Source: Draconibacterium sediminis
GTDB lineage: Bacteria; Bacteroidota; Bacteroidia; Bacteroidales; Prolixibacteraceae
NCBI RefSeq assembly: GCF_000949475.1
Contig: NZ_JRHC01000002.1
Span: 372,001-436,000 of the forward strand
Direction: 5' to 3'
DNA: 64,000 nt
In this document: positions 1-64,000 of the stretch, one piece after another
How positions within the stretch are numbered: the stretch's first letter is position 1
Layout: each line of letters begins with the position of its first letter
Position numbers and translations under genes: made by a program
The notes under the pieces: generated by a model
Told to the model about the DNA's origin: nothing
Database searches by the model: none
The model's input: the letters and a program-made list of their open reading frames with translations, nothing else

Positions 1-585
1 GGGTTTAAATTGTTTCGACAATTCTTCCAACTGGCAAAAGTTAAAGTCGACAAAATTTGCCCAGCGAAGTGAGTCATTTTCGTAACGTTTAATTTTTCGT
101 GTTTTGTTCGGATAATCAGGATGCGACCAGTCGAGCAACGAATAGTACAAACCAACTTTCAAATCATTTTTGCGCAATGCTTTAACAAAAGGGGCCACCA
201 GATCTTTTCCCGCAGGCGTTTTATCAACCACATTTAAATCGTTGCATTTGGTATCCCAAAGTGCCACGCCATCATGATGTTTTGTAGTAAGCACAGCATA
301 TTGGGCTCCACTTCCGGCAATCAGTTCAGCCCATTGTTCAGGATTATATTTTTCGGCTGTGAATCCGGCCAGTTGATTCATGTAGTCGTCGTACGAAATA
401 TAGTCGTTAAAAAACGACCAGCTTTCATCAATGCCGTTTACAGAATAAATACCCCAATGAATAAAAATACCCAGCTTAGCATCGCCAAACCACTGCATTC
501 GTTTCTGAGTTTCTTTACTAATTTCCTGTGCGTTTGCACCAAGTGACAAGATGATTGCCACTACCAAATATAAAACCTTTCGCAT
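1..585 (-). CDS. Alpha-L-fucosidase (GH29), N-terminal 195 residues, runs off window
   Basis: The gene starts at 585 on the minus strand and leaves the window at base 1, so only the N-terminal 195 residues are visible. A signal peptide (MRKVLYLVVAIILSLGANA) is followed by the GH29 opening: KLGIFIHWGIYSV, then YAVLTTKHHDGVALWDTK, then LKVGLYYSLLDWSHPDYP. These strands and the HWG and KHHDG motifs are typical of retaining alpha-fucosidases that hydrolyse terminal L-fucose from glycans. The catalytic Asp and acid/base residue lie beyond the visible part. It would act in the periplasm or on the cell surface. The sulfatase and sialate esterase in the window fit a glycan-degrading lifestyle. Confidence 0.88.
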   Translation of the reverse strand, partial: MRKVLYLVVAIILSLGANAQEISKETQKRMQWFGDAKLGIFIHWGIYSVNGIDESWSFFNDYISYDDYMNQLAGFTAEKYNPEQWAELIAGSGAQYAVLTTKHHDGVALWDTKCNDLNVVDKTPAGKDLVAPFVKALRKNDLKVGLYYSLLDWSHPDYPNKTRKIKRYENDSLRWANFVDFNFCQLEELSKQFKP

Positions 586-648
586 AAGATCTAATTCAAC
601 AGTTAGTTCAGATGCAAACTTTGTAAAATATTTAAGAAGTAAATATGA

Positions 649-915
649 TTATTCACAGGAATAGTGCATTTCTATTTCGTCCTCGACGTCCCAAACGCAC
701 TCAAGGCCTTTCGGAAAGGTGACAAAATCACCTGCCCGAACTGTTGTTTGTTCAAACTCAGTTGCTATTATCGCTTCACCCTCGACAATATAACACATCT
801 CTGTTTCCTCGTAATACCAATCCATTTTCTCTTCATCGAGCTTACGAACCGGCCAATCAAAAACTCCCTCTTCCTGTAATTCTTCTTCAGAATAGTTATC
901 AACAGAAATTTTCAT
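649..915 (-). CDS. Small cupin-domain protein (DUF861/cupin_3 type)
   Basis: An 88-residue single-domain cupin. The stretch EMCYIVEGEAIIATEFEQTT, then VRAGDFVTFPKGLECVWDV, matches the two cupin motifs of small DUF861-like proteins, although the metal-binding His residues are largely replaced. The ATG at 915 (MKISVDNY) is chosen because the family begins there; an ATG at 921 would add two residues, and an upstream start at 951 would add an unlikely hydrophobic lead. It has no signal peptide and should be cytoplasmic. Its ligand is unknown. Confidence 0.72.
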   Translation of the reverse strand: MKISVDNYSEEELQEEGVFDWPVRKLDEEKMDWYYEETEMCYIVEGEAIIATEFEQTTVRAGDFVTFPKGLECVWDVEDEIEMHYSCE

Positions 916-1186
916 CTGCATTAAATTTAGTTGCACACAAATTACGAACAAAAATGATAATTATTTGCGATATTTTTCGATAAAAAATCACTCTAATTTG
1001 CTTTCAGTAAAAAATGAGTTCTATTGTAATTATATTAATTACGATAAGGGTGTGATAATCCAAAGCAGTATATTTCATAACAAGTTCTGCCAAAAAATGA
1101 ATCTCCGGTTAAAGATTATTTAAATTATAATCAACATTTCTTTTCACTAATTCTCTTAAATTCACAGTATAATTAAAAACAACAAA

Positions 1187-2092
1187 ATGAAACAGCTAAT
1201 CTATTTATCATTCAGCTTATTTCTGCTTTTTAGTTGCACACCAACTTCCAACCAGCAAGCAGATTCTGCAACAGATGACTTCTCTTTTGTATTTATGACT
1301 GATATTCATATTACGCCAGAACGTAATGCAACAGAAGGTTTTAGCCAGGCTATTGATACGATAAACAGTCTAACACCGGATTTTGTATTAACAGGAGGCG
1401 ACAACATAATGGATGCGCTTGGGCAGACATATGAGGCCAGCGACAGCCTTTACAAGCTATACGAAAATACGGTAGCAAAAGTGAAAGCTCCGGTTTATAA
1501 CACCATGGGAAATCATGAAGTTTTCGGGTTATACGAAAATAGCGGCGTTTCTCCGTCGCATGAAGAATACGGCAAACAGCTTTACCAAAACCGACTGGCC
1601 AAGCGTTATTACTCATTCGATTATAAAAACTGGCATTTTGTGGTTCTCGATGGGATTGGATTTACAAACGACAGACATTACTACGGACATGTTGACGAAG
1701 AACAACTGGAGTGGCTAAAAAATGATCTGAAAACAGCAGGAGACAAACCAATAGCCGTAAGTATTCATATTCCTTTGTTAAGTATAGGATCGCAGATTAT
1801 GCAAGGCCCTACAGAGGGGATGTCGGAGGGCTCGATTGTTACCAATGCGAACCAGGTTAGGGAGATACTCGAACAACACAATACAAAACTGGTTTTACAG
1901 GGACATTTGCATTTCCTCGAAGATATTGAATACAATGGGATTCATTACATTACCGGGGGAGCTGTTTCTTCGCAGTGGTGGCAAGGCCAACGATTTGGCA
2001 TGGAAGAAGGATTTTTAAAGATTGATGTTAAAGGAGAAAACTTTAGCTGGGAATACATCGATTATGGCTGGGATGTAAAAGAAACAAATTAA
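1187..2092 (+). CDS. Lipoprotein calcineurin-like metallophosphoesterase
   Basis: A 301-residue protein with a lipoprotein signal peptide (lipobox LLFSC, Cys17), so it is probably anchored on the periplasmic side. The binuclear metal motifs appear in order: MTDIHI (residues 38-42), GGDN (70-73), GNHE (108-111), SIHIP (192-196) and GHLH (239-242). This is the full set for a calcineurin-like phosphoesterase, likely of the 3',5'-cyclic phosphodiesterase or acid phosphatase-like branch. Its substrate cannot be read from sequence. It stands alone, with a strong bidirectional terminator 20 bases after its stop. Confidence 0.88.
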   Translation: MKQLIYLSFSLFLLFSCTPTSNQQADSATDDFSFVFMTDIHITPERNATEGFSQAIDTINSLTPDFVLTGGDNIMDALGQTYEASDSLYKLYENTVAKVKAPVYNTMGNHEVFGLYENSGVSPSHEEYGKQLYQNRLAKRYYSFDYKNWHFVVLDGIGFTNDRHYYGHVDEEQLEWLKNDLKTAGDKPIAVSIHIPLLSIGSQIMQGPTEGMSEGSIVTNANQVREILEQHNTKLVLQGHLHFLEDIEYNGIHYITGGAVSSQWWQGQRFGMEEGFLKIDVKGENFSWEYIDYGWDVKETN

Positions 2093-2110
2093 TACAGCAC
2101 ATAAAATGAA

Positions 2111-2147
2111 GCAGAAAAACCGGGGAGTTCCCGGTTTTTCTGCTTTT
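2111..2147. terminator. Bidirectional intrinsic terminator
   Basis: A perfect 14-bp stem (GCAGAAAAACCGGG, 2111-2124) pairs with its complement at 2130-2143 across a 5-base loop and is followed by TTTT. It lies between the convergent phosphoesterase and yjbQ-like genes. The A/T runs on both arms let it serve both strands. Confidence 0.9.
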
Positions 2148-2556
2148 AGCTATATATCGTTAATACCAATCGCCGTGCACCCCCGTAATCACGGAATTCT
2201 CCAAAATAAATTCCCTGCCAGGTGCCCAAATTTAATCGATGGCGGGTAATGGGTATGGTTACTTCGGCACCAATAACCGACGATTTAAGGTGCGCAGGCA
2301 TATCATCAGCTCCCTCGTAGGTATGCACATAAACCGGATCGTTCTCGGGGATCATTTTATTGATAAAATTCTCAAAATCGGTGCGCACAGTCGGGTCGGC
2401 ATTTTCGTTCAACGTAATACCGGCCGATGTATGTTTAACCAGTATATGCAGCAATCCTTTCTCGGGCAATTCCGGTAATTGCTCTTCAATTAATCGGGTA
2501 ATTAAATGATATCCGCGTCGGAATGCGGGAAGTGTTATTTCTTTCTGTACAATCAT
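2146..2556 (-). CDS. YjbQ/UPF0047 family protein
   Basis: A 136-residue YjbQ-family protein of the usual length. Signature stretches are HTSAGITLNENADPTVRTDF and LGTWQGIYFGEFRD, which hold the conserved His, Glu and Asp residues of the family. Some homologues have weak thiamin-phosphate synthase activity, but the physiological role is unsettled. It is cytoplasmic and monocistronic, and its stop codon lies at the foot of the shared terminator. Confidence 0.88.
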   Translation of the reverse strand: MIVQKEITLPAFRRGYHLITRLIEEQLPELPEKGLLHILVKHTSAGITLNENADPTVRTDFENFINKMIPENDPVYVHTYEGADDMPAHLKSSVIGAEVTIPITRHRLNLGTWQGIYFGEFRDYGGARRLVLTIYS

Positions 2557-2744
2557 AATTCTGCTTTCTATTCAAAAGCTTAAAATTAAAAAGTATTTAG
2601 CAACTGTAGAAAAAATACCACTTGTTCGATGCTGAATATTTAACACTCATCTGTAATTATCGGCGTTTTACCTTTTTCACGCGGTAGAAAAACCGATGAA
2701 ATAAGTAATTTCGTTTTGGTTTGATACACATATAAAAGAAAACG

Positions 2745-3155
2745 ATGAACGCAACTCTACTCTTTGCTGGACTGGCCATTGGCATTTTACTTTTATCGGT
2801 GTTGGTAATTATCCTGATCAAACAAAATAAAGCAGGAATGTACAGCGCGAATAATCAGTTGGCTTCAAAAGCAATGGGCCGGGGAATTGCCATTGGTTAT
2901 GCTATTGGTATGGGGCCAGGAATTGCACTGGGTGTTGCGTTGGATAATATAGGACTTGGAATTGCGCTGGGCGCCGGAATTGGAATATCGATTGGGGTGG
3001 CACTTGGCGAGAGTTTTAAAAAGAAAGAACTGGCCAAAAAAAATCTTACCGTTCAGGATTCCGATTCGGGAAAAGGTATTATTCCAAAACTATTGTTGTT
3101 GCTTATTGCCATAGTTGCACTTCTTGTTCTTGTATTTTACACTTTATTTAAATAA
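2745..3155 (+). CDS. Glycine-zipper membrane protein, unknown function
   Basis: A 136-residue protein I do not recognise by name. It has an N-terminal transmembrane helix (about 5-25), a glycine-rich amphipathic block (about 44-88) built from repeated GIAxG and IGxxxG steps resembling glycine zippers, a short charged linker, and a C-terminal transmembrane helix (about 113-134). It opens a tight three-gene operon, with 6 bases to the propeller lipoprotein and then 6 to yccF, closed by a terminator at 4632-4655. A role in the envelope is inferred from topology only. Confidence 0.6.
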   Translation: MNATLLFAGLAIGILLLSVLVIILIKQNKAGMYSANNQLASKAMGRGIAIGYAIGMGPGIALGVALDNIGLGIALGAGIGISIGVALGESFKKKELAKKNLTVQDSDSGKGIIPKLLLLLIAIVALLVLVFYTLFK

Positions 3156-3161
3156 ACTCAA

Positions 3162-4166
3162 ATGAAAATTTCACTACTACTTATAGTGGCAATTATTGTA
3201 GCATCCTGCAGTAATACAAATAAACCAGTTACCGAACCTTATCTCGGGGAGAGTTTACCGGGAAACGAGCCTCAACTTTTTGCTCCAGGCTTTGTGAACG
3301 ATGGTATAGCCTCTCGTGATATTACTTTCACCCCCGATGGAAACGAGGTATATTTTGGAAAAAATATTGGGAACTCGAGATACGCCACTATTCTATACTG
3401 TAAAAACACCAAAAACGGATGGACAAAACCCGAGGTAGTTTCTTTTGCCCGTGATTCTCGCTACATTTATATCGAACCCTGCATATCTCCTGATGGCAAA
3501 AAGATGTTTTTTGTTTCGAATAAGGGCCAAGAGATTGACGAGAACAATCGCTTTATAACCGATATTTGGGTTGCAGATCGTATTGAAGACAATTGGGGCG
3601 CTCCATACAAATTAGACACAGTGATAAATTCGTCTGATCCTGAATTTTTCCCAAGTGTGGCTGCCAATGGTAACCTGTATTTTACACGTGAAGATCCGAC
3701 GACAAGAGCAAATACCATTTACAAATCAACATTCGAAAATGGCAACTACCAAAAGCCAGAACCGATGCCTAAAGAAATAAACTGCGGGAGGGCCCGGTTT
3801 AATACAACTATTGCCACCGACGAAAGTTTTATGATCATTCCCTGCATTGGCATGCCCGATTCGTATGGCGGAACCGATTACTACATATCGTTTTTTAATG
3901 AAACAAAAGGTTGGAGCATCCCTCAAAATATGGGAGAAAAGGTGAATAGCGCGACAACCTTTCAGTACTCGGCAAGTTTTTCGCCCGATGGTAATTATAT
4001 GTTCTTTATGACCACAAAAGTCAATACTTTAAGTCCGGACATACTTGATTATAAGACATTACAAAATATGCATAATGCTCCCGAGAGCGGAAATTCAAAT
4101 ATTTATTGGATGGATGCATCTTTTATTGATACATTAAAACAAAAAGCAACATTTATTGAAAATTAA
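3162..4166 (+). CDS. Lipoprotein with PD40/TolB-like beta-propeller repeats
   Basis: A 334-residue lipoprotein (lipobox VASC, Cys16). Repeated blades such as DITFTPDGNEVYFGKN, PCISPDGKKMFFVSNKG and SASFSPDGNYMFFMT are PD40 (WD40-like) motifs found in TolB and in OmpA-linked Bacteroidota proteins. It should be exposed to the periplasm or surface. It lies between a glycine-zipper protein and YccF in one operon. Its partner is unknown; propellers of this kind usually bind protein or glycan. Confidence 0.8.
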   Translation: MKISLLLIVAIIVASCSNTNKPVTEPYLGESLPGNEPQLFAPGFVNDGIASRDITFTPDGNEVYFGKNIGNSRYATILYCKNTKNGWTKPEVVSFARDSRYIYIEPCISPDGKKMFFVSNKGQEIDENNRFITDIWVADRIEDNWGAPYKLDTVINSSDPEFFPSVAANGNLYFTREDPTTRANTIYKSTFENGNYQKPEPMPKEINCGRARFNTTIATDESFMIIPCIGMPDSYGGTDYYISFFNETKGWSIPQNMGEKVNSATTFQYSASFSPDGNYMFFMTTKVNTLSPDILDYKTLQNMHNAPESGNSNIYWMDASFIDTLKQKATFIEN

Positions 4167-4172
4167 AGAACA

Positions 4173-4541
4173 ATGAAAATTTTAGGAAACTTAATTTGGT
4201 TACTATTCGGTGGTTTTGCCATCTTTTTGGAATACATGCTTGCCGGCATCGCACTTTGTATAACAATCGTTGGAATCCCATTTGGTATTCAGTCGTTTAA
4301 ACTTGGCATACTCGCACTTTGGCCTTTTGGGCAAAAAATCGAATACATGGATTATGCTCCGGGCTGTCTGTCAACCGTTATGAATATTATTTGGCTACTC
4401 ATCGGCGGAATCTGGATCATGCTAACTCATGTACTCTTTGGCTTACTTTTAGGAATTACGATTATCGGTATCCCGTGGGCAAAACAACATTTTAAAATGG
4501 CCTCGCTGGCACTAACTCCTTTTGGCAGAAGAATTGTATAA
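4173..4541 (+). CDS. YccF domain-containing inner-membrane protein
   Basis: A 122-residue membrane protein with two copies of the YccF repeat. Each has a hydrophobic stretch followed by GITIIGIPWAKQHFKMASLALTPFG or the related ITIVGIPFGIQSFKL... ALWPFG. The duplicated layout and length match YccF/DUF307. Function is not established. It is the last gene of the 2745-4541 operon. Confidence 0.87.
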   Translation: MKILGNLIWLLFGGFAIFLEYMLAGIALCITIVGIPFGIQSFKLGILALWPFGQKIEYMDYAPGCLSTVMNIIWLLIGGIWIMLTHVLFGLLLGITIIGIPWAKQHFKMASLALTPFGRRIV

Positions 4542-4631
4542 ACCGGATCAATTCGGTTAATTAGCTCAGCAAATTCAAACAATCGACAGTTTCACAGGTT
4601 ATATTAAAACAAAATAAAATCTATAGAAATC

Positions 4632-4655
4632 AATCCGGCAATGCCGGATTTTTTT
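4632..4655 (+). terminator. Intrinsic terminator after yccF-like gene
   Basis: A perfect 8-bp stem AATCCGGC / GCCGGATT with an AAT loop runs directly into seven T residues. It closes the operon that ends at 4541. Confidence 0.88.
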
Positions 4656-4711
4656 CAACTTATGATTTTTCGGAACAAAAAATTGGTAATTTTAGTTATC
4701 AAATTCACACT

Positions 4712-5482
4712 ATGGAGAAATTATCTATATACGGTAAAAAGCAACTGAATCCTGGCGAAAGCGTATTGACGGACTATGGCATTTTTACGCTGGGAATTAA
4801 GCGCAACGACGAAGGCTGGTACCTAAAATCGTTTGACGATGTAAACGATGGACAGGAAATTGACACCAACGAAATTGTTGACGGAACTTACTACCACTCC
4901 GGAAAATCGAACAGACTGATACTAACTCCTGCCCTGCCCGTAAAACCAATGGTTTTTAAGAGCAGCCGGATAATAATTTCACCCAAACAACGCTTAACTT
5001 TTTTTGTTAAAATTCCGCTTATTCTCCAGGTGTATGCGAGTAAAAAACTAGATGAAAACCTGCTTGCGGAGTTTCCCTTGCAACACATATCGAATACATG
5101 GTTTGGCGAACCGGTAAACGGCGAAGTGGCTTTTGCGCTTGAATCGGAGCACTACCTTAATTTTAGCACAATTGAAGCTGACGAACGATTTGCGATTTGC
5201 CCTGTCACTATTTTTAACAACGACAATGCAGCTCTTGAAATCGAGCGACTTATCATTCGTGTTGATCAGATGCATTTGGTAAAATACAGCAATCATTTGG
5301 TAACAAGCCAGGTGAAACTGGAATACAGGGGCAAGGATTACTTAAGTTCGGTAAACTACGGTTTCTCAAAAGCTTTTCATGGCGAGAACCACGATATTGT
5401 TGCCAAACCACGAAACCCCGAAGGCAAAAGTATGCTTAAGATTAATTTCCATTTTATTAAAAACATTTATCGCTCTGAATAA
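4712..5482 (+). CDS. DUF432-like protein coupled to MscS
   Basis: A 256-residue soluble protein. The central stretch LPVKPMVFKSSRIIISPKQRLTFFVKIPLILQVYA resembles the DUF432 core. No signal peptide or membrane helix is seen. Its TAA stop overlaps the ATG of the next gene, an MscS channel, by one base (TAATG), which indicates translational coupling. DUF432 genes are known to neighbour small mechanosensitive channels, so a role modulating the channel is plausible but inferred. Confidence 0.75.
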   Translation: MEKLSIYGKKQLNPGESVLTDYGIFTLGIKRNDEGWYLKSFDDVNDGQEIDTNEIVDGTYYHSGKSNRLILTPALPVKPMVFKSSRIIISPKQRLTFFVKIPLILQVYASKKLDENLLAEFPLQHISNTWFGEPVNGEVAFALESEHYLNFSTIEADERFAICPVTIFNNDNAALEIERLIIRVDQMHLVKYSNHLVTSQVKLEYRGKDYLSSVNYGFSKAFHGENHDIVAKPRNPEGKSMLKINFHFIKNIYRSE

Positions 5483-6321
5483 TGAATTTTGACTTTTCGA
5501 AATATTTTAATACTGCCAACCTTGAAAAATTAATGTGGGTACTGATCATTTTGGTGGTTGGAGTTGCCTTGATTTACCTGCTGGCATTTGTCGTAAACAA
5601 AGTGCTGCCAAAATCCCTGTCTAAACAAAGAAAAATGATCGTTCGGCGCCTCATTTATTATTCAGGATATATATTGCTGGCTTTCATCCTGATTGATCAG
5701 CTAAATATTGATCCAACACCGTTCTTTGGTGCTGCGGGTGTTATCGGGCTGGTAATTGGTGTGGCCTCGCAAACCAGTATTGGTAATATTGTTAGTGGTT
5801 TTTTTCTGGTTGGGGAAAAGTCATTCGAGATTGGCGATGTAATTAAAGTTGGCGACAAAGCTGGAGTTGTATTTAGCATCGATCTGCTTGCTATTAAAAT
5901 TCGAACTTTTGATAACCAACTGTTGCGGATTCCGAATCAGACCATAATTTCTACCGAGCTGATAAATGTTACACGTTTCCCTATCCGGCGCCTCGATTTT
6001 AACGTAAGTGTGGCCTACAAAGAAGATCTGGCGAAAGTTAAAACCTTGTTGGAAGAAGTTGCAAAAGCAAATCCACTGAGTTTAGACGAGCCGGAGCCAC
6101 TAATCGTTTTCAAAGATTTTGGAGCAAGCGGAATTGATATTCTGTTGGGAATCTGGTTTGAGAAACAAAACTACCTGAAAGTAAAAAATTCAATTTTCCA
6201 GGAAATAAAAGCCCGTTTTGATGCCGAAGGAATCGAGATCCCGTTCCCACACGTTACCTTGTACACCGGCGAAGCCACCAAACCTTTTCCGGTTATGAAT
6301 ACAACAACAGGCAAAAAATAA
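5482..6321 (+). CDS. MscS-family small-conductance mechanosensitive channel
   Basis: A 279-residue MscS-like protein. Two N-terminal transmembrane helices (about 17-40 and 55-72) lead to the pore helix, where GAAGVIGLVIGVASQTSIGNIVSGFFLV carries the characteristic Gly/Ala packing. The beta domain follows (FEIGDVIKVGDKAGVV... IRTFDNQLLRIPNQ) and then the alpha/beta vestibule domain. The protein releases solutes on hypo-osmotic shock. It is coupled to the DUF432 gene. Its stop lies only two bases from the stop of the convergent regulator gene, with no terminator visible between them. Confidence 0.93.
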   Translation: MNFDFSKYFNTANLEKLMWVLIILVVGVALIYLLAFVVNKVLPKSLSKQRKMIVRRLIYYSGYILLAFILIDQLNIDPTPFFGAAGVIGLVIGVASQTSIGNIVSGFFLVGEKSFEIGDVIKVGDKAGVVFSIDLLAIKIRTFDNQLLRIPNQTIISTELINVTRFPIRRLDFNVSVAYKEDLAKVKTLLEEVAKANPLSLDEPEPLIVFKDFGASGIDILLGIWFEKQNYLKVKNSIFQEIKARFDAEGIEIPFPHVTLYTGEATKPFPVMNTTTGKK

Positions 6322-6323
6322 AC

Positions 6324-6890
6324 CTATAATTTATAAAGAATTCGGGTTAAAATGTTTCGGTGAATACCAAGATACGAAGCAATGTGCTGACGTTGTAACT
6401 TTTGAGCCAGCTCAGGGTATTCCACAAAGAATTTACGGATGCGCTGCTCAGCGTTCAGCGACTGGAACGAGTGAATACGGTCCATTGCCTGAATATAACT
6501 TTCTTCGGCAAGAATACGCACCGTACGCTCAAACTTATGATTCTCATCGAGTAAAGTTTTAAACTCATCCTTTTCGATAAAAATCAAACGCGAGTCTTCG
6601 TAAGCACGAATGGCTTCGGTTGAATCTTTACCCAGCACAAATCCGCGGTGATTGCTTACAATAAAGTTGTTGGGAGGAAAGAAAAAACGCGACACCCATT
6701 CAGTACCGCTGTCGGACAGATAAGAAGCATAAAGTAAACCATCAAGCAAAATCCCCAGCTTTTTGTTCTTCTCTCCGTAGTCAATGAATAATTCGCCCTT
6801 TTTTAGCACCACCGGTTCGTTATGCAAATCGAAAGTATCAATCAGGCTCAGGGTATGCTCAAATCGCGATATTATCTTTTGTCTATCCAT
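6324..6890 (-). CDS. Crp/Fnr-family transcriptional regulator, effector site degenerate
   Basis: A 188-residue protein with an N-terminal cyclic-nucleotide-binding-like beta barrel (about 20-120) and a short C-terminal helix-turn-helix ending QHIASYLGIHRNILTRILYKL. The barrel lacks the cAMP-contacting RxE-type motif, and there are no Fnr-type cysteines, so the effector is probably neither cAMP nor an Fe-S cluster. Many Bacteroidota carry such small Crp-like regulators with unknown inducers. The gene is monocistronic and follows a perfect hairpin at 6929-6960. Confidence 0.83.
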   Translation of the reverse strand: MDRQKIISRFEHTLSLIDTFDLHNEPVVLKKGELFIDYGEKNKKLGILLDGLLYASYLSDSGTEWVSRFFFPPNNFIVSNHRGFVLGKDSTEAIRAYEDSRLIFIEKDEFKTLLDENHKFERTVRILAEESYIQAMDRIHSFQSLNAEQRIRKFFVEYPELAQKLQRQHIASYLGIHRNILTRILYKL

Positions 6891-6928
6891 TCCTTTCTAA
6901 TCTTCTTCTGCAATTTCGGGGAGAAACG

Positions 6929-6960
6929 GAGAGAAATCTATTTATAAACAGATTTCTCTC
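6929..6960. other. Perfect 11-bp inverted repeat with 10-base loop
   Basis: GAGAGAAATCT (6929-6939) and AGATTTCTCTC (6950-6960) are exact complements. The element lies between the end of the aminotransferase gene and the start of the Crp-like gene, both on the minus strand. Neither side has a run of T, so it is not a standard terminator. It could be a regulator operator or a transcript-stabilising stem. Confidence 0.5.
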
Positions 6961-6989
6961 TCGCTACTCGCATTAAAAATGCAAAAAGT

Positions 6990-8303
6990 TTATTTTGAAA
7001 AATTCTCGTTAAACAATTTCAGGCGCTCTTCGAGGTCGCCAAACTGATGCGGCAACACAAACGAAACACAGGCGCGAATGCCTTCTTCGTCACTACCGGT
7101 ATTATCGAGTGCAATGGCACTAATTCCGTAGAAAAGCAAGTTGGCAACCAACTCGTTTCCTGTCATTCCCGGATAGCCTATTGTGAAATAGAAACCATCG
7201 GCAATGGGTACGCCCAAATCGTTTTCGTAAACTACTTTAAAGCCGTTTTCAAGGAAAAGGCGTTTCATTTCTTTGGCACGTTCGCCATAGGCTTTTACGC
7301 CCTCTACAAAATTGAACTCGCCCTCGTTGGCCGCTTTAAACATGGCTGCCAATGCCCACTGTGCCGAATGACTTGTACCCGACGAAAGCGAATACAAAAG
7401 GCGCAAGGTAATGGTAGATCCAAAGGTTGTTCCTTTAAAGCGCTCCTGCAAGTCGGGATAATCGCGGCTAAACAATTTATCAGAAATGGCCATTATGCCG
7501 ATACGCTGACCGGCATAGGAAAATATTTTCGAGCTGCTAATAAACAACACATAATTATCGGTATAATGAGCAACCGACGGAGGAAATGGCGCTTCACCCG
7601 GCTTCGAGAAATCGGTACGGAAATCCATACCAAAATACGCCAGGTCTTCCATCACGATCACATCGTATTTATTGGCTAATTCGCCAATAATCTTCAGTTC
7701 CTCATCGTTAAAACAAATCCAGGCCGGGTTGTTTGGATTGGAATAAACAATGGAATTGATGTTTCCTTTTGCAAGAAACGATTCCAGCTTTTCCTTCAGT
7801 TTGTCGCCGCGGTAATTAAATACATCGAAAGTTTCGTATTTCTGGCCCAGCACCATCATTTGTTGTTTCTGCACCGGAAATCCCGGGTCGATAAACAAAA
7901 CGGTGTCTTTCTTTTTATCGCAGTTACCGGCCGCCATAAACGCGGCGTAGGTTCCCTGCATCGATCCGGTAGTTGGAATACAACCAGCAGGTGCCACATC
8001 AACATTCAGAAAGTTTTTAATGAATTTCGATGATTCTTCCTTCAGTGGTTTTATTCCATCAACCATTGGATAAATAGCCGAAACGCCACGGTCGAGCGCA
8101 TCTTTTTCGGCTTCAACACCAACTTTTGCAGGCGGCAAACCGGGCACACCCATTTCCATGCGGATGTATTTAAAATCGCTGGCTTCTTCAACGAGGTTTA
8201 CCAGGGCCACAATTTCGCGGATGGATGCTTTGCCAATATCGGGAATGCGCAATTGCGCTATTTTATCTTCAACAAGTTTTTTGTCGAGAGGTGAATTGTT
8301 CAT
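6990..8303 (-). CDS. PLP-dependent class I/II aminotransferase (probably aromatic/aspartate)
   Basis: A 437-residue fold-type I aminotransferase. The sequence shows the substrate-proximal PNNPAW motif (about 190-195), the cofactor Asp in VIVMEDLAYFG (about 216-224) and the Schiff-base lysine in SSSKIFSYAGQRIG (Lys259). In other Bacteroidota a homologous gene sits beside prephenate dehydratase in the Phe/Tyr operon. Here pheA-like and flavodoxin genes lie upstream on the same strand, so transamination of phenylpyruvate or hydroxyphenylpyruvate is the likely role. The usual DAHP synthase and prephenate dehydrogenase neighbours are missing. A degenerate repeat fills the gap before it (8343-8445). 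Confidence 0.88.
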   Translation of the reverse strand: MNNSPLDKKLVEDKIAQLRIPDIGKASIREIVALVNLVEEASDFKYIRMEMGVPGLPPAKVGVEAEKDALDRGVSAIYPMVDGIKPLKEESSKFIKNFLNVDVAPAGCIPTTGSMQGTYAAFMAAGNCDKKKDTVLFIDPGFPVQKQQMMVLGQKYETFDVFNYRGDKLKEKLESFLAKGNINSIVYSNPNNPAWICFNDEELKIIGELANKYDVIVMEDLAYFGMDFRTDFSKPGEAPFPPSVAHYTDNYVLFISSSKIFSYAGQRIGIMAISDKLFSRDYPDLQERFKGTTFGSTITLRLLYSLSSGTSHSAQWALAAMFKAANEGEFNFVEGVKAYGERAKEMKRLFLENGFKVVYENDLGVPIADGFYFTIGYPGMTGNELVANLLFYGISAIALDNTGSDEEGIRACVSFVLPHQFGDLEERLKLFNENFSK

Positions 8304-8342
8304 GCTTTTAATATCAAGGTTTCGAGTTCAGCGTTCAGTCTT

Positions 8343-8445
8343 TACCACAGAGCATCGCAGAGAAGTCACTGAGTTGCACAGAGACTAAAAGTCTCAGTCG
8401 CAGTTTTCATTCTCACTAACTCACAGTCCCTCAGTCTCTGTAATC
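8343..8445. repeat. Degenerate copy of the ACCACAGAG...CAGTCGCAG intergenic repeat
   Basis: Starting TACCACAGAG and containing GTCTCAGTCGCAGTTTTC, this stretch is a diverged single copy of the 99-bp unit seen twice at 12241-12438. It sits between the flavodoxin and aminotransferase genes. It has no open frame of its own. Confidence 0.6.
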
Positions 8446-8452
8446 AAGGTGT

Positions 8453-8977
8453 TTAGAATCCGAAATCAGGTTTAATTTGCTCCACCCAGGCTGCAACACG
8501 TTCGTCAGTCATCTCAGGCTCAAAATCTTCGTCAAGCGGTAAACCAATAAATTTTCCATCAACCACTGCATCAGATTCTTCGAACTCGTAACCTTCGGTA
8601 TCAACCGGTCCAACTAAAACAGCATCGTTTTTCATCAGCTCTTTACCCAGCAAACCAATATGATCAACAAAAGCATGCGAGTAGGTGACGTGATCGCCCA
8701 AACCAAAAATAGCTACTGTTTTATCGCTGTAATCCACTTTTGAGATTTCAGGTAAAAATTTTCCCCAGTCGTTGTTTGAAAAACTCGAATCCCAGGTGTC
8801 TTTTCCAACAGTTGAAAGACCAAAAATTATCTTATCATATTTCTCCAGGTCGGCAGCCGAAGCATTTTTAACTGCTACCATCTCCACTTTATCTTCGCCA
8901 ATTAGTTCTTTTATTTTGTCTGCCACGCGGTTTACCGATCCACCTTCAGGACCGTAAAAAATTGCTATTTTACTCAT
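8453..8977 (-). CDS. Flavodoxin-like electron carrier with altered FMN loop
   Basis: A 174-residue long-chain flavodoxin. Recognisable elements are the first strand (KIAIFYG), the 50s-loop region KIIFGLSTVGKDTWDSSFSNNDWGKFLPEI, and VAIFGLGDHVTYSHAFVDHIGLL with the family's long-chain insertion. The phosphate-binding loop, usually T/S-x-T-G-x-T, reads GPEGGSVNRVA here, which is unusual but keeps glycines and a Ser. It would carry low-potential electrons for cytoplasmic reductases. It lies 17 bases after the prephenate dehydratase gene in the same direction. Confidence 0.88.
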   Translation of the reverse strand: MSKIAIFYGPEGGSVNRVADKIKELIGEDKVEMVAVKNASAADLEKYDKIIFGLSTVGKDTWDSSFSNNDWGKFLPEISKVDYSDKTVAIFGLGDHVTYSHAFVDHIGLLGKELMKNDAVLVGPVDTEGYEFEESDAVVDGKFIGLPLDEDFEPEMTDERVAAWVEQIKPDFGF

Positions 8978-8994
8978 ATCGTATTGTTTTAGTT

Positions 8995-9825
8995 TTATTC
9001 ATTATGCAGGTTTCCTTTTTGATATTCGCCTAAAATCGACAGGCTCGATGCACATTTTAGCACCTGGTGAATGGCGTGATCGTAATTTTCAGGTTTTTCC
9101 CACTCAATATCAACGTGGAACATATATTCATTGGGTTTACCGATTTTTGGTACCGACTGAATTTTGGTGAGGTTAATCTCATTTTTGGCAAAGGTATTTA
9201 ACACCGCAGCCAGCGATCCGTAAAAATGTCCAACTTCGAAACAAACCGATGCTTTGTTGCTTCCCTCAGTTGGGTTGCCATGTTTCGACAAAACCCAAAA
9301 GCGGGTGTAATTCTTTTTGTTGGTCTCTATTCCGGTATCCAGCACACTCAATCCATACAACTCGGCCGAGCGCAGGTTTGCTATCGATGCCGCGTCTTTT
9401 AGTTTTTTATCGGCAACCAGTTTCGACGATGCTGCCGTATCCAGTTTTTCGTGCAACTGGGCGTTCGGATAATTGTGCTCGATGTATTCCATACACTGGC
9501 GCAACGCAATGGGGTGCGAGTGGATATCTGTAATATCCTCCGGTTTCACTCCTTCATTCACCAATAAATTCATTTGAATATGAATATAAATCTCGCCAAT
9601 AATGCGCAAATGATAATCGCGAATCAACTGGTAATTATTCAACAAACTACCGGCAATGGAGTTTTCAATGGCCATAACGGCATAATCCACCTGGTCGTTA
9701 TCAATCATCTCGCATACGGTAGTAAATGTCTTACACTCAACCACCTCAATATCTTCATCAAAATATCGTCGGGCCGCATCTTCGTGAAAAGAGCCGGCTA
9801 TTCCTTGAATTGCTATCCGTTTCAT
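8995..9825 (-). CDS. pheA: Prephenate dehydratase
   Basis: A 276-residue monofunctional prephenate dehydratase, without the chorismate mutase domain found in enterobacterial PheA. The N-terminal periplasmic-binding-like catalytic domain (about 1-180) carries YAVMAIENSIAGS and the catalytic TRF motif (NYTRFWVLS). A C-terminal ACT domain follows (about 190-270; GHFYGSLAAVLNTFAKNEINLTKIQS), which normally gives feedback inhibition by phenylalanine. It converts prephenate to phenylpyruvate. A TATATTTG -7 element lies 19 bases upstream of its start. Confidence 0.93.
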   Translation of the reverse strand: MKRIAIQGIAGSFHEDAARRYFDEDIEVVECKTFTTVCEMIDNDQVDYAVMAIENSIAGSLLNNYQLIRDYHLRIIGEIYIHIQMNLLVNEGVKPEDITDIHSHPIALRQCMEYIEHNYPNAQLHEKLDTAASSKLVADKKLKDAASIANLRSAELYGLSVLDTGIETNKKNYTRFWVLSKHGNPTEGSNKASVCFEVGHFYGSLAAVLNTFAKNEINLTKIQSVPKIGKPNEYMFHVDIEWEKPENYDHAIHQVLKCASSLSILGEYQKGNLHNE

Positions 9826-9844
9826 TAATTTCTTTTAAGCAGAC

Positions 9845-9852
9845 CAAATATA
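9845..9852 (-). promoter_or_regulatory. -7 promoter element for pheA-flavodoxin
   Basis: On the minus strand the bases read TATATTTG, an exact fit to the Bacteroidota TAnnTTTG -7 consensus, 19 bases before the prephenate dehydratase ATG. No clear TTTG is seen at -33. Confidence 0.5.
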
Positions 9853-9981
9853 CGAATTATGCGCTAAGTGAAAGGGTTTCGGCGCAGAATGCCTTTAAAA
9901 TTTAAAGAACAATCGTCATAATTCCTGAAATTATTTTTGCAACACTTTGTGAATCTGACATTCGGCATTTAAGGGGAATCT

Positions 9982-10132
9982 GAATCAAGGGTTGAACTCC
10001 ATTTATCCAAAAATTCTTGATATTACCTCGAATCCTAAAGGATGATCAAGAATTTTCTCGCTTTCTTCCTTCAGGACTGAGGTGAAAAAGGGAGAAAATT
10101 GTGATTTAACAGAGATTTTCAACCCTTGATTC
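9982..10132. repeat. 151-bp nested inverted-repeat element
   Basis: A 15-bp perfect terminal inverted repeat, GAATCAAGGGTTGAA (9982-9996) and TTCAACCCTTGATTC (10118-10132), encloses a second perfect 12-bp pair, AAAATTCTTGAT (10010-10021) and ATCAAGAATTTT (10045-10056). The inner pair itself encloses ATCCTAAAGGAT. A further imperfect arm occupies about 10057-10100. The whole could fold as a three-way junction. It lies in the 433-base gap between the divergent pheA and sulfatase genes. No coding frame or clear target-site duplication is seen. It could be a MITE-like element or a structured RNA. Confidence 0.7.
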
Positions 10133-10216
10133 TCAAATGTTGGTTTTACGCTTCCCAATACTTTCTAAAAAACATTCAAAAAATGGTCCGATCAGGAATT
10201 TATTTCACGAACCTTT

Positions 10217-10224
10217 TATCTTTG
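10217..10224 (+). promoter_or_regulatory. -7 promoter element of sulfatase gene
   Basis: TATCTTTG fits TAnnTTTG exactly and lies 34 bases ahead of the sulfatase ATG. Confidence 0.45.
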
Positions 10225-10258
10225 TGTCAACACTAACAACTGAAATTAAACTAAACCA

Positions 10259-11824
10259 ATGAAGAACTTATTCCTACCAATTTGTTTTGTCGCAGTACTT
10301 TTTTTAAGTGCATGTTCAACAGAAACCAACGAGCAACAACATCCGAACATCATTTATATTTTAGCCGACGACATGGGCTACGGCGATGTATCGGCTTTTA
10401 ACGAGCAAGGGAAAATACACACTCCGAATATCGACCAGCTGGCTACTGATGGCATACGTTTTACCGATGCACACACCACTTCGGCTGTTTGCACACCCAC
10501 CCGCTATGGCATTTTAACAGGCCGTTACAATTGGCGAAGCACATTAAAATCGGGTGTGCTTACCGGCAAATCAAAAGCTCTGATTCCGCAGAGCAGGAAG
10601 ACTGTGGCTAAAATGTTACAGGAAAACAACTATACAACGGCATTTATCGGAAAATGGCACCTGGGCTGGGACTGGGCTATAAAAGACGAAACTGGTAACG
10701 GTGGCGAAGGCTGGGATCCGGATGATTTCGATAATGTTGATTTTTCGAAACCGGTGAAAAATGGTCCGAATGAGTTGGGTTTTGACTATTCGTACGGGCA
10801 CAGCGCCTCTTTGGATATGGCTCCCTATGTTTATGTAGAGAACGGCATGCCCACACAAGTTCCCGATTCGGTGACTGTAAATACGGGCAAATACTCGTGG
10901 TGGCGCGAAGGCCCCACATCGGCAGATTTTATTCACGAAGATGTTACACCCAATTTTTTCCGTAAATCGTTTTCGTACATAAAACAAATATCGAAGCAGG
11001 AGAAACCGTTCTTTTTGTACCTGGCGCTGCCCTCACCTCACACACCCATTTTGCCAACCGAGGAGTGGCAGGATAAAAGCGGTTTAAATCCCTATGCCGA
11101 TTTTGTGATGATGGTTGATGACTATGTTGGACAGATGCAACAAATAATAAAAGAAGCAGGAATTGAAGAAAATACCATTGTGATTTTTACCAGCGACAAT
11201 GGTTGTGCTCCGGCTGCAAAAATTGAGGAGATGACCGCAAAAGGCCACTACCCCAGTTACATTTTCCGGGGGCATAAAGCTGACATTTTTGAAGGTGGCC
11301 ACCGTGTTCCGTTTATCGTAAAATGGCCGGGGAAAATTACTCCGGGATCATCGTCAGACCATACCATCTGCACCACCGACCTGATGGCAACATGCGCCGA
11401 AATTATTGGCTACCAACTGGCAGACAACGAAGGAGAAGACAGTTTCAGTTTGTTACCACTGATGGGCGAAACCAGCCGCAACCAGCCCATTCGTGAGGCA
11501 ACCGTACACCATTCTGTTAACGGAAGTTTTGCCATCCGTAAAGGTCCGTGGAAACTGAATTTGTGCCCGGGCTCGGGCGGCTGGAGTTATCCGCGTCCGG
11601 GAAATAAGGAAGTTATTGATACACTCCCGAAATACCAGTTATATAACCTGGAAACCGATCCGGGCGAAACCAACAATCTCTACCTAACAAATCCGGAAAA
11701 GGCTGATGAACTAAAGGCACTGCTGACGAAATACATCGTTGACGGACGAAGTACTCCGGGAGTACCGCAACAAAACGATCCGATCGATTTCGAATGGCAG
11801 CAGGTAGATTTTATGAATGAATAA
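10259..11824 (+). CDS. S1-family sulfatase, lipoprotein
   Basis: A 521-residue arylsulfatase-type enzyme. The signal peptide ends in a lipobox (LSAC, Cys19), so it should be membrane-anchored and exported. Metal ligands start with ILADDMGYGD (about 34-43). The formylglycine motif C-T-P-T-R is at residues 78-82 within a TSAVCTPTRYGILTGR block. Later motifs include GKWHLG and FTSDNG. Activity requires conversion of Cys78 to formylglycine by a sulfatase-maturating enzyme, which is not encoded in this window. The substrate is probably a sulfated sugar. The gene stands alone between two repeat-rich gaps. Confidence 0.93.
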   Translation: MKNLFLPICFVAVLFLSACSTETNEQQHPNIIYILADDMGYGDVSAFNEQGKIHTPNIDQLATDGIRFTDAHTTSAVCTPTRYGILTGRYNWRSTLKSGVLTGKSKALIPQSRKTVAKMLQENNYTTAFIGKWHLGWDWAIKDETGNGGEGWDPDDFDNVDFSKPVKNGPNELGFDYSYGHSASLDMAPYVYVENGMPTQVPDSVTVNTGKYSWWREGPTSADFIHEDVTPNFFRKSFSYIKQISKQEKPFFLYLALPSPHTPILPTEEWQDKSGLNPYADFVMMVDDYVGQMQQIIKEAGIEENTIVIFTSDNGCAPAAKIEEMTAKGHYPSYIFRGHKADIFEGGHRVPFIVKWPGKITPGSSSDHTICTTDLMATCAEIIGYQLADNEGEDSFSLLPLMGETSRNQPIREATVHHSVNGSFAIRKGPWKLNLCPGSGGWSYPRPGNKEVIDTLPKYQLYNLETDPGETNNLYLTNPEKADELKALLTKYIVDGRSTPGVPQQNDPIDFEWQQVDFMNE

Positions 11825-11892
11825 AAGCAGTTAATAGCTTTCACCAGCAACAAAAAAAATATAACTAACTGATTTTAAAGGCTCCCCACCCA

Positions 11893-12228
11893 CCATTTTG
11901 AAGCCGTTGCAGGCCGACGACAGCATTTTTTTGACCATTTTGGGACCGGCGTAGGAATACGAAAGCATTTTTTTCTCCATTTTGAAGCCGTCGTATGTCT
12001 ACGACATCACTTTTTTCACCGTTTTGGTGCCATCGTAGTCATACGACAAGACTTTATTCACCGTTTTGGAGCTAGCGTAGCAATACGAAAGCACTTTTAC
12101 CACCATTTTGAAGCTTTCGTAGGCGTACGACATCACTTTTTTCACCGTTTTAGTGCTAGCGTAGAGCTACGAAAGTACCTTGCTCACCAACGAGAAGCCT
12201 TCGCAGGTTTACAACAGCATATTGGTTA
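11893..12228. repeat. Array 1: eight 42-bp tandem units with a CGTA-N4-TACG dyad
   Basis: Eight consecutive units of exactly 42 bases start at 11893 and repeat every 42 bases to 12228. Each opens with CC(A/G)TTTTG or a variant. Most units carry a small dyad, for example GTCGTA-TGTC-TACGAC in unit 3 and TTCGTA-GGCG-TACGAC in unit 6; unit 8 is the most diverged. One frame is open only because 42 is a multiple of three, and it has no ATG in the array. It lies between convergent genes (sulfatase and the FabK/NMO-like gene). Confidence 0.9.
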
Positions 12229-12240
12229 TCTTTTATTTTC

Positions 12241-12438
12241 TACCACAGAGTTGCGCAGAGAATTCACGGAGTTACACGGAGCGATGAAAAGTCGCAGTCG
12301 CAGTTTTCAGTCGCAGATTGCAATTTAACAATTGGATTTTACCACAGAGTTGCGCAGAGAATTCTCGGAGTTACACGGAGCGATGAAAAGTCTCAGTCGC
12401 AGTTGGCAGTCGCAGATTGCAATTTAACAGTTTTACAA
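12241..12438. repeat. Two tandem 99-bp units (ACCACAGAG...CAGTCGCAG)
   Basis: Copies start TACCACAGAG at 12241 and 12340, with only a few differences between them. Both contain GAGTTACACGGAGCGATGAAA and end near GCAGATTGCAATTTAACA. A diverged copy lies at 8343-8445 and shorter relatives at 17200-17330. They are followed by low-complexity CAATCTGCTT and TCTCAGTGCTC runs to 12528. They do not encode a plausible protein. Confidence 0.85.
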
Positions 12439-12528
12439 TTTAACAATCTGCTTCAATCTGCTTCAATCTCACCGTCTCAGTGCTCATCGTCTCACAGTCT
12501 CAAATCTCAGTGCTCAATCTTCTTCAAT
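12439..12528. repeat. Low-complexity CAATCTGCTT / TCTCAG tract
   Basis: Short imperfect repeats of CAATCTGCTT and CTCAGTGCTCA run up to the stop codon of the next gene. Similar text (CAATCTGCTCAATCTCATTC) recurs at 28636-28680, which suggests a dispersed intergenic family. Confidence 0.55.
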
Positions 12529-13479
12529 CTAAAACTCAAACCGTCCCTGCCCTGCCGCTTTTTGAGCAGCTTCGTATGCATTAATAATATCATTCATTAT
12601 TTCGGCAACAGGTTTAATCTGATTTAGCTGTGCCGAAACCTGGCCAATTTCCAGTTCGCCTTCGTCGAGATCGCCTTCGAACATTCCTTTTTTTGCCCGG
12701 CCCCGACCCAATAATTCGGCCATTGCTTCGGGTGATTGCCCTGCTTTTTCGGCTTCATCAATCCGGTTAAAAAAGCTGTTCTTTACCAACCGTACCGGTG
12801 CCAGTTTTTTTAGAGCCAGTTTTGTTCCACCTTCGCCGAGTTCGGTTACCAATCGTTTAAATTCGGGGTGTGCCGACGATTCTTCCGACACGGCAAATGC
12901 CGATCCGATCTGTACACCATCGGCACCTAAAACCATTGCCGCCAGCATTGCTTCTCCCGATCCTATTCCTCCGGCTGCAAGCAATGGGAGTTTTGTAGCT
13001 TTTCGCACCGATGGAATCAATGTCATTGTAGTGGTTTCTTCGCGGCCGTTGTGGCCACCGGCTTCGAAACCTTCGGCAACAATTGCATCAACACCGGCCG
13101 CCTCGCATTTGCCTGCAAAAAACGAACTCGACACCACATGCGCCACAGTAATTCCTTTGTCTTTTAACCAGGCGGTCCACTTTTTAGGACTACCGGCCGA
13201 TGTAAAAACCACCGGTACTTCGTGTGCGGCAATAATATCCATAACCCGTTCGGTTTCGGGGTACATCAAAGGCACATTCACTCCAAAAGGTTTATCGGTG
13301 GCCGCCTTCATTTTTACGATGTGCTCCTCCAATGTTTCGGGGTGCATCGATCCGGCGCCAATCAGTCCCAATCCTCCGCTGTTACTCACTGCCGAAGCCA
13401 GTTTCCAGCCCGAACACCAAACCATTCCCCCTTGAATTACGGGGTATTTTATATTGAATAGATTACAAATACGATTCAT
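12529..13479 (-). CDS. Nitronate monooxygenase / FabK-like flavoenzyme
   Basis: A 316-residue TIM-barrel FMN enzyme. It opens with YPVIQGGMVWCSGWKLASAVSNSGGLGLIG, then carries EGFEAGGHNGREETTTMTLIPSV and LLAAGGIGSGEAMLAAMVLGADGVQIGSAF. The EAGGH motif with its histidine is shared by nitronate monooxygenases and by the enoyl-ACP reductase FabK, and sequence alone does not separate them here. FabK would serve fatty-acid elongation. No fatty-acid genes lie next to it. Confidence 0.85.
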   Translation of the reverse strand: MNRICNLFNIKYPVIQGGMVWCSGWKLASAVSNSGGLGLIGAGSMHPETLEEHIVKMKAATDKPFGVNVPLMYPETERVMDIIAAHEVPVVFTSAGSPKKWTAWLKDKGITVAHVVSSSFFAGKCEAAGVDAIVAEGFEAGGHNGREETTTMTLIPSVRKATKLPLLAAGGIGSGEAMLAAMVLGADGVQIGSAFAVSEESSAHPEFKRLVTELGEGGTKLALKKLAPVRLVKNSFFNRIDEAEKAGQSPEAMAELLGRGRAKKGMFEGDLDEGELEIGQVSAQLNQIKPVAEIMNDIINAYEAAQKAAGQGRFEF

Positions 13480-13608
13480 ACTTTTCTTTTCAAAACAATA
13501 AACTATTGAAATAACAAATAAACACCATGCTGAACGATTGAACGATAGCAGAGGTTCAAAAAAAATAATGCTTATAAGAATCAGGAGTGATGCGTCTGTT
13601 TTCTGAAA

Positions 13609-14415
13609 CTACTTTTTATGACCGGCAGTTTCATCATCCTCAATGATATTTTCTTCCAGAATTTGCACCAGCGTTTCTTTTGACAAGCGGCGTTTAATTT
13701 CACCTTTCTGTGCTACTGAAATCGATCCTCGTTCTTCCGAAACAACAATACACAATGCATCGGTATTTTCTGTCATGCCAACAGCTGCACGGTGACGAAG
13801 TCCCAACGCTTTATCCAATTCCTTTTGTGTTAGCGGAAGAATACAACCTGCTGCAACAATACGATTTCCTTTAATAATAATGGCTCCATCGTGCAGCGGC
13901 GAGTTCTTGAAAAATATAGTGCGTATAAGCGCCGACGATATTTTTGCATTGATCCTTTCTCCGGTATTGATCTGGTCGTTTAGTTCGTTTTCATCCGCAA
14001 TAACAATCAGCGCACCGGTTCTTGTTTTCCCCATCGACTGGCAGGCGTCAACAATACTGTCAATCTGCTGCTGATTAATGCTCTTCGGTTTCCCCTGGCC
14101 AAACAACTTGTCGAGCATCAATATCTTATTCACATTATAATTGGTACCGATAAACAGCAGAAATTTTCGAATTTCGGGGTGAAAAACGATAATAAGCGCA
14201 ATAGCACCCACACCAATAAAATACCCCATTATCGATCCCAGCAGCTCCATGTTCAGCGCTTTCACCGTAAGCCAAACCAGGTACAGCGAAAACAGCCCGA
14301 TAACAATATTAAAAGCTACCGTTCCTTTTATAAGGCGGTAAAGCTGGTAAAGCAAAAAAGCCACCAGCAGAATATCGAGAATATCAAGAAATCGTATGGT
14401 TATAAATGCCAGCAT
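13609..14415 (-). CDS. cdaA: Diadenylate cyclase CdaA (c-di-AMP synthase)
   Basis: A 268-residue membrane-bound DAC enzyme. Three hydrophobic helices at the N-terminus (about 10-80) precede the DisA_N catalytic domain, with DGAIIIKGNRIVAAGCILPLT (DGA at 176-178) and GLRHRAAVGMTE (RHR at 207-209), which bind and condense two ATP molecules. The start is the ATG at 14415, which overlaps the folP stop by one base (TGATG); a TTG three bases earlier is less likely. c-di-AMP typically controls potassium and osmolyte balance. The folP-cdaA pairing suggests co-translation. Confidence 0.93.
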   Translation of the reverse strand: MLAFITIRFLDILDILLVAFLLYQLYRLIKGTVAFNIVIGLFSLYLVWLTVKALNMELLGSIMGYFIGVGAIALIIVFHPEIRKFLLFIGTNYNVNKILMLDKLFGQGKPKSINQQQIDSIVDACQSMGKTRTGALIVIADENELNDQINTGERINAKISSALIRTIFFKNSPLHDGAIIIKGNRIVAAGCILPLTQKELDKALGLRHRAAVGMTENTDALCIVVSEERGSISVAQKGEIKRRLSKETLVQILEENIIEDDETAGHKK

Positions 14416-15293
14416 CAAATGATTGTTGCTTTAATTTCACAAAATATTTTTACTGCCTCAACCGCTTCTTTTACGTCGTGTACACGCAAAATGTCGGCCC
14501 CGCCCATTAATGCCAGGGTGTTGGCCACCGAAGTGCCGTTAAGTGCTGTTTCGGGCTTGGCATCCAATGCTTTCCAGATCATCGATTTACGGCTTAATCC
14601 CACCATTACCGGAAGCTGGTACACTTTAAACGCATCGAGTTTATTTAATAACTCGTAATTATGGTCGAGTGTTTTTCCAAATCCAAAACCGGGATCGAGA
14701 ATCACCTCTTTTACGCCCAGTTTATTTAGCTTTTTTACGCGCTCGGCAAAATACTGCGCTACTTCACGAATCAGGTCGTCGTACTGCGGATCTTCCTGCA
14801 TATTTAACGGCGTTCCTTTTATATGCGACAGAATGTATGGAACCTGCAATTTCCCAACGGTTTCAAACATATTGCTGTCGAGCGATCCTCCCGAAATATC
14901 GTTAATGATGATTGGCCCTACCTCATCGATTACACGAACTGCTACCCACGAGCGAAAAGTATCAACCGAAAGCGCCACTTCGGGAAAAGCCTTATGTATG
15001 GCCTTTACAGCCGGTAACAGACGCGCCAGTTCTTCTTTGGTTGAAACCGTTTTCGATCCCGGACGTGTGGAAACCGCTCCCACATCAATAATTCCGGCGC
15101 CATCAGCAACCATTTGCTCAACGGCCTTTAGCATGGTGGTTTCGTCTTCCATTTTTCCACCATCGAAAAACGAATCGGGCGTAATATTTACAATTCCGGC
15201 AACCACCGGAATGGATAAATCAACTTCTTTTTCGCCAAGATGTAATGTACTGTTTCGTTTGAGGAACTTACCCGCAGACTGCGTAATCAACAT
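14415..15293 (-). CDS. folP: Dihydropteroate synthase
   Basis: A 292-residue TIM-barrel folate enzyme that joins p-aminobenzoate to dihydropterin pyrophosphate and is the target of sulfonamides. Signatures are GIVNITPDSFFDGG (about 33-46), GAGIIDVGAVSTRPGS, INDISGG, DPGFGFGKTLDHNYELL and VGLSRKSMI. It is first in the folP-cdaA operon. A TACATTTG -7 element on the minus strand lies at 15352-15359, 58 bases before its start, in the divergent gap shared with the DUF1599 gene. Confidence 0.96.
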   Translation of the reverse strand: MLITQSAGKFLKRNSTLHLGEKEVDLSIPVVAGIVNITPDSFFDGGKMEDETTMLKAVEQMVADGAGIIDVGAVSTRPGSKTVSTKEELARLLPAVKAIHKAFPEVALSVDTFRSWVAVRVIDEVGPIIINDISGGSLDSNMFETVGKLQVPYILSHIKGTPLNMQEDPQYDDLIREVAQYFAERVKKLNKLGVKEVILDPGFGFGKTLDHNYELLNKLDAFKVYQLPVMVGLSRKSMIWKALDAKPETALNGTSVANTLALMGGADILRVHDVKEAVEAVKIFCEIKATII

Positions 15294-15351
15294 AAGAACT
15301 GGGCTTTTTTGTTTAACAAATCATTAACTATCTATTAATTGTCGTTAACTA

Positions 15352-15359
15352 CAAATGTA
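15352..15359 (-). promoter_or_regulatory. -7 promoter element of folP-cdaA
   Basis: Minus-strand TACATTTG matches TAnnTTTG exactly. It lies within the 192-base divergent gap between folP and the DUF1599 gene. A TTTG exists further upstream, but the spacing is too short for a convincing -33. Confidence 0.42.
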
Positions 15360-15485
15360 GAATAAAACAGGCCAAATTTGCCATTTTTTCATACTTTTAT
15401 CCGGCAATTTTAGCATACAAAAATATACAGAACTTAACGAATTGAGCACAATTGGCTCAAGAAGAAGAAAAAAAGACACATAATA

Positions 15486-16031
15486 ATGGACAGAACAAAC
15501 CAGCAATACGACCAGGTAATTTCAATATGCCGTAATATATTTTCGAAGAAAATGACCGATTACGGAACAGCATGGCGAATATTGCGTCCGACCTCTCTTA
15601 CCGACCAGATTTACATTAAAGCACAGCGCATACGAAGCATTGAAGAAAAAGGTGTTACAAAAGTTGACGAAGGCGTAAAACCTGAATTCATTGGTATTAT
15701 TAATTACTGTATTATGGGCTTAATTCAGCTGGAATTAGGCACATCTGACCAGGAAGTACCCCATGAAACCATTCAGGAGCTTTACGACAAATATTTTAAC
15801 GAAGCCAAAACGCTGATGATGGATAAAAACCACGATTATGGCGAGGCCTGGAGAAATATGCGCATCAGTTCGTACACCGATCTGATTTTAATGAAAATAC
15901 AACGCACAAAACAAATAGAAGATAATCAAGGGAAAACACTTATATCGGAAGGAATTGATGCCAACTATATGGATATGATCAATTATTCTGTGTTTGCCAT
16001 GATTAAAATTGAATTTGAAAACAAAGAATAA
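15486..16031 (+). CDS. DUF1599 domain protein, internally duplicated
   Basis: A 181-residue protein made of two similar halves. The first carries DYGTAWRILRPTSLTDQIYIKAQRIRSIEE and the second DYGEAWRNMRISSYTDLILMKIQRTKQIED, followed in each by similar glycine-bearing helices. This is the DUF1599 arrangement, about 180 residues in Bacteroidota. Function is unknown. It is 8 bases before the BT_3928-like gene, with tpiA next, an order familiar from Bacteroides. Confidence 0.88.
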   Translation: MDRTNQQYDQVISICRNIFSKKMTDYGTAWRILRPTSLTDQIYIKAQRIRSIEEKGVTKVDEGVKPEFIGIINYCIMGLIQLELGTSDQEVPHETIQELYDKYFNEAKTLMMDKNHDYGEAWRNMRISSYTDLILMKIQRTKQIEDNQGKTLISEGIDANYMDMINYSVFAMIKIEFENKE

Positions 16032-16039
16032 ACTCGCCT

Positions 16040-17170
16040 ATGAATATTGTTAAGCAACTCGCACGGATTCTTTTTGGTATTGTTTTTATTTTCTCCGGAT
16101 TTGTAAAAGGAGTCGATCCGTGGGGATCGGCCTACAAATTTACCGACTACTTTAATGCCATGGGGCTCGACTGGTTGCTTTGGGCAGCCTTCCCGCTGGG
16201 AGTGTTGCTGGCTTTTGCCGAGTTTGCCATTGGAGTGGCTTTTGTGTTTAACTGGCGGATGCGTTTGTTTTCGTGGCTGGGCTTATTGTTCATGGCCTTT
16301 TTTACACCTTTAACACTTTGGATCGCACTAAAAAATCCGGTAACCGACTGCGGTTGTTTTGGCGATGCACTGGTAATTTCAAATTGGGAAACATTTTATA
16401 AAAACCTTGTATTTATTACGCTGGCAATTATTGTTGTGGTGAACCGAAAATGGTATGCCGACAAGGTAAAAAGTATTGTTCCGGGCATACTTAGTATAGG
16501 TGTTTTTATCGTGTACTTCGGCATTGTTTACTATTCGTACAGCCACTTGCCGATATTAGACTTCAGACCGTACAAAGTGGGCACCAATATTCCGGAAGCA
16601 ATGAGTATTCCCGACGATGCGCCACAAGAAATCTACGAGAATATATTTTATTATAAGAACAAAAATACCGGTGACGTAAAAGAATTCACGGAACAAAATT
16701 ATCCATGGCAAGACACCACTAATTGGGAATACCACGATATGGAATCGAATTTGGTGCAGGAAGGTTACGAACCGCCCATTCATGATTTCACCATTGAATC
16801 GCCCGAAGGTGATGACATCAAAGACTTCTTTATTTACGACGAAAATTATGTGTTTATGCTTGTGGCCTACGACCTGCATAAAACCAGTACCAAGTCGCAG
16901 GAAGAGATTAACACATTAGCGCACTGGGCCATGGATAAAGGATATTCGTTTGTTTGCCTCACCTCTACCCTGCAGGATGAAGCAATGGAATTTGCAGAAC
17001 AAAACGACGCGCCTTACGAGTTCTTTAATTGCGACGAAATTACCTTAAAAACAATGATTCGGTCGAACCCGGGATTGATCGTAATGAAAGACGGAACCAT
17101 TCTGGATAAATGGCATTACAACGACATTCCTTCGCCGGAAGAGGTTGAAGCTGAATTTGAAATTGAATAA
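16040..17170 (+). CDS. BT_3928-family membrane protein (DoxX/MauE-like plus thioredoxin-like part)
   Basis: A 376-residue protein. The first 155 residues hold about four transmembrane helices of DoxX/MauE type, with FIFSGFVKGVDPWGSAYKF and the conserved cysteine pair in NPVTDCGCFGDAL. A soluble C-terminal part (about 190-376) resembles a thioredoxin-like fold but shows no CxxC. MauE/VKOR-like membrane domains with paired cysteines often pass electrons to the periplasm, so a redox role is inferred. It is cotranscribed with the DUF1599 gene. Confidence 0.84.
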   Translation: MNIVKQLARILFGIVFIFSGFVKGVDPWGSAYKFTDYFNAMGLDWLLWAAFPLGVLLAFAEFAIGVAFVFNWRMRLFSWLGLLFMAFFTPLTLWIALKNPVTDCGCFGDALVISNWETFYKNLVFITLAIIVVVNRKWYADKVKSIVPGILSIGVFIVYFGIVYYSYSHLPILDFRPYKVGTNIPEAMSIPDDAPQEIYENIFYYKNKNTGDVKEFTEQNYPWQDTTNWEYHDMESNLVQEGYEPPIHDFTIESPEGDDIKDFFIYDENYVFMLVAYDLHKTSTKSQEEINTLAHWAMDKGYSFVCLTSTLQDEAMEFAEQNDAPYEFFNCDEITLKTMIRSNPGLIVMKDGTILDKWHYNDIPSPEEVEAEFEIE

Positions 17171-17189
17171 GAAGAGGCTAGTTTCGAGC

Positions 17190-17335
17190 TGCGAGCTGTA
17201 AGTTCTCAGTCGCAGTTCTCAGTCGCAGTTCTCAATTAAACAGTGTAAACATGGCTATGCTCAAGTATCCAGTATCGAGAATCCAGAATCCAGTATCTAG
17301 TATCTAGCATCCAGTATCCAGCGTCTCATTCGTCC
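17190..17335. repeat. Low-complexity TTCTCAGTCGCAG and ATCCAGTATC tracts
   Basis: About two and a half copies of a 14-base AGTTCTCAGTCGC-type unit (17201-17233) are followed by imperfect ten-base ATCCAGTATC / AATCCAG repeats (about 17265-17325). They share the CAGTCGCAG word with the 99-bp repeats at 12241-12438. No coding potential is seen. Confidence 0.6.
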
Positions 17336-17407
17336 AATTTTAAATAAACAAATAGTTAATAATATTTAAGCATTAGATTCAATACCCCGCGAATCAATAA
17401 TTTCGGT

Positions 17408-17415
17408 TAAATTTG
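17408..17415 (+). promoter_or_regulatory. -7 promoter element of tpiA
   Basis: TAAATTTG matches TAnnTTTG and lies 40 bases ahead of tpiA, after the repeat tract. This suggests tpiA can be transcribed separately from the genes before it. Confidence 0.45.
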
Positions 17416-17455
17416 TGGTCGATTTTGAAAATCTAATAAACTAAAATTCAATAAT

Positions 17456-18214
17456 ATGAGACAAAAGATAGTTGCAGGAAACTGGAAATGTAACACAACC
17501 TTGCAAGAAGGTGTTGAGTTGGCAAAAGCTGTTGACGCGATTGTAGCAAGCGAAGGTGCTGACGATGTTGTTGTTGTATTGGGAACACCATTTACACACA
17601 TTACAAAAGTAGTTGAATCAGTAAATACCGACAGAATTGGTGTTGCTGCACAAAACTGTGCTGCCGAAGCTAAAGGAGCTTTCACTGGTGAAGTTTCTGC
17701 CGAAATGGTAAAATCAACAGGTGCTGAGTACGTAATTTTAGGTCACTCTGAGCGTCGTGAGTATTATGGCGAAACAAGTGAGATCCTGAACAAAAAAGTT
17801 GCACTTGCATTAGAGAACGGATTAACTCCTATTTACTGCTGTGGTGAAGCTTTGGATATTCGCGAAGCCGGTACACACAACGAATATGTTGTTAATCAAT
17901 TGGAAGAAACAGTTTTCCAACTGTCAGCCGAAGATTTCAAAAAAATCGTTATTGCTTACGAACCAATCTGGGCAATCGGAACTGGTGTAACAGCAAGCTC
18001 AGACCAGGCACAGGATATGCACGCCAACATTCGCGCTGCAATTACTGCTAAATTTGGTGAAGAAGTTGCTGAAGAAACTTCAATCCTTTACGGTGGTAGC
18101 TGTAAAGCAAGTAACGCAAACGAATTATTCGCCAACAAAGATGTTGACGGAGGTTTGATTGGTGGAGCTTCGTTAAAAGCTGAAGACTTTATCGGAATCA
18201 TCAACGGTTTCTAG
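17456..18214 (+). CDS. tpiA: Triosephosphate isomerase
   Basis: A 252-residue glycolytic TIM barrel that interconverts dihydroxyacetone phosphate and glyceraldehyde 3-phosphate. Catalytic elements are AGNWKCN (Lys11), the His in [12 protein letters not shown], and the Glu in [11 protein letters not shown] with its loop 6. The phosphate site [13 protein letters not shown] and GGLIGGASL follow. Codon use is more biased than in neighbouring genes, as expected for a highly expressed enzyme. A terminator lies 25 bases after the stop. Confidence 0.98.
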
Positions 18215-18239
18215 AAAACAATCAGATTGCAAAATATTT

Positions 18240-18276
18240 AAAGCCATTTTCTGCACGGTCAGAAAATGGCTTTTTT
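18240..18276 (+). terminator. Intrinsic terminator of tpiA
   Basis: A perfect 14-bp stem, AAAGCCATTTTCTG and CAGAAAATGGCTTT, with a six-base loop, merges into a T run. Confidence 0.92.
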
Positions 18277-18418
18277 AATTAACAATAATCTGCTAACTAA
18301 TCGTTTTACACTGATATTTACTACATTTAACCCCATTATTTTTTTGAAACATCTTCGATTGTTGCGTTGTTAATAAAAAATGGTACATGGTTATTCGTTT
18401 GGTCAAACATATTATTTC

Positions 18419-18850
18419 ATGAAAAAACTGATATTATTAGTCATTTTGGTCACCTCAATATGCATTATCAGTTGTAATTCGTCCAAAAATTCAGAAGAAA
18501 TAGCCTCATACACTTACCAGGAGAAAAAAATTGAAATGAGTGATGCCCTGCGGATAAAAATTCCGGCTTGGGTGGAAGAAGGAAAAATTTGCTATGGTCT
18601 CGTAGTTCAGGTAACCAAAGAAGGTAAACCCATATCCGGGAAACCGGTAAAAGCCAAAGTGGTTCAAATCGATGAATACTCGGTAAAAATGAAAGCCCTT
18701 GAAACTGTAATTCTATTCGAAGGGGCAGATCGCAACTTAAAGGGAATAAACAAAGGCCAAGTTTGGGATGAAAAAGAAGGTGACCTCTACCTCACTTTTG
18801 ATGAAGCAGTTGAGATGCTTGAAAAGATGGAGATTTATAAGGCTGAGTAA
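18419..18850 (+). CDS. Small lipoprotein, unknown function
   Basis: A 143-residue protein starting at the ATG at 18419 (MKKLILLVILVTSICIISC), which gives a clean lipoprotein signal with lipobox IISC. An earlier in-frame ATG at 18380 would add 13 residues in front of the signal. The mature part is charged and has no motif I recognise; the segment VVQVTKEGKPISGKPVKAKVV could be a beta strand pair. It stands alone, 265 bases before the TonB operon, and is not obviously part of it. Confidence 0.68.
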   Translation: MKKLILLVILVTSICIISCNSSKNSEEIASYTYQEKKIEMSDALRIKIPAWVEEGKICYGLVVQVTKEGKPISGKPVKAKVVQIDEYSVKMKALETVILFEGADRNLKGINKGQVWDEKEGDLYLTFDEAVEMLEKMEIYKAE

Positions 18851-19114
18851 CGACACCTCCCAAAATTCAACTATCCTATTAAATTTCAACCAAATACATT
18901 CATTATATTTCTATACAATTCTTCCAACACACATTAATTTTTTAACCGGGTTAAGAATAATCGATACGAAGAATATTGATTATATTTAAAATTTTAAGGC
19001 AATTCGCTAAAATAGCTCTTTAAAGACGTATAAAAACCGTAAGTTCGTCAAATAATATGATAATCAGGAGGAATTGATAATTCAGAATAGAGGAGTCGTT
19101 TTCGAATAACAACT

Positions 19115-21964
19115 ATGAACCAGTTTTTTAAGCATATAATTACCCTGATAATTACCATGCTACCTTTATATCTGCTCGCCCAAAATAACTATAATTTTTC
19201 CGGAGTTGTTGTAAACAAAGAAACCAAAGAACAAATAGGCCTGGTTGCCATCCAACTAACAGAGCTCAATCGCTGGACAACTTCTAATTTAAACGGGGAG
19301 TTTAATTTTGACAATATTCCTGAAGGGAGATATACCATACAAGCCTCATGCTTAGGCTTTGAAAGGCATGAAGGTGTTGTTGTAATTAATAGAAACGTAG
19401 AAAAGTACAAGCTATCTATGTTGGCAAGCTCTCTAGGTCTTGACGAAATAACCGTTGTTGCCCGGGAAAATACCAGTTTAAGTTCATCTTCAACTATTGA
19501 AAATGCCGCCATTGAGCATTCACAACCCACAAGTCTTACCGATATTATGCAATTGGTGCCGGGACAAATTACATTAACTCCGGATTTATCAAAAGCCAAC
19601 CAAATAACGATCAGGGATATAAATACCTATTCGGGGGAAGACAGAACCCGGCAAGCGAATGCCAATGACGCTTTGGGAACTGCAATCATTATCGATGGCA
19701 CACCAATGGACAATGACGCCAATATGCAGTCGCTAAATACAACCACGCTGGGGCAATCAGATGAATTTTCAACAGCTGGAGGCGGTATCGATCTTCGTCA
19801 AATACCTACGGATCATATCGAATCGGTTGAAGTTATCCGCGGAATCCCATCGGTGCAATATGGAGACTTAACAAGCGGTGCAGTGCTGATAAAAACCAAA
19901 TCGGGGAAAACGCCTTTCAAAGGCAAAGTAAAAGCAGATCCTAAAATTAAGCAGGCAGCAATTTCAAAAGGAATTTTGCTAAAAGGTGAAAATAAAGGAG
20001 CTGTAAATTTTGAACTCGATTTTACCCATTCATATGACGATTTACGAGAGCCTGCTCGTAGCTATAAAAGACTAAACGGACAATTTGGGTACTCAAATAC
20101 ATTGTTTAAAACACACAATCCTCTGAGCATCAATTTTAAAGGAAATTATTTTCATACAATCGATAATGAAAAGAAAGACCCGGATCAACGACAACTGGAA
20201 CGTCAGCGGGAAAAAGAATCTGGTTTAGATGTGAAATTATATGGAAAATGGTCGCTCCAAAAATGGTGGGTTGGGAACCTTACTTATAACTTTTCGACTA
20301 GCCTTAAACAACAGGATTTTTATAGCTATCATCTAAATTCAACTTCGGCAACTCCTTTACCAACTACATACATTGCAGGCGAGTACGCGGTCGACATTTT
20401 AACTCCGGAGTATTATTCGGAACTTACTGTTGATGGGAAACCTTACAGTTATTTTGCTACAATAAAGCTCGATTCAAGGTTTAAACTTGGAAATATGAGT
20501 AACGCTATCATGTATGGTATTGACTGGCGGGAATCCGGGAACAATGGGAAAGGCAGACAATATGATTTAAGTCGGCCTCCAGGAAATGCCATCACAACCC
20601 GCCCGCGGGCATTTAAGGATATTCCGGCAAGTAAAAAGCTGGCTCTTTTTGCTGAAGACAGAATTAGTTTACCTCTTGGCAATAACACCTTGGAAACTCA
20701 AATAGGAATACGTTACAACAATTTCCTACCAAAAGGAATTTTCTTTACCAATGGATTTACATCGTTTGAACCACGAATTAATTTTGCCTACCATATATCT
20801 CAAAACTTGACTATCAGAGGAGGCTTCGGGAAAACATCAAAAACTCCCACTATGTTGCACATGTATCCGGATGCCGCTTACATTGATAAAATTAGCTTTA
20901 ATTATTATCCACCCGATTCACCCGATTTAATAGTGGCTACAACCGAAATTATTGAAGACACCGGTAATCCTGATTTAAAACCGATGACAAATAATAAATA
21001 TGAATTGGGTGCTGATTTCAATATTTATGGCATAAACTTTATCCTCACCGGATTTCGCGAAAAAATCAGAAATGGCTTTGGTTGGGAAAACCAATACTTT
21101 GTAATGAATTACCGCAAATGGGATGATTTGGGAAAGGGATTTTTGCCAGCTTTTGAGAATGGTGAAATTACCTATGAGGTAAATGGTGAAATGATGACTT
21201 TAGGTTGGGATCAGGAAACGGAATTCGAGGGATATATGTCTCCAAAAAATAACTACAGCGTCGACAAGAAAGGAGTTGAATATGTTGTTAACTTTGGTCG
21301 TATAAATCCGATCAAAACAGAACTCATGGTTGACGGTGCATATTACCATATAAAAAGATCCAGGCATGCAGTTCCAGTAGTGGAAAGAATTACTTCTTCG
21401 TACAAGGGAGATTATTTTCCGTATTTAGCTGTATTACCGGGCAACTCCGGGACCATTTCACAACGTTTAAATTCGAATTTCCGGACAATCACTCATATTC
21501 CTGAATTAAAAATGATCTTTTCGCTCAACCTACAAACGATTTGGATAAATAAGTCTGAAAGCTTCTGGGAAAACAGTTCAGGATCACCTGTTGCTTATAC
21601 GAGAGGAGAAAATAACGACAAATTATATGGGCAGTTTCCTGCCGGAGAAATTATTTATGTAGATCCTGTAGGTTTTTACGATATGGATATGCAATACTAC
21701 GAATGGCAGGACAATTACTCGTATGAAGCCCCCTACTCCACAATGGTAGAAAAACAGGACGATGATTTTTATGATACGGAATCCTATCCGGTAAACTGGC
21801 AACTGAATTTAAAATTGACCAAGGAATTTGGAAAATTTGCAAAGTTGTCGTTTTTTGCGTACAATGTGTTCAATCACCGACCATTATACAAAAGTAATCG
21901 AAGTGGATATTTCAGATTAAATCAGATTGCCTACTTCGGAGCAGACCTAACATTTAGTTTGTAA
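19115..21964 (+). CDS. TonB-dependent receptor with carboxypeptidase-like N-domain
   Basis: A 949-residue outer-membrane receptor. A signal peptide ends near LLAQ and is followed by a CarboxypepD_reg-like beta sandwich (about 27-110; FSGVVVNKETKEQIG... LGFERHEGVVV). The plug domain (about 130-265) has LTDIMQLVPGQ and HIESVEVIRGIPSVQYGDLTSGAVLI, and the beta barrel runs to a terminal aromatic-rich strand ending LTFSL. Energised by TonB-ExbBD, it would import a ligand too large for porins. It starts a tight six-gene operon with a DUF4876 lipoprotein, a second barrel and an ABC module. It has no SusD partner, so a siderophore, metal complex or peptide is as likely as a glycan. Confidence 0.92.
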   Translation: MNQFFKHIITLIITMLPLYLLAQNNYNFSGVVVNKETKEQIGLVAIQLTELNRWTTSNLNGEFNFDNIPEGRYTIQASCLGFERHEGVVVINRNVEKYKLSMLASSLGLDEITVVARENTSLSSSSTIENAAIEHSQPTSLTDIMQLVPGQITLTPDLSKANQITIRDINTYSGEDRTRQANANDALGTAIIIDGTPMDNDANMQSLNTTTLGQSDEFSTAGGGIDLRQIPTDHIESVEVIRGIPSVQYGDLTSGAVLIKTKSGKTPFKGKVKADPKIKQAAISKGILLKGENKGAVNFELDFTHSYDDLREPARSYKRLNGQFGYSNTLFKTHNPLSINFKGNYFHTIDNEKKDPDQRQLERQREKESGLDVKLYGKWSLQKWWVGNLTYNFSTSLKQQDFYSYHLNSTSATPLPTTYIAGEYAVDILTPEYYSELTVDGKPYSYFATIKLDSRFKLGNMSNAIMYGIDWRESGNNGKGRQYDLSRPPGNAITTRPRAFKDIPASKKLALFAEDRISLPLGNNTLETQIGIRYNNFLPKGIFFTNGFTSFEPRINFAYHISQNLTIRGGFGKTSKTPTMLHMYPDAAYIDKISFNYYPPDSPDLIVATTEIIEDTGNPDLKPMTNNKYELGADFNIYGINFILTGFREKIRNGFGWENQYFVMNYRKWDDLGKGFLPAFENGEITYEVNGEMMTLGWDQETEFEGYMSPKNNYSVDKKGVEYVVNFGRINPIKTELMVDGAYYHIKRSRHAVPVVERITSSYKGDYFPYLAVLPGNSGTISQRLNSNFRTITHIPELKMIFSLNLQTIWINKSESFWENSSGSPVAYTRGENNDKLYGQFPAGEIIYVDPVGFYDMDMQYYEWQDNYSYEAPYSTMVEKQDDDFYDTESYPVNWQLNLKLTKEFGKFAKLSFFAYNVFNHRPLYKSNRSGYFRLNQIAYFGADLTFSL

Positions 21965-21993
21965 ATATTAAAAACTGATTTATAGATCATACC

Positions 21994-23214
21994 ATGAGAA
22001 AATTTGCACTTATATCCTTATGCTTATTAATGAGTTTATTTTTAATAAACTGCAAAGATGATGTTGCACCAAGCTATACAATTACGATTGAGGTTAATTA
22101 CCCTGACGGATTTACTGTAGCTGACTTCCCTGCAGATGTTCTTGTGACAGCAACCAACACCAATAATACAAGAACCACAACTGTTACTGCCGCTTCAGAT
22201 GGAAATGCCATTTTTGAATTGGTTGAAGGAAATTACAATTTTACAACAAGTTTTGCTGTTAATGGCAACGATGGAGAGGAATATATTTTTAATGGAATAA
22301 TATCCAACTACTCTCTTATCTCTGAATCTGCGCTTACGATGAACCTTATTTTGGCAAACAATTCCGGTGGTTTTATACTTAAAGAGATCTATTATGCTGG
22401 CTCAAGAACTCCTGAAAACAATGGATATTACGAGGATCAATTCCATGAAATTTACAATAACTCTGGTGACACACTGTACGCTGATGGATTGTGTATTGCA
22501 TCTCTTGATCCTAATTCAAGCTCAAAACAAACCAGTTGGGTTGACGGAAACGGCGAATTACTGGATCGCTTACCTTTAATTTATCAAGCATGGATGGTTC
22601 CTGGAAATGGTACAGATCACCCCATTTTACCGGGAGAAAGCTTTATCATTGCCGTTGATGGTATCGATCATCAAACAGATGAAAATGGAAATCCAAATTC
22701 GCCTGTAAATCTTGGCAATGCCGACTGGGAAACATACATGGAGCCTTCGGGCAAAGACCTGGATGCATCATCTGTACCGAATCTAACATTGGTTTATACC
22801 ACAATTACAACTATACAAGACTGGTTAGTTCCGGTGTACGGTCCTGCAGAAGTTTTATTCCGACTACCTGAAAACGATTGGGAAAGCTATGTTTCTGATG
22901 CAAATAACTTTATGACAAAACCGGGAAGCACTTCTTCCACAGAATACCTGATGATTGATAAAGAATTTGTAATTGATGCTGTAGAATGCGCCCGCCTTGA
23001 CAGAGATGAACGCTATCAACGTCTACCAGTTGAATTGGATGCTGGGTATACTGCTATTGAAGCAGGTAGTTACTCTTCTTTATCTGTTCGACGTAAAGCC
23101 AAAATGATTATAGGTAATCGCGTAATTTATAAGGATACTAATAATTCTACGGAAGATTTTCTGCACGATTTAACTCCAACACCGGGAGTAAACCCAACAA
23201 GTGTGGAAGAATAA
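21994..23214 (+). CDS. DUF4876 lipoprotein
   Basis: A 406-residue lipoprotein (lipobox LINC near residue 20). An N-terminal beta-sandwich-like region (about 27-115; ITIEVNYPDGFTVADFPADVLVTA) precedes the DUF4876 core, recognisable by FILKEIYYAGSRTPENNGYYEDQFHEIYNNSGDTLYADGL. It lies 29 bases after the TonB receptor gene. By analogy with other receptor-lipoprotein pairs it may be the surface ligand-binding partner, but that is inference; no function is known for the family. Confidence 0.85.
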   Translation: MRKFALISLCLLMSLFLINCKDDVAPSYTITIEVNYPDGFTVADFPADVLVTATNTNNTRTTTVTAASDGNAIFELVEGNYNFTTSFAVNGNDGEEYIFNGIISNYSLISESALTMNLILANNSGGFILKEIYYAGSRTPENNGYYEDQFHEIYNNSGDTLYADGLCIASLDPNSSSKQTSWVDGNGELLDRLPLIYQAWMVPGNGTDHPILPGESFIIAVDGIDHQTDENGNPNSPVNLGNADWETYMEPSGKDLDASSVPNLTLVYTTITTIQDWLVPVYGPAEVLFRLPENDWESYVSDANNFMTKPGSTSSTEYLMIDKEFVIDAVECARLDRDERYQRLPVELDAGYTAIEAGSYSSLSVRRKAKMIIGNRVIYKDTNNSTEDFLHDLTPTPGVNPTSVEE

Positions 23215-23277
23215 ATCAGGTAGACCAGTAATCACCTGCCACAATAAACGGCTGGAACTTTTAATGTTTCGTTTGAG

Positions 23278-24852
23278 ATGACTAAACTTCAAATCGTACT
23301 TATTTTGGCTTTATCCTTTTTAACTGCACAAAATGGATTGGCTAGCAATGCGACAAAGGATAGTACTTTCTCATTCAATACATTCAAACTGTTCCAATTA
23401 AAAAACCAATGGCTTAACAGCGGCAATATTGCCGGACTAACTTTTAACGCGAACCAAAACATCGCTGAAGTTTTTGGAGAATACAAATTGGCAGATGGAA
23501 ATTTTAGAAGAGTGCGCGAGGCTTCACATTTAGAAAACTACTCACTCTCAGCTGAAAGTTACCTGACAATAAACAATACTTATTTCTACGGAAAGTTATC
23601 CTACCAATATAGTGATGAAACAGGGAATTTATATAACGGGCTTTTTAATCCGTACAGAGGAAATCCATATCTAATAGGCGATTCCGTTCCGGGTGCCAAT
23701 TTTCACAAAGAAGGTTTTAACCTTTCTGGGGGGGTTGCAAAAAAACTAACAAATCAACTATCGTTTGGACTTTTGGCAGATTATCACATCGGGAAAAGTG
23801 CTAAACAAAAAGATCCGCGTCCACGAACCGTGGTTACCGACCTTCTACTTCAACCATCAATTATAATGCATTTTCCAAACAGTAATTTGGGTTTTAATCT
23901 GGGTTATAGAAACAGAAAAGAAGATATTGAATACAAGCAAGTGGTAACTGACGATCCTGATCCAACTTATTTTATGTTTAAAGGCATGGGCTTTTACTCT
24001 TCGGAAACGGGACAAACTAAATCGCGGTATTTTAATCAAAACAGTATATCTGCCGGAGTGCAGTTTGATACAAAACTGTTTGATTTTAGCTCGTTAACAG
24101 AAATCAGAGGAACTTACAGCAAGGAACAAACAGAAGACGGTACAAATACCATAAAAAAAGATGATGCCGGCGATTGGAAAACGTTTCAAGTTGAGCTAAA
24201 TCAGCAGTTCACCAAACATACTGAAACTTCCATTCAGAAGATTATCTTTCGCACTTCGTTTTTCGATGGTGATGGAATTGAATACATACAAGATGCCATT
24301 CTAAATGATGACAATCAGACGGAATACATTACCTTATCAAAAAACCTAAAACTAAACCGAAAGGAGTTCGATGCCGGAGTAAGATTTGATTATTTAAAGC
24401 TTGATGACCACGAACAAATTAAATGGGAAACTACTCTACAAGCTCGCTATAAGTTAAAAACAGAAAAGTATTATTACATTCCTGAGATTTTTAATGCCAA
24501 TTATTCGAACCTGGAACTAGGTGTAAAATTTGTAAAAGACTTTTACTTTCGTAAATTCTGTTTGGTTCCAGGAATAGGACTGGATTATCGTTACAACTTA
24601 GATCAGGAACTAAATCTTTCAAACGACGAAACAATTACCCGCCGACAAAACAAACAACTTTATATCCACGATTTTGAATACCACACAGCCGATTATCTTA
24701 TTGTTTCGCCGCAGGTTTATTGTGGATATAAGTTGCCAAAATCGGAAAATATTGACGAACTATTTCTAAAAATCAGATACGAATTCCGGGAAGTAATCGA
24801 TTCAAATGAAAACATGGGAATCCTAACTGCAAAACTTGGCTTTATATTCTAA
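23278..24852 (+). CDS. Outer-membrane beta-barrel protein (DUF6850-like)
   Basis: A 524-residue protein with a signal peptide (about 1-22) and a mature part made of alternating aromatic and polar strands typical of an outer-membrane barrel, ending GILTAKLGFIF. It has no plug domain, so it is not a TonB receptor. The position after a DUF4876 lipoprotein and the sequence style match the DUF6850 family. It could be a channel or a secretion pore. It lies 63 bases after the lipoprotein gene. Confidence 0.78.
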   Translation: MTKLQIVLILALSFLTAQNGLASNATKDSTFSFNTFKLFQLKNQWLNSGNIAGLTFNANQNIAEVFGEYKLADGNFRRVREASHLENYSLSAESYLTINNTYFYGKLSYQYSDETGNLYNGLFNPYRGNPYLIGDSVPGANFHKEGFNLSGGVAKKLTNQLSFGLLADYHIGKSAKQKDPRPRTVVTDLLLQPSIIMHFPNSNLGFNLGYRNRKEDIEYKQVVTDDPDPTYFMFKGMGFYSSETGQTKSRYFNQNSISAGVQFDTKLFDFSSLTEIRGTYSKEQTEDGTNTIKKDDAGDWKTFQVELNQQFTKHTETSIQKIIFRTSFFDGDGIEYIQDAILNDDNQTEYITLSKNLKLNRKEFDAGVRFDYLKLDDHEQIKWETTLQARYKLKTEKYYYIPEIFNANYSNLELGVKFVKDFYFRKFCLVPGIGLDYRYNLDQELNLSNDETITRRQNKQLYIHDFEYHTADYLIVSPQVYCGYKLPKSENIDELFLKIRYEFREVIDSNENMGILTAKLGFIF

Positions 24853-24871
24853 AAGAAGTAAACGTTATCAG

Positions 24872-25756
24872 ATGAATGCAATTGAATGTAAAAACCTAAC
24901 CCACTACTACGGCAAAAAGCTGGTTTTCGAAAACCTGAGTTTTAACGTAAAGGAAGGAAGTATACTCGGGCTTTTGGGCAAAAACGGCACGGGTAAAACC
25001 ACTACTATTAATATTTTGAATGGTTTTCTGCAACCCCAAAGCGGAGAGTGCCTGATTTATGGTGAGAACTCGCAAAACTTATCTCCGCAAAACAAGGCGC
25101 GAATTGGTTTTCTTATCGAAGGGCACATTCAGTATACCTTTATGAATATTCATCAAATCGAGAAATTCTATTCAAAATTCTACCCAAAATGGGATAATGA
25201 GCCTTATTGGCATCTGATGTCAAAGTTACAGGTTTCACCTAAACAAAAAATCTCCAACATGTCGTGCGGGCAACGTTCGCAGGTGGCACTGGGGCTTATT
25301 CTGGCACAGGATCCCGATCTGCTAATTCTCGATGATTTTTCGATGGGACTCGATCCCGGCTATCGCCGCCTTTTTATCGATTACCTGCGCGAATATGCCA
25401 AAGAAAAGAAGAAAACCATTTTCACCACATCGCACATTATTCAGGATATGGAACGCCTGATCGACGATTTGCTGATTATGGATTTTAACCGCGTACTGGC
25501 CCAACGCAGTGTAAAATCGTTTATGCAGGAGTTTAAACAGTTTCACCTGGAGCTTGAAAATCCGGACATCGATATTTCGAACGAGGAGTTTGTAGTTAAC
25601 AGCGAGAAAGTGAACAACAAGCTGGAGTTGTATACCTACGAGTCGGAGGAAAAGGTTCTGAACTTCCTGAAAAACAACGGAGTTGTACACAAAAACTTTC
25701 GGCAGGTGGAGATGGGTTTGGAAGATGCATTTATTGGACTAACCGGAAAATATTAG
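24872..25756 (+). CDS. ABC transporter ATP-binding protein with atypical signature
   Basis: A 294-residue ATPase starting at the ATG at 24872; a TTG frame extension into the preceding gene is not credible. Walker A is GKNGTGKT (36-43). The signature reads MSCGQ (130-134) rather than LSGGQ, and Walker B is LILDDF (151-156), with Asp where the catalytic Glu normally stands. The H-loop appears as TSHIIQD. A C-terminal domain (about 215-294) resembles that of YtrB/EcsA-type exporters. It pairs with the six-helix permease 4 bases downstream and probably moves a small molecule or lipid outward. Confidence 0.9.
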   Translation: MNAIECKNLTHYYGKKLVFENLSFNVKEGSILGLLGKNGTGKTTTINILNGFLQPQSGECLIYGENSQNLSPQNKARIGFLIEGHIQYTFMNIHQIEKFYSKFYPKWDNEPYWHLMSKLQVSPKQKISNMSCGQRSQVALGLILAQDPDLLILDDFSMGLDPGYRRLFIDYLREYAKEKKKTIFTTSHIIQDMERLIDDLLIMDFNRVLAQRSVKSFMQEFKQFHLELENPDIDISNEEFVVNSEKVNNKLELYTYESEEKVLNFLKNNGVVHKNFRQVEMGLEDAFIGLTGKY

Positions 25757-25760
25757 CAAA

Positions 25761-26435
25761 ATGTGGAAATCGATTATATACAAAGAATGGCTAAAAATCA
25801 GGTGGTTTGCAATTATTTACGCAGCACTTGGTATTTTGGTTGTTGGAAATATTTTTCTGAAAGTCCAGCACGATTTTGAATTCAGCCAGGAGGCTTATTA
25901 TTGGTATAGTATTCTTTTTAATCAATACCGGTTTTACGAATACAGTTTATTTAAATTTGTTCCGCTTATTGGAGCATTGGCCATTGCCTTAGCCCAGTAT
26001 TTTCCCGAAACCGTAAACAAACGAATAAAGCTCACTTTTCATTTGCCAATTAACGAAAACAAAGCGCTGATGGTGATGATGTTGTTCGGAGCATTTTGCC
26101 TGTTCGCCATCGCTGCAGTTCAGCTTCTGCTGTTTACAGGTTTGAGCCTTGTGTATTTTCCTGCAGAGATTGTTCAATCGGCCTTAATTTCAATCGCTCC
26201 CTGGTTTTTATGCGGTTTTGTAGTTTATTTCCTGACTGCATTAATCGTTTTGGAGCCGGTATGGAAATACCGTTTTTTATACCTTTTGGTAACTGCCACT
26301 TTTGTGCCTCTCTACCTTCAAACAGCCGCTGCGAGAGCCTACTCTCCTGCCCTTCCGCTGTTAAGTGTATTTACGGTTCTGTTGTCAGTTGCCTTGTGGT
26401 TTTCGGGATACCGGTTTAGAAAAGGAGAAATGTAA
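25761..26435 (+). CDS. ABC-2 type permease
   Basis: A 224-residue integral membrane protein with about six hydrophobic helices, beginning MWKSIIYKEWLKIRWFAI, a typical ABC-2 coupling start. The region FPETVNKRIKLTFHLPINENKALMVMM resembles the cytoplasmic loop of this class. It follows the ATPase by four bases and precedes the DUF4857 gene by one. It is likely the membrane half of a homodimeric exporter-like transporter. Confidence 0.82.
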   Translation: MWKSIIYKEWLKIRWFAIIYAALGILVVGNIFLKVQHDFEFSQEAYYWYSILFNQYRFYEYSLFKFVPLIGALAIALAQYFPETVNKRIKLTFHLPINENKALMVMMLFGAFCLFAIAAVQLLLFTGLSLVYFPAEIVQSALISIAPWFLCGFVVYFLTALIVLEPVWKYRFLYLLVTATFVPLYLQTAAARAYSPALPLLSVFTVLLSVALWFSGYRFRKGEM

Positions 26436-26436
26436 T

Positions 26437-27672
26437 ATGGTAAAAATCAGCAGATATATTTTAGTTTTTACCGCCATTGTTGGGTTGTCGGTTGTGCTGC
26501 CACAATTCTACCGGATGGCTTTAGAAAAACCAGGCAGAAATCCATTGATACAATACAGCTGTATCGATCATGACTTTATCATCTTTCGACCGGATGCCGA
26601 CGATAAATGGACGAACCGTGAAGGAACAAAACTAACACGTGAAGCCTACGAAAAGAAGTTGCCATTCATGTACACACGGCAACTGGTTATGGATAGAACG
26701 ATGCCCGATTCAATAAATGGAGAGAAAATTAATATCCAACACGCCGGCATATTTCGATCGAACTTTCGGATAACGCCAGATGAAATTCATGCGCCGAAAC
26801 CCAAACTCTATCCTTTATTCGAATCACAATCGGGCCGTGCAAATCTGGAAATGCCCAACGACTTTTTTCGCATTACCTGGCGCATGGAATTTATCGATGC
26901 ACAAACAAACAGAATTCTCGAAGACAAAAGCCGGATGTTCTCGGCAGTTTTATATAACCGGGGTTTTCAATTCCCGGCGACATCCATAAACGGTATTCCT
27001 ACCACCCGAAAATCGTACGACGAAGGTTATCTGGTTATCGATTCTGCCAATCAGCTTTTTCATATAAAAATGGTTAAGGGAGAACCTTTTGTTCGCCAGG
27101 TTGAACTTCCAACTGGTATGAAGTTCAAAACCATACAGTGTGTTGATTTTAGCGACAAACTTTATTACGCCTATTTATTTACCGAAAATAATGAGCTGTA
27201 TGTATTGACTCCATACGATTATATGCTGGAAAAATTTGAGGTTGATGATATCAATCCTGATGCCTACGAAATTCGAATTTACGGCGATTATTTTAATTTT
27301 AATGTTATAACAATTGGCAACGGATTTATAAGAACGCAGGTTGTAGACCGCGACCATAACAAGGTTGACGAATATGCTGAAACCCGCCCAACTTATGACA
27401 TGCGCCCTGAAGGAAAAATTGGACAGTTTCTGTTCCCCGCCGAATTAAAAATGACTGATGACAATTCGAGCTATGTGAATTTCTTTCTAAAAATGAGCAA
27501 ATTGTATTGGTGGCTTATTTTAAGTCTGGTACTAATTATTGCGCAATACTTCATCATCCGGCAGCGAAAGAAAAATATCAGAACCGAAATTATTGACCTG
27601 ATGCTTATTGGACTTACCGGAATATTTGGTTTTATCGCCGTAAATATCTTTCCCAATAAATTCATTGATTAA
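26437..27672 (+). CDS. DUF4857 membrane protein
   Basis: A 411-residue protein starting at the ATG at 26437, one base after the permease stop. It has an N-terminal helix (about 6-24), a large extracytoplasmic domain (about 25-350; QYSCIDHDFIIFRPDADDKW and LFHIKMVKGEPFVRQVELP), then two C-terminal helices (WWLILSLVLIIAQYFII and LIGLTGIFGFIAVNIF). The layout fits DUF4857, a Bacteroidota family found next to ABC modules. It could be a periplasmic adaptor joining the inner-membrane transporter to the outer-membrane barrel. It ends the operon. Confidence 0.8.
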   Translation: MVKISRYILVFTAIVGLSVVLPQFYRMALEKPGRNPLIQYSCIDHDFIIFRPDADDKWTNREGTKLTREAYEKKLPFMYTRQLVMDRTMPDSINGEKINIQHAGIFRSNFRITPDEIHAPKPKLYPLFESQSGRANLEMPNDFFRITWRMEFIDAQTNRILEDKSRMFSAVLYNRGFQFPATSINGIPTTRKSYDEGYLVIDSANQLFHIKMVKGEPFVRQVELPTGMKFKTIQCVDFSDKLYYAYLFTENNELYVLTPYDYMLEKFEVDDINPDAYEIRIYGDYFNFNVITIGNGFIRTQVVDRDHNKVDEYAETRPTYDMRPEGKIGQFLFPAELKMTDDNSSYVNFFLKMSKLYWWLILSLVLIIAQYFIIRQRKKNIRTEIIDLMLIGLTGIFGFIAVNIFPNKFID

Positions 27673-27742
27673 GGAACAGCAAACTTCCAAGAGTAAGCAT
27701 CAGTGGATGTTTTTTTATACCTTCGCCGCAAATACCAAACAA

Positions 27743-28585
27743 ATGGATTACCAAAAAATAAGTATACAAATCACCCCTTTTCAAGAGTGGTTACGCGATG
27801 TTTTAAATGCTCAGCTGGCCGAAATCGGTTTTGATAGTTTTGTGGAAACCGAAACCGGATTCGACGCATTTATTCCTGCAACTTCATACTCCGAAGAAAG
27901 TTTGAATGAAGTTCTGGAAGATTTCTCCGGCGATTTTTCTTTTGAAATTCAATCGGAGTTTATCGCCGATCAGAACTGGAATAAAGAGTGGGAAAAGAAC
28001 TATTTCAAACCACTGATGATTGGCGGCGAATGTCTGATCCGGGCACCTTTTCACACGGAATATCCGGAGGCAAAATACGAAATAGTAATTGAGCCCAACA
28101 TGGCTTTTGGTACCGGAAACCATGAAACCACAGCGTCAATAATCGCATTGATTTTGCAGAACGATCTCACCGGAAAAACCATTTTGGATATGGGCTGCGG
28201 TACGGGAATCCTTGGCATTTTGGCCTCGATGAAAGGTGCCAGGCAAATTACGGCTATCGACATCGACAAATGGTCGTACGAAGGAACACGCGAAAATGCG
28301 GCCTTAAATAATATCACCAATATCAATGCAAAACAGGGAGACGCCGGCCTGCTTGGAAACGAGAAGTTTGATTTGATATTTGCCAACATTCATAAAAATG
28401 TATTGCTTAACGACATGGAAGCTTATAATGCAGTATTGAATGCTGGCGGAACCCTGATAATGAGTGGCTTTTACACCGAAGACATCAAAGATATTAGAAC
28501 AAAGGCTGAAAGCCTGGGAATGAAAGATGCCGGTTTTGTGGAGAAAAATAACTGGGTAGCCCATTCGTTTATTAAAAAAGATTGA
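27743..28585 (+). CDS. prmA: Ribosomal protein L11 methyltransferase
   Basis: A 280-residue class I methyltransferase, starting at the ATG at 27743 (MDYQKISIQITP); an extension to 27665 would overlap the DUF4857 stop and has no family support. The N-terminal alpha/beta recognition domain (about 1-90) is followed by PNMAFGTGNHETT and the SAM-binding LDMGCGTGILGILA, then FDLIFANIHKNVL. It trimethylates ribosomal protein L11. Confidence 0.94.
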   Translation: MDYQKISIQITPFQEWLRDVLNAQLAEIGFDSFVETETGFDAFIPATSYSEESLNEVLEDFSGDFSFEIQSEFIADQNWNKEWEKNYFKPLMIGGECLIRAPFHTEYPEAKYEIVIEPNMAFGTGNHETTASIIALILQNDLTGKTILDMGCGTGILGILASMKGARQITAIDIDKWSYEGTRENAALNNITNINAKQGDAGLLGNEKFDLIFANIHKNVLLNDMEAYNAVLNAGGTLIMSGFYTEDIKDIRTKAESLGMKDAGFVEKNNWVAHSFIKKD

Positions 28586-28688
28586 TGAAGATGAAAATAA
28601 ATTGATTAAAGATTGACTGATTCGTCTTTGTTCTTTAATCAATCTGCTCAATCTCATTCAATCTACTATCAATCTTATAAAACAAACC

Positions 28689-29360
28689 ATGCAAGACCTT
28701 TTTAATTACTTTGTGAAACGCTGCGATTCGTTGCATGAAAACGAGGTGCCTAAATCGATTACCGGCAGGTTAAAAAGGCTCAACCGTAAAGACAGGGAGG
28801 CTCTAAAAAAGCTGCTTATTGAAAAGGGAAAAGAGCTGGAATTATCCGGTCATAACCAGGTAATTTCGTGGTTGGAAACCAGCCTTAACCTAATTAATGA
28901 ACATGCATTTCACTTTAACCGGGTATTTTTCAGCCCGGGGAACGACATTAAGAATGAGATTAAAACCCTGCTCGATCACGCCTCACAAACCGTTGACCTG
29001 TGTATTTTTACGATTACGGATAATGAGTTGGCGCGTAGGATAATTTCCTGCCATAAACGTGGTGTAATAGTGCGTATCATCACCGACGATGAAAAAATGG
29101 AAGATAACGGATCTGAAATAGAAAAACTTGCCGAAGCCGGAATTCCTGTAAAAATCGATCATTCGCATTATCACATGCACAATAAATTTGGCATTATAGA
29201 TAATAAAATTGCAATAACCGGAAGTTTTAACTGGACTTACACCGCCACCAAACACAACCAGGAAAACATGGTTGCTACCACAAAATTTGAAATTGTAGAA
29301 CAATACTACAACGAATTTAACCGCCTCTGGAACGAGCTATTCGATTTTAAAGGTTTATAA
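28689..29360 (+). CDS. Phospholipase D-like protein with one HKD motif
   Basis: A 223-residue protein. The first 75 residues are helical and charged with no domain I can name. A single PLD catalytic domain follows (about 78-218), with HNKFGIID (164-171) and TGSFNWT behind it, as in Nuc endonuclease and mitochondrial cardiolipin hydrolase-like proteins. Enzymes with one HKD motif work as homodimers. It may be a nuclease or phosphodiesterase. Its stop overlaps the stop of the convergent phosphodiesterase gene by six bases. Confidence 0.83.
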   Translation: MQDLFNYFVKRCDSLHENEVPKSITGRLKRLNRKDREALKKLLIEKGKELELSGHNQVISWLETSLNLINEHAFHFNRVFFSPGNDIKNEIKTLLDHASQTVDLCIFTITDNELARRIISCHKRGVIVRIITDDEKMEDNGSEIEKLAEAGIPVKIDHSHYHMHNKFGIIDNKIAITGSFNWTYTATKHNQENMVATTKFEIVEQYYNEFNRLWNELFDFKGL

Positions 29361-29867
29361 TTTCGGCACCGCTTCGTGCCGTGGTAACTCCCATATTTCA
29401 AGATCACGAATTTCTTTCCCGTCGATTACAAAACGCAGAGCGGTACAAACTTTATGAAAGCCTTTGTATCCGGCAGCTCCGGGATTCATATGTAAAAAAT
29501 TGAGCTTTTTATCAAAGATCACTTTTAAAATATGCGAATGCCCGCTAATAAACAGATCGGGCGAACTGGTGTAAATATCCGGTTTTACATAGCGTTCGTA
29601 ACGCCCCGGATAACCGCCAATGTGCGTTATCCAAACATCCACCTCCTCGCATTTAAAACGCTGGTGCATCGGGTGAACCACACGAACATCCTGTCCGTCA
29701 ATGTTGCCGTAAACACCACGTAAAGGTTTAAATTCAGCCAATCGATCTGCAGTTTCAATATTCCCAAAATCGCCCGCATGCCAAATCTCGTCCACCTTAT
29801 CGAAAAAAGTAAAAATACGCTCGTGAATAAATCCGTGTGTGTCCGATAACAGTCCAATTCGTCTCAT
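29355..29867 (-). CDS. YfcE/MJ0936-type metallophosphodiesterase
   Basis: A 170-residue minimal calcineurin-like enzyme. All metal motifs are visible: LLSDTHG (6-12), WHAGDFG, GNIDGQD, THIGGYPGRY, SGHSHI and NPGAAG. It is cytoplasmic with no signal peptide. Relatives hydrolyse phosphodiesters or cyclic nucleotides in vitro, and the natural substrate is unclear. It converges with the PLD-like gene. Confidence 0.9.
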   Translation of the reverse strand: MRRIGLLSDTHGFIHERIFTFFDKVDEIWHAGDFGNIETADRLAEFKPLRGVYGNIDGQDVRVVHPMHQRFKCEEVDVWITHIGGYPGRYERYVKPDIYTSSPDLFISGHSHILKVIFDKKLNFLHMNPGAAGYKGFHKVCTALRFVIDGKEIRDLEIWELPRHEAVPKL

Positions 29868-29897
29868 TAAAATTTGTCTTATTGCTACAAATTAAGT

Positions 29898-29905
29898 TAA
29901 ATTTG
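29898..29905 (+). promoter_or_regulatory. -7-like element upstream of ABM-domain gene
   Basis: TAAATTTG matches TAnnTTTG. It is 92 bases from the ATG at 29998, a longer leader than for other genes here, so the assignment is weak. Confidence 0.3.
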
Positions 29906-29997
29906 TTTTAGACAACTTCTACAGCTTAATAAAAACCGGATTTACCTTTTTATAATTCCGTTTTGGCCGGGAAGATTCACATTATAAAATTAACACG

Positions 29998-30276
29998 ATG
30001 ATTACAATTGTAGCCAAATTCATAGTACACAAAGGACAGGAATCAGCATTTTTGAAACTCATTGAAGAATTGGGAGAAGCATCGCGCGCGGAGGATGGAA
30101 ACATTGAATATGTTTTGCATAAAAAAGTGGACGATCCGTCAACCTATTGCCTGATTGAAAAATGGAAAGATCAGGCAGCTATCGATTTTCACAACAATAC
30201 CCCACATTTTACCGGTACTGTTCCTAAAATTGTTGAATTGGCAGAAGTTAGCATTGACCTTTACGAACCGGTTTAA
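29998..30276 (+). CDS. Antibiotic-biosynthesis-monooxygenase-like (quinol monooxygenase family) protein
   Basis: A 92-residue ferredoxin-like ABM-domain protein. It opens MITIVAKFIVHKGQESAFLKLIEEL and contains EDGNIEYVLHKKVDDPSTYCLIEKWKDQAAIDFHNN, the standard small YgiN-like pattern. Such proteins oxidise quinols or act as stress-linked dimeric enzymes without cofactors. Real specificity cannot be inferred. Confidence 0.88.
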   Translation: MITIVAKFIVHKGQESAFLKLIEELGEASRAEDGNIEYVLHKKVDDPSTYCLIEKWKDQAAIDFHNNTPHFTGTVPKIVELAEVSIDLYEPV

Positions 30277-30335
30277 AAATGGCTAACCAGGCCGCTGCTC
30301 CACTCATGTTTAGCATCGGTCTTTAATTTATATAT

Positions 30336-30830
30336 ATGAAACAAGTAGTAATCGTACGACATGGCAAAGCTGTACCTTACGGGTACGAAGATGATTTTAC
30401 GCGCGACCTGCGTGAACGTGGTAAAAACGACGCCAAACTGATAAGTCAGGATCTGAAAAAACAAGGGGTAGTTCCGGATACCATTATCTCCAGTCCTGCC
30501 AAACGAGCGTTTAAAACGGCCATGATATTTGCCGAAAACCTCGACTTCAAACGCCAGGATATTATTACTGTTGAAGATATATACGACGGGCTTAGCACGG
30601 ACGAATTTTTGGAGCTGATACACAAACTACCACCGAGTTCCAATACAGTATTCTTTTTCGGGCATAATCCGGGCTTTTATTACTACGTGTGCAATTTGCT
30701 CGAAGAATTTTACAGCGACATGCCAACTTCGTCAACCGTTGGAATAAATTTCGATGTTGAAAGCTGGGAAGAAGTGGAAGCGCGAAGTGGGAAGCTGGCT
30801 TTTCATTTGGTTCCACGTATGTTTAAATAG
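30336..30830 (+). CDS. SixA-type phosphohistidine phosphatase
   Basis: A 164-residue histidine-phosphatase-superfamily protein. The catalytic RHG is in VVIVRHGKAV (6-8), with ISSPAKRAFKTA and the second histidine in FFFGHNPGF. Length and motifs match SixA, which dephosphorylates phosphohistidines in signalling or phosphotransfer proteins. It is monocistronic. Confidence 0.88.
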   Translation: MKQVVIVRHGKAVPYGYEDDFTRDLRERGKNDAKLISQDLKKQGVVPDTIISSPAKRAFKTAMIFAENLDFKRQDIITVEDIYDGLSTDEFLELIHKLPPSSNTVFFFGHNPGFYYYVCNLLEEFYSDMPTSSTVGINFDVESWEEVEARSGKLAFHLVPRMFK

Positions 30831-31075
30831 CAGTTTTTATTTTCACTTTTTTAAACTTTAGTTTACTTAAATCACTGAAACTTCCTGTTATTACTTAATT
30901 ATATTTTCTAAATTAGCACTACTGTTACGTAATTTTTCTATTCTATATTCCAATTAATCAGCATATTGGATCGAATTGCTTATGTAGAATGGAGAAATCG
31001 ACAAAAAAACTCAAACTACAAGAGGAAATTGTTGTTAGGAATGGCATACAATGTAAACAGAAAATAGAATAAAAC

Positions 31076-32386
31076 ATGGATGAATTTTTGGCCGCAAGAA
31101 TGCAAATGGCCGTTTCGTTAGGATTTCACATCGTATTTGCCTGCATAGGAATGGTAATGCCGTGGTTTATGTTTGTTGCCGAGTGGAAGTGGCTGCGAAC
31201 AAAAAATCCGGTTTATCTCGACCTGGCAAAAGCCTGGGCAAAAGGTGTGGCAATTTTTTTTGCCGTTGGTGCCGTTTCCGGTACCGTATTATCGTTTGAG
31301 TTAGGTATGTTATGGCCCACATTTATGCAACACGCCGGCCCCATTTTCGGGATGCCCTTTTCGTGGGAAGGAACCGCTTTTTTTGTGGAAGCTATTGCCC
31401 TCGGATTATTTCTTTATGGCTGGAAACGCCTGAATAAATGGGTTCACCTCTACACCGGAATGGTTGTAGGAATTTCAGGTGTGCTTTCAGGAATTTTTGT
31501 GGTTTCGGCCAATGCCTGGATGAATGCTCCGTCGGGTTTCGACTGGATTGACGGGCAAGCTTTTAATATCGATCCGGTGAAGGCGATGTTCAATAAAGCA
31601 TGGTTCTCGCAGGCGCACCACATGACCATTGCAGCCTTTTCGGCAACAGGATTTGCCGTGGCCGGAGTGCATGCTGTTCTATACATGAAAAACAAGCTGG
31701 AGATTCACGCCAAAGCCATAACAATAGCGCTGGCATTCGCCTCAGTTGCTGCAGTTCTGCAACCCATAAGTGGTGACCTCGCCGCTAAGAACGTTGCCAA
31801 ACTGCAACCGGCAAAACTGGCTGCTTTCGAGTCGCATTTTAAAACAGAGGAAAGAGCGTCTTTAATTATCGGCGGAATTCCTGACGTAGAAAACCGCGAA
31901 GTAAAATACGCCATTAAACTACCCGGATTCCTGAGTTTTCTGGCGCACGGCGATTTTAATGCCGAAGTAAAAGGTCTGGAAGAATTTCCGGAAGAAGAAT
32001 GGCCACCGGTACCGATTACCCACTATTCGTTCCAATTGATGGTTGGGATAGGAATGTTTTTAATGCTGATTGCCGCTCTGTTCTTTGCCGGAACCTACAA
32101 ATGGAAACACTGGTTTGAAAAGAAATGGTGGCTGCGTTTGCTGGCCATCGCTACCCCGCTTGGGTTTATTGCAGTGGAAGCCGGCTGGGTAGTTACCGAA
32201 GTAGGACGCCAGCCGTGGATCATTTACGGCATAATGAAAACGAAAGATTCGTTAACGCCGATGCCGGGTATCCAGTACACTTTTTATACGATTACTGCGG
32301 TTTATGTCATACTAACTTTTGTAGTTACCTGGCTGTTGAGCCGCCAAATACAACTATTACAATCAAAATATCTGAAAAATGGCTGA
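31076..32386 (+). CDS. cydA: Cytochrome bd oxidase subunit I
   Basis: A 436-residue membrane protein, shorter than enterobacterial CydA because the Q-loop is short. Haem ligands are placed as expected: His18 in GFHIVF, His181 or His182 in SQAHHM, and Met322 in HYSFQLMVG. Conserved Glu98 (SWEGTAFF) and Glu105 serve the haem b595/d site, and GRQPW is present. It oxidises quinol and reduces oxygen with high affinity. Its end overlaps cydB by 8 bases. No small cydX-like frame was seen. Confidence 0.96.
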   Translation: MDEFLAARMQMAVSLGFHIVFACIGMVMPWFMFVAEWKWLRTKNPVYLDLAKAWAKGVAIFFAVGAVSGTVLSFELGMLWPTFMQHAGPIFGMPFSWEGTAFFVEAIALGLFLYGWKRLNKWVHLYTGMVVGISGVLSGIFVVSANAWMNAPSGFDWIDGQAFNIDPVKAMFNKAWFSQAHHMTIAAFSATGFAVAGVHAVLYMKNKLEIHAKAITIALAFASVAAVLQPISGDLAAKNVAKLQPAKLAAFESHFKTEERASLIIGGIPDVENREVKYAIKLPGFLSFLAHGDFNAEVKGLEEFPEEEWPPVPITHYSFQLMVGIGMFLMLIAALFFAGTYKWKHWFEKKWWLRLLAIATPLGFIAVEAGWVVTEVGRQPWIIYGIMKTKDSLTPMPGIQYTFYTITAVYVILTFVVTWLLSRQIQLLQSKYLKNG

Positions 32387-33383
32387 AGCTAATCTCATTA
32401 TACTGGTTATTTGTTTAATGCTTTATGTATTGCTTGGCGGCGCCGATTTTGGCGGTGGAATTCTCGAGCTTTTATCGAGAGGTAAAGCATCAAAAATTGT
32501 GTCGCGTGCCATTGCTCCGGTTTGGGAAGCCAACCATGTATGGCTCATTTTGGTGGTTGTAATCCTGTTTGTTGGATTTCCATCGGTCTATTCCACCGTT
32601 CTTACAGCATTGCACATTCCTGTACTGTTGGTGCTGCTTGGTATAATTGCCCGCGGATCAGCGTTTACCTTCCGCCATTACGATATCGACGAAGAACGTC
32701 CGAAAGCTATTTATTCGGCCATATTTCGCTACTCCAGTGTTTTCACCACCTTCTTTTTAGGAGTAACCGTTGGAGGACTGATCTTAGGCGAAATAACGAT
32801 GGATTATCAACTTGGTTTTTACCAGGTATACATCCACCCGTGGTTGAACTGGTTCTCGGTAAGTATGGGCTTATTTATGGTATTGTTATTCGCCTTTCTG
32901 GCGGGTATTTTTACCGTTAGCGAAATTGAAGACAAAGACTACATCATCTACTTTACCCGCATGACCAAACGCCTGTTGATCTCGCTGGTGGTTATGGGTG
33001 CAATAGTATTTGCCACAGCCAAAGTTGCGGGGCATCCTTTATTAAAAGACTTTATCAACTCGCCCATAAGCGTTGCCTGCATAGTTATCGCCACGTTGGC
33101 ACTTCCTGCATTCTGGTATTTCCTGAATAAAAACAAGGGCAACTGGCTACGATTAACTGCCGGGCTTCAAACTACACTGATCGTTACCGGATGGTTTGCC
33201 ATTCAGTTTCCTGTGTTGGTAAAAACAAAAAGTGGTCACGACATAACCATTCAGGCAGCTAAGGCACCTGAACAAGTACAGCTATTCCTGTTAATTGCTT
33301 TGATCGTCGGTGTGTTGATCATTTTCCCGGCAATGGGCTACCTGTACAAAACATTTAAGTTTAGCGAAGAACCGGAATCGTAA
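32379..33383 (+). CDS. cydB: Cytochrome bd oxidase subunit II
   Basis: A 334-residue polytopic protein with about eight or nine helices. It contains the family opening LYVLLGGADFGGGILELLSRG and APVWEANHVWLILVVVILFVGFPSVYSTVLTALH. It is the structural partner of CydA and lacks its own haem. The ATG lies inside the end of cydA, so the two are translationally coupled. Confidence 0.95.
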   Translation: MAEANLIILVICLMLYVLLGGADFGGGILELLSRGKASKIVSRAIAPVWEANHVWLILVVVILFVGFPSVYSTVLTALHIPVLLVLLGIIARGSAFTFRHYDIDEERPKAIYSAIFRYSSVFTTFFLGVTVGGLILGEITMDYQLGFYQVYIHPWLNWFSVSMGLFMVLLFAFLAGIFTVSEIEDKDYIIYFTRMTKRLLISLVVMGAIVFATAKVAGHPLLKDFINSPISVACIVIATLALPAFWYFLNKNKGNWLRLTAGLQTTLIVTGWFAIQFPVLVKTKSGHDITIQAAKAPEQVQLFLLIALIVGVLIIFPAMGYLYKTFKFSEEPES

Positions 33384-33444
33384 ATTCATCATTCCGGTTT
33401 TTCACCACTTTGTTATTTCGAAAAAAATCGACTAAAGATTTTAC

Positions 33445-33452
33445 TAACTTTG
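33445..33452 (+). promoter_or_regulatory. -7 promoter element of rsmE
   Basis: TAACTTTG matches TAnnTTTG and is 23 bases before the rsmE ATG. Confidence 0.48.
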
Positions 33453-33475
33453 GCACTTGAAAAAGTTTTGAATCC

Positions 33476-34177
33476 ATGCAGTTATTTTATGTTCCTACTA
33501 TTTCAGGTGCCGAAGTTATTTTAGATGAGACCGAATCGAAACATGCAGTTCGTGTACTTCGCTTAAAAGAAGGCGATGAGATTGAGCTCGTAGATGGTAA
33601 AGGTGGATTCTACAAAGCAAGAATTCAGAATGCCAATCCGAAAAAATGTCAGCTCAGCATTATTGAATCTCAAACTGAATTTGGCAAAAAGGATTTTCAT
33701 TTACACATTGCCATTGCACCTACCAAAAATATCGACCGCACAGAATGGTTTCTGGAAAAATGCACCGAAATCGGCATCGACGAGGTCACTCCTCTCCTTT
33801 CGGAACATTCGGAACGCAAAGTGATAAAACCCGAGCGTTTGGAAAAGATACTGGTTTCGGCCATGAAACAATCGGTGAAAGCCTACCTGCCCAAATTAAA
33901 TGAATTAACAAAACTTTCCGACCTTCTGACTCAAGCTACTGAAACCAAAAAATTCATCGCTCATTGTAATGAGGGCGAAAAACCTCATCTAAAAAATGTA
34001 GTAAAACCGGGTGAAGAAGTGCTTATTCTAATTGGTCCTGAAGGTGATTTTAGCCCGGAGGAAGTGGAACTGGCTCTGGAAAATGGTTTTGAAGCCATTT
34101 CATTGGGAAATGCACGTTTGCGCACAGAGACCGCCGGAGTTGTTGCCTGCCACATTGTAAATCTGGCAAACGACTAA
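33476..34177 (+). CDS. rsmE: 16S rRNA (uracil1498-N3)-methyltransferase
   Basis: A 233-residue SPOUT methyltransferase. The N-terminal PUA-like domain contains ETESKHAVRVLRLKEGDEIELVDGKGGFYKA; the knotted C-terminal domain carries CTEIGIDEVTPLLSEHSERK, LILIGPEGDFSPEEVE and AISLGNARLRTETAG. These are the diagnostic RsmE motifs. It modifies U1498 of 16S rRNA. Confidence 0.96.
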   Translation: MQLFYVPTISGAEVILDETESKHAVRVLRLKEGDEIELVDGKGGFYKARIQNANPKKCQLSIIESQTEFGKKDFHLHIAIAPTKNIDRTEWFLEKCTEIGIDEVTPLLSEHSERKVIKPERLEKILVSAMKQSVKAYLPKLNELTKLSDLLTQATETKKFIAHCNEGEKPHLKNVVKPGEEVLILIGPEGDFSPEEVELALENGFEAISLGNARLRTETAGVVACHIVNLAND

Positions 34178-34208
34178 CAGGGCAACTATTAAGATCTGAA
34201 TCTTTTAG

Positions 34209-34802
34209 CTACTGATCATTCCTGAGTTTTATATATTGTTCCGGAGTATCCATGTCTTCTAAGATATCTCCGCATGGAATAGCTTTTACCTGATGTGTGT
34301 AATTCCTGAAGATCGCTTTTGCACCTTGTTTCCCGCTTAATTCTGAGAGTTCATTAAAGTAAAACCGGTCGAATATTACCGGAACGCCCTGCCATCCCGA
34401 TTCGGCTTGCGAAACGATAATTCGCTGTTTACCCGGTTCGAAATCAGCAAGCAGCGTATTTAAATGATCAGTTGTCATCAAAGGCTGGTCAATCAAAGTA
34501 ATCAGCACACCATTACATGCAGGAAACTGTTGTTCCACAAATTTAACACCCGCAGCAATGGAAGTTCCCATGCCCTGTTCCCAGTTTTCGTTTATGGTGA
34601 TTTTAACAGGTATATCTTGTAGAATTGGAATAATATTTTCAGCCTGATTTCCTAAAACCAAAACTACCGGATTGCCTGTGCTCAATAACGTGTTTAACTG
34701 GTGTTCAATTAAGCTTTGTTCACCCCAGCGCAATAGTGGTTTTGGCCGCCCCATTCTTGAGGAAGCACCTGCTGCCAGCAATACTATTGGAATATTATTC
34801 AT
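34209..34802 (-). CDS. MocA/MobA-like nucleotidyltransferase for molybdenum cofactor
   Basis: A 197-residue nucleotidyltransferase starting at the ATG at 34802, which overlaps the xdhC-like stop by 8 bases; a GTG three codons earlier is possible. It has the opening IVLLAAGASSRMGRPKPLLRWG, with the nucleotide-binding loop, and LITLIDQPLMTTDHL. It belongs to the family of CTP:molybdopterin cytidylyltransferase MocA. With the neighbouring hydroxylase it probably makes the cytosine dinucleotide form of the cofactor. GTP use cannot be excluded. Confidence 0.86.
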   Translation of the reverse strand: MNNIPIVLLAAGASSRMGRPKPLLRWGEQSLIEHQLNTLLSTGNPVVLVLGNQAENIIPILQDIPVKITINENWEQGMGTSIAAGVKFVEQQFPACNGVLITLIDQPLMTTDHLNTLLADFEPGKQRIIVSQAESGWQGVPVIFDRFYFNELSELSGKQGAKAIFRNYTHQVKAIPCGDILEDMDTPEQYIKLRNDQ

Positions 34803-35811
34803 GAATTGCACCCATTTTTTCGCGCAAAGCCACGGGTTTTTGCTTACGTACCACGCTTAATATTTCAGCCAGAACAGAGATCGAAATCTCTGCAGCATTT
34901 TCAGCTCCGATATTGATACCGGCCGGACCATGGATCTGTTCAATAAATTCCAGCGAAAGATCAGGGACCTGTTCCAGTAACATTGAAATTACTCGCTCCC
35001 TGCGGTTTACTGAGCCCAGCAAACCAATATACGCCGGGTTAATATCTTTTAAGGCCATTAAATACTGAACATCCTTATTAAAGCTGTGTGTCATTAAAAC
35101 CACTGCTGTTTGTTCATCGATGGCAGAAGTGTCGATAGCATCAAACGAAGGAGTGATCAACGCTGCTGCTCCCGGAAAATAATCGCATGATTTCGATTCC
35201 TCCGGCGAAGCGACCACTGTGACCTCCCACCCCAGTAATTTTGCGGCCTGACTGAGTTGAACGGCATCATGCTCGGCGCCAAAAATAAAGAGCTGGAATA
35301 AAGGTTCGAAAGTTTGTGAGAAACACTTTTGGTTTGCAGTTTCATTTTTTTCAAATTTGGAATTCAACGAGTAGTTGACACCATTAATTTGAAGCACCGA
35401 ACCTACATCATCGTACTCTCCAACTTCGTTATAAAAAAACGAATCCATCTGAAAAGGTTTTCTGCTTTCCAACTGAATTTCAAAAGCTTTCATAAGTTCT
35501 TCCGAAAGAAAAGCGGGTTCAATCAAAACATGAATAATACCCTCGCAGCCAATCCGGTAGCGGCCATCGTAAGTAATAACTTTTGGTTTGTTGGTACGGA
35601 AAACACTTTGTGCCTGGCGTTCAATTTCGCTTTCAACACAACCACCGCTAACTGCTCCGACATACTCACCATCCTCACTGATCAGCATTCGAACACCGGG
35701 CCTGCGGTATGATGAACCTTCAAGGTCGACCACAGAAACGAATACAGCTTTTTTATCAAGTAGTTGCCACGATTTTAACGTATCAAACAGTAGTTTCAGT
35801 TCGTGCGTCAT
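34795..35811 (-). CDS. XdhC/CoxF-family molybdoenzyme maturation factor
   Basis: A 338-residue XdhC-like protein. The N-terminal XdhC_CoxI domain reads VVDLEGSSYRRPGVRMLISEDGEYVGAVSGGCVESEI; the C-terminal Rossmann-type XdhC domain contains LFIFGAEHDAVQLSQAAKLLGWEV and VVLMTHSFNKDVQYL. XdhC proteins bind the cofactor and promote its sulfuration before insertion into hydroxylases. It is the first gene of the pair with the MocA-like gene, divergent from moaA, and 3 kb from the hydroxylase genes. Confidence 0.92.
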   Translation of the reverse strand: MTHELKLLFDTLKSWQLLDKKAVFVSVVDLEGSSYRRPGVRMLISEDGEYVGAVSGGCVESEIERQAQSVFRTNKPKVITYDGRYRIGCEGIIHVLIEPAFLSEELMKAFEIQLESRKPFQMDSFFYNEVGEYDDVGSVLQINGVNYSLNSKFEKNETANQKCFSQTFEPLFQLFIFGAEHDAVQLSQAAKLLGWEVTVVASPEESKSCDYFPGAAALITPSFDAIDTSAIDEQTAVVLMTHSFNKDVQYLMALKDINPAYIGLLGSVNRRERVISMLLEQVPDLSLEFIEQIHGPAGINIGAENAAEISISVLAEILSVVRKQKPVALREKMGAIHE

Positions 35812-36036
35812 ATCAATATCGTTAAAGGTTAGTTTCGTTCGGCAAATTTCAATTCACCTAAATAAAAATACATCAAATATTTATAAACCAAGATTATAAC
35901 AAGAAAATGATTACTACTGTTCAATAAAATACCAATCTTCGATAGATAATTTCCGACGATATAAAAATTGTCACAATCAAAATACCTATTAGTCTGAATT
36001 AACTGAACAAATCAGCAATTTTCAAGTTAAATAGAC

Positions 36037-37011
36037 ATGTTGAAAATTGAAGATAAACTGGGCAGAAGATTTGAAAAGCTGAGAATAAGTCTCCTGAACT
36101 CGTGTAATTTTTCATGCATTTATTGTGTTGACAATGAGTTTGATGAAAATGCAAACCTTCAACCCGATCAAAACGGCGCTGATAAATCCATTTCGGTTGA
36201 AGAATTTACACAGTTAATTCAGGCAGTACACCGCTTAACGGGCCTTAAAAGCGTTCGGTTAACCGGCGGCGAACCTTTGCTTTATTCCAATCTTTACCCA
36301 CTTATTGAAAACATTAAAAAGCTCGGGATTAACGATATCCGTTTAACCACTAATGCGTTTTTCCTGAAAGAAAATGCCGAAAAACTGGTGAATGCGGGAG
36401 TAAATTCAATCAACATTTCGGTGGATGCCATCGACAACAAAACCTTTGGGAAAATCATTCGCCGATCGGATACATCGCGGGTTTTCCAGGGTATTGAAGT
36501 AGCTGCTAAGGCAGGATTAAATATAAAACTGAATGCGGTTATCATGCGGGGGAAAAACGATTCGCAAATTGTTCCGCTACTTGATTATGCCACCGAACTG
36601 GGGGTAAAAATCCGCTACCTGGAGTTGATGAAAATGGGGCATTTATACCATTCGGAGAACGGACTTTTCTTTCCGGAGAAAGAGATTCTTTCAACGATTC
36701 AGGAAAAATACGAAATTGAAGAAATGAAGCGCGAGCATGCATCAACAGCACATTACTGGCGTACTTCAAACGGTGGGGTTTTTGGAATTATCGCCAACGA
36801 ATCGACACCATTTTGTCACGACTGTAACCGTTTACGATTGGATAGCAACGGCTACTTTTTTGGCTGTCTGAGCAATGCCCACGGCGAAAAACTGATGCCG
36901 TATATCGATAACGAACAGCTACTTGCTGAGAAACTAAAAGGATTGCTGTTGCTTAAACAAGCAGTGAAATTCCACGGCAGCGAATTATCAATGAGAAATA
37001 TAGGAGGCTAA
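36037..37011 (+). CDS. moaA: GTP 3',8-cyclase, radical SAM
   Basis: A 324-residue MoaA. The radical SAM cluster motif is CNFSCIYC (about 23-30), the second cluster is CHDC plus a cysteine 14 residues later (HDCNRLRLDSNGYFFGC), and the protein ends in the essential Gly-Gly. It performs the first step of molybdopterin synthesis, converting GTP to 3',8-cyclo-dihydroGTP. MoaC, which acts next, is not encoded in the window. It is one base from moaD; an AGGAGG at 37002-37007 within its last codons gives moaD a strong Shine-Dalgarno site, rare in this phylum. Confidence 0.95.
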   Translation: MLKIEDKLGRRFEKLRISLLNSCNFSCIYCVDNEFDENANLQPDQNGADKSISVEEFTQLIQAVHRLTGLKSVRLTGGEPLLYSNLYPLIENIKKLGINDIRLTTNAFFLKENAEKLVNAGVNSINISVDAIDNKTFGKIIRRSDTSRVFQGIEVAAKAGLNIKLNAVIMRGKNDSQIVPLLDYATELGVKIRYLELMKMGHLYHSENGLFFPEKEILSTIQEKYEIEEMKREHASTAHYWRTSNGGVFGIIANESTPFCHDCNRLRLDSNGYFFGCLSNAHGEKLMPYIDNEQLLAEKLKGLLLLKQAVKFHGSELSMRNIGG

Positions 37012-37012
37012 A

Positions 37013-37255
37013 ATGAATAGAAAGATTGTATGTTTTGCGGGTCTGAAGAAGTTCTTTGGCGACGAAACCAGCGTTGAAGTGGCACCAGAAGAAAGTTATG
37101 CCAACTTATTGGAAAAACTGGGTGAATTAAACCCGGAAGCAAAAGAGGTACTGACCAGCTGCCGGATTGCGGTGAACGAAAAATTTGTACCACTCGATGA
37201 AACGATAAAAGACCAAACCACATTGTTTTTAATTCCTCCGTCAAGCGGAGGATAA
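37013..37255 (+). CDS. moaD: Molybdopterin synthase small subunit
   Basis: An 80-residue beta-grasp, ubiquitin-like protein ending PPSSGG. The C-terminal Gly-Gly is adenylated by MoeB and then thiocarboxylated to donate sulfur. FAGLKKFFGDETSVEV and LFLIPPSSGG match the MoaD pattern. It sits between moaA and moaE in one operon. Confidence 0.94.
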   Translation: MNRKIVCFAGLKKFFGDETSVEVAPEESYANLLEKLGELNPEAKEVLTSCRIAVNEKFVPLDETIKDQTTLFLIPPSSGG

Positions 37256-37265
37256 ATCAATAGAT

Positions 37266-37736
37266 ATGAAGCACATTCAAAATACAGCGATTAATTACAG
37301 TGAACTGTTTGATGACTTCAGGCATCCGCATAGTGGTGCGGTAGTGCTGTTTAGCGGCGAAGTTCGTGATAATAATAAAGGCCGGGCAGTAACACATTTG
37401 GAATACGAAGCCTACGCGCCCATGGCAAATAAAATGATTAGCGAGATTTTGGAAGAAGCAAAATCGCGCTTTAAGCTAAACCAGGCAGCCTGTGTTCATC
37501 GTGTTGGGCGTGTTGAGATCAGTGGCTGTGCGGTTGTGGTGATCACCGGCTCAGGCCACCGAAAAGAAGCTTATGATGCCAACCGCTACATTATCGACCG
37601 CGTGAAAAATGAAGTCCCCATTTGGAAGCACGAGTTTTTTGCTGACGGCACCAGCGAATGGGGCCAAAACTGCGATTGCGTAAGCAACGATCACCATAAT
37701 CACCAACATCATCACCATTATGAAAGAGCTGAATAA
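37266..37736 (+). CDS. moaE: Molybdopterin synthase catalytic subunit, His-rich tail
   Basis: A 156-residue MoaE. Core motifs are GAVVLFSGEVRDNNKGRAVTHLEYEAY, CVHRVGRVEISGCAVVV and PIWKHEFFADGTSEWG, with the catalytic Lys in IWKHE. After the core comes an extra tail with nine His in about 12 residues (SNDHHNHQHHHHYE), beyond the usual MoaE end. The tail overlaps the moeB start by 17 bases. It could bind metal, or it may be a by-product of the overlapping reading frame. Confidence 0.93.
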   Translation: MKHIQNTAINYSELFDDFRHPHSGAVVLFSGEVRDNNKGRAVTHLEYEAYAPMANKMISEILEEAKSRFKLNQAACVHRVGRVEISGCAVVVITGSGHRKEAYDANRYIIDRVKNEVPIWKHEFFADGTSEWGQNCDCVSNDHHNHQHHHHYERAE

Positions 37737-38436
37737 TGAAGACCGGACACGATTTACACGTCATTTTTCCTTATCGGAAATTGGCCTTACCGGCCAGTTA
37801 AAACTGAAAAATGCGCGTGTACTGGTAATTGGTGCCGGCGGATTGGGAAGTCCGTTGCTGGTGTATCTGGCAGCTGCCGGAATTGGCAACATCGGCATTG
37901 TTGACAATGATGTGGTGAGCACCTCGAACCTGCAACGACAAATACTTTATACCTCCGCAGAAGTGGGACAAAAAAAGGTAGAGATCGCTGCCCGAAAGAT
38001 AAAGGCCTTGTATCCGGAAATGGAGATTCAGTCCTATGATACAAAACTGGATGAATCCAACGCCGAAGAGCTTTTTCAACAATACGATGTGATTGCCGAC
38101 TGCACCGATAATTATAAAACCCGGCTGCTGATCGGTTTAAAATCGGCAAGTTTAAACAAACCACTGGCTTTTGCTTCGGTGCTAAATTACGAGGGGCAAA
38201 TAAGTGTATTTAATTATCAGAACGGACCTGTTTATACCAACCTGTTTCCAATAACCCCAAAAGACGGGATTTACGAGGAAGATGACATTGGCCTTTTAGG
38301 TGTGTTACCCGGAATAACAGGAACGCTGCAGGCTAATGAAATCATAAAAATAATTACCGGTTACGGTGAAGTAATCAGCGGAAAACTATTGGTGTTTAAT
38401 ATCCGCGATAACCGGTTTAACCTGTTTCGGTTTTGA
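37720..38436 (+). CDS. moeB: MoeB/ThiF-family adenylyltransferase lacking zinc cysteines
   Basis: A 238-residue E1-like enzyme. ATP-binding elements are VLVIGAGGLGSPLLVYLAAAGIG, DNDVVSTSNLQRQILY and IADCTDNYKTRLLIG. It adenylates the MoaD C-terminus. The zinc-binding CxxC of typical MoeB (CYRCLFP-like) reads PVYTNLFP here, and the C-terminal CxxC is also absent; the only cysteine is in ADCTDN. Position after moaE supports the MoeB role, though it could also serve ThiS. The fourth gene of the moa operon. Confidence 0.9.
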   Translation: MKELNNEDRTRFTRHFSLSEIGLTGQLKLKNARVLVIGAGGLGSPLLVYLAAAGIGNIGIVDNDVVSTSNLQRQILYTSAEVGQKKVEIAARKIKALYPEMEIQSYDTKLDESNAEELFQQYDVIADCTDNYKTRLLIGLKSASLNKPLAFASVLNYEGQISVFNYQNGPVYTNLFPITPKDGIYEEDDIGLLGVLPGITGTLQANEIIKIITGYGEVISGKLLVFNIRDNRFNLFRF

Positions 38437-38790
38437 GTGAAGATGGAACGCTGATAACGCTGATTTAGCAGATATTCACTGATTTATCTGTAAAGTTTAA
38501 AAACAAACCTCAAAACACAAAAGCTACTAAATGAAATATTCGGAAAACGATTGAATCATTTTGAGTATAGATGGAACGCTGATGACGCTGATTTTACAGA
38601 TACTCACTGATTTATCGATTCTGCTTCTTAAACTTACCTCAATAACTCAAAAGTTTCTAAATGAAAAATTCGGTAAAACAATTGAATCATTTTGAGTATA
38701 GGAGGAACGCTGATGACGCGGATTTCAACTGATAATCACAGATAAATCAGCGAAAATCAGTTCGATCAGTGTCATCTGCGTTCTATTCCT
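38437..38790. repeat. Three tandem copies of a GGAACGCTGATGACGCTGATTT repeat
   Basis: Units start near 38442, 38570 and 38701, spaced about 128 and 131 bases. Each opens GATGGAACGCTGATGACG or close, followed by CACTGATTTATC and a variable middle ending TTGAATCATTTTGAGTATAG. The third unit differs: its far end holds an inverted copy (GTCATCTGCGTTCTATTCCT), so it can fold as a long hairpin. Such GGAACGC...GCGTTC elements are common between Bacteroidota genes. It fills the gap between the convergent moeB and molybdenum hydroxylase genes. Confidence 0.85.
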
Positions 38791-38794
38791 AGAT

Positions 38795-41011
38795 CTATCC
38801 AATACTGTTTTTCACAAATGGCTGATGGTAATAGCGCTCTCCGTTGGCTTTGTATAATGCGTTGGCCAGCGCTCCCATTACCGGAGGATAAGGTGGTTCG
38901 CCCAATCCGGTCGGGTCGATATTGTTTTCCACAAAATGTACTTCTATTTCTTTGGGTGCTTCGCCATGCCTGATCAACCGATACATATCGAAATTGTTTT
39001 GTTCCGGCTGGCCTTCACTAAAGGTCAAACCGCTGTACATGGCGTGGCCGATTCCATCCACAATACTTCCTTCCGTCATGTTAACCGCAGCATCGGGATT
39101 TACCACAATTCCACAATCAACCGAAGCATATACTTTTTCAATTACCGGCTCTCCATCCTTGTTGGCAATATCCACCACATTTGCCACATACGAATTGTGA
39201 CAAAAATAAGCGGCAACACCCCGGCTTTTACCTTCGGAGTTGGTATCCCAGCCCGATTTCTCGCGAACCTGTTCCAAAACGCCGGCATAACGGGCTGCAT
39301 CATAATCGTTGTTGCTGCCCACCGGATTTTCCTGTGCGCGTTTCAGCAAGTCAAGGCGAAACTGAATAGGATCTTTGCCAGCAGCTTCCGCCACCTCATC
39401 AAGGAATGACTGTTCGGCTACAGCATTAAAATTGGAGCCTGGAGCACGGAAGGCACCGGTACTTATGTTGGTATCCACTGAAAAACTTTCGGCAAGGTAA
39501 TTATCAACACTTCCTGCCGGAAAACGGTTGGCATGCAACGGACTGTCGGGGATACCTCCCATTCGAACATGGAAACCTATCAGGTTATTATCGGCATCCA
39601 GCGCTGCACGGTATAGGGCATGGTAAGCCGGACGGTAAATTCCGTACGACATATCGTCTTCGCGCGAGTAGATCAACTTTACAGGTGCTTTCACCTTTTG
39701 TGAAATAACAGCTGCTTCCACCATAAAGTGGCCATACAGTCGTCGACCGAAACCACCTCCCATACGGGTCATTTGCACATCCACTTTTTCCAATGGCAAC
39801 CCCAAACGGGCAGCAACCGTTTTCTCCATAAACTCCGGCGTTTGAGTGGGTCCTGCCAACAGCGCAAAATCATCTTTTACGTCGGCAAAAAAGTTCATGG
39901 GTTCCATTGGGTTGTGCGCCTGAAATGGAGCAGTATAAGTTCGTTCAATTACTTTGGCAGCCTTTCTAAACGCTTCTTCAGGATTTCCGTCGCGGCGCCG
40001 TTCCCTACTTGAGTTGGCTGCTGCTTCTTCCATTTTTTTGTAATGATCGGCAGTGTTTTCAAAACCTACAGGAACACCCTGCGAATTGTCTTCCGCGATA
40101 GGTTCCCACTCCACATTTAGCATCAGTTTGGCATTCATCACCTCCCAGGTTGACTTACCGACTACAGCCACTAATTCGGTAAACGATGTTATATCAGACC
40201 ACTGCCATTCATAGTCGTCGTTATACGTTTTTATGGCAAAAACATCAATTATCCCGGGCATTGCTTTTGCCTCGGTGGCATCAAACGATTTAAGTTTCAT
40301 TCCAAAAGCCGGCGGATGCTCGATCATGGCAATCACCATTCCTTCGGCTTTATAATCCAGGCCAAACAAAGGTTTTCCGGTAACTATTTTTGGGCCATCC
40401 ACATTTTTTCTTGAGGTACCTATAATGGTAAAATCCTTTATGTCTTTCAACTCTACCTCTTCAGGAACGGTCAGTTCAGCTGCGGCAGAGGCCATTTCAC
40501 CATAACCGGCTTCTTTTCCGCTGACCGTATGATACAAAACTCCGGCTTCGGTAGTAATTTCATCCACCGGAACTTTCCATTCGTGGGCAGCAGCCTCGCG
40601 TAACATTCTGCGGGCGGTTGCACCGGCCATTCGGAGTCCGTTCCACCCTTGACGGATAGACTGGCTACCTCCTGCCAACTGCCGGGTGAAAATATCTGTG
40701 TTCAGCGGCGCCTGTTCTACCATTACAAACTTCCAGTCAACATCCAGTTCATCGGCCACAATCATCGGCATCGATGTTTTTACATTCTGGCCAATTTCAG
40801 GATTGGGCGACATAATGGTAACCGCTCCGTTGTTCCCGATCTTTAAAAAACCGTTTAACTCATACCATTCATCGGGCATGGTTAGTTGTTTGGGCGAATC
40901 GGTGGTGCAAGCCGGAGCCAGCCAACTAAAAGTCAGCAGTAATCCGCCACCGGCCAATGCCGAGCTTCGTATAAAAGAACGTCTATCGAGTTTTGTTTTA
41001 ACCGTTGTCAT
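38795..41011 (-). CDS. Molybdenum hydroxylase large subunit (IorB/aldehyde oxidoreductase type)
   Basis: A 738-residue exported molybdopterin-binding subunit. The N-terminus is a Tat signal (DRRSFIRSSALAGGGLLLTF). Molybdopterin-binding segments include GGFGRRLYGHFMVEAAVIS, TGAFRAPGSNFNAVAEQSFLDE and, near the C-terminus, GLGEPPYPPVMGALANAL, in which the Glu is the catalytic base. This is the layout of isoquinoline 1-oxidoreductase beta-type proteins, which form a two-subunit enzyme without a separate FAD subunit. It acts in the periplasm on a heterocycle or aldehyde, identity unknown. It follows the Fe-S subunit gene by 56 bases. Confidence 0.93.
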   Translation of the reverse strand: MTTVKTKLDRRSFIRSSALAGGGLLLTFSWLAPACTTDSPKQLTMPDEWYELNGFLKIGNNGAVTIMSPNPEIGQNVKTSMPMIVADELDVDWKFVMVEQAPLNTDIFTRQLAGGSQSIRQGWNGLRMAGATARRMLREAAAHEWKVPVDEITTEAGVLYHTVSGKEAGYGEMASAAAELTVPEEVELKDIKDFTIIGTSRKNVDGPKIVTGKPLFGLDYKAEGMVIAMIEHPPAFGMKLKSFDATEAKAMPGIIDVFAIKTYNDDYEWQWSDITSFTELVAVVGKSTWEVMNAKLMLNVEWEPIAEDNSQGVPVGFENTADHYKKMEEAAANSSRERRRDGNPEEAFRKAAKVIERTYTAPFQAHNPMEPMNFFADVKDDFALLAGPTQTPEFMEKTVAARLGLPLEKVDVQMTRMGGGFGRRLYGHFMVEAAVISQKVKAPVKLIYSREDDMSYGIYRPAYHALYRAALDADNNLIGFHVRMGGIPDSPLHANRFPAGSVDNYLAESFSVDTNISTGAFRAPGSNFNAVAEQSFLDEVAEAAGKDPIQFRLDLLKRAQENPVGSNNDYDAARYAGVLEQVREKSGWDTNSEGKSRGVAAYFCHNSYVANVVDIANKDGEPVIEKVYASVDCGIVVNPDAAVNMTEGSIVDGIGHAMYSGLTFSEGQPEQNNFDMYRLIRHGEAPKEIEVHFVENNIDPTGLGEPPYPPVMGALANALYKANGERYYHQPFVKNSIG

Positions 41012-41067
41012 GTGTAATGATTTTAATGTTAGTGAATGCGAAAAGCGTAGTACCTGTGTGGTGCAGA

Positions 41068-41523
41068 TTAAGAATTAGCGGCTGTTTTAATGGCCTTTTT
41101 AATCCGTGTGTAGGTTCCGCACCGGCAAATATTACCATGCATGGCCATCTCAATTTCTTCGTCGCTGGGCGATGGATTCGCATTTAATAATCCTGCAGCG
41201 TTCATAATTTGTCCGCTTTGGCAGTAACCGCATTGCGGCACATCTTCTTCGATCCAGGCTTTTTGAAGCGGGTGATCCCCGTTTTCCGAAAGCCCTTCGA
41301 TTGTAGTGATTTCCTTGTCGCCCACCGAGTCGACAAAAGTGATACACGAACGCGTTGCAACCCCGTTAACCAAAATGGTGCACGCCCCACACTGTGCAAT
41401 TCCACAGCCGAATTTTGTTCCTACTAAATCCAGATGATCTCTGAGTACCCAAAGCATTGGAGTTGACGGATCAACATCCACTTCATGCTGTTTTCCGTTG
41501 ATGTTTAGATTAAATACTGCCAT
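41068..41523 (-). CDS. Molybdenum hydroxylase (2Fe-2S) small subunit
   Basis: A 151-residue subunit with two [2Fe-2S] clusters. The plant-ferredoxin-like N-terminus holds KFGCGIAQCGACTILVNGVATRSC; the helical C-terminal domain holds QCGYCQSGQIM and NICRCGTYTRIKKAI. It passes electrons from the molybdenum site onward. It has no signal of its own and is probably carried through the Tat system together with the large subunit. First gene of the two-gene operon. Confidence 0.95.
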   Translation of the reverse strand: MAVFNLNINGKQHEVDVDPSTPMLWVLRDHLDLVGTKFGCGIAQCGACTILVNGVATRSCITFVDSVGDKEITTIEGLSENGDHPLQKAWIEEDVPQCGYCQSGQIMNAAGLLNANPSPSDEEIEMAMHGNICRCGTYTRIKKAIKTAANS

Positions 41524-41803
41524 TTATTTATAGATTTTAAACCATGTTACGAAGCTAAAACAGTAAGATATACAGTTTTTTAGATATTTTACTAACACCC
41601 TTTACAACAAAGACTTATCGTAAATGTTCAGGAATAAATAAAGAATTCTGAAAGAGGCCCAGGTTCTGCAATACATGGTTGTTTTGCTGACGTTTATCGT
41701 GGCTTGAGTAGTGAGTAATGAGTAGAGTGAAAAAGCAAATACCCGCAACACATTACCCGGATATTTAAAAATAGCATGGTAACGAGTATTTTGAACATTA
41801 CCC
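41524..41803. other. Non-coding gap before array 2
   Basis: I see no gene, RNA or clear promoter consensus in this stretch. It contains AT-rich sequence upstream of the Fe-S subunit gene and a short GTAGTGAGTAATGAGTAGAG tract near 41707. Confidence 0.4.
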
Positions 41804-42349
41804 AGCGTACGCCTGCGAAAGCAGTAAATAGAACTCTGGGAAGCTTTCGCAGCACTACGAAAGGACTTTTGAGAACACAGTGGAGCTTTTGTAGCAGCAC
41901 GAAAGCACTAAATAGAACTATTTGGTGACAGCGTACGCCTGCGAAAGCAGTAAATAGGACTCTGAGAAGCTTTCACAGCACTACGAAAGGATTTTTGAGA
42001 ACTCGGTGGAGCGTTCGTAGCAGTACGAAAGCACTAAATAGAACTATTTGGTGGTAGCGTACGCCTGCGAAAGCAGTAAATAGTACTCCGGGAAGCTTTC
42101 GCAGCACTACGAAAGGACTTTTGAGAACTCGGTGGAGCTTTCGTAGCAGTACGAAATCAGTAAATAGAACTATTTGATGGCAGCGTACGCTCGCGAAAGC
42201 AGTAAATAGGACTCCGGGAAGCTTTCGCAGCACTACGAAAGGACTTTTGAGAACTCGGTGGAGCTTTCGTAGCAGTACGAAAGCACTAAATAGTAGTCGG
42301 TGAAGCTTTCGCAGTCCTGCGAAAGTTACAAATAGAGCTCCGGGGCACT
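41804..42349. repeat. Array 2: thirteen 42-bp units in a 126-bp higher-order repeat
   Basis: The word CGAAA recurs at 41816 and then every 42 bases exactly to 42320, thirteen times. Units cycle as three types A-B-C (GCGTACGCCTGCGAAAGC; GCTTTCGCAGCACTACGAAAGG; GCTTTCGTAGCAGTACGAAAGC), so a 126-bp block repeats four times plus one extra unit. The best C unit has a perfect 9-bp dyad, GCTTTCGTA (42263-42271) and TACGAAAGC (42276-42284), with a GCAG centre. Spacers hold AAATAG-AA-CTATTT. The same 42-bp period and dyad core occur in array 1. It is not coding. Confidence 0.92.
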
Positions 42350-42406
42350 CTTGCAATCAAACAGTTAGCTATTTTTGTATGACAATAGGCTTTCGGAACT
42401 CTGCAT

Positions 42407-42519
42407 GTAGCAGGCCTTTTGGGCTAAAGCCCGGTTCTGCGGGGCTATGCTTAACCCCGGCATTAATGCCGGGGTTAGTGATTCAGTTTCCAGGGTTGGG
42501 CTTTAGCCCCCTATGCTAC
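42407..42519. repeat. 113-bp nested palindromic element
   Basis: Outer ends GTAGCA (42407) and TGCTAC (42514-42519) pair. Inside, GGGCTAAAGCCC (42421-42432) and GGGCTTTAGCCC (42498-42509) are each palindromic and complementary to each other. The centre (42453-42476) is a perfect 24-bp palindrome, with arms AACCCCGGCATT. The layout resembles GC-rich intergenic elements known in Bacteroidota. No gene is present between it and 42795. Confidence 0.82.
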
Positions 42520-42795
42520 CCCGATTTATTAGAAAGGGTATTCATAGCCAAAGAGATAAACTAAATACAAGGAATTAAAGCACTGTTGTTTTATTTTTTT
42601 ATTATGCTAACTTTAAGCTCCGAATAAAAACCATAGCCGTTGAATACGCGCCCTGAAATAACAACAGCAAATAACACTTACAAGATTCAATATTGTATAC
42701 CTAAACCTCGTATAATTTCCTGTATATGGAATTATTGTACGGTTTTCGTGTAGATATAAACTTGTAGTGGCTAAGTTTAAGAAAACGAAGTACCT

Positions 42796-43473
42796 ATGAA
42801 TAAAACTATACGAAATTCAATAATAATAGTAATTGTGATACTTGGATTAGTATTTGTCGTGATAGTTAAGTTCATTGGACCTTTAATGGCCGATGAAGCA
42901 AGACACATTGATGTAACTGATTTATATGATTATGTTGAAGATGGAGATATTATTTTTCAAACATCAAAATCAAGCCAGAGTAAAGCTATTCAAATAGCTA
43001 CAAATTCAAAATATAGTCATCTCGGAATTATTTATAAGATTGAAGGAAATTGTTTTGTTTACGAAGCTGTCCAGCCAGTTAAGTTGACAGCATTAGAGGA
43101 ATGGATTGACCGTGGAGAAAAAAGACATTTTGTAATTAAACGACTTAAAAACTCAGATAAAATCCTGACTACTGACATTAAAAATAAAATGAAAACCGAG
43201 GGAGAAAAGTATAGAGGAAAGAATTATGATTTGTATTTCGAGTGGTCAGATGATAGAATTTACTGTTCTGAATTGGTATGGAAAATTTATAAAAATGCAG
43301 CAAACGTTGAAATCGGGAAACTACAAAGATTAAGCGAATTTAATTTGAAAGATAAGACTGTAATACAGAAACTTAAAGAAAGATATGGAGAAAATATTCC
43401 AAAGGATGAAATTGTTATTTCTCCATCAAGCATGTTTGAAAGCGAAAAGTTGACTTCGATTTATATTGAATAA
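42796..43473 (+). CDS. YiiX/YebB-like NlpC/P60-type cysteine hydrolase
   Basis: A 225-residue protein with an N-terminal transmembrane or signal helix (about 9-28). The catalytic domain shows DGDIIFQTSKSSQSKAIQIATNSKYSHLGIIY, with the histidine in KYSHLGI, and YCSELVWKIY with the cysteine. This is the circularly permuted NlpC/P60 arrangement of YiiX/YycO-type proteins, which act on peptidoglycan peptides or lipids. The gene is AT-rich, stands alone, and begins the low-GC accessory stretch. Confidence 0.85.
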   Translation: MNKTIRNSIIIVIVILGLVFVVIVKFIGPLMADEARHIDVTDLYDYVEDGDIIFQTSKSSQSKAIQIATNSKYSHLGIIYKIEGNCFVYEAVQPVKLTALEEWIDRGEKRHFVIKRLKNSDKILTTDIKNKMKTEGEKYRGKNYDLYFEWSDDRIYCSELVWKIYKNAANVEIGKLQRLSEFNLKDKTVIQKLKERYGENIPKDEIVISPSSMFESEKLTSIYIE

Positions 43474-43676
43474 TAACCAGGCCACAACAATGTATGAAAA
43501 CAATAGCCGAGACAGTAGTAAAATCAAGGGTTGCAGCCTGCTTCAACTGCATAGCGGTTTGACAGGAAAAAAGCCCGCAATCTACCACTACTCATACAAT
43601 TTACCCTTGGCATAATTTTTACAAAGACATTTATGGAATTAATGAAAGTTTTGCATCCTATGAGAAAAATTATATT

Positions 43677-45557
43677 ATGAAAGCAATAACTATTTTACTA
43701 TTCAGCCTAATCTTCAGCAACCTACTTGCTCAAGAGATTGTAGAAAAAGAAATTAAAACAGAAGTTAATGAAGTAACGGTCTTTATTGACAAAGCACAAG
43801 TTACAAGACAAAAAACTGTTGAACTCAACTCTGGAATCACAATTTTAAAATTTATAAACCTATCCCCTTTCATTGACGCAAAAAGTGTTCAGGTTAAAGC
43901 AAAAGGAGATGTGACAGTTTTGGCAGTAAATCATCAGCAAAACTTTATTGATAAACTTGAAAAATCGGAAGAAGTAAAAAAAATTGAAGAAAAGCTTGAT
44001 GACCTAAAGGGTCAAATAAAATTAGAAGAGACCTACCTTTCAATTTTAAAAGAAGAATTGACCTTTTTAAATGACAACCGGATTATCGGGGGGAAAAACA
44101 ATGAACTAAATATTTCGACACTTAAAGAAGCGTCTGAGTTTTACAGTTCAAAACTAACTGCATTAAAACTCAAAGAAATAGAAAGAAGTAAAACGCTAGA
44201 AAATTTAAGAAAACAAAAGAACGAACTTCAAAGCCAATTAAATACATTAACAAGCAAGAAAGAATTTGCATCGGGAGAAATTTTAGTAAAAGTTCAAAGT
44301 AAGATAAAAACAAATCCTTCTTTCGAATTATCATACATTGTTGACAATGCAGGATGGTATCCGACATATGATATTCGTGCAAAAACGATAAATGACCCCG
44401 TAGAAATTATTTATAAAGCAAATTTAAGACAAGACACTAAAGTTGATTGGAAAAATGTAAAACTTAGCTTTTCTTCTTCAAATCCAAATTCTTCGGGAGT
44501 TGCTCCGGAACTTAAAGCTTATTTTCTCGACTATTATAGTTTGCCGCCGGTATACAATAAATCAATAAACTCCGTTGGCGGTCAAGTTGTGGATGAAGAA
44601 AATCAGCCATTAATTGGGGTAACGGTAATGGTACCAAAAACAACAATTGGAACTGTAACAGATATGAACGGAAATTATTCAATTACCCTTCCGAATAATG
44701 CGGATTATCTAAACTTTTCGTTTGTAGGTTGCGAAAGTCAAACATTGCCAATTACCAGCTCGGTGATTAATGTAAAAATGATTGAGGATGTAGCGGGATT
44801 GGAAGAAGTTGTGGTAGTTGGTTATGGAGTTCAGGGAGATGCAGAAGTATCAACACAACTTCAAGGAAGAGTTGCTGGTGTTTCAGTGAATAAAACTAAA
44901 AGCAGAGACGCAGAAAGTATTGCAATTCCTTTTGAAAAAACGGAAAATCAAACTTCCATAAATTTTGAAATTTCCACTCCATATACTGTTAATTCAGACA
45001 ATAAAAACTATTCGGTTGACATGGTAGTGTATCAGGTACCTGCATTCTTCCAATATTATACTGTACCAAAAATTGAAAAAGAAGCTTACTTAATTGCAAA
45101 TATCACTGACTGGGAAAAATATAATTTATTGGAAGGTGAAGCCAATATTTTTTTCGAGGAAACATTTGTTGGGAAGTCACTTTTGGATGTTCGGTTCGCG
45201 TCTGACACTTTGCAACTTTCATTGGGTAAAGACAAAAATGTAATTGTTAACCGGGAAAAAGAAAAAGATTTTGAAACCAGACAATTTATTGGCTCAAAGA
45301 AAGAAGAATCAAAATCATGGAAAACAACCATTAAAAACAATAAAAGTCAAGAAATTAATATGGTTGTACTTGACCAGGCTCCGGTATCAAAACTTGAAGA
45401 AATTGAAGTAAACATTCAAGATGTTTCAGGCGGTAAGCTAAATAAAGAAAGTGGAGAAGTTAAGTGGGAGTTTACGTTAAAACCAATGGAGAAAAAGGAA
45501 TTTGATTTAAAATATTCAGTCAAATATCCAAAATCGAGGAATTTGATAATCGAATAA
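43677..45557 (+). CDS. DUF4139 (MuiA-like) protein with inserted SusC-type N-terminal cassette
   Basis: A 626-residue exported protein (signal peptide about 1-19). DUF4140 (about 25-125), a coiled coil (about 95-195) and the start of DUF4139 (from about 215; FELSYIVDNAGWYPTYDIRA) are followed at about 299-368 by a CarboxypepD_reg-like domain (GGQVVDEENQPLIGVTVMVP). Next come GLEEVVVVGYGVQ (374-386), identical in style to a SusC TonB box, and LQGRVAGVSV (395-404), a SusC plug opening. DUF4139 then resumes to the end. There is no beta barrel of receptor size. It looks like receptor modules recruited into a mucoidy-inhibitor-like protein. AT-rich. Confidence 0.85.
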   Translation: MKAITILLFSLIFSNLLAQEIVEKEIKTEVNEVTVFIDKAQVTRQKTVELNSGITILKFINLSPFIDAKSVQVKAKGDVTVLAVNHQQNFIDKLEKSEEVKKIEEKLDDLKGQIKLEETYLSILKEELTFLNDNRIIGGKNNELNISTLKEASEFYSSKLTALKLKEIERSKTLENLRKQKNELQSQLNTLTSKKEFASGEILVKVQSKIKTNPSFELSYIVDNAGWYPTYDIRAKTINDPVEIIYKANLRQDTKVDWKNVKLSFSSSNPNSSGVAPELKAYFLDYYSLPPVYNKSINSVGGQVVDEENQPLIGVTVMVPKTTIGTVTDMNGNYSITLPNNADYLNFSFVGCESQTLPITSSVINVKMIEDVAGLEEVVVVGYGVQGDAEVSTQLQGRVAGVSVNKTKSRDAESIAIPFEKTENQTSINFEISTPYTVNSDNKNYSVDMVVYQVPAFFQYYTVPKIEKEAYLIANITDWEKYNLLEGEANIFFEETFVGKSLLDVRFASDTLQLSLGKDKNVIVNREKEKDFETRQFIGSKKEESKSWKTTIKNNKSQEINMVVLDQAPVSKLEEIEVNIQDVSGGKLNKESGEVKWEFTLKPMEKKEFDLKYSVKYPKSRNLIIE

Positions 45558-45598
45558 AAACTTCGCATAACTCGTGTGACCGTTAGCACCAATTTAAA

Positions 45599-46051
45599 AT
45601 GAAGCAAATAAGTAAAATACTAATAGTATTGTTTCTTGCTGGATGTCAAAGCAAAGTTGAATCCGTCAAGCATGAAAATAAATACGATATTCAAATTTTA
45701 TATAATCATTACAAAAAGGATAAAACCTTTAATCGAAAATATTTAGACAAGGAATATTTACGCGACGGAAATTTGTATTTAATTTTTGAAAGTTATTTTA
45801 ATCAAGACACCGTTGAGGTTAAAATCAATGGGAAAAAAGAAATTTCTGAAATTATAAATACAGAGTCTTCTACTGGTGTTGCAAAATCAATAAAACTTAA
45901 CGACATGGAAACGATTAATAATGTCGGAATTATTGTAAATAATGGGAAAGAAGCTTTTATCGAAATCGATACAATGAATTTCTTTTTAATTACATTTTCC
46001 GACTCAATTTTAAAAATTCGAGTTCCTAAAAGCGTTCCATTTTATGACTAA
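45599..46051 (+). CDS. Small lipoprotein, unknown function
   Basis: A 150-residue lipoprotein (lipobox LAGC, Cys16). The mature part looks all-beta and is rich in Lys and Asn; I recognise no family. It is AT-rich, and the 41-base gap before it contains GCATAAC...GTTAGC, an imperfect hairpin. It may be an accessory gene. Confidence 0.6.
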   Translation: MKQISKILIVLFLAGCQSKVESVKHENKYDIQILYNHYKKDKTFNRKYLDKEYLRDGNLYLIFESYFNQDTVEVKINGKKEISEIINTESSTGVAKSIKLNDMETINNVGIIVNNGKEAFIEIDTMNFFLITFSDSILKIRVPKSVPFYD

Positions 46052-46077
46052 TCTGTTGAATCAAGCAAGAAAGATAA

Positions 46078-46698
46078 GTGAAATGCATTGAAAAAATATA
46101 TGATGAATTCTATGAGATTGATGTAGAAAATCACTTTGAAATAGTAAAATTCTATGAAAAGAATCAGATGATTTTAGACAACAAATCGAATTTCATAGAC
46201 TTTGAAGAATTCAATGAACACATACTTATTCTTACAAAATATATTAGTGGTCTGGAGAATTTGGGGCGGTATACAAAGACAATTCAATATGCTGAAAAAA
46301 ACATATCGTTAATAGAAAATAACATTGATAAATTTAATGTGCCATTTTCTGATTTTGATACTTATTGGAGTACACTAACTAGCAAAGGACGTGCGCATTA
46401 TAATAATAAAGAATATAAAACATCAATCGAAATATTTGAGAAACTTTGTGAATGGGACAATGAAAATGACTATTTAAAACAATGGCTTGAGGCATCCAAA
46501 AAGGGAAAAAGAAACTCTTTAAATAAATACTTTTACTTAACCGCATTCCTATTCATTTTTGGAGAATTGGCATTCAGTGATGGTTTTTTAAGCAAAGAAA
46601 TAAAATTAATAATGCTAAAAGTCGGTTTTCTTTTCTTACTGGTAGCCTTAGTAAATGAGTACTTCTGGGATAAAATTATTAAATGGACAAAAAAATAA
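46078..46698 (+). CDS. Tetratricopeptide-like protein with C-terminal membrane helices
   Basis: A 206-residue protein starting at a GTG (46078); the next in-frame ATG would remove 30 residues. The N-terminal 145 residues are helical, and GRAHYNNKEYKTSIEIFEKLCEWD resembles a TPR unit. Two hydrophobic helices follow (about 157-175 and 180-198). I do not recognise the family. It is among the most AT-rich genes in the window and is followed by the hairpin GTACAA-ACCG-TTGTAC at 46700-46715. Confidence 0.55.
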   Translation: MKCIEKIYDEFYEIDVENHFEIVKFYEKNQMILDNKSNFIDFEEFNEHILILTKYISGLENLGRYTKTIQYAEKNISLIENNIDKFNVPFSDFDTYWSTLTSKGRAHYNNKEYKTSIEIFEKLCEWDNENDYLKQWLEASKKGKRNSLNKYFYLTAFLFIFGELAFSDGFLSKEIKLIMLKVGFLFLLVALVNEYFWDKIIKWTKK

Positions 46699-46720
46699 TG
46701 TACAAACCGTTGTACTTCAT

Positions 46721-46754
46721 TTTGTGGCATCCAGCATATAAAAATTTAACTTTG
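46721..46754 (+). promoter_or_regulatory. Promoter of PhoD-type gene (-33 TTTG, -7 TAACTTTG)
   Basis: TTTG at 46721-46724 and TAACTTTG at 46747-46754 are separated by 22 bases, close to the Bacteroidota sigma-ABfr consensus spacing. The ATG follows 23 bases after the -7 element. This is one of the best promoter matches in the window. Confidence 0.58.
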
Positions 46755-46777
46755 ATAGATAGAAAATAACACAGCCA

Positions 46778-48283
46778 ATGAGATTCATTGAACCAAAGTA
46801 TCTATTCGTATTTATTACGATGATTTATTTCAGTAATAATTGTTTTTGTCAAAACACTGATCACGTTTCGCCTCGTTATAATGTTACCTTAAAAGAAGCT
46901 CATATTGGAAGTTTTGAAATAGATACTATGCTGCTCAATAGTTATGAGACTTTGCCATCAAATATAACGTCATTTTATCTTGATGCCAGGGCTGTATTTG
47001 AGAAAAACAAGGTAAATTTTACTGACATACAAATTGTTGAGGCTGCGACAAAAAATAATATAAGATTAATGGGTGGCCCTATGCTGGGTGATGTAAAAGA
47101 GAATGGGATAAGTATTTGGTTTCGACCATCAAATGAACTGCCAATCCACATAAAAGTAATTGCCTTGCATAGTAATGAAGAAAATAGTTACACATTAAAA
47201 CCTGTTGCTGCAGGCAGAGCACAGCGAATCGTAATAAATGATTTGTCTCCTTCAACGAATTATAAATATGTTGTACTATCACAAGATATCAAAATAGCCG
47301 AAGGAGCTTTTCAAACAGCACCCAAAACGGATGAAAATACTCCGTTAAGACTAACTTTTGGTTCATGTTTTCATAAAATAGGTCTTCATAATCCCAACCT
47401 TATCAACACCATATTAAAAAGAAAAACAAATGCAATGTTGCTTTTGGGTGATATTGCAGTTGATGATAGAGAAAACAATTTTAATATGCACAGTTCTGAT
47501 TATTTACTCCGTGATGTTTCTCAATCGTGGAAAAAACTCGCTGCTAATGTTGCTCTCTATACGAGCTGGGATGATCATGATTACCTCAATAACGACCTTA
47601 GTGGTATTCCTGAAAACTTTACAGAAGAGGAAAGGGAAAAACTCCGGACATTATGGCGACAAAATTGGAACAATCCCCAAAATGACGCAGCAGGAATTTA
47701 CTTTACTACCCGAATAGGTCAGGTAGAAATAATAATGCTCGATACAAGGTCGTGCCGTAAAATTGAAGAAAGGGGTGAATATGGCTCATATTTGGGGGCG
47801 GAACAGCAAGAATGGTTAAAAAGTATTTTGAAAAATTCCACCGCGCCTTTTAAGATTATTTCCAGTGGAACGATGTGGAGCGATTATATTACGAATGGAA
47901 AAGATTCATGGGGAACATGGGATACTTTGGCTCGGGAAGAGATTTTCAACCTGATAAAAGAAGAAAATATACCCGGCGTTTTACTGATTAGTGGCGATCG
48001 TCACGGTGCCCGTGGTTTTACAATACCAGGAACATCAGGTTTTAAGTTTTATGAATTTGAAGCAGCATCGCTCGGAGGAGTACCCGGACCTCCGGCCATG
48101 GCTAACGACACTTCAAATCAATTATTTGGGTATCATGGTGAAGGGTTAAAAGCTTTTGGTGAATTTACTTTTAATACCGAAGAAAATAAACCACAAGTGA
48201 CGTTTAGATTAATTGATGAATTTGGGAATGTTATGGAAAAACATATTTTGTCATACGATATGTTAACTCCCAAAAAACAATAA
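46778..48283 (+). CDS. PhoD-family alkaline phosphatase/phosphodiesterase
   Basis: A 501-residue exported enzyme with a signal peptide (about 1-24). An N-terminal fibronectin-like region (about 95-180) is followed by the PhoD catalytic domain: LTFGSCFHKIG, LLLGDIAVDDREN, YTSWDDHDYLNND and LLISGDRHGARG. These are the metal ligands of PhoD-like calcineurin-fold phosphodiesterases, which release phosphate from diesters outside the cytoplasm. It has its own promoter and ends 15 bases from the stop of the convergent peptidase gene. Confidence 0.92.
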   Translation: MRFIEPKYLFVFITMIYFSNNCFCQNTDHVSPRYNVTLKEAHIGSFEIDTMLLNSYETLPSNITSFYLDARAVFEKNKVNFTDIQIVEAATKNNIRLMGGPMLGDVKENGISIWFRPSNELPIHIKVIALHSNEENSYTLKPVAAGRAQRIVINDLSPSTNYKYVVLSQDIKIAEGAFQTAPKTDENTPLRLTFGSCFHKIGLHNPNLINTILKRKTNAMLLLGDIAVDDRENNFNMHSSDYLLRDVSQSWKKLAANVALYTSWDDHDYLNNDLSGIPENFTEEEREKLRTLWRQNWNNPQNDAAGIYFTTRIGQVEIIMLDTRSCRKIEERGEYGSYLGAEQQEWLKSILKNSTAPFKIISSGTMWSDYITNGKDSWGTWDTLAREEIFNLIKEENIPGVLLISGDRHGARGFTIPGTSGFKFYEFEAASLGGVPGPPAMANDTSNQLFGYHGEGLKAFGEFTFNTEENKPQVTFRLIDEFGNVMEKHILSYDMLTPKKQ

Positions 48284-48298
48284 GGTAAATTGAAATTA

Positions 48299-49846
48299 TC
48301 AGAGTTTAGCAGCAACCAGCTCATTGTCGGCTTGTTTTTTACCGATAAGTTCAATTTCGGCCAATTGTAAAACAGCTCTGCCAAAACGATCTATTCCCTT
48401 ATGAGTGAGATCAATCCTGTAAATTTTATAGGCAGGAGAATTATCCAAAAGAAATTCCAGTGTTTGTCCGCGATCAGAAAAATTTTCATCAACACGTGTA
48501 TCGATAGCAGTAAACTCTACTCCATCGTTCGAGCCTTTAAGTACCCAGTCTTTTGGGTCGCGCATGGGCGCATCATTAGCAGATGTTATGGTGTATTTTT
48601 CCAGTTGATATACATCCTCCATTTCGAACTGTATCCAGGCGGAGGAATTAAATGTCAGGAATTTTGTGCCCGGGTTATTATCAATACTGTTTTTCACCCC
48701 TTCGCCGGATGGCGAGTCGTTGTACTGACAAGTAACTTTGCCGGCTAAATCAGTAATATCCATCGTTGCATATGGATCAATAACCTTAACCAGCTGCTCT
48801 AATGAACATGTATCTTTTTTTCCGTTTTGTTCTACTACAAGCGATATGGTATAATCACCCGAATTCGCATAGGATACTACCGGCGACTTTTCAGTGCTTG
48901 TAGCAGGTATTCCTCCCTCAAAAGTCCAGTTATAGCTAATTCCATCCTTGATTAATGGTGAAAAAGTAACGGTTTCGTTCTGTAAAATACTAAAGGCCGA
49001 CGGGTTAAACCACGCTTTTAGGTCTTCTGCATTATCCCAGGGATAAGCGGCCACTTCGTTCTGATAAAGCTTCCATAGCACATCAGCAGACATGCCATAC
49101 AACTCTTCGGTAACCGCCGATAGCGTCCAGGTTTCATATTCCTCCGCAGTACGATTGATATCTTTTAGAAAGTTATTACTCAGATTTTTATAGATCCACA
49201 AATAAAAAAATGCGGTTGTATTATAACCATCGCGGAAAGTTCCTCCCTGTTTCGGAAAACGTTCGGGATTAAAGCCACCTGTATTTAAGCGGCTCAAATC
49301 GGCAGTACCTTCTATAAAACCAAAACATTCAGTACCTCCGTTGTAGCCACCGGCATTTTTGGGTTCATTCTGCAAACCATGCGTTATTTCGTGACACAAG
49401 ACTCCATATATTTCATCACGAGCCACATCCATACCATGCTTATCAATAAAATTAACCAGGTAGTTTAAATCGAAACCAATTTCGATGTGCGGTACACTGC
49501 CACCTTTATAAGAAAGTGCTCCCCCATCGTTCAACTTATAAGTGATCTCTTTCAATCCGTGTTTATTTGCCTCTTCCGGTGTGTAATAAAGCTCTTTTGC
49601 AATTTCGAGGCAACAATATTGTACCCAATCTTCAATGCCATTATATCCTTGTTTTTCCACCAACGCTAAATACTTCGCTATCCCTTCATGCCCTTCCGCT
49701 TCAATTTGAAGTGTCACTTTTGGTGCTTCATATAAATTCCAATCAGCACCAGGTGTCCCCTCGTTCAAATCAGGACCAGATTTACATGCGTTTAAACTCA
49801 GAATTACCAGAGTTGTAAAAAGTATTCCAACGATATTATTCTTCAT
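48299..49846 (-). CDS. Basic-secretory-protein peptidase with PKD and F5/8-type domains
   Basis: A 515-residue lipoprotein (lipobox LNAC, Cys21). The plant basic secretory protein-like domain (about 45-275) holds the zinc motif HEITH (152-156) in YGVLCHEITHGLQNE. A PKD domain follows (about 290-365; NWTFEGGIPATSTEKSPVVSY...GDYTISLVV), then an F5/8 type C-like carbohydrate-binding domain (about 370-500; SAWIQFEMEDVYQLEKYTI). It is probably a surface metallopeptidase targeted to glycoproteins. Monocistronic. Confidence 0.88.
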   Translation of the reverse strand: MKNNIVGILFTTLVILSLNACKSGPDLNEGTPGADWNLYEAPKVTLQIEAEGHEGIAKYLALVEKQGYNGIEDWVQYCCLEIAKELYYTPEEANKHGLKEITYKLNDGGALSYKGGSVPHIEIGFDLNYLVNFIDKHGMDVARDEIYGVLCHEITHGLQNEPKNAGGYNGGTECFGFIEGTADLSRLNTGGFNPERFPKQGGTFRDGYNTTAFFYLWIYKNLSNNFLKDINRTAEEYETWTLSAVTEELYGMSADVLWKLYQNEVAAYPWDNAEDLKAWFNPSAFSILQNETVTFSPLIKDGISYNWTFEGGIPATSTEKSPVVSYANSGDYTISLVVEQNGKKDTCSLEQLVKVIDPYATMDITDLAGKVTCQYNDSPSGEGVKNSIDNNPGTKFLTFNSSAWIQFEMEDVYQLEKYTITSANDAPMRDPKDWVLKGSNDGVEFTAIDTRVDENFSDRGQTLEFLLDNSPAYKIYRIDLTHKGIDRFGRAVLQLAEIELIGKKQADNELVAAKL

Positions 49847-50057
49847 ATTGTAATTTGGATAAATAAATTATTTGCTTCTGTGATGTTACGATTAACCAAT
49901 ATCTATAATGCTGCGCTAATATAAGATTTCGGACGAAAAGTCGATTAACAATAATATGAAGTGAACACTTTGTTTCAACAAAATGTCACATTTACAACAG
50001 AAAACAGTGCCTTGTAAAATATAATTCCGCCCGGGATACAAGAAAATGGAACGAATA

Positions 50058-50942
50058 TTACAAACCCGATAACTTTTCCAAAGCAAGGGTTAGTGAATGT
50101 GTTCCGAGTTTTCCGTGGCCCTGCGCCTGAACAGCCAGGTATAGTTGTTTTACCAGTGCCAGTCCGGGTAACGACAAGCCCATTGCTTCGGCTTCTTTCA
50201 GAGCAATCCCCATGTCTTTTATAAAATGCTCCACAAAAAATCCGGGATCGAAATTACGGTTAACAATACGCGGTGCCAGGTTATCGAGTGTCCAGCAACC
50301 GGCCGCTCCACCGCTGATTGATGAAAGCATGGTTGGTAAATCAAGACCAGCTTTATGGCCATACAACAAAGCTTCACAAACCCCTATCTTGGTTCCGGCA
50401 ATGGTAATCTGGTTGCACATTTTTGTATGTTGCCCCGATCCGGCTTCGCCCTGGTAAACAATCTGTTTGCCCATAATTTCGAACAGCGGACAAACTTTAT
50501 CAAAAGCTTCTTTATCGCCACCGGCCATTATCGACAATGTGCCATTTTTAGCACCAACATCACCACCGGAAACCGGCGCATCAACCGACTGAATACCTTT
50601 AGCCCTGGCAGCCTCATAAATTTCAACGGCTAAACTCGGCTCTGTGGTCGTCATATCAACCAAAACAGCACCCGGTTTTGCTTTTGCCAGAATGCCATTT
50701 TCGCCAAAGTACACTTCGCGAACGTCTTTCGGAAAGCCCACAATGGTAAAAATAACATCGGAAACTGCTGCAACTTCTGCCGGGCTATCGGCCCATTTTA
50801 CACCGTTTGCCAGCAAAGCATCTGCCTTACTTTTTGTTCGGGTATAAGTGGTACACTCATATCCGGCTTTATTTAAGTGCCCCAGCATGGATATTCCCAT
50901 CACTCCGGTGCCAATCCAACCAATTGTAATATCTCTTTTCAT
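50058..50942 (-). CDS. NAD(P)-dependent beta-hydroxyacid dehydrogenase (HIBADH/GlxR family)
   Basis: A 294-residue two-domain dehydrogenase. The Rossmann motif is [22 protein letters not shown], the substrate motif [22 protein letters not shown], and the catalytic lysine lies in HTKMCNQ. Length and motifs match 3-hydroxyisobutyrate dehydrogenase and tartronate semialdehyde reductase; the substrate is not resolved. A TAGCTTTG -7 element is at 50963-50970 on the minus strand, 20 bases upstream. Confidence 0.92.
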
Positions 50943-50962
50943 TCATGTTTTTTTAAGTATGC

Positions 50963-50970
50963 CAAAGCTA
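50963..50970 (-). promoter_or_regulatory. -7 promoter element of hydroxyacid dehydrogenase gene
   Basis: Minus-strand TAGCTTTG fits TAnnTTTG exactly, 20 bases ahead of the ATG. Confidence 0.48.
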
Positions 50971-51256
50971 AAGCTTTCATAACATTGAACAAAATCATTC
51001 ATTACGCAATAAAGGAAACAATGCTTAATACATAATTTAGAATGAATTAATTTTACACACTACATGCAGAAAATGACTACCTGTTTTGATCTAAGAAAGG
51101 TAATTAAATTTCCCGCCTTTAACTCTGATTTCCTAAACCTTACATACAACTTCCCATTAAACAAACTTTATAAAAAGTACCAAATACTCTTTTATAATAT
51201 GCTCTACAACAGTCCAATTACAATTCCGTATTTTTTAAAGTAAAATATTTATAATT
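50971..51256. other. AT-rich gap with no gene seen
   Basis: This part of the 470-base gap between the dehydrogenase and fumarase genes holds no open frame with a family match, no repeat and no convincing RNA. A candidate small RNA begins just after it. Confidence 0.4.
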
Positions 51257-51335
51257 TATATTTGCGGCCAAATCTTTCGCATAGATTTATAAGTGATAAC
51301 GGAGAGTGGATGCTGACTACTTTCCGTTTTCTTTT
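51257..51335 (+). ncRNA. Candidate small RNA with own -7 element and terminator
   Basis: TATATTTG (51257-51264) fits the -7 consensus. Just downstream AAATCT (51270-51275) and AGATTT (51283-51288) form a perfect hairpin. Then ACGGAGAGTGG (51299-51309) pairs with CTACTTTCCGT (51317-51327) through 11 pairs including two G-U, followed by TTTCTTTT. This is a good intrinsic terminator on the plus strand, yet no plus-strand gene precedes it. A transcript of about 65 bases is predicted. I recognise no known RNA family. Confidence 0.42.
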
Positions 51336-51356
51336 AAAAATGCCTCATCCACAGCA

Positions 51357-51388
51357 TAAAAAAACCTCCGGATAAACTCCGAAGGTTT
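51357..51388 (-). terminator. Intrinsic terminator of the fumarase gene
   Basis: On the minus strand AAACCTTCGGA pairs with TCCGGAGGTTT (one T-G wobble) across GTTTA, followed by a T run. It lies 25 bases beyond the fumarase stop. Confidence 0.88.
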
Positions 51389-51412
51389 CTGTTATATCGA
51401 ATCAAATTATTC

Positions 51413-53017
51413 TTACAATTCTTTAAAGAAATCGTTTCCTTTGTCATCGACGATGATAAAGGCTGGGAAATTCTCCACTTTGATCTTACGAACAGCTTCC
51501 ATTCCAAGGTCTTCAAAATCGACCACCTCAACAGATTTAATACTGTTTTTGGCCAGAATAGCAGCCGGTCCACCAATCGAACCGAGGTAGAAACCACCAT
51601 GTTTTTTACAGGCATCGGTAACGGCTTGCGAGCGGTTTCCTTTTGCCAGCATAATCATCGATCCGCCATGGCTTTGGAACTCGTCAACGTACGGGTCCAT
51701 ACGGCCTGCCGTTGTTGGCCCGAAACTACCTGAAGCCATTCCTTTCGGAGTTTTTGCAGGACCTGCATAATACACCGGGTGGTTTTTAAAGTACTCGGGC
51801 ATTGGTTTGCCTTCGTCGAGCATTTGTTTAATCTGCGCGTGAGCAATATCGCGGGCTACAATTAAAGTACCACTCAGGTTCAAACGGGTTTTTGTTGGGT
51901 ATTTTGTTAATTCGGCCAATACTTTGTCCATTCCCTGATCCAGGTCGATATCTACAGCCGGACTCATTGCAGGTGCTTTTGCAGGTAAGAATCGAGCCGG
52001 ATTTTTCTCCAGTTGCTCCAGGAAAATACCGTCTTTGGTAATTTTTGCTTTGATGTTACGGTCGGCACTACAGCTAACACCCAAACCTACCGGGCACGAA
52101 GCTGCGTGGCGTGGCAAACGGATAACGCGTACATCGTGTACAAAATATTTTCCACCAAACTGTGCACCTACTCCACTTTCCTGACAGATTTTGGTCACTT
52201 TTTCTTCCCACTCCAAATCGCGGAAAGCCTGACCTCCTTCGTTACCTTCGGTTGGTAAATGATCTAAATAACCTGCTGATGCTTTTTTTACCGTCGCCAA
52301 TGTAGCTTCGGCAGAAGTACCGCCAATTACCAGCGCCAGGTGATACGGAGGACAGGCAGAAGTACCCAGGTCCATTATCTTTTCCTGAACAAATTTGGTA
52401 AGGTTTTCTTCGGTCAACAACGATTTGGTTTGCTGATAGAGGTAGGTTTTGTTCCCCGAACCTCCACCTTTTGTTACAAATAAAAATTCGTATTTATTTC
52501 CTTGCTCGGCATACAAATCAATTTGTGCAGGCAAGTTTGTTCCGGTGTTCTTTTCTTTGGTCATGGTAAAAGGCACCACCTGCGAATAGCGTAAATTCTT
52601 TTCGGCATAGGTCGCGAAAATACCTTTCGACAAGGCTTCTGCATCGTTGGCGCCGGTGTATACATCTTCTCCTTTTTTACCAATTACGATTGCTGTTCCT
52701 GTATCCTGGCAAGTTGGCAATTCACCCTCGGCCGAAACAGCCTGGTTCATTAACATGGTGTGTGCTACAAACCTGTCGTTGTCGGTTGCTTCCGGGTCTT
52801 CCAGTATTTTGGCCAGTTTTTCAAGGTGCGAAGCACGCAGGTAAAACGAAACGTCGGTAAACGCTTCTTTAGCCAGTTCTTCCAAACCTTTGGGGTCAAC
52901 TTTTAAAATTTCGCGGCCATCAACTTCAATGGTCGACACATAATCTTTTGTAATACAACGATATTCGGTATCGTCTTTTAAAATTGGAAATGGTTTTTGA
53001 TATTTAAAATCTGCCAT
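51413..53017 (-). CDS. Class I fumarate hydratase (iron-sulfur type)
   Basis: A 534-residue single-chain class I fumarase, as in E. coli FumA/FumB. The N-terminal half contains [15 protein letters not shown] with a cluster cysteine, [16 protein letters not shown] and [16 protein letters not shown]. The C-terminal domain holds [42 protein letters not shown]. It hydrates fumarate to malate in the TCA cycle with an oxygen-sensitive [4Fe-4S] cluster. A TATCTTTG -7 element on the minus strand lies at 53046-53053, and a terminator follows the gene. Confidence 0.95.
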
Positions 53018-53045
53018 TGTATAATCGGTTAAATTAATTTTCCTT

Positions 53046-53053
53046 CAAAGATA
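53046..53053 (-). promoter_or_regulatory. -7 promoter element of fumarase gene
   Basis: Minus-strand TATCTTTG fits TAnnTTTG exactly and is 28 bases ahead of the ATG. Confidence 0.45.
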
Positions 53054-53208
53054 AAACTATTCGTTTGTTTCTATTTTATTTTAAAGCGAAACCTGAAAAA
53101 TTTAACCCGAAACATTCGATGTATTTGAATCCAATGATCATTATATGCACACGCAACAACTATTGATTTCAGAATACTTAATCTGACTGGCATTTTTTTG
53201 TAGCAATA

Positions 53209-53240
53209 TTTGGTTTGTATTACAAACTTGTTTAATTTTA
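53209..53240 (+). promoter_or_regulatory. Promoter with embedded 15-bp palindromic operator
   Basis: TTTG (53209-53212) and TAATTTTA (53233-53240, 7 of 8 to consensus) are spaced 20 bases apart, the expected -33/-7 spacing. Between them lies GTTTGTA-T-TACAAAC (53213-53227), a perfect dyad. A repressor bound here would block the promoter. The second gene of this operon encodes a small winged-helix protein, the natural candidate. Confidence 0.55.
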
Positions 53241-53257
53241 TAAACAAAATAAGTATC

Positions 53258-53878
53258 ATGAGCTCAACTACATCAAACCAGGAAATGAGTGACAACGAAA
53301 TGTTGAGAACTCTAAAAACGGCTATTGCCACTTCAAAACATTCGTTGTACGAAGATGGGATTCTGCTTATTTTGTGGGGGGCATCATTTACCATTGGATT
53401 CTTCCTGCACTATTACAAATCTTCGCACCTTGTGGTTTATTGGGAACGTAATATCATCAATATTTTAAATATTGTAGGAGCCGTATTATTAATCGGTTTT
53501 ACCATCTATTATCTATTTTTTCGCAAACCAAAATACCGGACATATACAGCCATTTCCACTCGTTATGTCTGGCTGGGGATTATAATTGCCCATAACCTGA
53601 ACGTAATCGTTACCAAAAGCTTCTTGCAGGAAGTTGATTTTGCACTGCTCCACCCTCTTCAAATGGTGTTGATTGGTTTTGCACTTTTTGTTACAGGTGG
53701 AATTTATCGATACAAGTTATTATCAATCAGCGGTGCAGTTATGTGGATTGCGGCAATATTGTGTGCCCGTGAAGAGCTGGCCGACCAGTTTCTGATTCGG
53801 GCAATAGCCAACTTTGTTTGTTTTGTAATCCCGGGCGTTTTAATGTATCTGAAAAGTAAAAAGCCGGCACATGTTTAA
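53258..53878 (+). CDS. Multi-pass membrane protein, unknown function, paired with regulator
   Basis: A 206-residue protein starting at the ATG at 53258 (MSSTTSNQEMSDNEML); a TTG extension to 53210 would run into the operator. A charged N-terminal 30 residues is followed by about six hydrophobic helices in pairs (about 36-55 to 180-198). I recognise no named family. It overlaps the winged-helix gene by 8 bases, so the two are coupled, as in sensor or target pairs where the regulator controls its own membrane partner. Confidence 0.62.
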   Translation: MSSTTSNQEMSDNEMLRTLKTAIATSKHSLYEDGILLILWGASFTIGFFLHYYKSSHLVVYWERNIINILNIVGAVLLIGFTIYYLFFRKPKYRTYTAISTRYVWLGIIIAHNLNVIVTKSFLQEVDFALLHPLQMVLIGFALFVTGGIYRYKLLSISGAVMWIAAILCAREELADQFLIRAIANFVCFVIPGVLMYLKSKKPAHV

Positions 53879-54167
53879 AAACCTCGATCCTCTTCTTCAT
53901 TCGCAGGTGCGGTTGGCAATTATGACTATCCTGCTAAATGTAAAGTCGGCCGAGTTTTCGTATTTGCTCGAAAACATTGAAACCACAAAAGGTAACCTGA
54001 GTTTTCAGATCGCAAAACTTAAGGAAGGTGGTTACATTAAGGTAAAAAAGTCGTTCCGCAAAAACTATCCCCTCACCACTTTAAGTATCACCCCTAAAGG
54101 AATTACGGCCTACGAAAACTATGTAGAAGCCATTTCAGAATATTTCAAAAAATCGGGAAAACTATAG
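53871..54167 (+). CDS. Winged-helix transcriptional regulator (MarR/ArsR-like, HTH_27 type)
   Basis: A 98-residue single winged-helix domain. It opens FKNLDPLLHSQVRLAIMTILL, then ENIETTKGNLSFQIAKLKEGGYIKVKKSFRKNYPLTTLSITPKG, with the recognition helix in NLSFQIAKL and the wing in the KVKKSF hairpin. It lacks a separate sensor domain. Members of this family commonly repress their own operon; the dyad at 53213-53227 is a likely site. Confidence 0.87.
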   Translation: MFKNLDPLLHSQVRLAIMTILLNVKSAEFSYLLENIETTKGNLSFQIAKLKEGGYIKVKKSFRKNYPLTTLSITPKGITAYENYVEAISEYFKKSGKL

Positions 54168-54269
54168 CCCCAGCCAGCCGGTTTATATATAGTTTAAGCT
54201 TTAAGCCTATTGAATTGGCTGAATATTTCATTCAATTCATTAGCTTTGAGAAAACGAAAATATATTCAG

Positions 54270-56279
54270 ATGAAGATGAAAATCCACTTGTTATATGTCT
54301 TACTTTTTGCCCTTGTTTTTACTGTAAAAGCAGAAGTAAAACTTCCCAAAATATTTAGTTCGAATATGGTGCTTCAGCAAGGAATTGAAATTCCGGTATG
54401 GGGCTGGGCAACCGAAGGAGAAGAAATATCTGTTTCACTTCTTGCGCAAAAAACAAAAGTAGATTTTGGTACAGGTGAAAAAACCACCGTGACCATTCTC
54501 CTGGCGAATGCTAAGGCCACTACTGATTCGGATGGCAAATGGATGGCCAAACTGCCGGCACAAGAATACGGAGGTCCTTATACCTTGATGATAAAAGGCA
54601 AGAACACCATTTCGCTAAAAAATGTAATGATTGGCGAGGTTTGGGTGTGTTCGGGGCAATCGAACATGGAATGGCCGTTGGCACAGGTAAAAAATGCCGA
54701 TGAAGAAGTAGATGCTGCCGATCATCCCAATATTCGTTTGTTTACGGTACCACGTCGGGTGGCACAATTTCCGGAAGAGGATATTGAAAGTGGCGAATGG
54801 ATGGAATGCACCCCACAAACGGCCCATAACTTTTCTGCGGTCGGCTATTTCTTTGGCAAAGCTTTAAAGGAAGATCTTGATGTTCCGATCGGACTTATTC
54901 ACACTTCGTGGGGCGGCACTGTAGCCGAAACATGGACCAGTGCACAAACCATTCAAAACGATTCGGACTTCAGGGAACCGATGATTGAGCTGCAACAAAT
55001 GAATCTGGAGGAATACAAAAAGAACAAGGAAGCTGAGATAAGAAAAATACTCGGTGGTGAAATTCCAACTGAAGACAAAGGAATGCAAGACGGAAAACCC
55101 GTTTGGTCTGATCCGGAGCTAAATGATACCGACTGGAGCAAAATCATAGCTCCCGGATTATGGGAAGAACAAGGTTATATTGACATTGACGGAGTAGCCT
55201 GGTACCGAAAAGAACTTGACCTGACAGAAGACCAGACACAAACAAACATGAACCTGCACTTGGGGAAAATCGATGACTCTGATATTACTTTTCTGAATGG
55301 TATTGAGATTGGGAAAACCGAAAATCAGTACAATAAAGAACGCGTTTACACCATCGACAAAAAATATTTGAATCCGGGAAAAAACATGATCGTTGTTCGT
55401 GTTAACGACACCGGCGGCGGTGGCGGCATATGGGGCGCTCCAGAAGATCAGTACGTGGCAATCGGGCAAGAAAAAATCGATATATCGGGCGACTGGAAAT
55501 TCAAAATTTCAAAAGCAGTTGTGCAAGATATAAATCTTGGACCCAACTCGTACCCTACCCTCTTATTCAACGGAATGATCAATCCAATTGTACCATTCGG
55601 GATAAAAGGTGTTATCTGGTACCAGGGCGAATCAAATGCCGGCCGTGCCAAACAATATCAACGCGTATTTCCGAATTTGATAAACGATTGGCGCGCACAA
55701 TGGAACCAGGGAGATTTCCCATTTCTGTTTGTGCAGTTGGCCAATTATATGAAACCGGTACAAAATCCGACGGATAGCGAATGGGCAGAATTACGCGAAG
55801 CGCAAACCAAAACACTGGAGCTACCAAATACCGGGATGGCATCGGCTATTGATATTGGTGAAGCAGATGATATACATCCGCGCAACAAACAGGATGTTGG
55901 GAAACGACTGGCTTTAAATGCTTTTAAAGTGGCTTACGGAAAAGATATTGTATACACCGGCCCAACTTTCGAATCGGTGGAATTTAAAGATGGGAAAGCC
56001 TACATTACTTTTTCGGAAACAGGCTCGGGACTGGCCGTGAAAGACAAATACGGTTATGTAAAAGCATTTTCAATTGCGGGAGCCGATCGTCAGTTCTACT
56101 GGGCAAAAGCAGAGGTTATTAATAAAAACACGGTGGTTGTTTATTCGTACGCGGTTACCGATCCGGTGGCAGTGCGTTTTGGCTGGGCCAACAATCCCGA
56201 TGATTTAAACCTTTATAACCTGGAGCTTCTGCCGGCCAATCCTTTCAGAACAGATGACTGGCCGGGAATAACAAAATAA
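54270..56279 (+). CDS. Sialate O-acetylesterase-type carbohydrate esterase
   Basis: A 669-residue exported enzyme, starting at the ATG at 54270 (MKMKIHLLYVLLFALVFTVKA signal); an earlier TTG is not credible. Motifs are VWVCSGQSNMEWPL with the nucleophile serine, GVIWYQGESNAGRA, and ADDIHPRNKQDVGKRLA with the Asp-His pair, all typical of SASA/SGNH enzymes. A jelly-roll sugar-binding insertion (WYRKELDLTEDQ and LNPGKNMIVVRVND) separates the first and second catalytic blocks. It removes acetyl groups from sialic acids or plant xylans. No sialidase is nearby. Confidence 0.92.
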   Translation: MKMKIHLLYVLLFALVFTVKAEVKLPKIFSSNMVLQQGIEIPVWGWATEGEEISVSLLAQKTKVDFGTGEKTTVTILLANAKATTDSDGKWMAKLPAQEYGGPYTLMIKGKNTISLKNVMIGEVWVCSGQSNMEWPLAQVKNADEEVDAADHPNIRLFTVPRRVAQFPEEDIESGEWMECTPQTAHNFSAVGYFFGKALKEDLDVPIGLIHTSWGGTVAETWTSAQTIQNDSDFREPMIELQQMNLEEYKKNKEAEIRKILGGEIPTEDKGMQDGKPVWSDPELNDTDWSKIIAPGLWEEQGYIDIDGVAWYRKELDLTEDQTQTNMNLHLGKIDDSDITFLNGIEIGKTENQYNKERVYTIDKKYLNPGKNMIVVRVNDTGGGGGIWGAPEDQYVAIGQEKIDISGDWKFKISKAVVQDINLGPNSYPTLLFNGMINPIVPFGIKGVIWYQGESNAGRAKQYQRVFPNLINDWRAQWNQGDFPFLFVQLANYMKPVQNPTDSEWAELREAQTKTLELPNTGMASAIDIGEADDIHPRNKQDVGKRLALNAFKVAYGKDIVYTGPTFESVEFKDGKAYITFSETGSGLAVKDKYGYVKAFSIAGADRQFYWAKAEVINKNTVVVYSYAVTDPVAVRFGWANNPDDLNLYNLELLPANPFRTDDWPGITK

Positions 56280-56359
56280 ACAGCTCTGCATTGGAAATAA
56301 ATTATCCCGGCAGCACAATTTATTGAACAATAAAATGTTGATTATAAAACACCTTTGCA

Positions 56360-56367
56360 TAGCTTTG
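56360..56367 (+). promoter_or_regulatory. -7 promoter element unusually close to TonB receptor start
   Basis: TAGCTTTG fits TAnnTTTG, and a GTTG at 56337-56340 gives 19-base spacing. The receptor ATG (56373 or 56376) begins only 5 to 8 bases after this element, so the transcript would be leaderless or nearly so if this promoter is used. Confidence 0.38.
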
Positions 56368-56372
56368 TGTTA

Positions 56373-58784
56373 ATGATGAAAAACTTAACCACTCTATTTC
56401 TATTACTGCTAACTCAAATCGTTGCTTTTGCACAAAGTAATAATGCAACGTTAAAAGGAGTTATCACTGATCAGGACGGTGTTCCGATAGATATGGTAAA
56501 TGTGGTATTAAAAGAATATCCAACCCTTGGAACCACTACAAATGCCAATGGCGAATTTCTGCTTCGCATTCCGGCGCGTAAACAGCTCACGATAATTTTT
56601 TCATCGCTGGGCTATCAAACTTTTCAGGATTCGGTTTATGCCAATCGCGAAGAAACGATTATCAAACAGATTACCATGCCGGAAGCCAACCTGGAACTGG
56701 CAGAGATAATCGTTAAGGAGCAGCGACGCAACGGCGGAAGTATTGTTAGTCTCGATCCAAAAATCATCAACTCTATTTCGAGTGCTTCTGGAGGTATTGA
56801 AGCCGGACTAAAAACATTGCCCGGTGTTTCATCAAATAACGAGTTAAGCTCGCAATACACGGTTCGCGGTGGTAATTTCGACGAAAACCTGGTGTATGTA
56901 AACGATGTGGAGGTTTACCGTCCGTTCCTGATTCGCTCAGGGCAACAGGAAGGTTTGAGTTTTATAAACAGCGACATGGTTTCTACCATCGATTTTTCGG
57001 CGGGTGGTTTTAATGCCAAATACGGCGATAAAATGTCGTCGGTGCTCGATATCAAATACCGCAGACCCAGCGATTTTAGCGGATCGGCATCGGTTAGCAT
57101 GCTTGGTGCTTCAGCACATTTTGAAGACGTTGCACTAAACGGAAAGTTATCGCATATTTCAGGAATCCGATACAAAACCAACCGATACATGTTGGGTAGT
57201 TTGGATGAACAGGGCGAATACGATCCACGATTTCTTGATTTTCAAACCTATATAACTTACCAGTTTAACGAAAAATTCGACCTCTCGTTTTTGGGTAACG
57301 TAGCACAAAACCAATACAATTTTATTCCGCAAACCCGCGAAACAACTTTTGGTACTTGGCAAAATCCGCTAAACACCAAAATATATTTTGACGGACAGGA
57401 ACAGGATGATTTTCAAACTTACCTGGGCGCTGTTACCGCTAATTATCATCCCAATGCCAACCTGAACCTGAAGTTTATTGCATCGGCCTACCATGCACAG
57501 GAAAAAGAGACTTACGATATTCAGGGGCAATACTATTTAAACCAGCTGGAGCGAAATATGGGTTCGGATGAATTTGGCGACAGCACGCTGAATTTGGGTG
57601 TTGGTACATTTATCAATCATGCACGAAACAGTCTGGATGCAACCGTTTACAGTTTTTCGCACAAAGGAGCCTTTAACTCGGAGAAACACCTGGTAAACTG
57701 GGGAATTAAATTTCAGCACGAAAAAATAAACGACGAGCTAAACGAGTGGATTTACCGCGATTCTGCCGGTTATTCCATTCCATATTCCGATAGCCAGGTC
57801 AGGTTATTTTATACGCTTAATGCCAAAAACAAGATAAGTTCGAACCGTGTAACCGGATTCATTCAGGACAGTTGGAGCGTGCCCACCGCAAATGGCGATT
57901 TGTATTTAACAGGCGGAGTGCGTTTTAATTATTGGGATTTTAATAATGAGTTGCTGGTGAGTCCGCGAGCCACATTAAGCTACTTCCCCGAGTGGGAGAA
58001 AAAAATGTCGTTCCGTTTATCGGCGGGCTGGTATCATCAGTCGCCCTTTTTTAAGGAGCTGAAACAAAGCGACGGTTATATAAATTACAACTCAAAAGCG
58101 CAACGTTCGTTTCAGGTTGTTGGTGGCACCGACCTGCTGTTTACCGCCTGGGACCGACCGTTTCGTTTTACCTCCGAGGCCTACTACAAACACATGAACC
58201 GCCTGATTCCTTACCAAATAGATAATGTTCGTATACGTTACCTGGCCGAAGAAGAAGCCACTGGTTATGCCACCGGGGTTGATTTTAAAATTAACGGCGA
58301 GTTTGTGAGCGGACTGCAATCATGGGCCAGTTTGTCGTTCCTGCAAACCGAAGAAGATATTAAAGGTGACGGACATGGAATGATTCCACGCCCTACCGAT
58401 CAGTGGATGAATTTTAGTTTGTTTTTCCAGGATTATTTACCGGGAAATCCATCATACAAAATGCAATTGTCGGGTTTTTACGGGGCCCGCCTGCCCACCG
58501 GCCCACCAAATGGCGAGCGCTACCAGGATGTTTTTCGTATGCCGCCTTACCGCCGCATCGATCTTGGATTTTCAAAAGTATTTATAAGCCGGGCAAACCG
58601 CTCCAACAGCCCATTTTTCAGGCATATTACCGATTTATCGTTAAGCCTCGAGGTATTTAACCTACTGGATATCAACAATACCATCTCGTATTTCTGGGTA
58701 TCGAGCATTTATGGCGACCAGTATGCGGTGCCGAATTATCTTACATCCCGCAAATTCAACCTAAAACTCACTGTAAAATTCTAA
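56373..58784 (+). CDS. TonB-dependent receptor with carboxypeptidase-like N-domain
   Basis: An 803-residue outer-membrane receptor starting at the ATG at 56373. The signal peptide ends FAQ, and a CarboxypepD_reg-like domain follows (about 26-110; LKGVITDQDGVPIDMVNVVLKE). The plug carries GGIEAGLKTLPGVSSNNELSSQYTVRGGNFDENLVYVNDVEVYRPF and MSSVLDIKYR; the barrel ends in FNLKLTVKF. It has no SusD partner and lies in a monocistronic setting. The ligand is unknown. Confidence 0.92.
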   Translation: MMKNLTTLFLLLLTQIVAFAQSNNATLKGVITDQDGVPIDMVNVVLKEYPTLGTTTNANGEFLLRIPARKQLTIIFSSLGYQTFQDSVYANREETIIKQITMPEANLELAEIIVKEQRRNGGSIVSLDPKIINSISSASGGIEAGLKTLPGVSSNNELSSQYTVRGGNFDENLVYVNDVEVYRPFLIRSGQQEGLSFINSDMVSTIDFSAGGFNAKYGDKMSSVLDIKYRRPSDFSGSASVSMLGASAHFEDVALNGKLSHISGIRYKTNRYMLGSLDEQGEYDPRFLDFQTYITYQFNEKFDLSFLGNVAQNQYNFIPQTRETTFGTWQNPLNTKIYFDGQEQDDFQTYLGAVTANYHPNANLNLKFIASAYHAQEKETYDIQGQYYLNQLERNMGSDEFGDSTLNLGVGTFINHARNSLDATVYSFSHKGAFNSEKHLVNWGIKFQHEKINDELNEWIYRDSAGYSIPYSDSQVRLFYTLNAKNKISSNRVTGFIQDSWSVPTANGDLYLTGGVRFNYWDFNNELLVSPRATLSYFPEWEKKMSFRLSAGWYHQSPFFKELKQSDGYINYNSKAQRSFQVVGGTDLLFTAWDRPFRFTSEAYYKHMNRLIPYQIDNVRIRYLAEEEATGYATGVDFKINGEFVSGLQSWASLSFLQTEEDIKGDGHGMIPRPTDQWMNFSLFFQDYLPGNPSYKMQLSGFYGARLPTGPPNGERYQDVFRMPPYRRIDLGFSKVFISRANRSNSPFFRHITDLSLSLEVFNLLDINNTISYFWVSSIYGDQYAVPNYLTSRKFNLKLTVKF

Positions 58785-58885
58785 CGCACAGCAACATATT
58801 AAATTTATTACATAATGTAATGTTTAAGCAACATTAAAACTTTGACGTACAACGTGTTTGTTATGAACTATTGTAGCCAATCGGT

Positions 58886-58893
58886 TAACTTTG
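58886..58893 (+). promoter_or_regulatory. -7 promoter element of phzF-like gene
   Basis: TAACTTTG fits TAnnTTTG exactly, 24 bases before the ATG. A TTTG at 58857-58860 lies 25 bases upstream, slightly far for -33. Confidence 0.45.
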
Positions 58894-58917
58894 CCTTGCA
58901 ACTTAATTCGTTACTCT

Positions 58918-59703
58918 ATGAACCTAACAGTATACCAGGTTGATGCCTTTGCCGAGAAGATTTTTGAAGGAAATCCCGCAGCCGTTATTCCGCTGAATGA
59001 TGAGTGGCTTCCGGATGAGATTATGCAAAAACTGGCCATGGAAAACAACCTTTCGGAAACAGCATTTTTTATTATAAAAGACGACTGTTACCATATTCGC
59101 TGGTTTACTCCTGAAGCCGAGGTCGATCTTTGTGGTCATGCTACGCTGGCTACTTCGCATGTTCTGTTTCAGCATTTAAATTATACTGCCGATAGCATCT
59201 GTTTTCAGTCGAGAAGCGGTAAACTCAGCGTAAAAAAAGAAGGCGATTTGCTGGTACTGAACTTTCCGGCATCAGAAGTAGAGGCCAAATATATTCCCAC
59301 CGGGTTAAAAACGGCGTTTGGCATCCATCCGCAGGAATGTTTTAAAGGACGCGAAGACCTGATGCTGGTATTTAAAAATGAAAACGACATTGCCAACCTC
59401 GAGCCCGATTTCACAAAAATGCTGGAAGCCACCTCGCGGGGAATAATCTGCACAGCCAAATCGGAGAAATACGATTTTGTATCGCGCTTTTTTGCCCCAG
59501 CGGTAGGCATTAATGAAGACCCGGTAACCGGGTCGGCGCACACCATGCTTATTCCATACTGGTCGGCTCGACTGGATAAACAAAACCTGCTGGCAAAACA
59601 GATATCGAAAAGAGGTGGAGTACTGCATTGTAAACAACTGGGAGATCGTGTTGAGATTGGCGGCAAAGCAGTAACTTACCTTGTTGGAACCATTAGCATT
59701 TAA
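58918..59703 (+). CDS. PhzF-family isomerase
   Basis: A 261-residue PhzF-type protein starting at the ATG at 58918 (MNLTVYQVDAF); a TTG extension would pass through the promoter element. Motifs are VDAFAEKIFEGNPAAVI, MENNLSETAFFI with the catalytic Glu, RWFTPEAEVDLCGHATLA and FAPAVGINEDPVTGSAHTML. The fold is a double diaminopimelate epimerase-like barrel. Members catalyse isomerisations with unknown substrates outside the phenazine pathway; no phenazine genes lie here. Confidence 0.92.
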   Translation: MNLTVYQVDAFAEKIFEGNPAAVIPLNDEWLPDEIMQKLAMENNLSETAFFIIKDDCYHIRWFTPEAEVDLCGHATLATSHVLFQHLNYTADSICFQSRSGKLSVKKEGDLLVLNFPASEVEAKYIPTGLKTAFGIHPQECFKGREDLMLVFKNENDIANLEPDFTKMLEATSRGIICTAKSEKYDFVSRFFAPAVGINEDPVTGSAHTMLIPYWSARLDKQNLLAKQISKRGGVLHCKQLGDRVEIGGKAVTYLVGTISI

Positions 59704-59800
59704 CCACTTAATTCCTTTGGTTAAAACTTTGAATGATGCACCAAAACCTTACACAAATTAATTTTTAGGGAGGTGTGGGTTAACTTAAAGGAAAGTCATA

Positions 59801-59808
59801 TATTTTTG
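59801..59808 (+). promoter_or_regulatory. -7 promoter element of methyltransferase gene
   Basis: TATTTTTG fits TAnnTTTG; the ATG is 50 bases downstream. Confidence 0.35.
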
Positions 59809-59858
59809 CAGAAGATAAAAAACACAATAGCACTCATATTCAATATTTATATTAAAAG

Positions 59859-60560
59859 ATGAACGATCCGATTGGCCTGGCCATTAAAGAATATTTGGAA
59901 CGGGGTAAAGCGCCTCAAATTCACGTAGATTCGAATTACACTGAAGGCGAAACCATTGCCCCGTCGTATTTTTTCCGCAACGAAAAAGAACTGCCCAAAA
60001 TCGAAAAAGTTGCTCTGAAAAATTGCAAAGGCCGCATATTGGATATTGGTGCAGCAGCCGGATGTCATTCATTAATTCTGCAAAAAAAAGGCTACAGTGT
60101 TACCGCACTTGAAAAATCGGAAGCTTCAGTTGAAGTGATGCGTAAACAGGGCATTGTTAAAGTGGTTCATGCCGATATTTTTGAATACAGCGAAGAACAA
60201 TACAATACCATTTTGCTGCTGATGAACGGTACGGGAATCGGCGGAACAATTGAAGGATTGAAAAAACTTTTGACCCACCTCAAAAGCCTTCTGTTGGAAG
60301 GGGGCCAGATTTTAATCGACTCGTCGGATATAAAATACCTTTTTGAAGAAGAAGACGGATCGGAATGGGTTGATATTGCCAATAATAACTACTATGGCGA
60401 AATGCAGTACAAAGTGAGTTTCAGGAAAGAAGAGGCGCAGTTCGACTGGCTTTTTATCGATTTCAACACCCTTCAACTTGTTGCCAACGAAACAGGCTAT
60501 AATTGTACTCTGCTGGAAAAAGGTACTCATCACGATTACCTGGCCCAACTGAAAGTTTAA
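59859..60560 (+). CDS. Class I SAM-dependent methyltransferase
   Basis: A 233-residue cytoplasmic enzyme. The SAM site is RILDIGAAAGCHSLILQKKGYSVTALEKSEASVEVM, with motif I Gly residues in DIGAAAG, and later NTILLLMNGTGIGGTIEGL and GGQILIDSSDIKYL. The acceptor substrate is unknown. Monocistronic, with a -7 element 50 bases upstream. Confidence 0.85.
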   Translation: MNDPIGLAIKEYLERGKAPQIHVDSNYTEGETIAPSYFFRNEKELPKIEKVALKNCKGRILDIGAAAGCHSLILQKKGYSVTALEKSEASVEVMRKQGIVKVVHADIFEYSEEQYNTILLLMNGTGIGGTIEGLKKLLTHLKSLLLEGGQILIDSSDIKYLFEEEDGSEWVDIANNNYYGEMQYKVSFRKEEAQFDWLFIDFNTLQLVANETGYNCTLLEKGTHHDYLAQLKV

Positions 60561-60737
60561 AAGCTCGCAAATACAACGAGATTTCTCCGGTTCGGCACAA
60601 ACCGATAATCGATCGAGGAGGTCCTTTCGCAGAGCTTATTATGTTGTTGGCAGAGTAAAACAGCTCATTCACAGATATAATTTCGGTATTTACTGACGTT
60701 TACATAATTTGGTGTTCGAATTAAAACAGAAAACACC

Positions 60738-60953
60738 ATGAAAGCTCTTATCCTCATCTCCTCAATTTTTTACATTCTCGGATTGAAAATCAGCAATAAA
60801 ATCGATCTGGTTAAAAAATCGAACCCGGTGGAAAAGATTATTACCCACAAAGTAAAAGCTGCTGAAACCGAAGAAAATGCTTGTTTTGAAGCAGAAGCTA
60901 AAAAAGATGCCCCGGAAAAAGAAAAAACACCCATTAAAGAAAGTATGGAATAA
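60738..60953 (+). CDS. Small single-helix protein with Lys/Glu-rich tail
   Basis: A 71-residue protein. A hydrophobic N-terminal segment (about 2-17) is followed by a highly charged, probably disordered tail rich in Lys and Glu (for example KKDAPEKEKTPIKES). I recognise no family. It has an ATG and a terminator downstream at 61089, which supports expression. A small membrane-anchored protein is plausible. Confidence 0.45.
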   Translation: MKALILISSIFYILGLKISNKIDLVKKSNPVEKIITHKVKAAETEENACFEAEAKKDAPEKEKTPIKESME

Positions 60954-61088
60954 TACGAATTGTATTTCAGTATGAGCCTTTAGCGAAATGGTGAAATTAC
61001 AATCGTTAATGCCGATTGAAAGAATTAAGGCTCAATTTGATTCCACATCAGTATAACATCCTCCTCATAGAAATAAAAAACAGCGCAC

Positions 61089-61127
61089 AAACAGGAAATC
61101 AATTAATGGTTTCCTGTTTTGTTTTTT
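61089..61127 (+). terminator. Intrinsic terminator after small-protein gene
   Basis: AAACAGGAAA (61089-61098) and TTTCCTGTTT (61110-61119) form a perfect 10-bp stem followed by TGTTTTTT. It lies 136 bases beyond the small-protein gene and 116 before the aldo/keto reductase. Confidence 0.85.
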
Positions 61128-61242
61128 GTACTTTAGGCCATACCAAATTAAAACTGCAATGAAACTGTTGCCACTAAAACATTTGCTTTCAACAATTTCG
61201 TTCGCTTACTGTTTTTAATTTAAATGACTAAAAAATATCCTT

Positions 61243-62160
61243 ATGGCCAACTTTCAAATGAATCGACGGAAATTTATCGGAGCGCTTAGTGCGGGTACTG
61301 CACATGTTTTGTTTTCGAATCCAATTTATGCCGCGAATATTCCGGCGCGGAGTCACGATCCTTTTCAGTTGATTGAGTTGGGAAACTCGGGGATAAAAAC
61401 CACGCTGCTGGGTATGGGTACCGGAGTACATGCCAGCAACCGTAGCAGTTTCCTTACCAAACAGGATAAAAACACCAGCATCGATCTGTTGCACCATGCA
61501 TACGACAAAGGAATCCGTTATTTTGATTTGGCCGATACTTATGGCACACACGGGCTTTTTGCCGAAGCGATGACAAAAATGAACCGGGAAGATCTGACGC
61601 TTACCACAAAAATATGGACACGTCCGGGTGGCATTCCCGAAAAAGAACGCCCCGATGCCAATGTTGTGGTAGACCGTTTCCGTAAAGAACTGAAGACCGA
61701 TTACATCGATTTGGTGCAAATTCATTGTATGGTTGACGAGGACTGGACAGAAACCTTAAAACCTCAAATGGAAATTCTTTCGAACCTGAAAGCAAAAGGA
61801 ATTATAAAAGCTCATGGCGTTTCGGTGCACTCGCTCGATGCCATGAAAGATGCAGTTAAAAGCCCCTGGGTTGATGTGTTGCATGCACGGATTAATCCTT
61901 ACGGAATTGCAATGGACAAACCCGATCCGCAGGAAGTGGTAGAAGTTATTCAGCAATTGCACCAGTCGGGAAAAGGCATTATTGGTATGAAACTAGTTGG
62001 CAACGGGCAATTACGCGACGACAGCACAAAAATTGACAACGCATTGCGCTTTGTTCTTGGTTTGGGGTGTGTTGACCTGATGCTTGTTGGCTTCGAGACA
62101 AAAGACCAGGTTGATAATTACATTTCGCGAATGGAAACCCAATTAAAGAACCTCTACTAA
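61243..62160 (+). CDS. Tat-exported aldo/keto reductase
   Basis: A 305-residue aldo/keto reductase behind a twin-arginine signal (MNRRKFIGALSAGTAHVLF). AKR motifs are FDLADTYGTHGLFAEAM with Asp and Tyr, LTTKIWTR with the Lys, and LVQIHCMVD with the His, giving an apparently complete catalytic tetrad. IGMKLVGNGQLRDDS resembles the cofactor loop. Periplasmic export of an NADPH-type enzyme is unusual, since the cofactor would have to be folded in before export. Substrate unknown. Confidence 0.87.
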   Translation: MANFQMNRRKFIGALSAGTAHVLFSNPIYAANIPARSHDPFQLIELGNSGIKTTLLGMGTGVHASNRSSFLTKQDKNTSIDLLHHAYDKGIRYFDLADTYGTHGLFAEAMTKMNREDLTLTTKIWTRPGGIPEKERPDANVVVDRFRKELKTDYIDLVQIHCMVDEDWTETLKPQMEILSNLKAKGIIKAHGVSVHSLDAMKDAVKSPWVDVLHARINPYGIAMDKPDPQEVVEVIQQLHQSGKGIIGMKLVGNGQLRDDSTKIDNALRFVLGLGCVDLMLVGFETKDQVDNYISRMETQLKNLY

Positions 62161-62305
62161 TCGTTTCTGCTGCATGGTCAGGAAATCAGGCAATTGACAG
62201 GCCAATGTTAAAATAAACACATTTCGTAACAGGTTGATTTACTGACAATAGCAAATTCAATCAAATTTTCAACTTAAGCTCAGAACAATGAGGCGGTAAT
62301 CAATG

Positions 62306-62313
62306 TAATTTTG
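62306..62313 (+). promoter_or_regulatory. -7 promoter element of sulP-like gene
   Basis: TAATTTTG fits TAnnTTTG exactly, 20 bases before the ATG. Confidence 0.45.
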
Positions 62314-62333
62314 CCCAAAATTTCATCCGCATC

Positions 62334-63968
62334 ATGAATTCAATTTTTAAGCCCAAACTATTTACGATTTTAAAAAATGGCATCAGTAAAAAACAAATTA
62401 CTTCAGATGTACTGGCCGGAGTTGTTGTTGGGATTGTTGCTCTCCCGCTGGCTATTGCTTTTGCTGTTGCTTCGGGCGTTTCGCCCGAAAAAGGACTGAT
62501 AACCGCTGTTGTTGCCGGTTTTCTTATATCGTTTTTAGGTGGCAGCCGCGTGCAGATTGGCGGCCCAACGGGTGCATTTATCGTAATTGTTTACGGAATC
62601 GTTCATCAATACGGCGTTAACGGACTTATTATTTCCACCGTTTTGGCCGGCGTTATCCTTATTCTTTTTGGATTGCTAAAACTGGGGACTTTGTTAAAAT
62701 TTATCCCCCACCCGCTTATTGTTGGTTTTACCAGCGGTATTGCCTTGGTCATTTTTTCTACCCAAATAAAAGATGCGTTGGGATTAACCATTACCGATCT
62801 GCCATCGGGTTTTCTGGAAAAGTGGCAAATTTACCTTAGCAACCTGGGCAGTGTTAACGTTGCAGCCTTACTTGTAACACTGGCAACCATAGCCGTAACA
62901 CTCATCAGCGGAAAATTTGTAAAAAAAATACCCGGATCGTTTCTGGCCATCATTGCTGTTACACTGGTTGTTCAGCTTTTTAAACTACCTGTTGCAACTA
63001 TCGAGACCTATTTTGGCGAAATCAGCAATACCATTCATTTTACCATTCCGCAAATTCGCTTGAACGATTTACAGAACTACCTTGAACCGGCCCTCACCAT
63101 TGCCTTGCTCGGAGGTATTGAATCGTTACTCTCTGCAGTGGTTGCCGATGGTATGATAAGCGGGAAACACCGCTCGAATACCGAATTAATTGCGCAGGGA
63201 ATTGCCAATGTGGTTACACCGTTTTTTGGCGGTATTCCGGCAACCGGAGCAATTGCACGAACGGCAACCAACGTAAAAAACGGCGGACGCACACCTATTG
63301 CCGGTATTGCACATGCCATTACCTTGCTGCTGATTATGCTGTTTTTGGGAAAATGGGCCAAATTGATTCCCATGTCGTGCCTGGCCGGAATTTTAATAAT
63401 TGTAGCCTATAACATGAGCGAATGGCGCTCGTTTGTATCCATTCTGAAAGGTTCGGTATTCGATATAATTGTATTGCTTACCACCTTCATTTTAACCGTG
63501 CTGGTTGATTTAACGGTTGCCATTGAGGTTGGCGTGGTGCTGTCGGCCATCCTGTTTATGAAACGTATGTCGGACATTAGCGAAAAACGTATAAATAACA
63601 TTGTCGACACCGACGTAATTGAAGACTACTCGCAGCTGCCAAAAGGTGTTTCGGTTTACGAAATAAGCGGCCCCTTGTTTTTTGCTTCGGCACGCCGTTA
63701 TTCCGAGGTTATTCAGGAAATCGGAGAAAACTGCAACACGCTGATTTTGCGTATGCGCCATGTTTCTTTCATCGATGAAACGGGAATGAAAAATCTGCAG
63801 AGTTCACTTAAAATCCTTCAGAACAAGGGGGTAAAAGTGATTCTGTCGGGTGTTTCTTCGCAGCTAAAAACCGACTTACAAAAACGACTCAGCCCTAAAG
63901 TTATTGATTACATTAAAATGGAAGATTCGTTTGAAAAAGCACTTGACTCTGCGAAGGTTACTACCTAA
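62334..63968 (+). CDS. SulP-family anion transporter with STAS domain
   Basis: A 544-residue inner-membrane transporter with about 14 hydrophobic helices. Signature regions are DVLAGVVVGIVALPLAIAFAVASGVSPEKGLITAVVAGFL, GPTGAFIVIVYGI and FFGGIPATGAIARTATN. A cytoplasmic STAS domain follows (about 430-540; GVSVYEISGPLFFASARRY and SFIDETGMKNLQ). Substrates in the family are sulfate, bicarbonate and dicarboxylates; a carbonic anhydrase neighbour that would argue for bicarbonate is not in view. Confidence 0.94.
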   Translation: MNSIFKPKLFTILKNGISKKQITSDVLAGVVVGIVALPLAIAFAVASGVSPEKGLITAVVAGFLISFLGGSRVQIGGPTGAFIVIVYGIVHQYGVNGLIISTVLAGVILILFGLLKLGTLLKFIPHPLIVGFTSGIALVIFSTQIKDALGLTITDLPSGFLEKWQIYLSNLGSVNVAALLVTLATIAVTLISGKFVKKIPGSFLAIIAVTLVVQLFKLPVATIETYFGEISNTIHFTIPQIRLNDLQNYLEPALTIALLGGIESLLSAVVADGMISGKHRSNTELIAQGIANVVTPFFGGIPATGAIARTATNVKNGGRTPIAGIAHAITLLLIMLFLGKWAKLIPMSCLAGILIIVAYNMSEWRSFVSILKGSVFDIIVLLTTFILTVLVDLTVAIEVGVVLSAILFMKRMSDISEKRINNIVDTDVIEDYSQLPKGVSVYEISGPLFFASARRYSEVIQEIGENCNTLILRMRHVSFIDETGMKNLQSSLKILQNKGVKVILSGVSSQLKTDLQKRLSPKVIDYIKMEDSFEKALDSAKVTT

Positions 63969-64000
63969 TCCTAAAGTATTACCGTTCTTCTATCTTTATT

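Follow-up and report, generated by a model that had tools for sequence, protein, structure and literature searches.

Sequence comparisons within and beyond Draconibacterium sediminis indicate that the two tandem arrays of the window (the whole stretch of DNA analysed, 64,000 nucleotides) share their core with arrays situated upstream of genes of the DUF6261 family (PF19775). The anatomy of this DUF6261-array module is well supported; in several Bacteroidota families it appears to consist, in order, of a leader, an array of dyads with a period of 41–42 bp, a tail and the DUF6261 gene. We assign a probability of somewhat under one half (about 0.45) to the reading that the window arrays are orphan copies of this module and that the array would be a DNA platform with protein-set spacing, the protein most likely being the cognate DUF6261 product.

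The two arrays of the window

The features of the window are as follows.

10259..11824, + strand, sulfatase gene flanking array 1 (Pfam PF00884)
11862..11887, + strand, conserved leader end of array 1, TAACTnnCTGATTnCAAGAGCTCCCC type (20/23 scored positions; opposite strand 11)
11902..12237, + strand, array 1, 8 units of 42 bp with one dyad centre per unit; orphan, without DUF6261 in the window
12529..13479, - strand, nitronate monooxygenase family gene flanking array 1 (Pfam PF03060)
41068..41523, - strand, 2Fe-2S protein gene flanking array 2 (Pfam PF01799)
41800..42345, - strand, array 2, 13 units of 42 bp, some containing two dyads at a distance of 21 bp; orphan
42276..42510, - strand, inner leader and first units of array 2, similar to the DUF6261-linked C18 array L064 (blastn, 76% over 235 bp)
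42342..42367, - strand, conserved leader end of array 2, on its right side (20/23 scored positions; opposite strand 13)
42550..42783, - strand, outer leader block of array 2, common to the C3 array L063 (blastn, 85% over 234 bp)
42796..43473, + strand, C92 amidase family gene flanking array 2 (Pfam PF05708)

Array 1 sits between convergent genes and array 2 between divergent ones. Because the conserved leader end of array 2 stands on the right, this element reads leftwards. No DUF6261 gene is present in the 64-kb window, and both arrays are therefore classed as orphans. The link to a gene module with a conserved leader end is not visible from the window sequence alone.

The strict 42-bp period given in the preliminary description is confirmed: the step is exact and free of indels over 8 units from 11902 and 13 units from 41800, and both arrays are also detected by TRF. 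The two arrays had been described as differing in unit sequence, which is correct mostly for the spacers, but a core of about 22–24 bp, approximately GCTTTCGTAG-NNN-TACGAAAGCAC, is common to both and can be aligned without gaps. Likewise, a CGTA-N4-TACG dyad in most units holds for array 1 (6/8), while in array 2 the exact form is found in only 3/13 units and the statement is true only when transitions are allowed (CGYA-N4-TRCG, 10/13; array 1 again 6/8). The relaxed motif occurs at 16 sites in the window, all 16 inside the arrays, against a first-order Markov expectation of 2.4. Array 2 also carries a second dyad, AAATAG-NN-CTATTT; no second dyad reaching 5/10 pairs was found in array 1. The window gave no Rfam match at gathering scores, and the arrays do not show the CRISPR pattern of identical repeats with unrelated spacers, their spacers being similar from unit to unit.

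Arrays of the same core and the 21-bp lattice

The suggested scan of this genome and its relatives for the array core was productive. A covariance model (R1) built from the 21 window units identified five arrays in D. sediminis, on C1, C3, C12 (the two window arrays) and C18, together with others across the genus, with matches in at least 10 of 41 genomes (D. sediminis included), all of the same genus, one of them (G023) by a single weak match. In 16 genomes of other families there was none at E 0.01 among the matches listed. Arrays with the same core and another period, named beforehand as evidence against selection on spacing, were not found, every unit-sized TRF period being 42 (TRF reported nothing for L065 and L072). 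A two-unit pattern retrieved seven stretches, two each from Sunxiuqinia dokdonensis and Parabacteroides assemblies and one each from D. orientale, D. mangrovi and D. aestuarii; the TRF period was 42 in 7/7. In other DUF6261 families the array period is 41 or 42.

The preliminary description took 42 bp as the basic spacing, a view superseded by the position of the dyad centres: in 28 arrays (the two of the window and 26 fetched, several being orthologues) they are set on a 21-bp lattice. The best phase modulo 21 has a mean of 4.3–7.0 Watson-Crick pairs out of 10, compared with an average of 2.1–2.6 in the other phases and at most 4.5 in the next-best, only the margin being informative since the phase was picked as best. 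Thus, 42 bp often represents two alternating dyads; in many arrays first and second dyads alternate, and the D. orientale array L067 has thirteen consecutive dyads at 21-bp steps. Regularly spaced palindromes, a trait of the REP/BIME type, are in this way present in the arrays. The polar leader end, TAACTnnCTGATTnCAAGAGCTCCCC, scores 19–23 of 23 at 19 of the 28 arrays and 13–17 at five (L062, L066, L067, L079 and L083); at four Parabacteroides and Sunxiuqinia arrays the score of 12–13 equals the opposite-strand level.

Linkage of arrays to DUF6261 genes

In D. sediminis, a DUF6261 gene is preceded on its 5' side by the C18 array, which has the TTTCGTAG/CTACGAAA core of the window arrays. The arrays L070, L078 and L081 are also 5' of a DUF6261 gene, as is L080, where the gene is in two pieces. 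Among 22 array loci fetched, DUF6261 was seen at these 5, and the other 17 were without it. Starting from the genes, arrays with a period of 41–42 were detected by TRF at 42/64 DUF6261 loci and were upstream in 41/42, the locus counts including orthologous, hence not independent, loci of sister species. The first set contributed 34/55, of which 33 are upstream by 32–550 bp, and further loci 8/9, all upstream; the 55 derive from 58 by removal of L146 and L168 (near contig ends) and L181 (below the cut-off). Outside the genus, 11 of 20 loci among the 55 have an array (families f19, f22 and f34). No TRF array was found at 22/64 DUF6261 loci, including 5/9 in D. sediminis, where the other 4/9 have one. 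Of 3 further DUF6261 records, the one from Prevotella nigrescens has an array, and the two candidate faecal scaffolds have none.

With the same TRF score, control loci gave 0/45 arrays (20 Y1-transposase loci and 25 2Fe-2S loci, excluding L222–L226, which carry array 2). At a TRF score of at least 50, the counts were 30/58 DUF6261 loci vs 2/50 controls, one of those two being an array of the window core. At 65 DUF6261 loci, the periods in the range 25–200 bp were 42 (33 loci), 41 (12 loci), 25 and 28 (once each) and otherwise 82–182, mostly near-multiples. A coding explanation of the period was rejected because the 41-bp period occurs at 12 loci. A best dyad spacing of 21 was obtained at 19/58 DUF6261 loci vs 2/50 controls; a lattice score of at least 30 gives a weaker contrast (37/58 vs 13/50). 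In a dyad permutation test at 0.05, applied to 31 of 34 linked arrays (three with under two whole units were excluded), 16 passed, where about 1.5 would be expected, and 15 failed. No third gene was found to be conserved across 25 DUF6261 loci, where similarity was limited to neighbours that are orthologues and to two partial cases (32% over 267 aa and 46% over 72 aa).

Pairwise comparison of 42 upstream arrays (L160, the only linked array not upstream, was excluded) gave a mean unit similarity of 0.44 in every class below 60% protein identity, against 0.42 for shuffled units; the maximum in these classes was 0.71, and 0.57 after shuffling. Similarity rises to 0.58 at 60–90% protein identity and to 0.95 above 90% (two pairs). 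As units below 60% identity are near the shuffled level, the period has been kept while the sequence was lost. The earlier proposal that spacing is constrained is upheld, at the level of DNA: periods of 42 and 41 dominate the DUF6261 loci, and the units of distant modules are unrelated. Proteins similar to that of C18 (79.6–98.8% identity) are encoded in G009, G006, G005 and G012. The linked arrays of G009, G006 and G012 contain the TTTCGTAG core, and in G005 the linked array (L209) shares the leader and its core is degenerate.

Orphan arrays are not confined to the window core. The core of the C15 DUF6261 module of D. sediminis recurs in a 42-bp array at C1:2414461, and that of the C19 module in 42-bp arrays at C1:482550, C1:1158006 and C13:334602. 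TRF gave period 42 in 4/4 of these, and DUF6261 is absent within about 1.5 kb of them. The reversed control patterns for the two cores yielded 5 and 2 single matches; the search with the cores themselves also found two core sites 42 bp apart at C12:346090. Thus, for three DUF6261 families of D. sediminis, the core of the linked array is also found in orphan arrays. G008, G024 and G440 have window-core arrays yet no C18-like gene among the DUF6261 proteins retrieved (2/8, 2/4 and 1/2 matches, respectively); in the G024 arrays the dyads are intact.

The DUF6261 family

PF19775 was found in at least 21 of 31 genus genomes, with 0–10 copies among the matches listed and 9 in D. sediminis, and across the phylum in at least 12 of 395 genomes, 11 of them above the cut-off. 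Genus genomes with R1 matches have 4–10 DUF6261 matches, and those without have 0–4, some of these genomes being incomplete (among the matches listed). Most of the proteins have 220–270 aa. For four members, Pfam, PHROGs and PADLOC yielded no confident match to another family, the best PHROG E value being 0.0018 to a PHROG of unknown function, and no relative in the PDB was found by sequence. Pfam revealed no DNA-binding or transposase domain; 6 of 8 proteins examined carry a net negative charge, and by eye the protein looks helical. DUF6261 was not found in IMG/VR in four scans with single proteins; in plasmid and phage records it was present in one Prevotella nigrescens record and the two candidate faecal scaffolds. 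A search of open-licence full texts for DUF6261 and PF19775 returned nothing on DUF6261, nor was a description of a DUF6261-linked array found in the open-licence literature. A Y1/RAYT transposase was rejected as the partner, because Y1 genes occur in 29/31 genus genomes and are not tied to arrays; none was found among 30 flanking proteins scanned.

Possible roles of the module

In the reading we favour, the array would function as duplex DNA to which dimers bind every 21 bp or so. We infer that the binder is the cognate DUF6261 protein, which would act in cis upstream of its own gene and in trans at orphan arrays. The geometry of the protein would set the period, and each paralogue would read its own core. 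This reading is supported by the array-gene linkage, the fixed period, the loss of sequence between distant modules, the matching cores of linked and orphan arrays, the 21-bp lattice, the higher number of DUF6261 matches in genus genomes with window-core arrays, and the lack of a G-U excess described below. Against it count the mostly acidic character of DUF6261 and its lack of a Pfam DNA-binding domain, the genomes having arrays with no cognate gene found, and both the 22/64 loci lacking a TRF array and the fact that only 16/31 arrays passed the permutation test. The more specific proposal, that DUF6261 may be a self-specific array-binding family in which every paralogue recognises its own dyad, assembly on DNA in steps of about 21 bp, set by the protein, fixes the 41–42-bp period regardless of sequence and orphans are trans sites, is tentative and more doubtful. 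If true, it would add a new type of module, gene plus array, to those of bacteria and might explain how satellites keep a constant size.

A mobile element or its remains is an unlikely alternative origin. Array pieces would spread selfishly, with DUF6261, a host factor or a transposase acting in trans, and then decay, without any host role. Such spread would suit the outer leader blocks common to several loci, the tail present in several copies, the absence of the gene from most copies, the patchy distribution of DUF6261 (0–10 copies per genome among the matches listed), and the tail that G440 retains at the array 2 site and D. sediminis, as judged by eye, does not. It is less compatible with the stability of position: array 2 stands beside the 2Fe-2S gene at the same place in G009, G005, G024 and G440, i.e., in five genomes with D. 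sediminis, and array 1 and other arrays also have orthologues. Moreover, DUF6261 is without a transposase domain. At the array 2 site of G004, G007, G010, G013 and G439 there is no TRF array within 1.5 kb, but similarity to D. sediminis ends within about 200 positions of the site, so a clean empty site was not found.

It is less probable still that the arrays are neutral minisatellites, whose size would change by slippage and unequal exchange and whose constant period would reflect common descent. Array 2 contains duplications of 126 bp (three units) at 92% matches (TRF), so that part of its regularity is recent copying, and copy number varies between orthologues (8 units in array 1, 13.1 TRF copies in L076). 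The possibility raised earlier that the units are recent simple duplications is therefore correct in part. Against a neutral origin, the limit of 41–42 holds across sequence-unrelated modules in several families, and the dyads follow a 21-bp lattice.

A locus resembling type III toxin-antitoxin systems, in which array RNA would restrain a DUF6261 toxin, is improbable. The arrangement of tandem repeats upstream of one small gene, with several specific copies per genome, is as described in the available part of PMC4627078; the repeats described there vary greatly in sequence and length, while the period here is fixed. A single folding RNA strand should favour G-U over A-C among imperfect pairs. 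The G-U/A-C counts were 97/125 and 42/41 on the strand as fetched, with dyads below 5/10 pairs dropped, and 28/36 in gene orientation, with columns below 50% paired dropped. This lack of a G-U excess over A-C disfavours an RNA hairpin and speaks against the phased hairpin transcript offered in the preliminary description. In array 1 and its G009 orthologue, A-C exceeds G-U (11/3 and 17/3; the units are not independent), a surplus that minus-strand RNA could produce too. Orphan arrays exist, and no known type III toxin family was matched, DUF6261 alone passing in Pfam.

Relation to known systems

In an earlier paper, Subirana and Messeguer reportedly described repeats of 22/44 and 52 nt across bacteria. 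The available part of their 2021 study (PMC8161180) deals with bacterial tandem repeats of constant size and variable sequence (20–21 and 52 nt), for which a nucleoid protein or small RNAs are proposed. The arrays described here resemble those satellites in combining constant size with variable sequence, in forming several families per genome and in their short characteristic sequences, and 20–21 nt is half of the 41–42 unit, the dyads here being 21 bp apart (42 = 2 x 21). They differ in their period of 41–42 and in the linked gene family, no partner gene being named in that part of the source, where satellites of constant length and variable sequence are described with neither partner nor function known. 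The gene family linked here, together with the orphan arrays that match it, provides a protein to test, so that the question of what fixes repeat length becomes testable; conversely, the array linkage is a first lead on DUF6261.

The BrickBuilt elements of Porphyromonas gingivalis are described as MITEs whose repeats have 23 nt and whose terminal repeats are IS5-like (PMC4596501, in part). Compared by description, BrickBuilt and PgRS/464 (PMC4596501) share with the present arrays a leader, tandem repeats and a tail, as well as an intergenic and multicopy distribution, and the PgRS repeat has 41 nt; a DUF6261 link is not mentioned in the available part of that paper, and array 2 of D. sediminis is without a tail. 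REP/BIME sequences with RAYT (PMC2817692 and PMC3733652, both in part) likewise combine regular palindromes of alternating orientation, one associated gene and dispersed copies. GTAG is found in the array core as in REP/BIME, but inside the dyad here; unlike RAYT, DUF6261 is not a Y1 transposase, and the Y1 genes of the genus are present with or without arrays. Type III toxin-antitoxin loci, as far as the available part of PMC4627078 describes them, are similar in having a tandem array upstream of a single gene, and differ from the fixed period, DNA-type symmetry, orphan arrays and protein family of the present module.

Chromosomal position and further scans

A phylum scan for two TTTCGTAG sites 28–58 bp apart gave matches in at least 37 of 395 genomes. 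Among 30 loci fetched, a TRF period of 41–43 bp was present in two, L092 (D. sediminis) and L110 (G200), the latter consisting of other repeats without a DUF6261 match. A promoter scan with strict matching gave 3/55 DUF6261 loci vs 0.4 expected, a weak signal.

The partition or ori/ter domain role suggested earlier finds no support in the complete 5.13-Mb genome of D. orientale (G005), in which neither the DUF6261 genes nor the arrays cluster at ori or ter. With dnaA at 0.5–1.0 kb, ten DUF6261 genes are spread over 0.52–4.18 Mb and window-core arrays lie at 4.46 and 4.92 Mb (among the matches listed). In D. sediminis, the window arrays are 0.14–0.17 Mb from dnaA on the same contig.

The leader of array 2, which reads leftwards on the minus strand, lies on the right side of the units, and its outer part contains a palindrome-rich block with GGGCTAAAGCCC and CCCCGGCATTAATGCCGGGG at 42430-42520 of the window. 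The same block, including GGGCTAAAGCCC and CCCCGGCATTAATGCCGGGG, is common to the outer leaders of the DUF6261-linked array on contig C18 (L064) and of four other fetched loci (L065, L068, L074 and L080).

In the Prevotella nigrescens locus (L219:2836-2976), the annotated DUF6261 start falls within the array; an ATG further on, at 2976, seems the likelier start codon.

The window also includes a 128-bp tandem repeat at 38431-38743, present in 2.4 copies as compared with 7.5 in the G009 version (L077:1957-2915). Immediately right of array 1 is a 99-bp repeat (12241-12429; 1.9 copies), matched in position by a 97-bp repeat in the orthologue of array 1 (L076). In D. aestuarii, 5.7 copies of a 111-bp tandem repeat (L071:2870-3505) are located ~2.4 kb from an array. 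Tandem repeats of 21 bp and 42 bp with TTTCGTA motifs were observed in genome G200 (L110:1481-1969), with no DUF6261 near them.

Two core sites of the C15 DUF6261 family, 42 bp apart, are located at 346090-346151 of contig C12 of D. sediminis, 26 kb left of the window.
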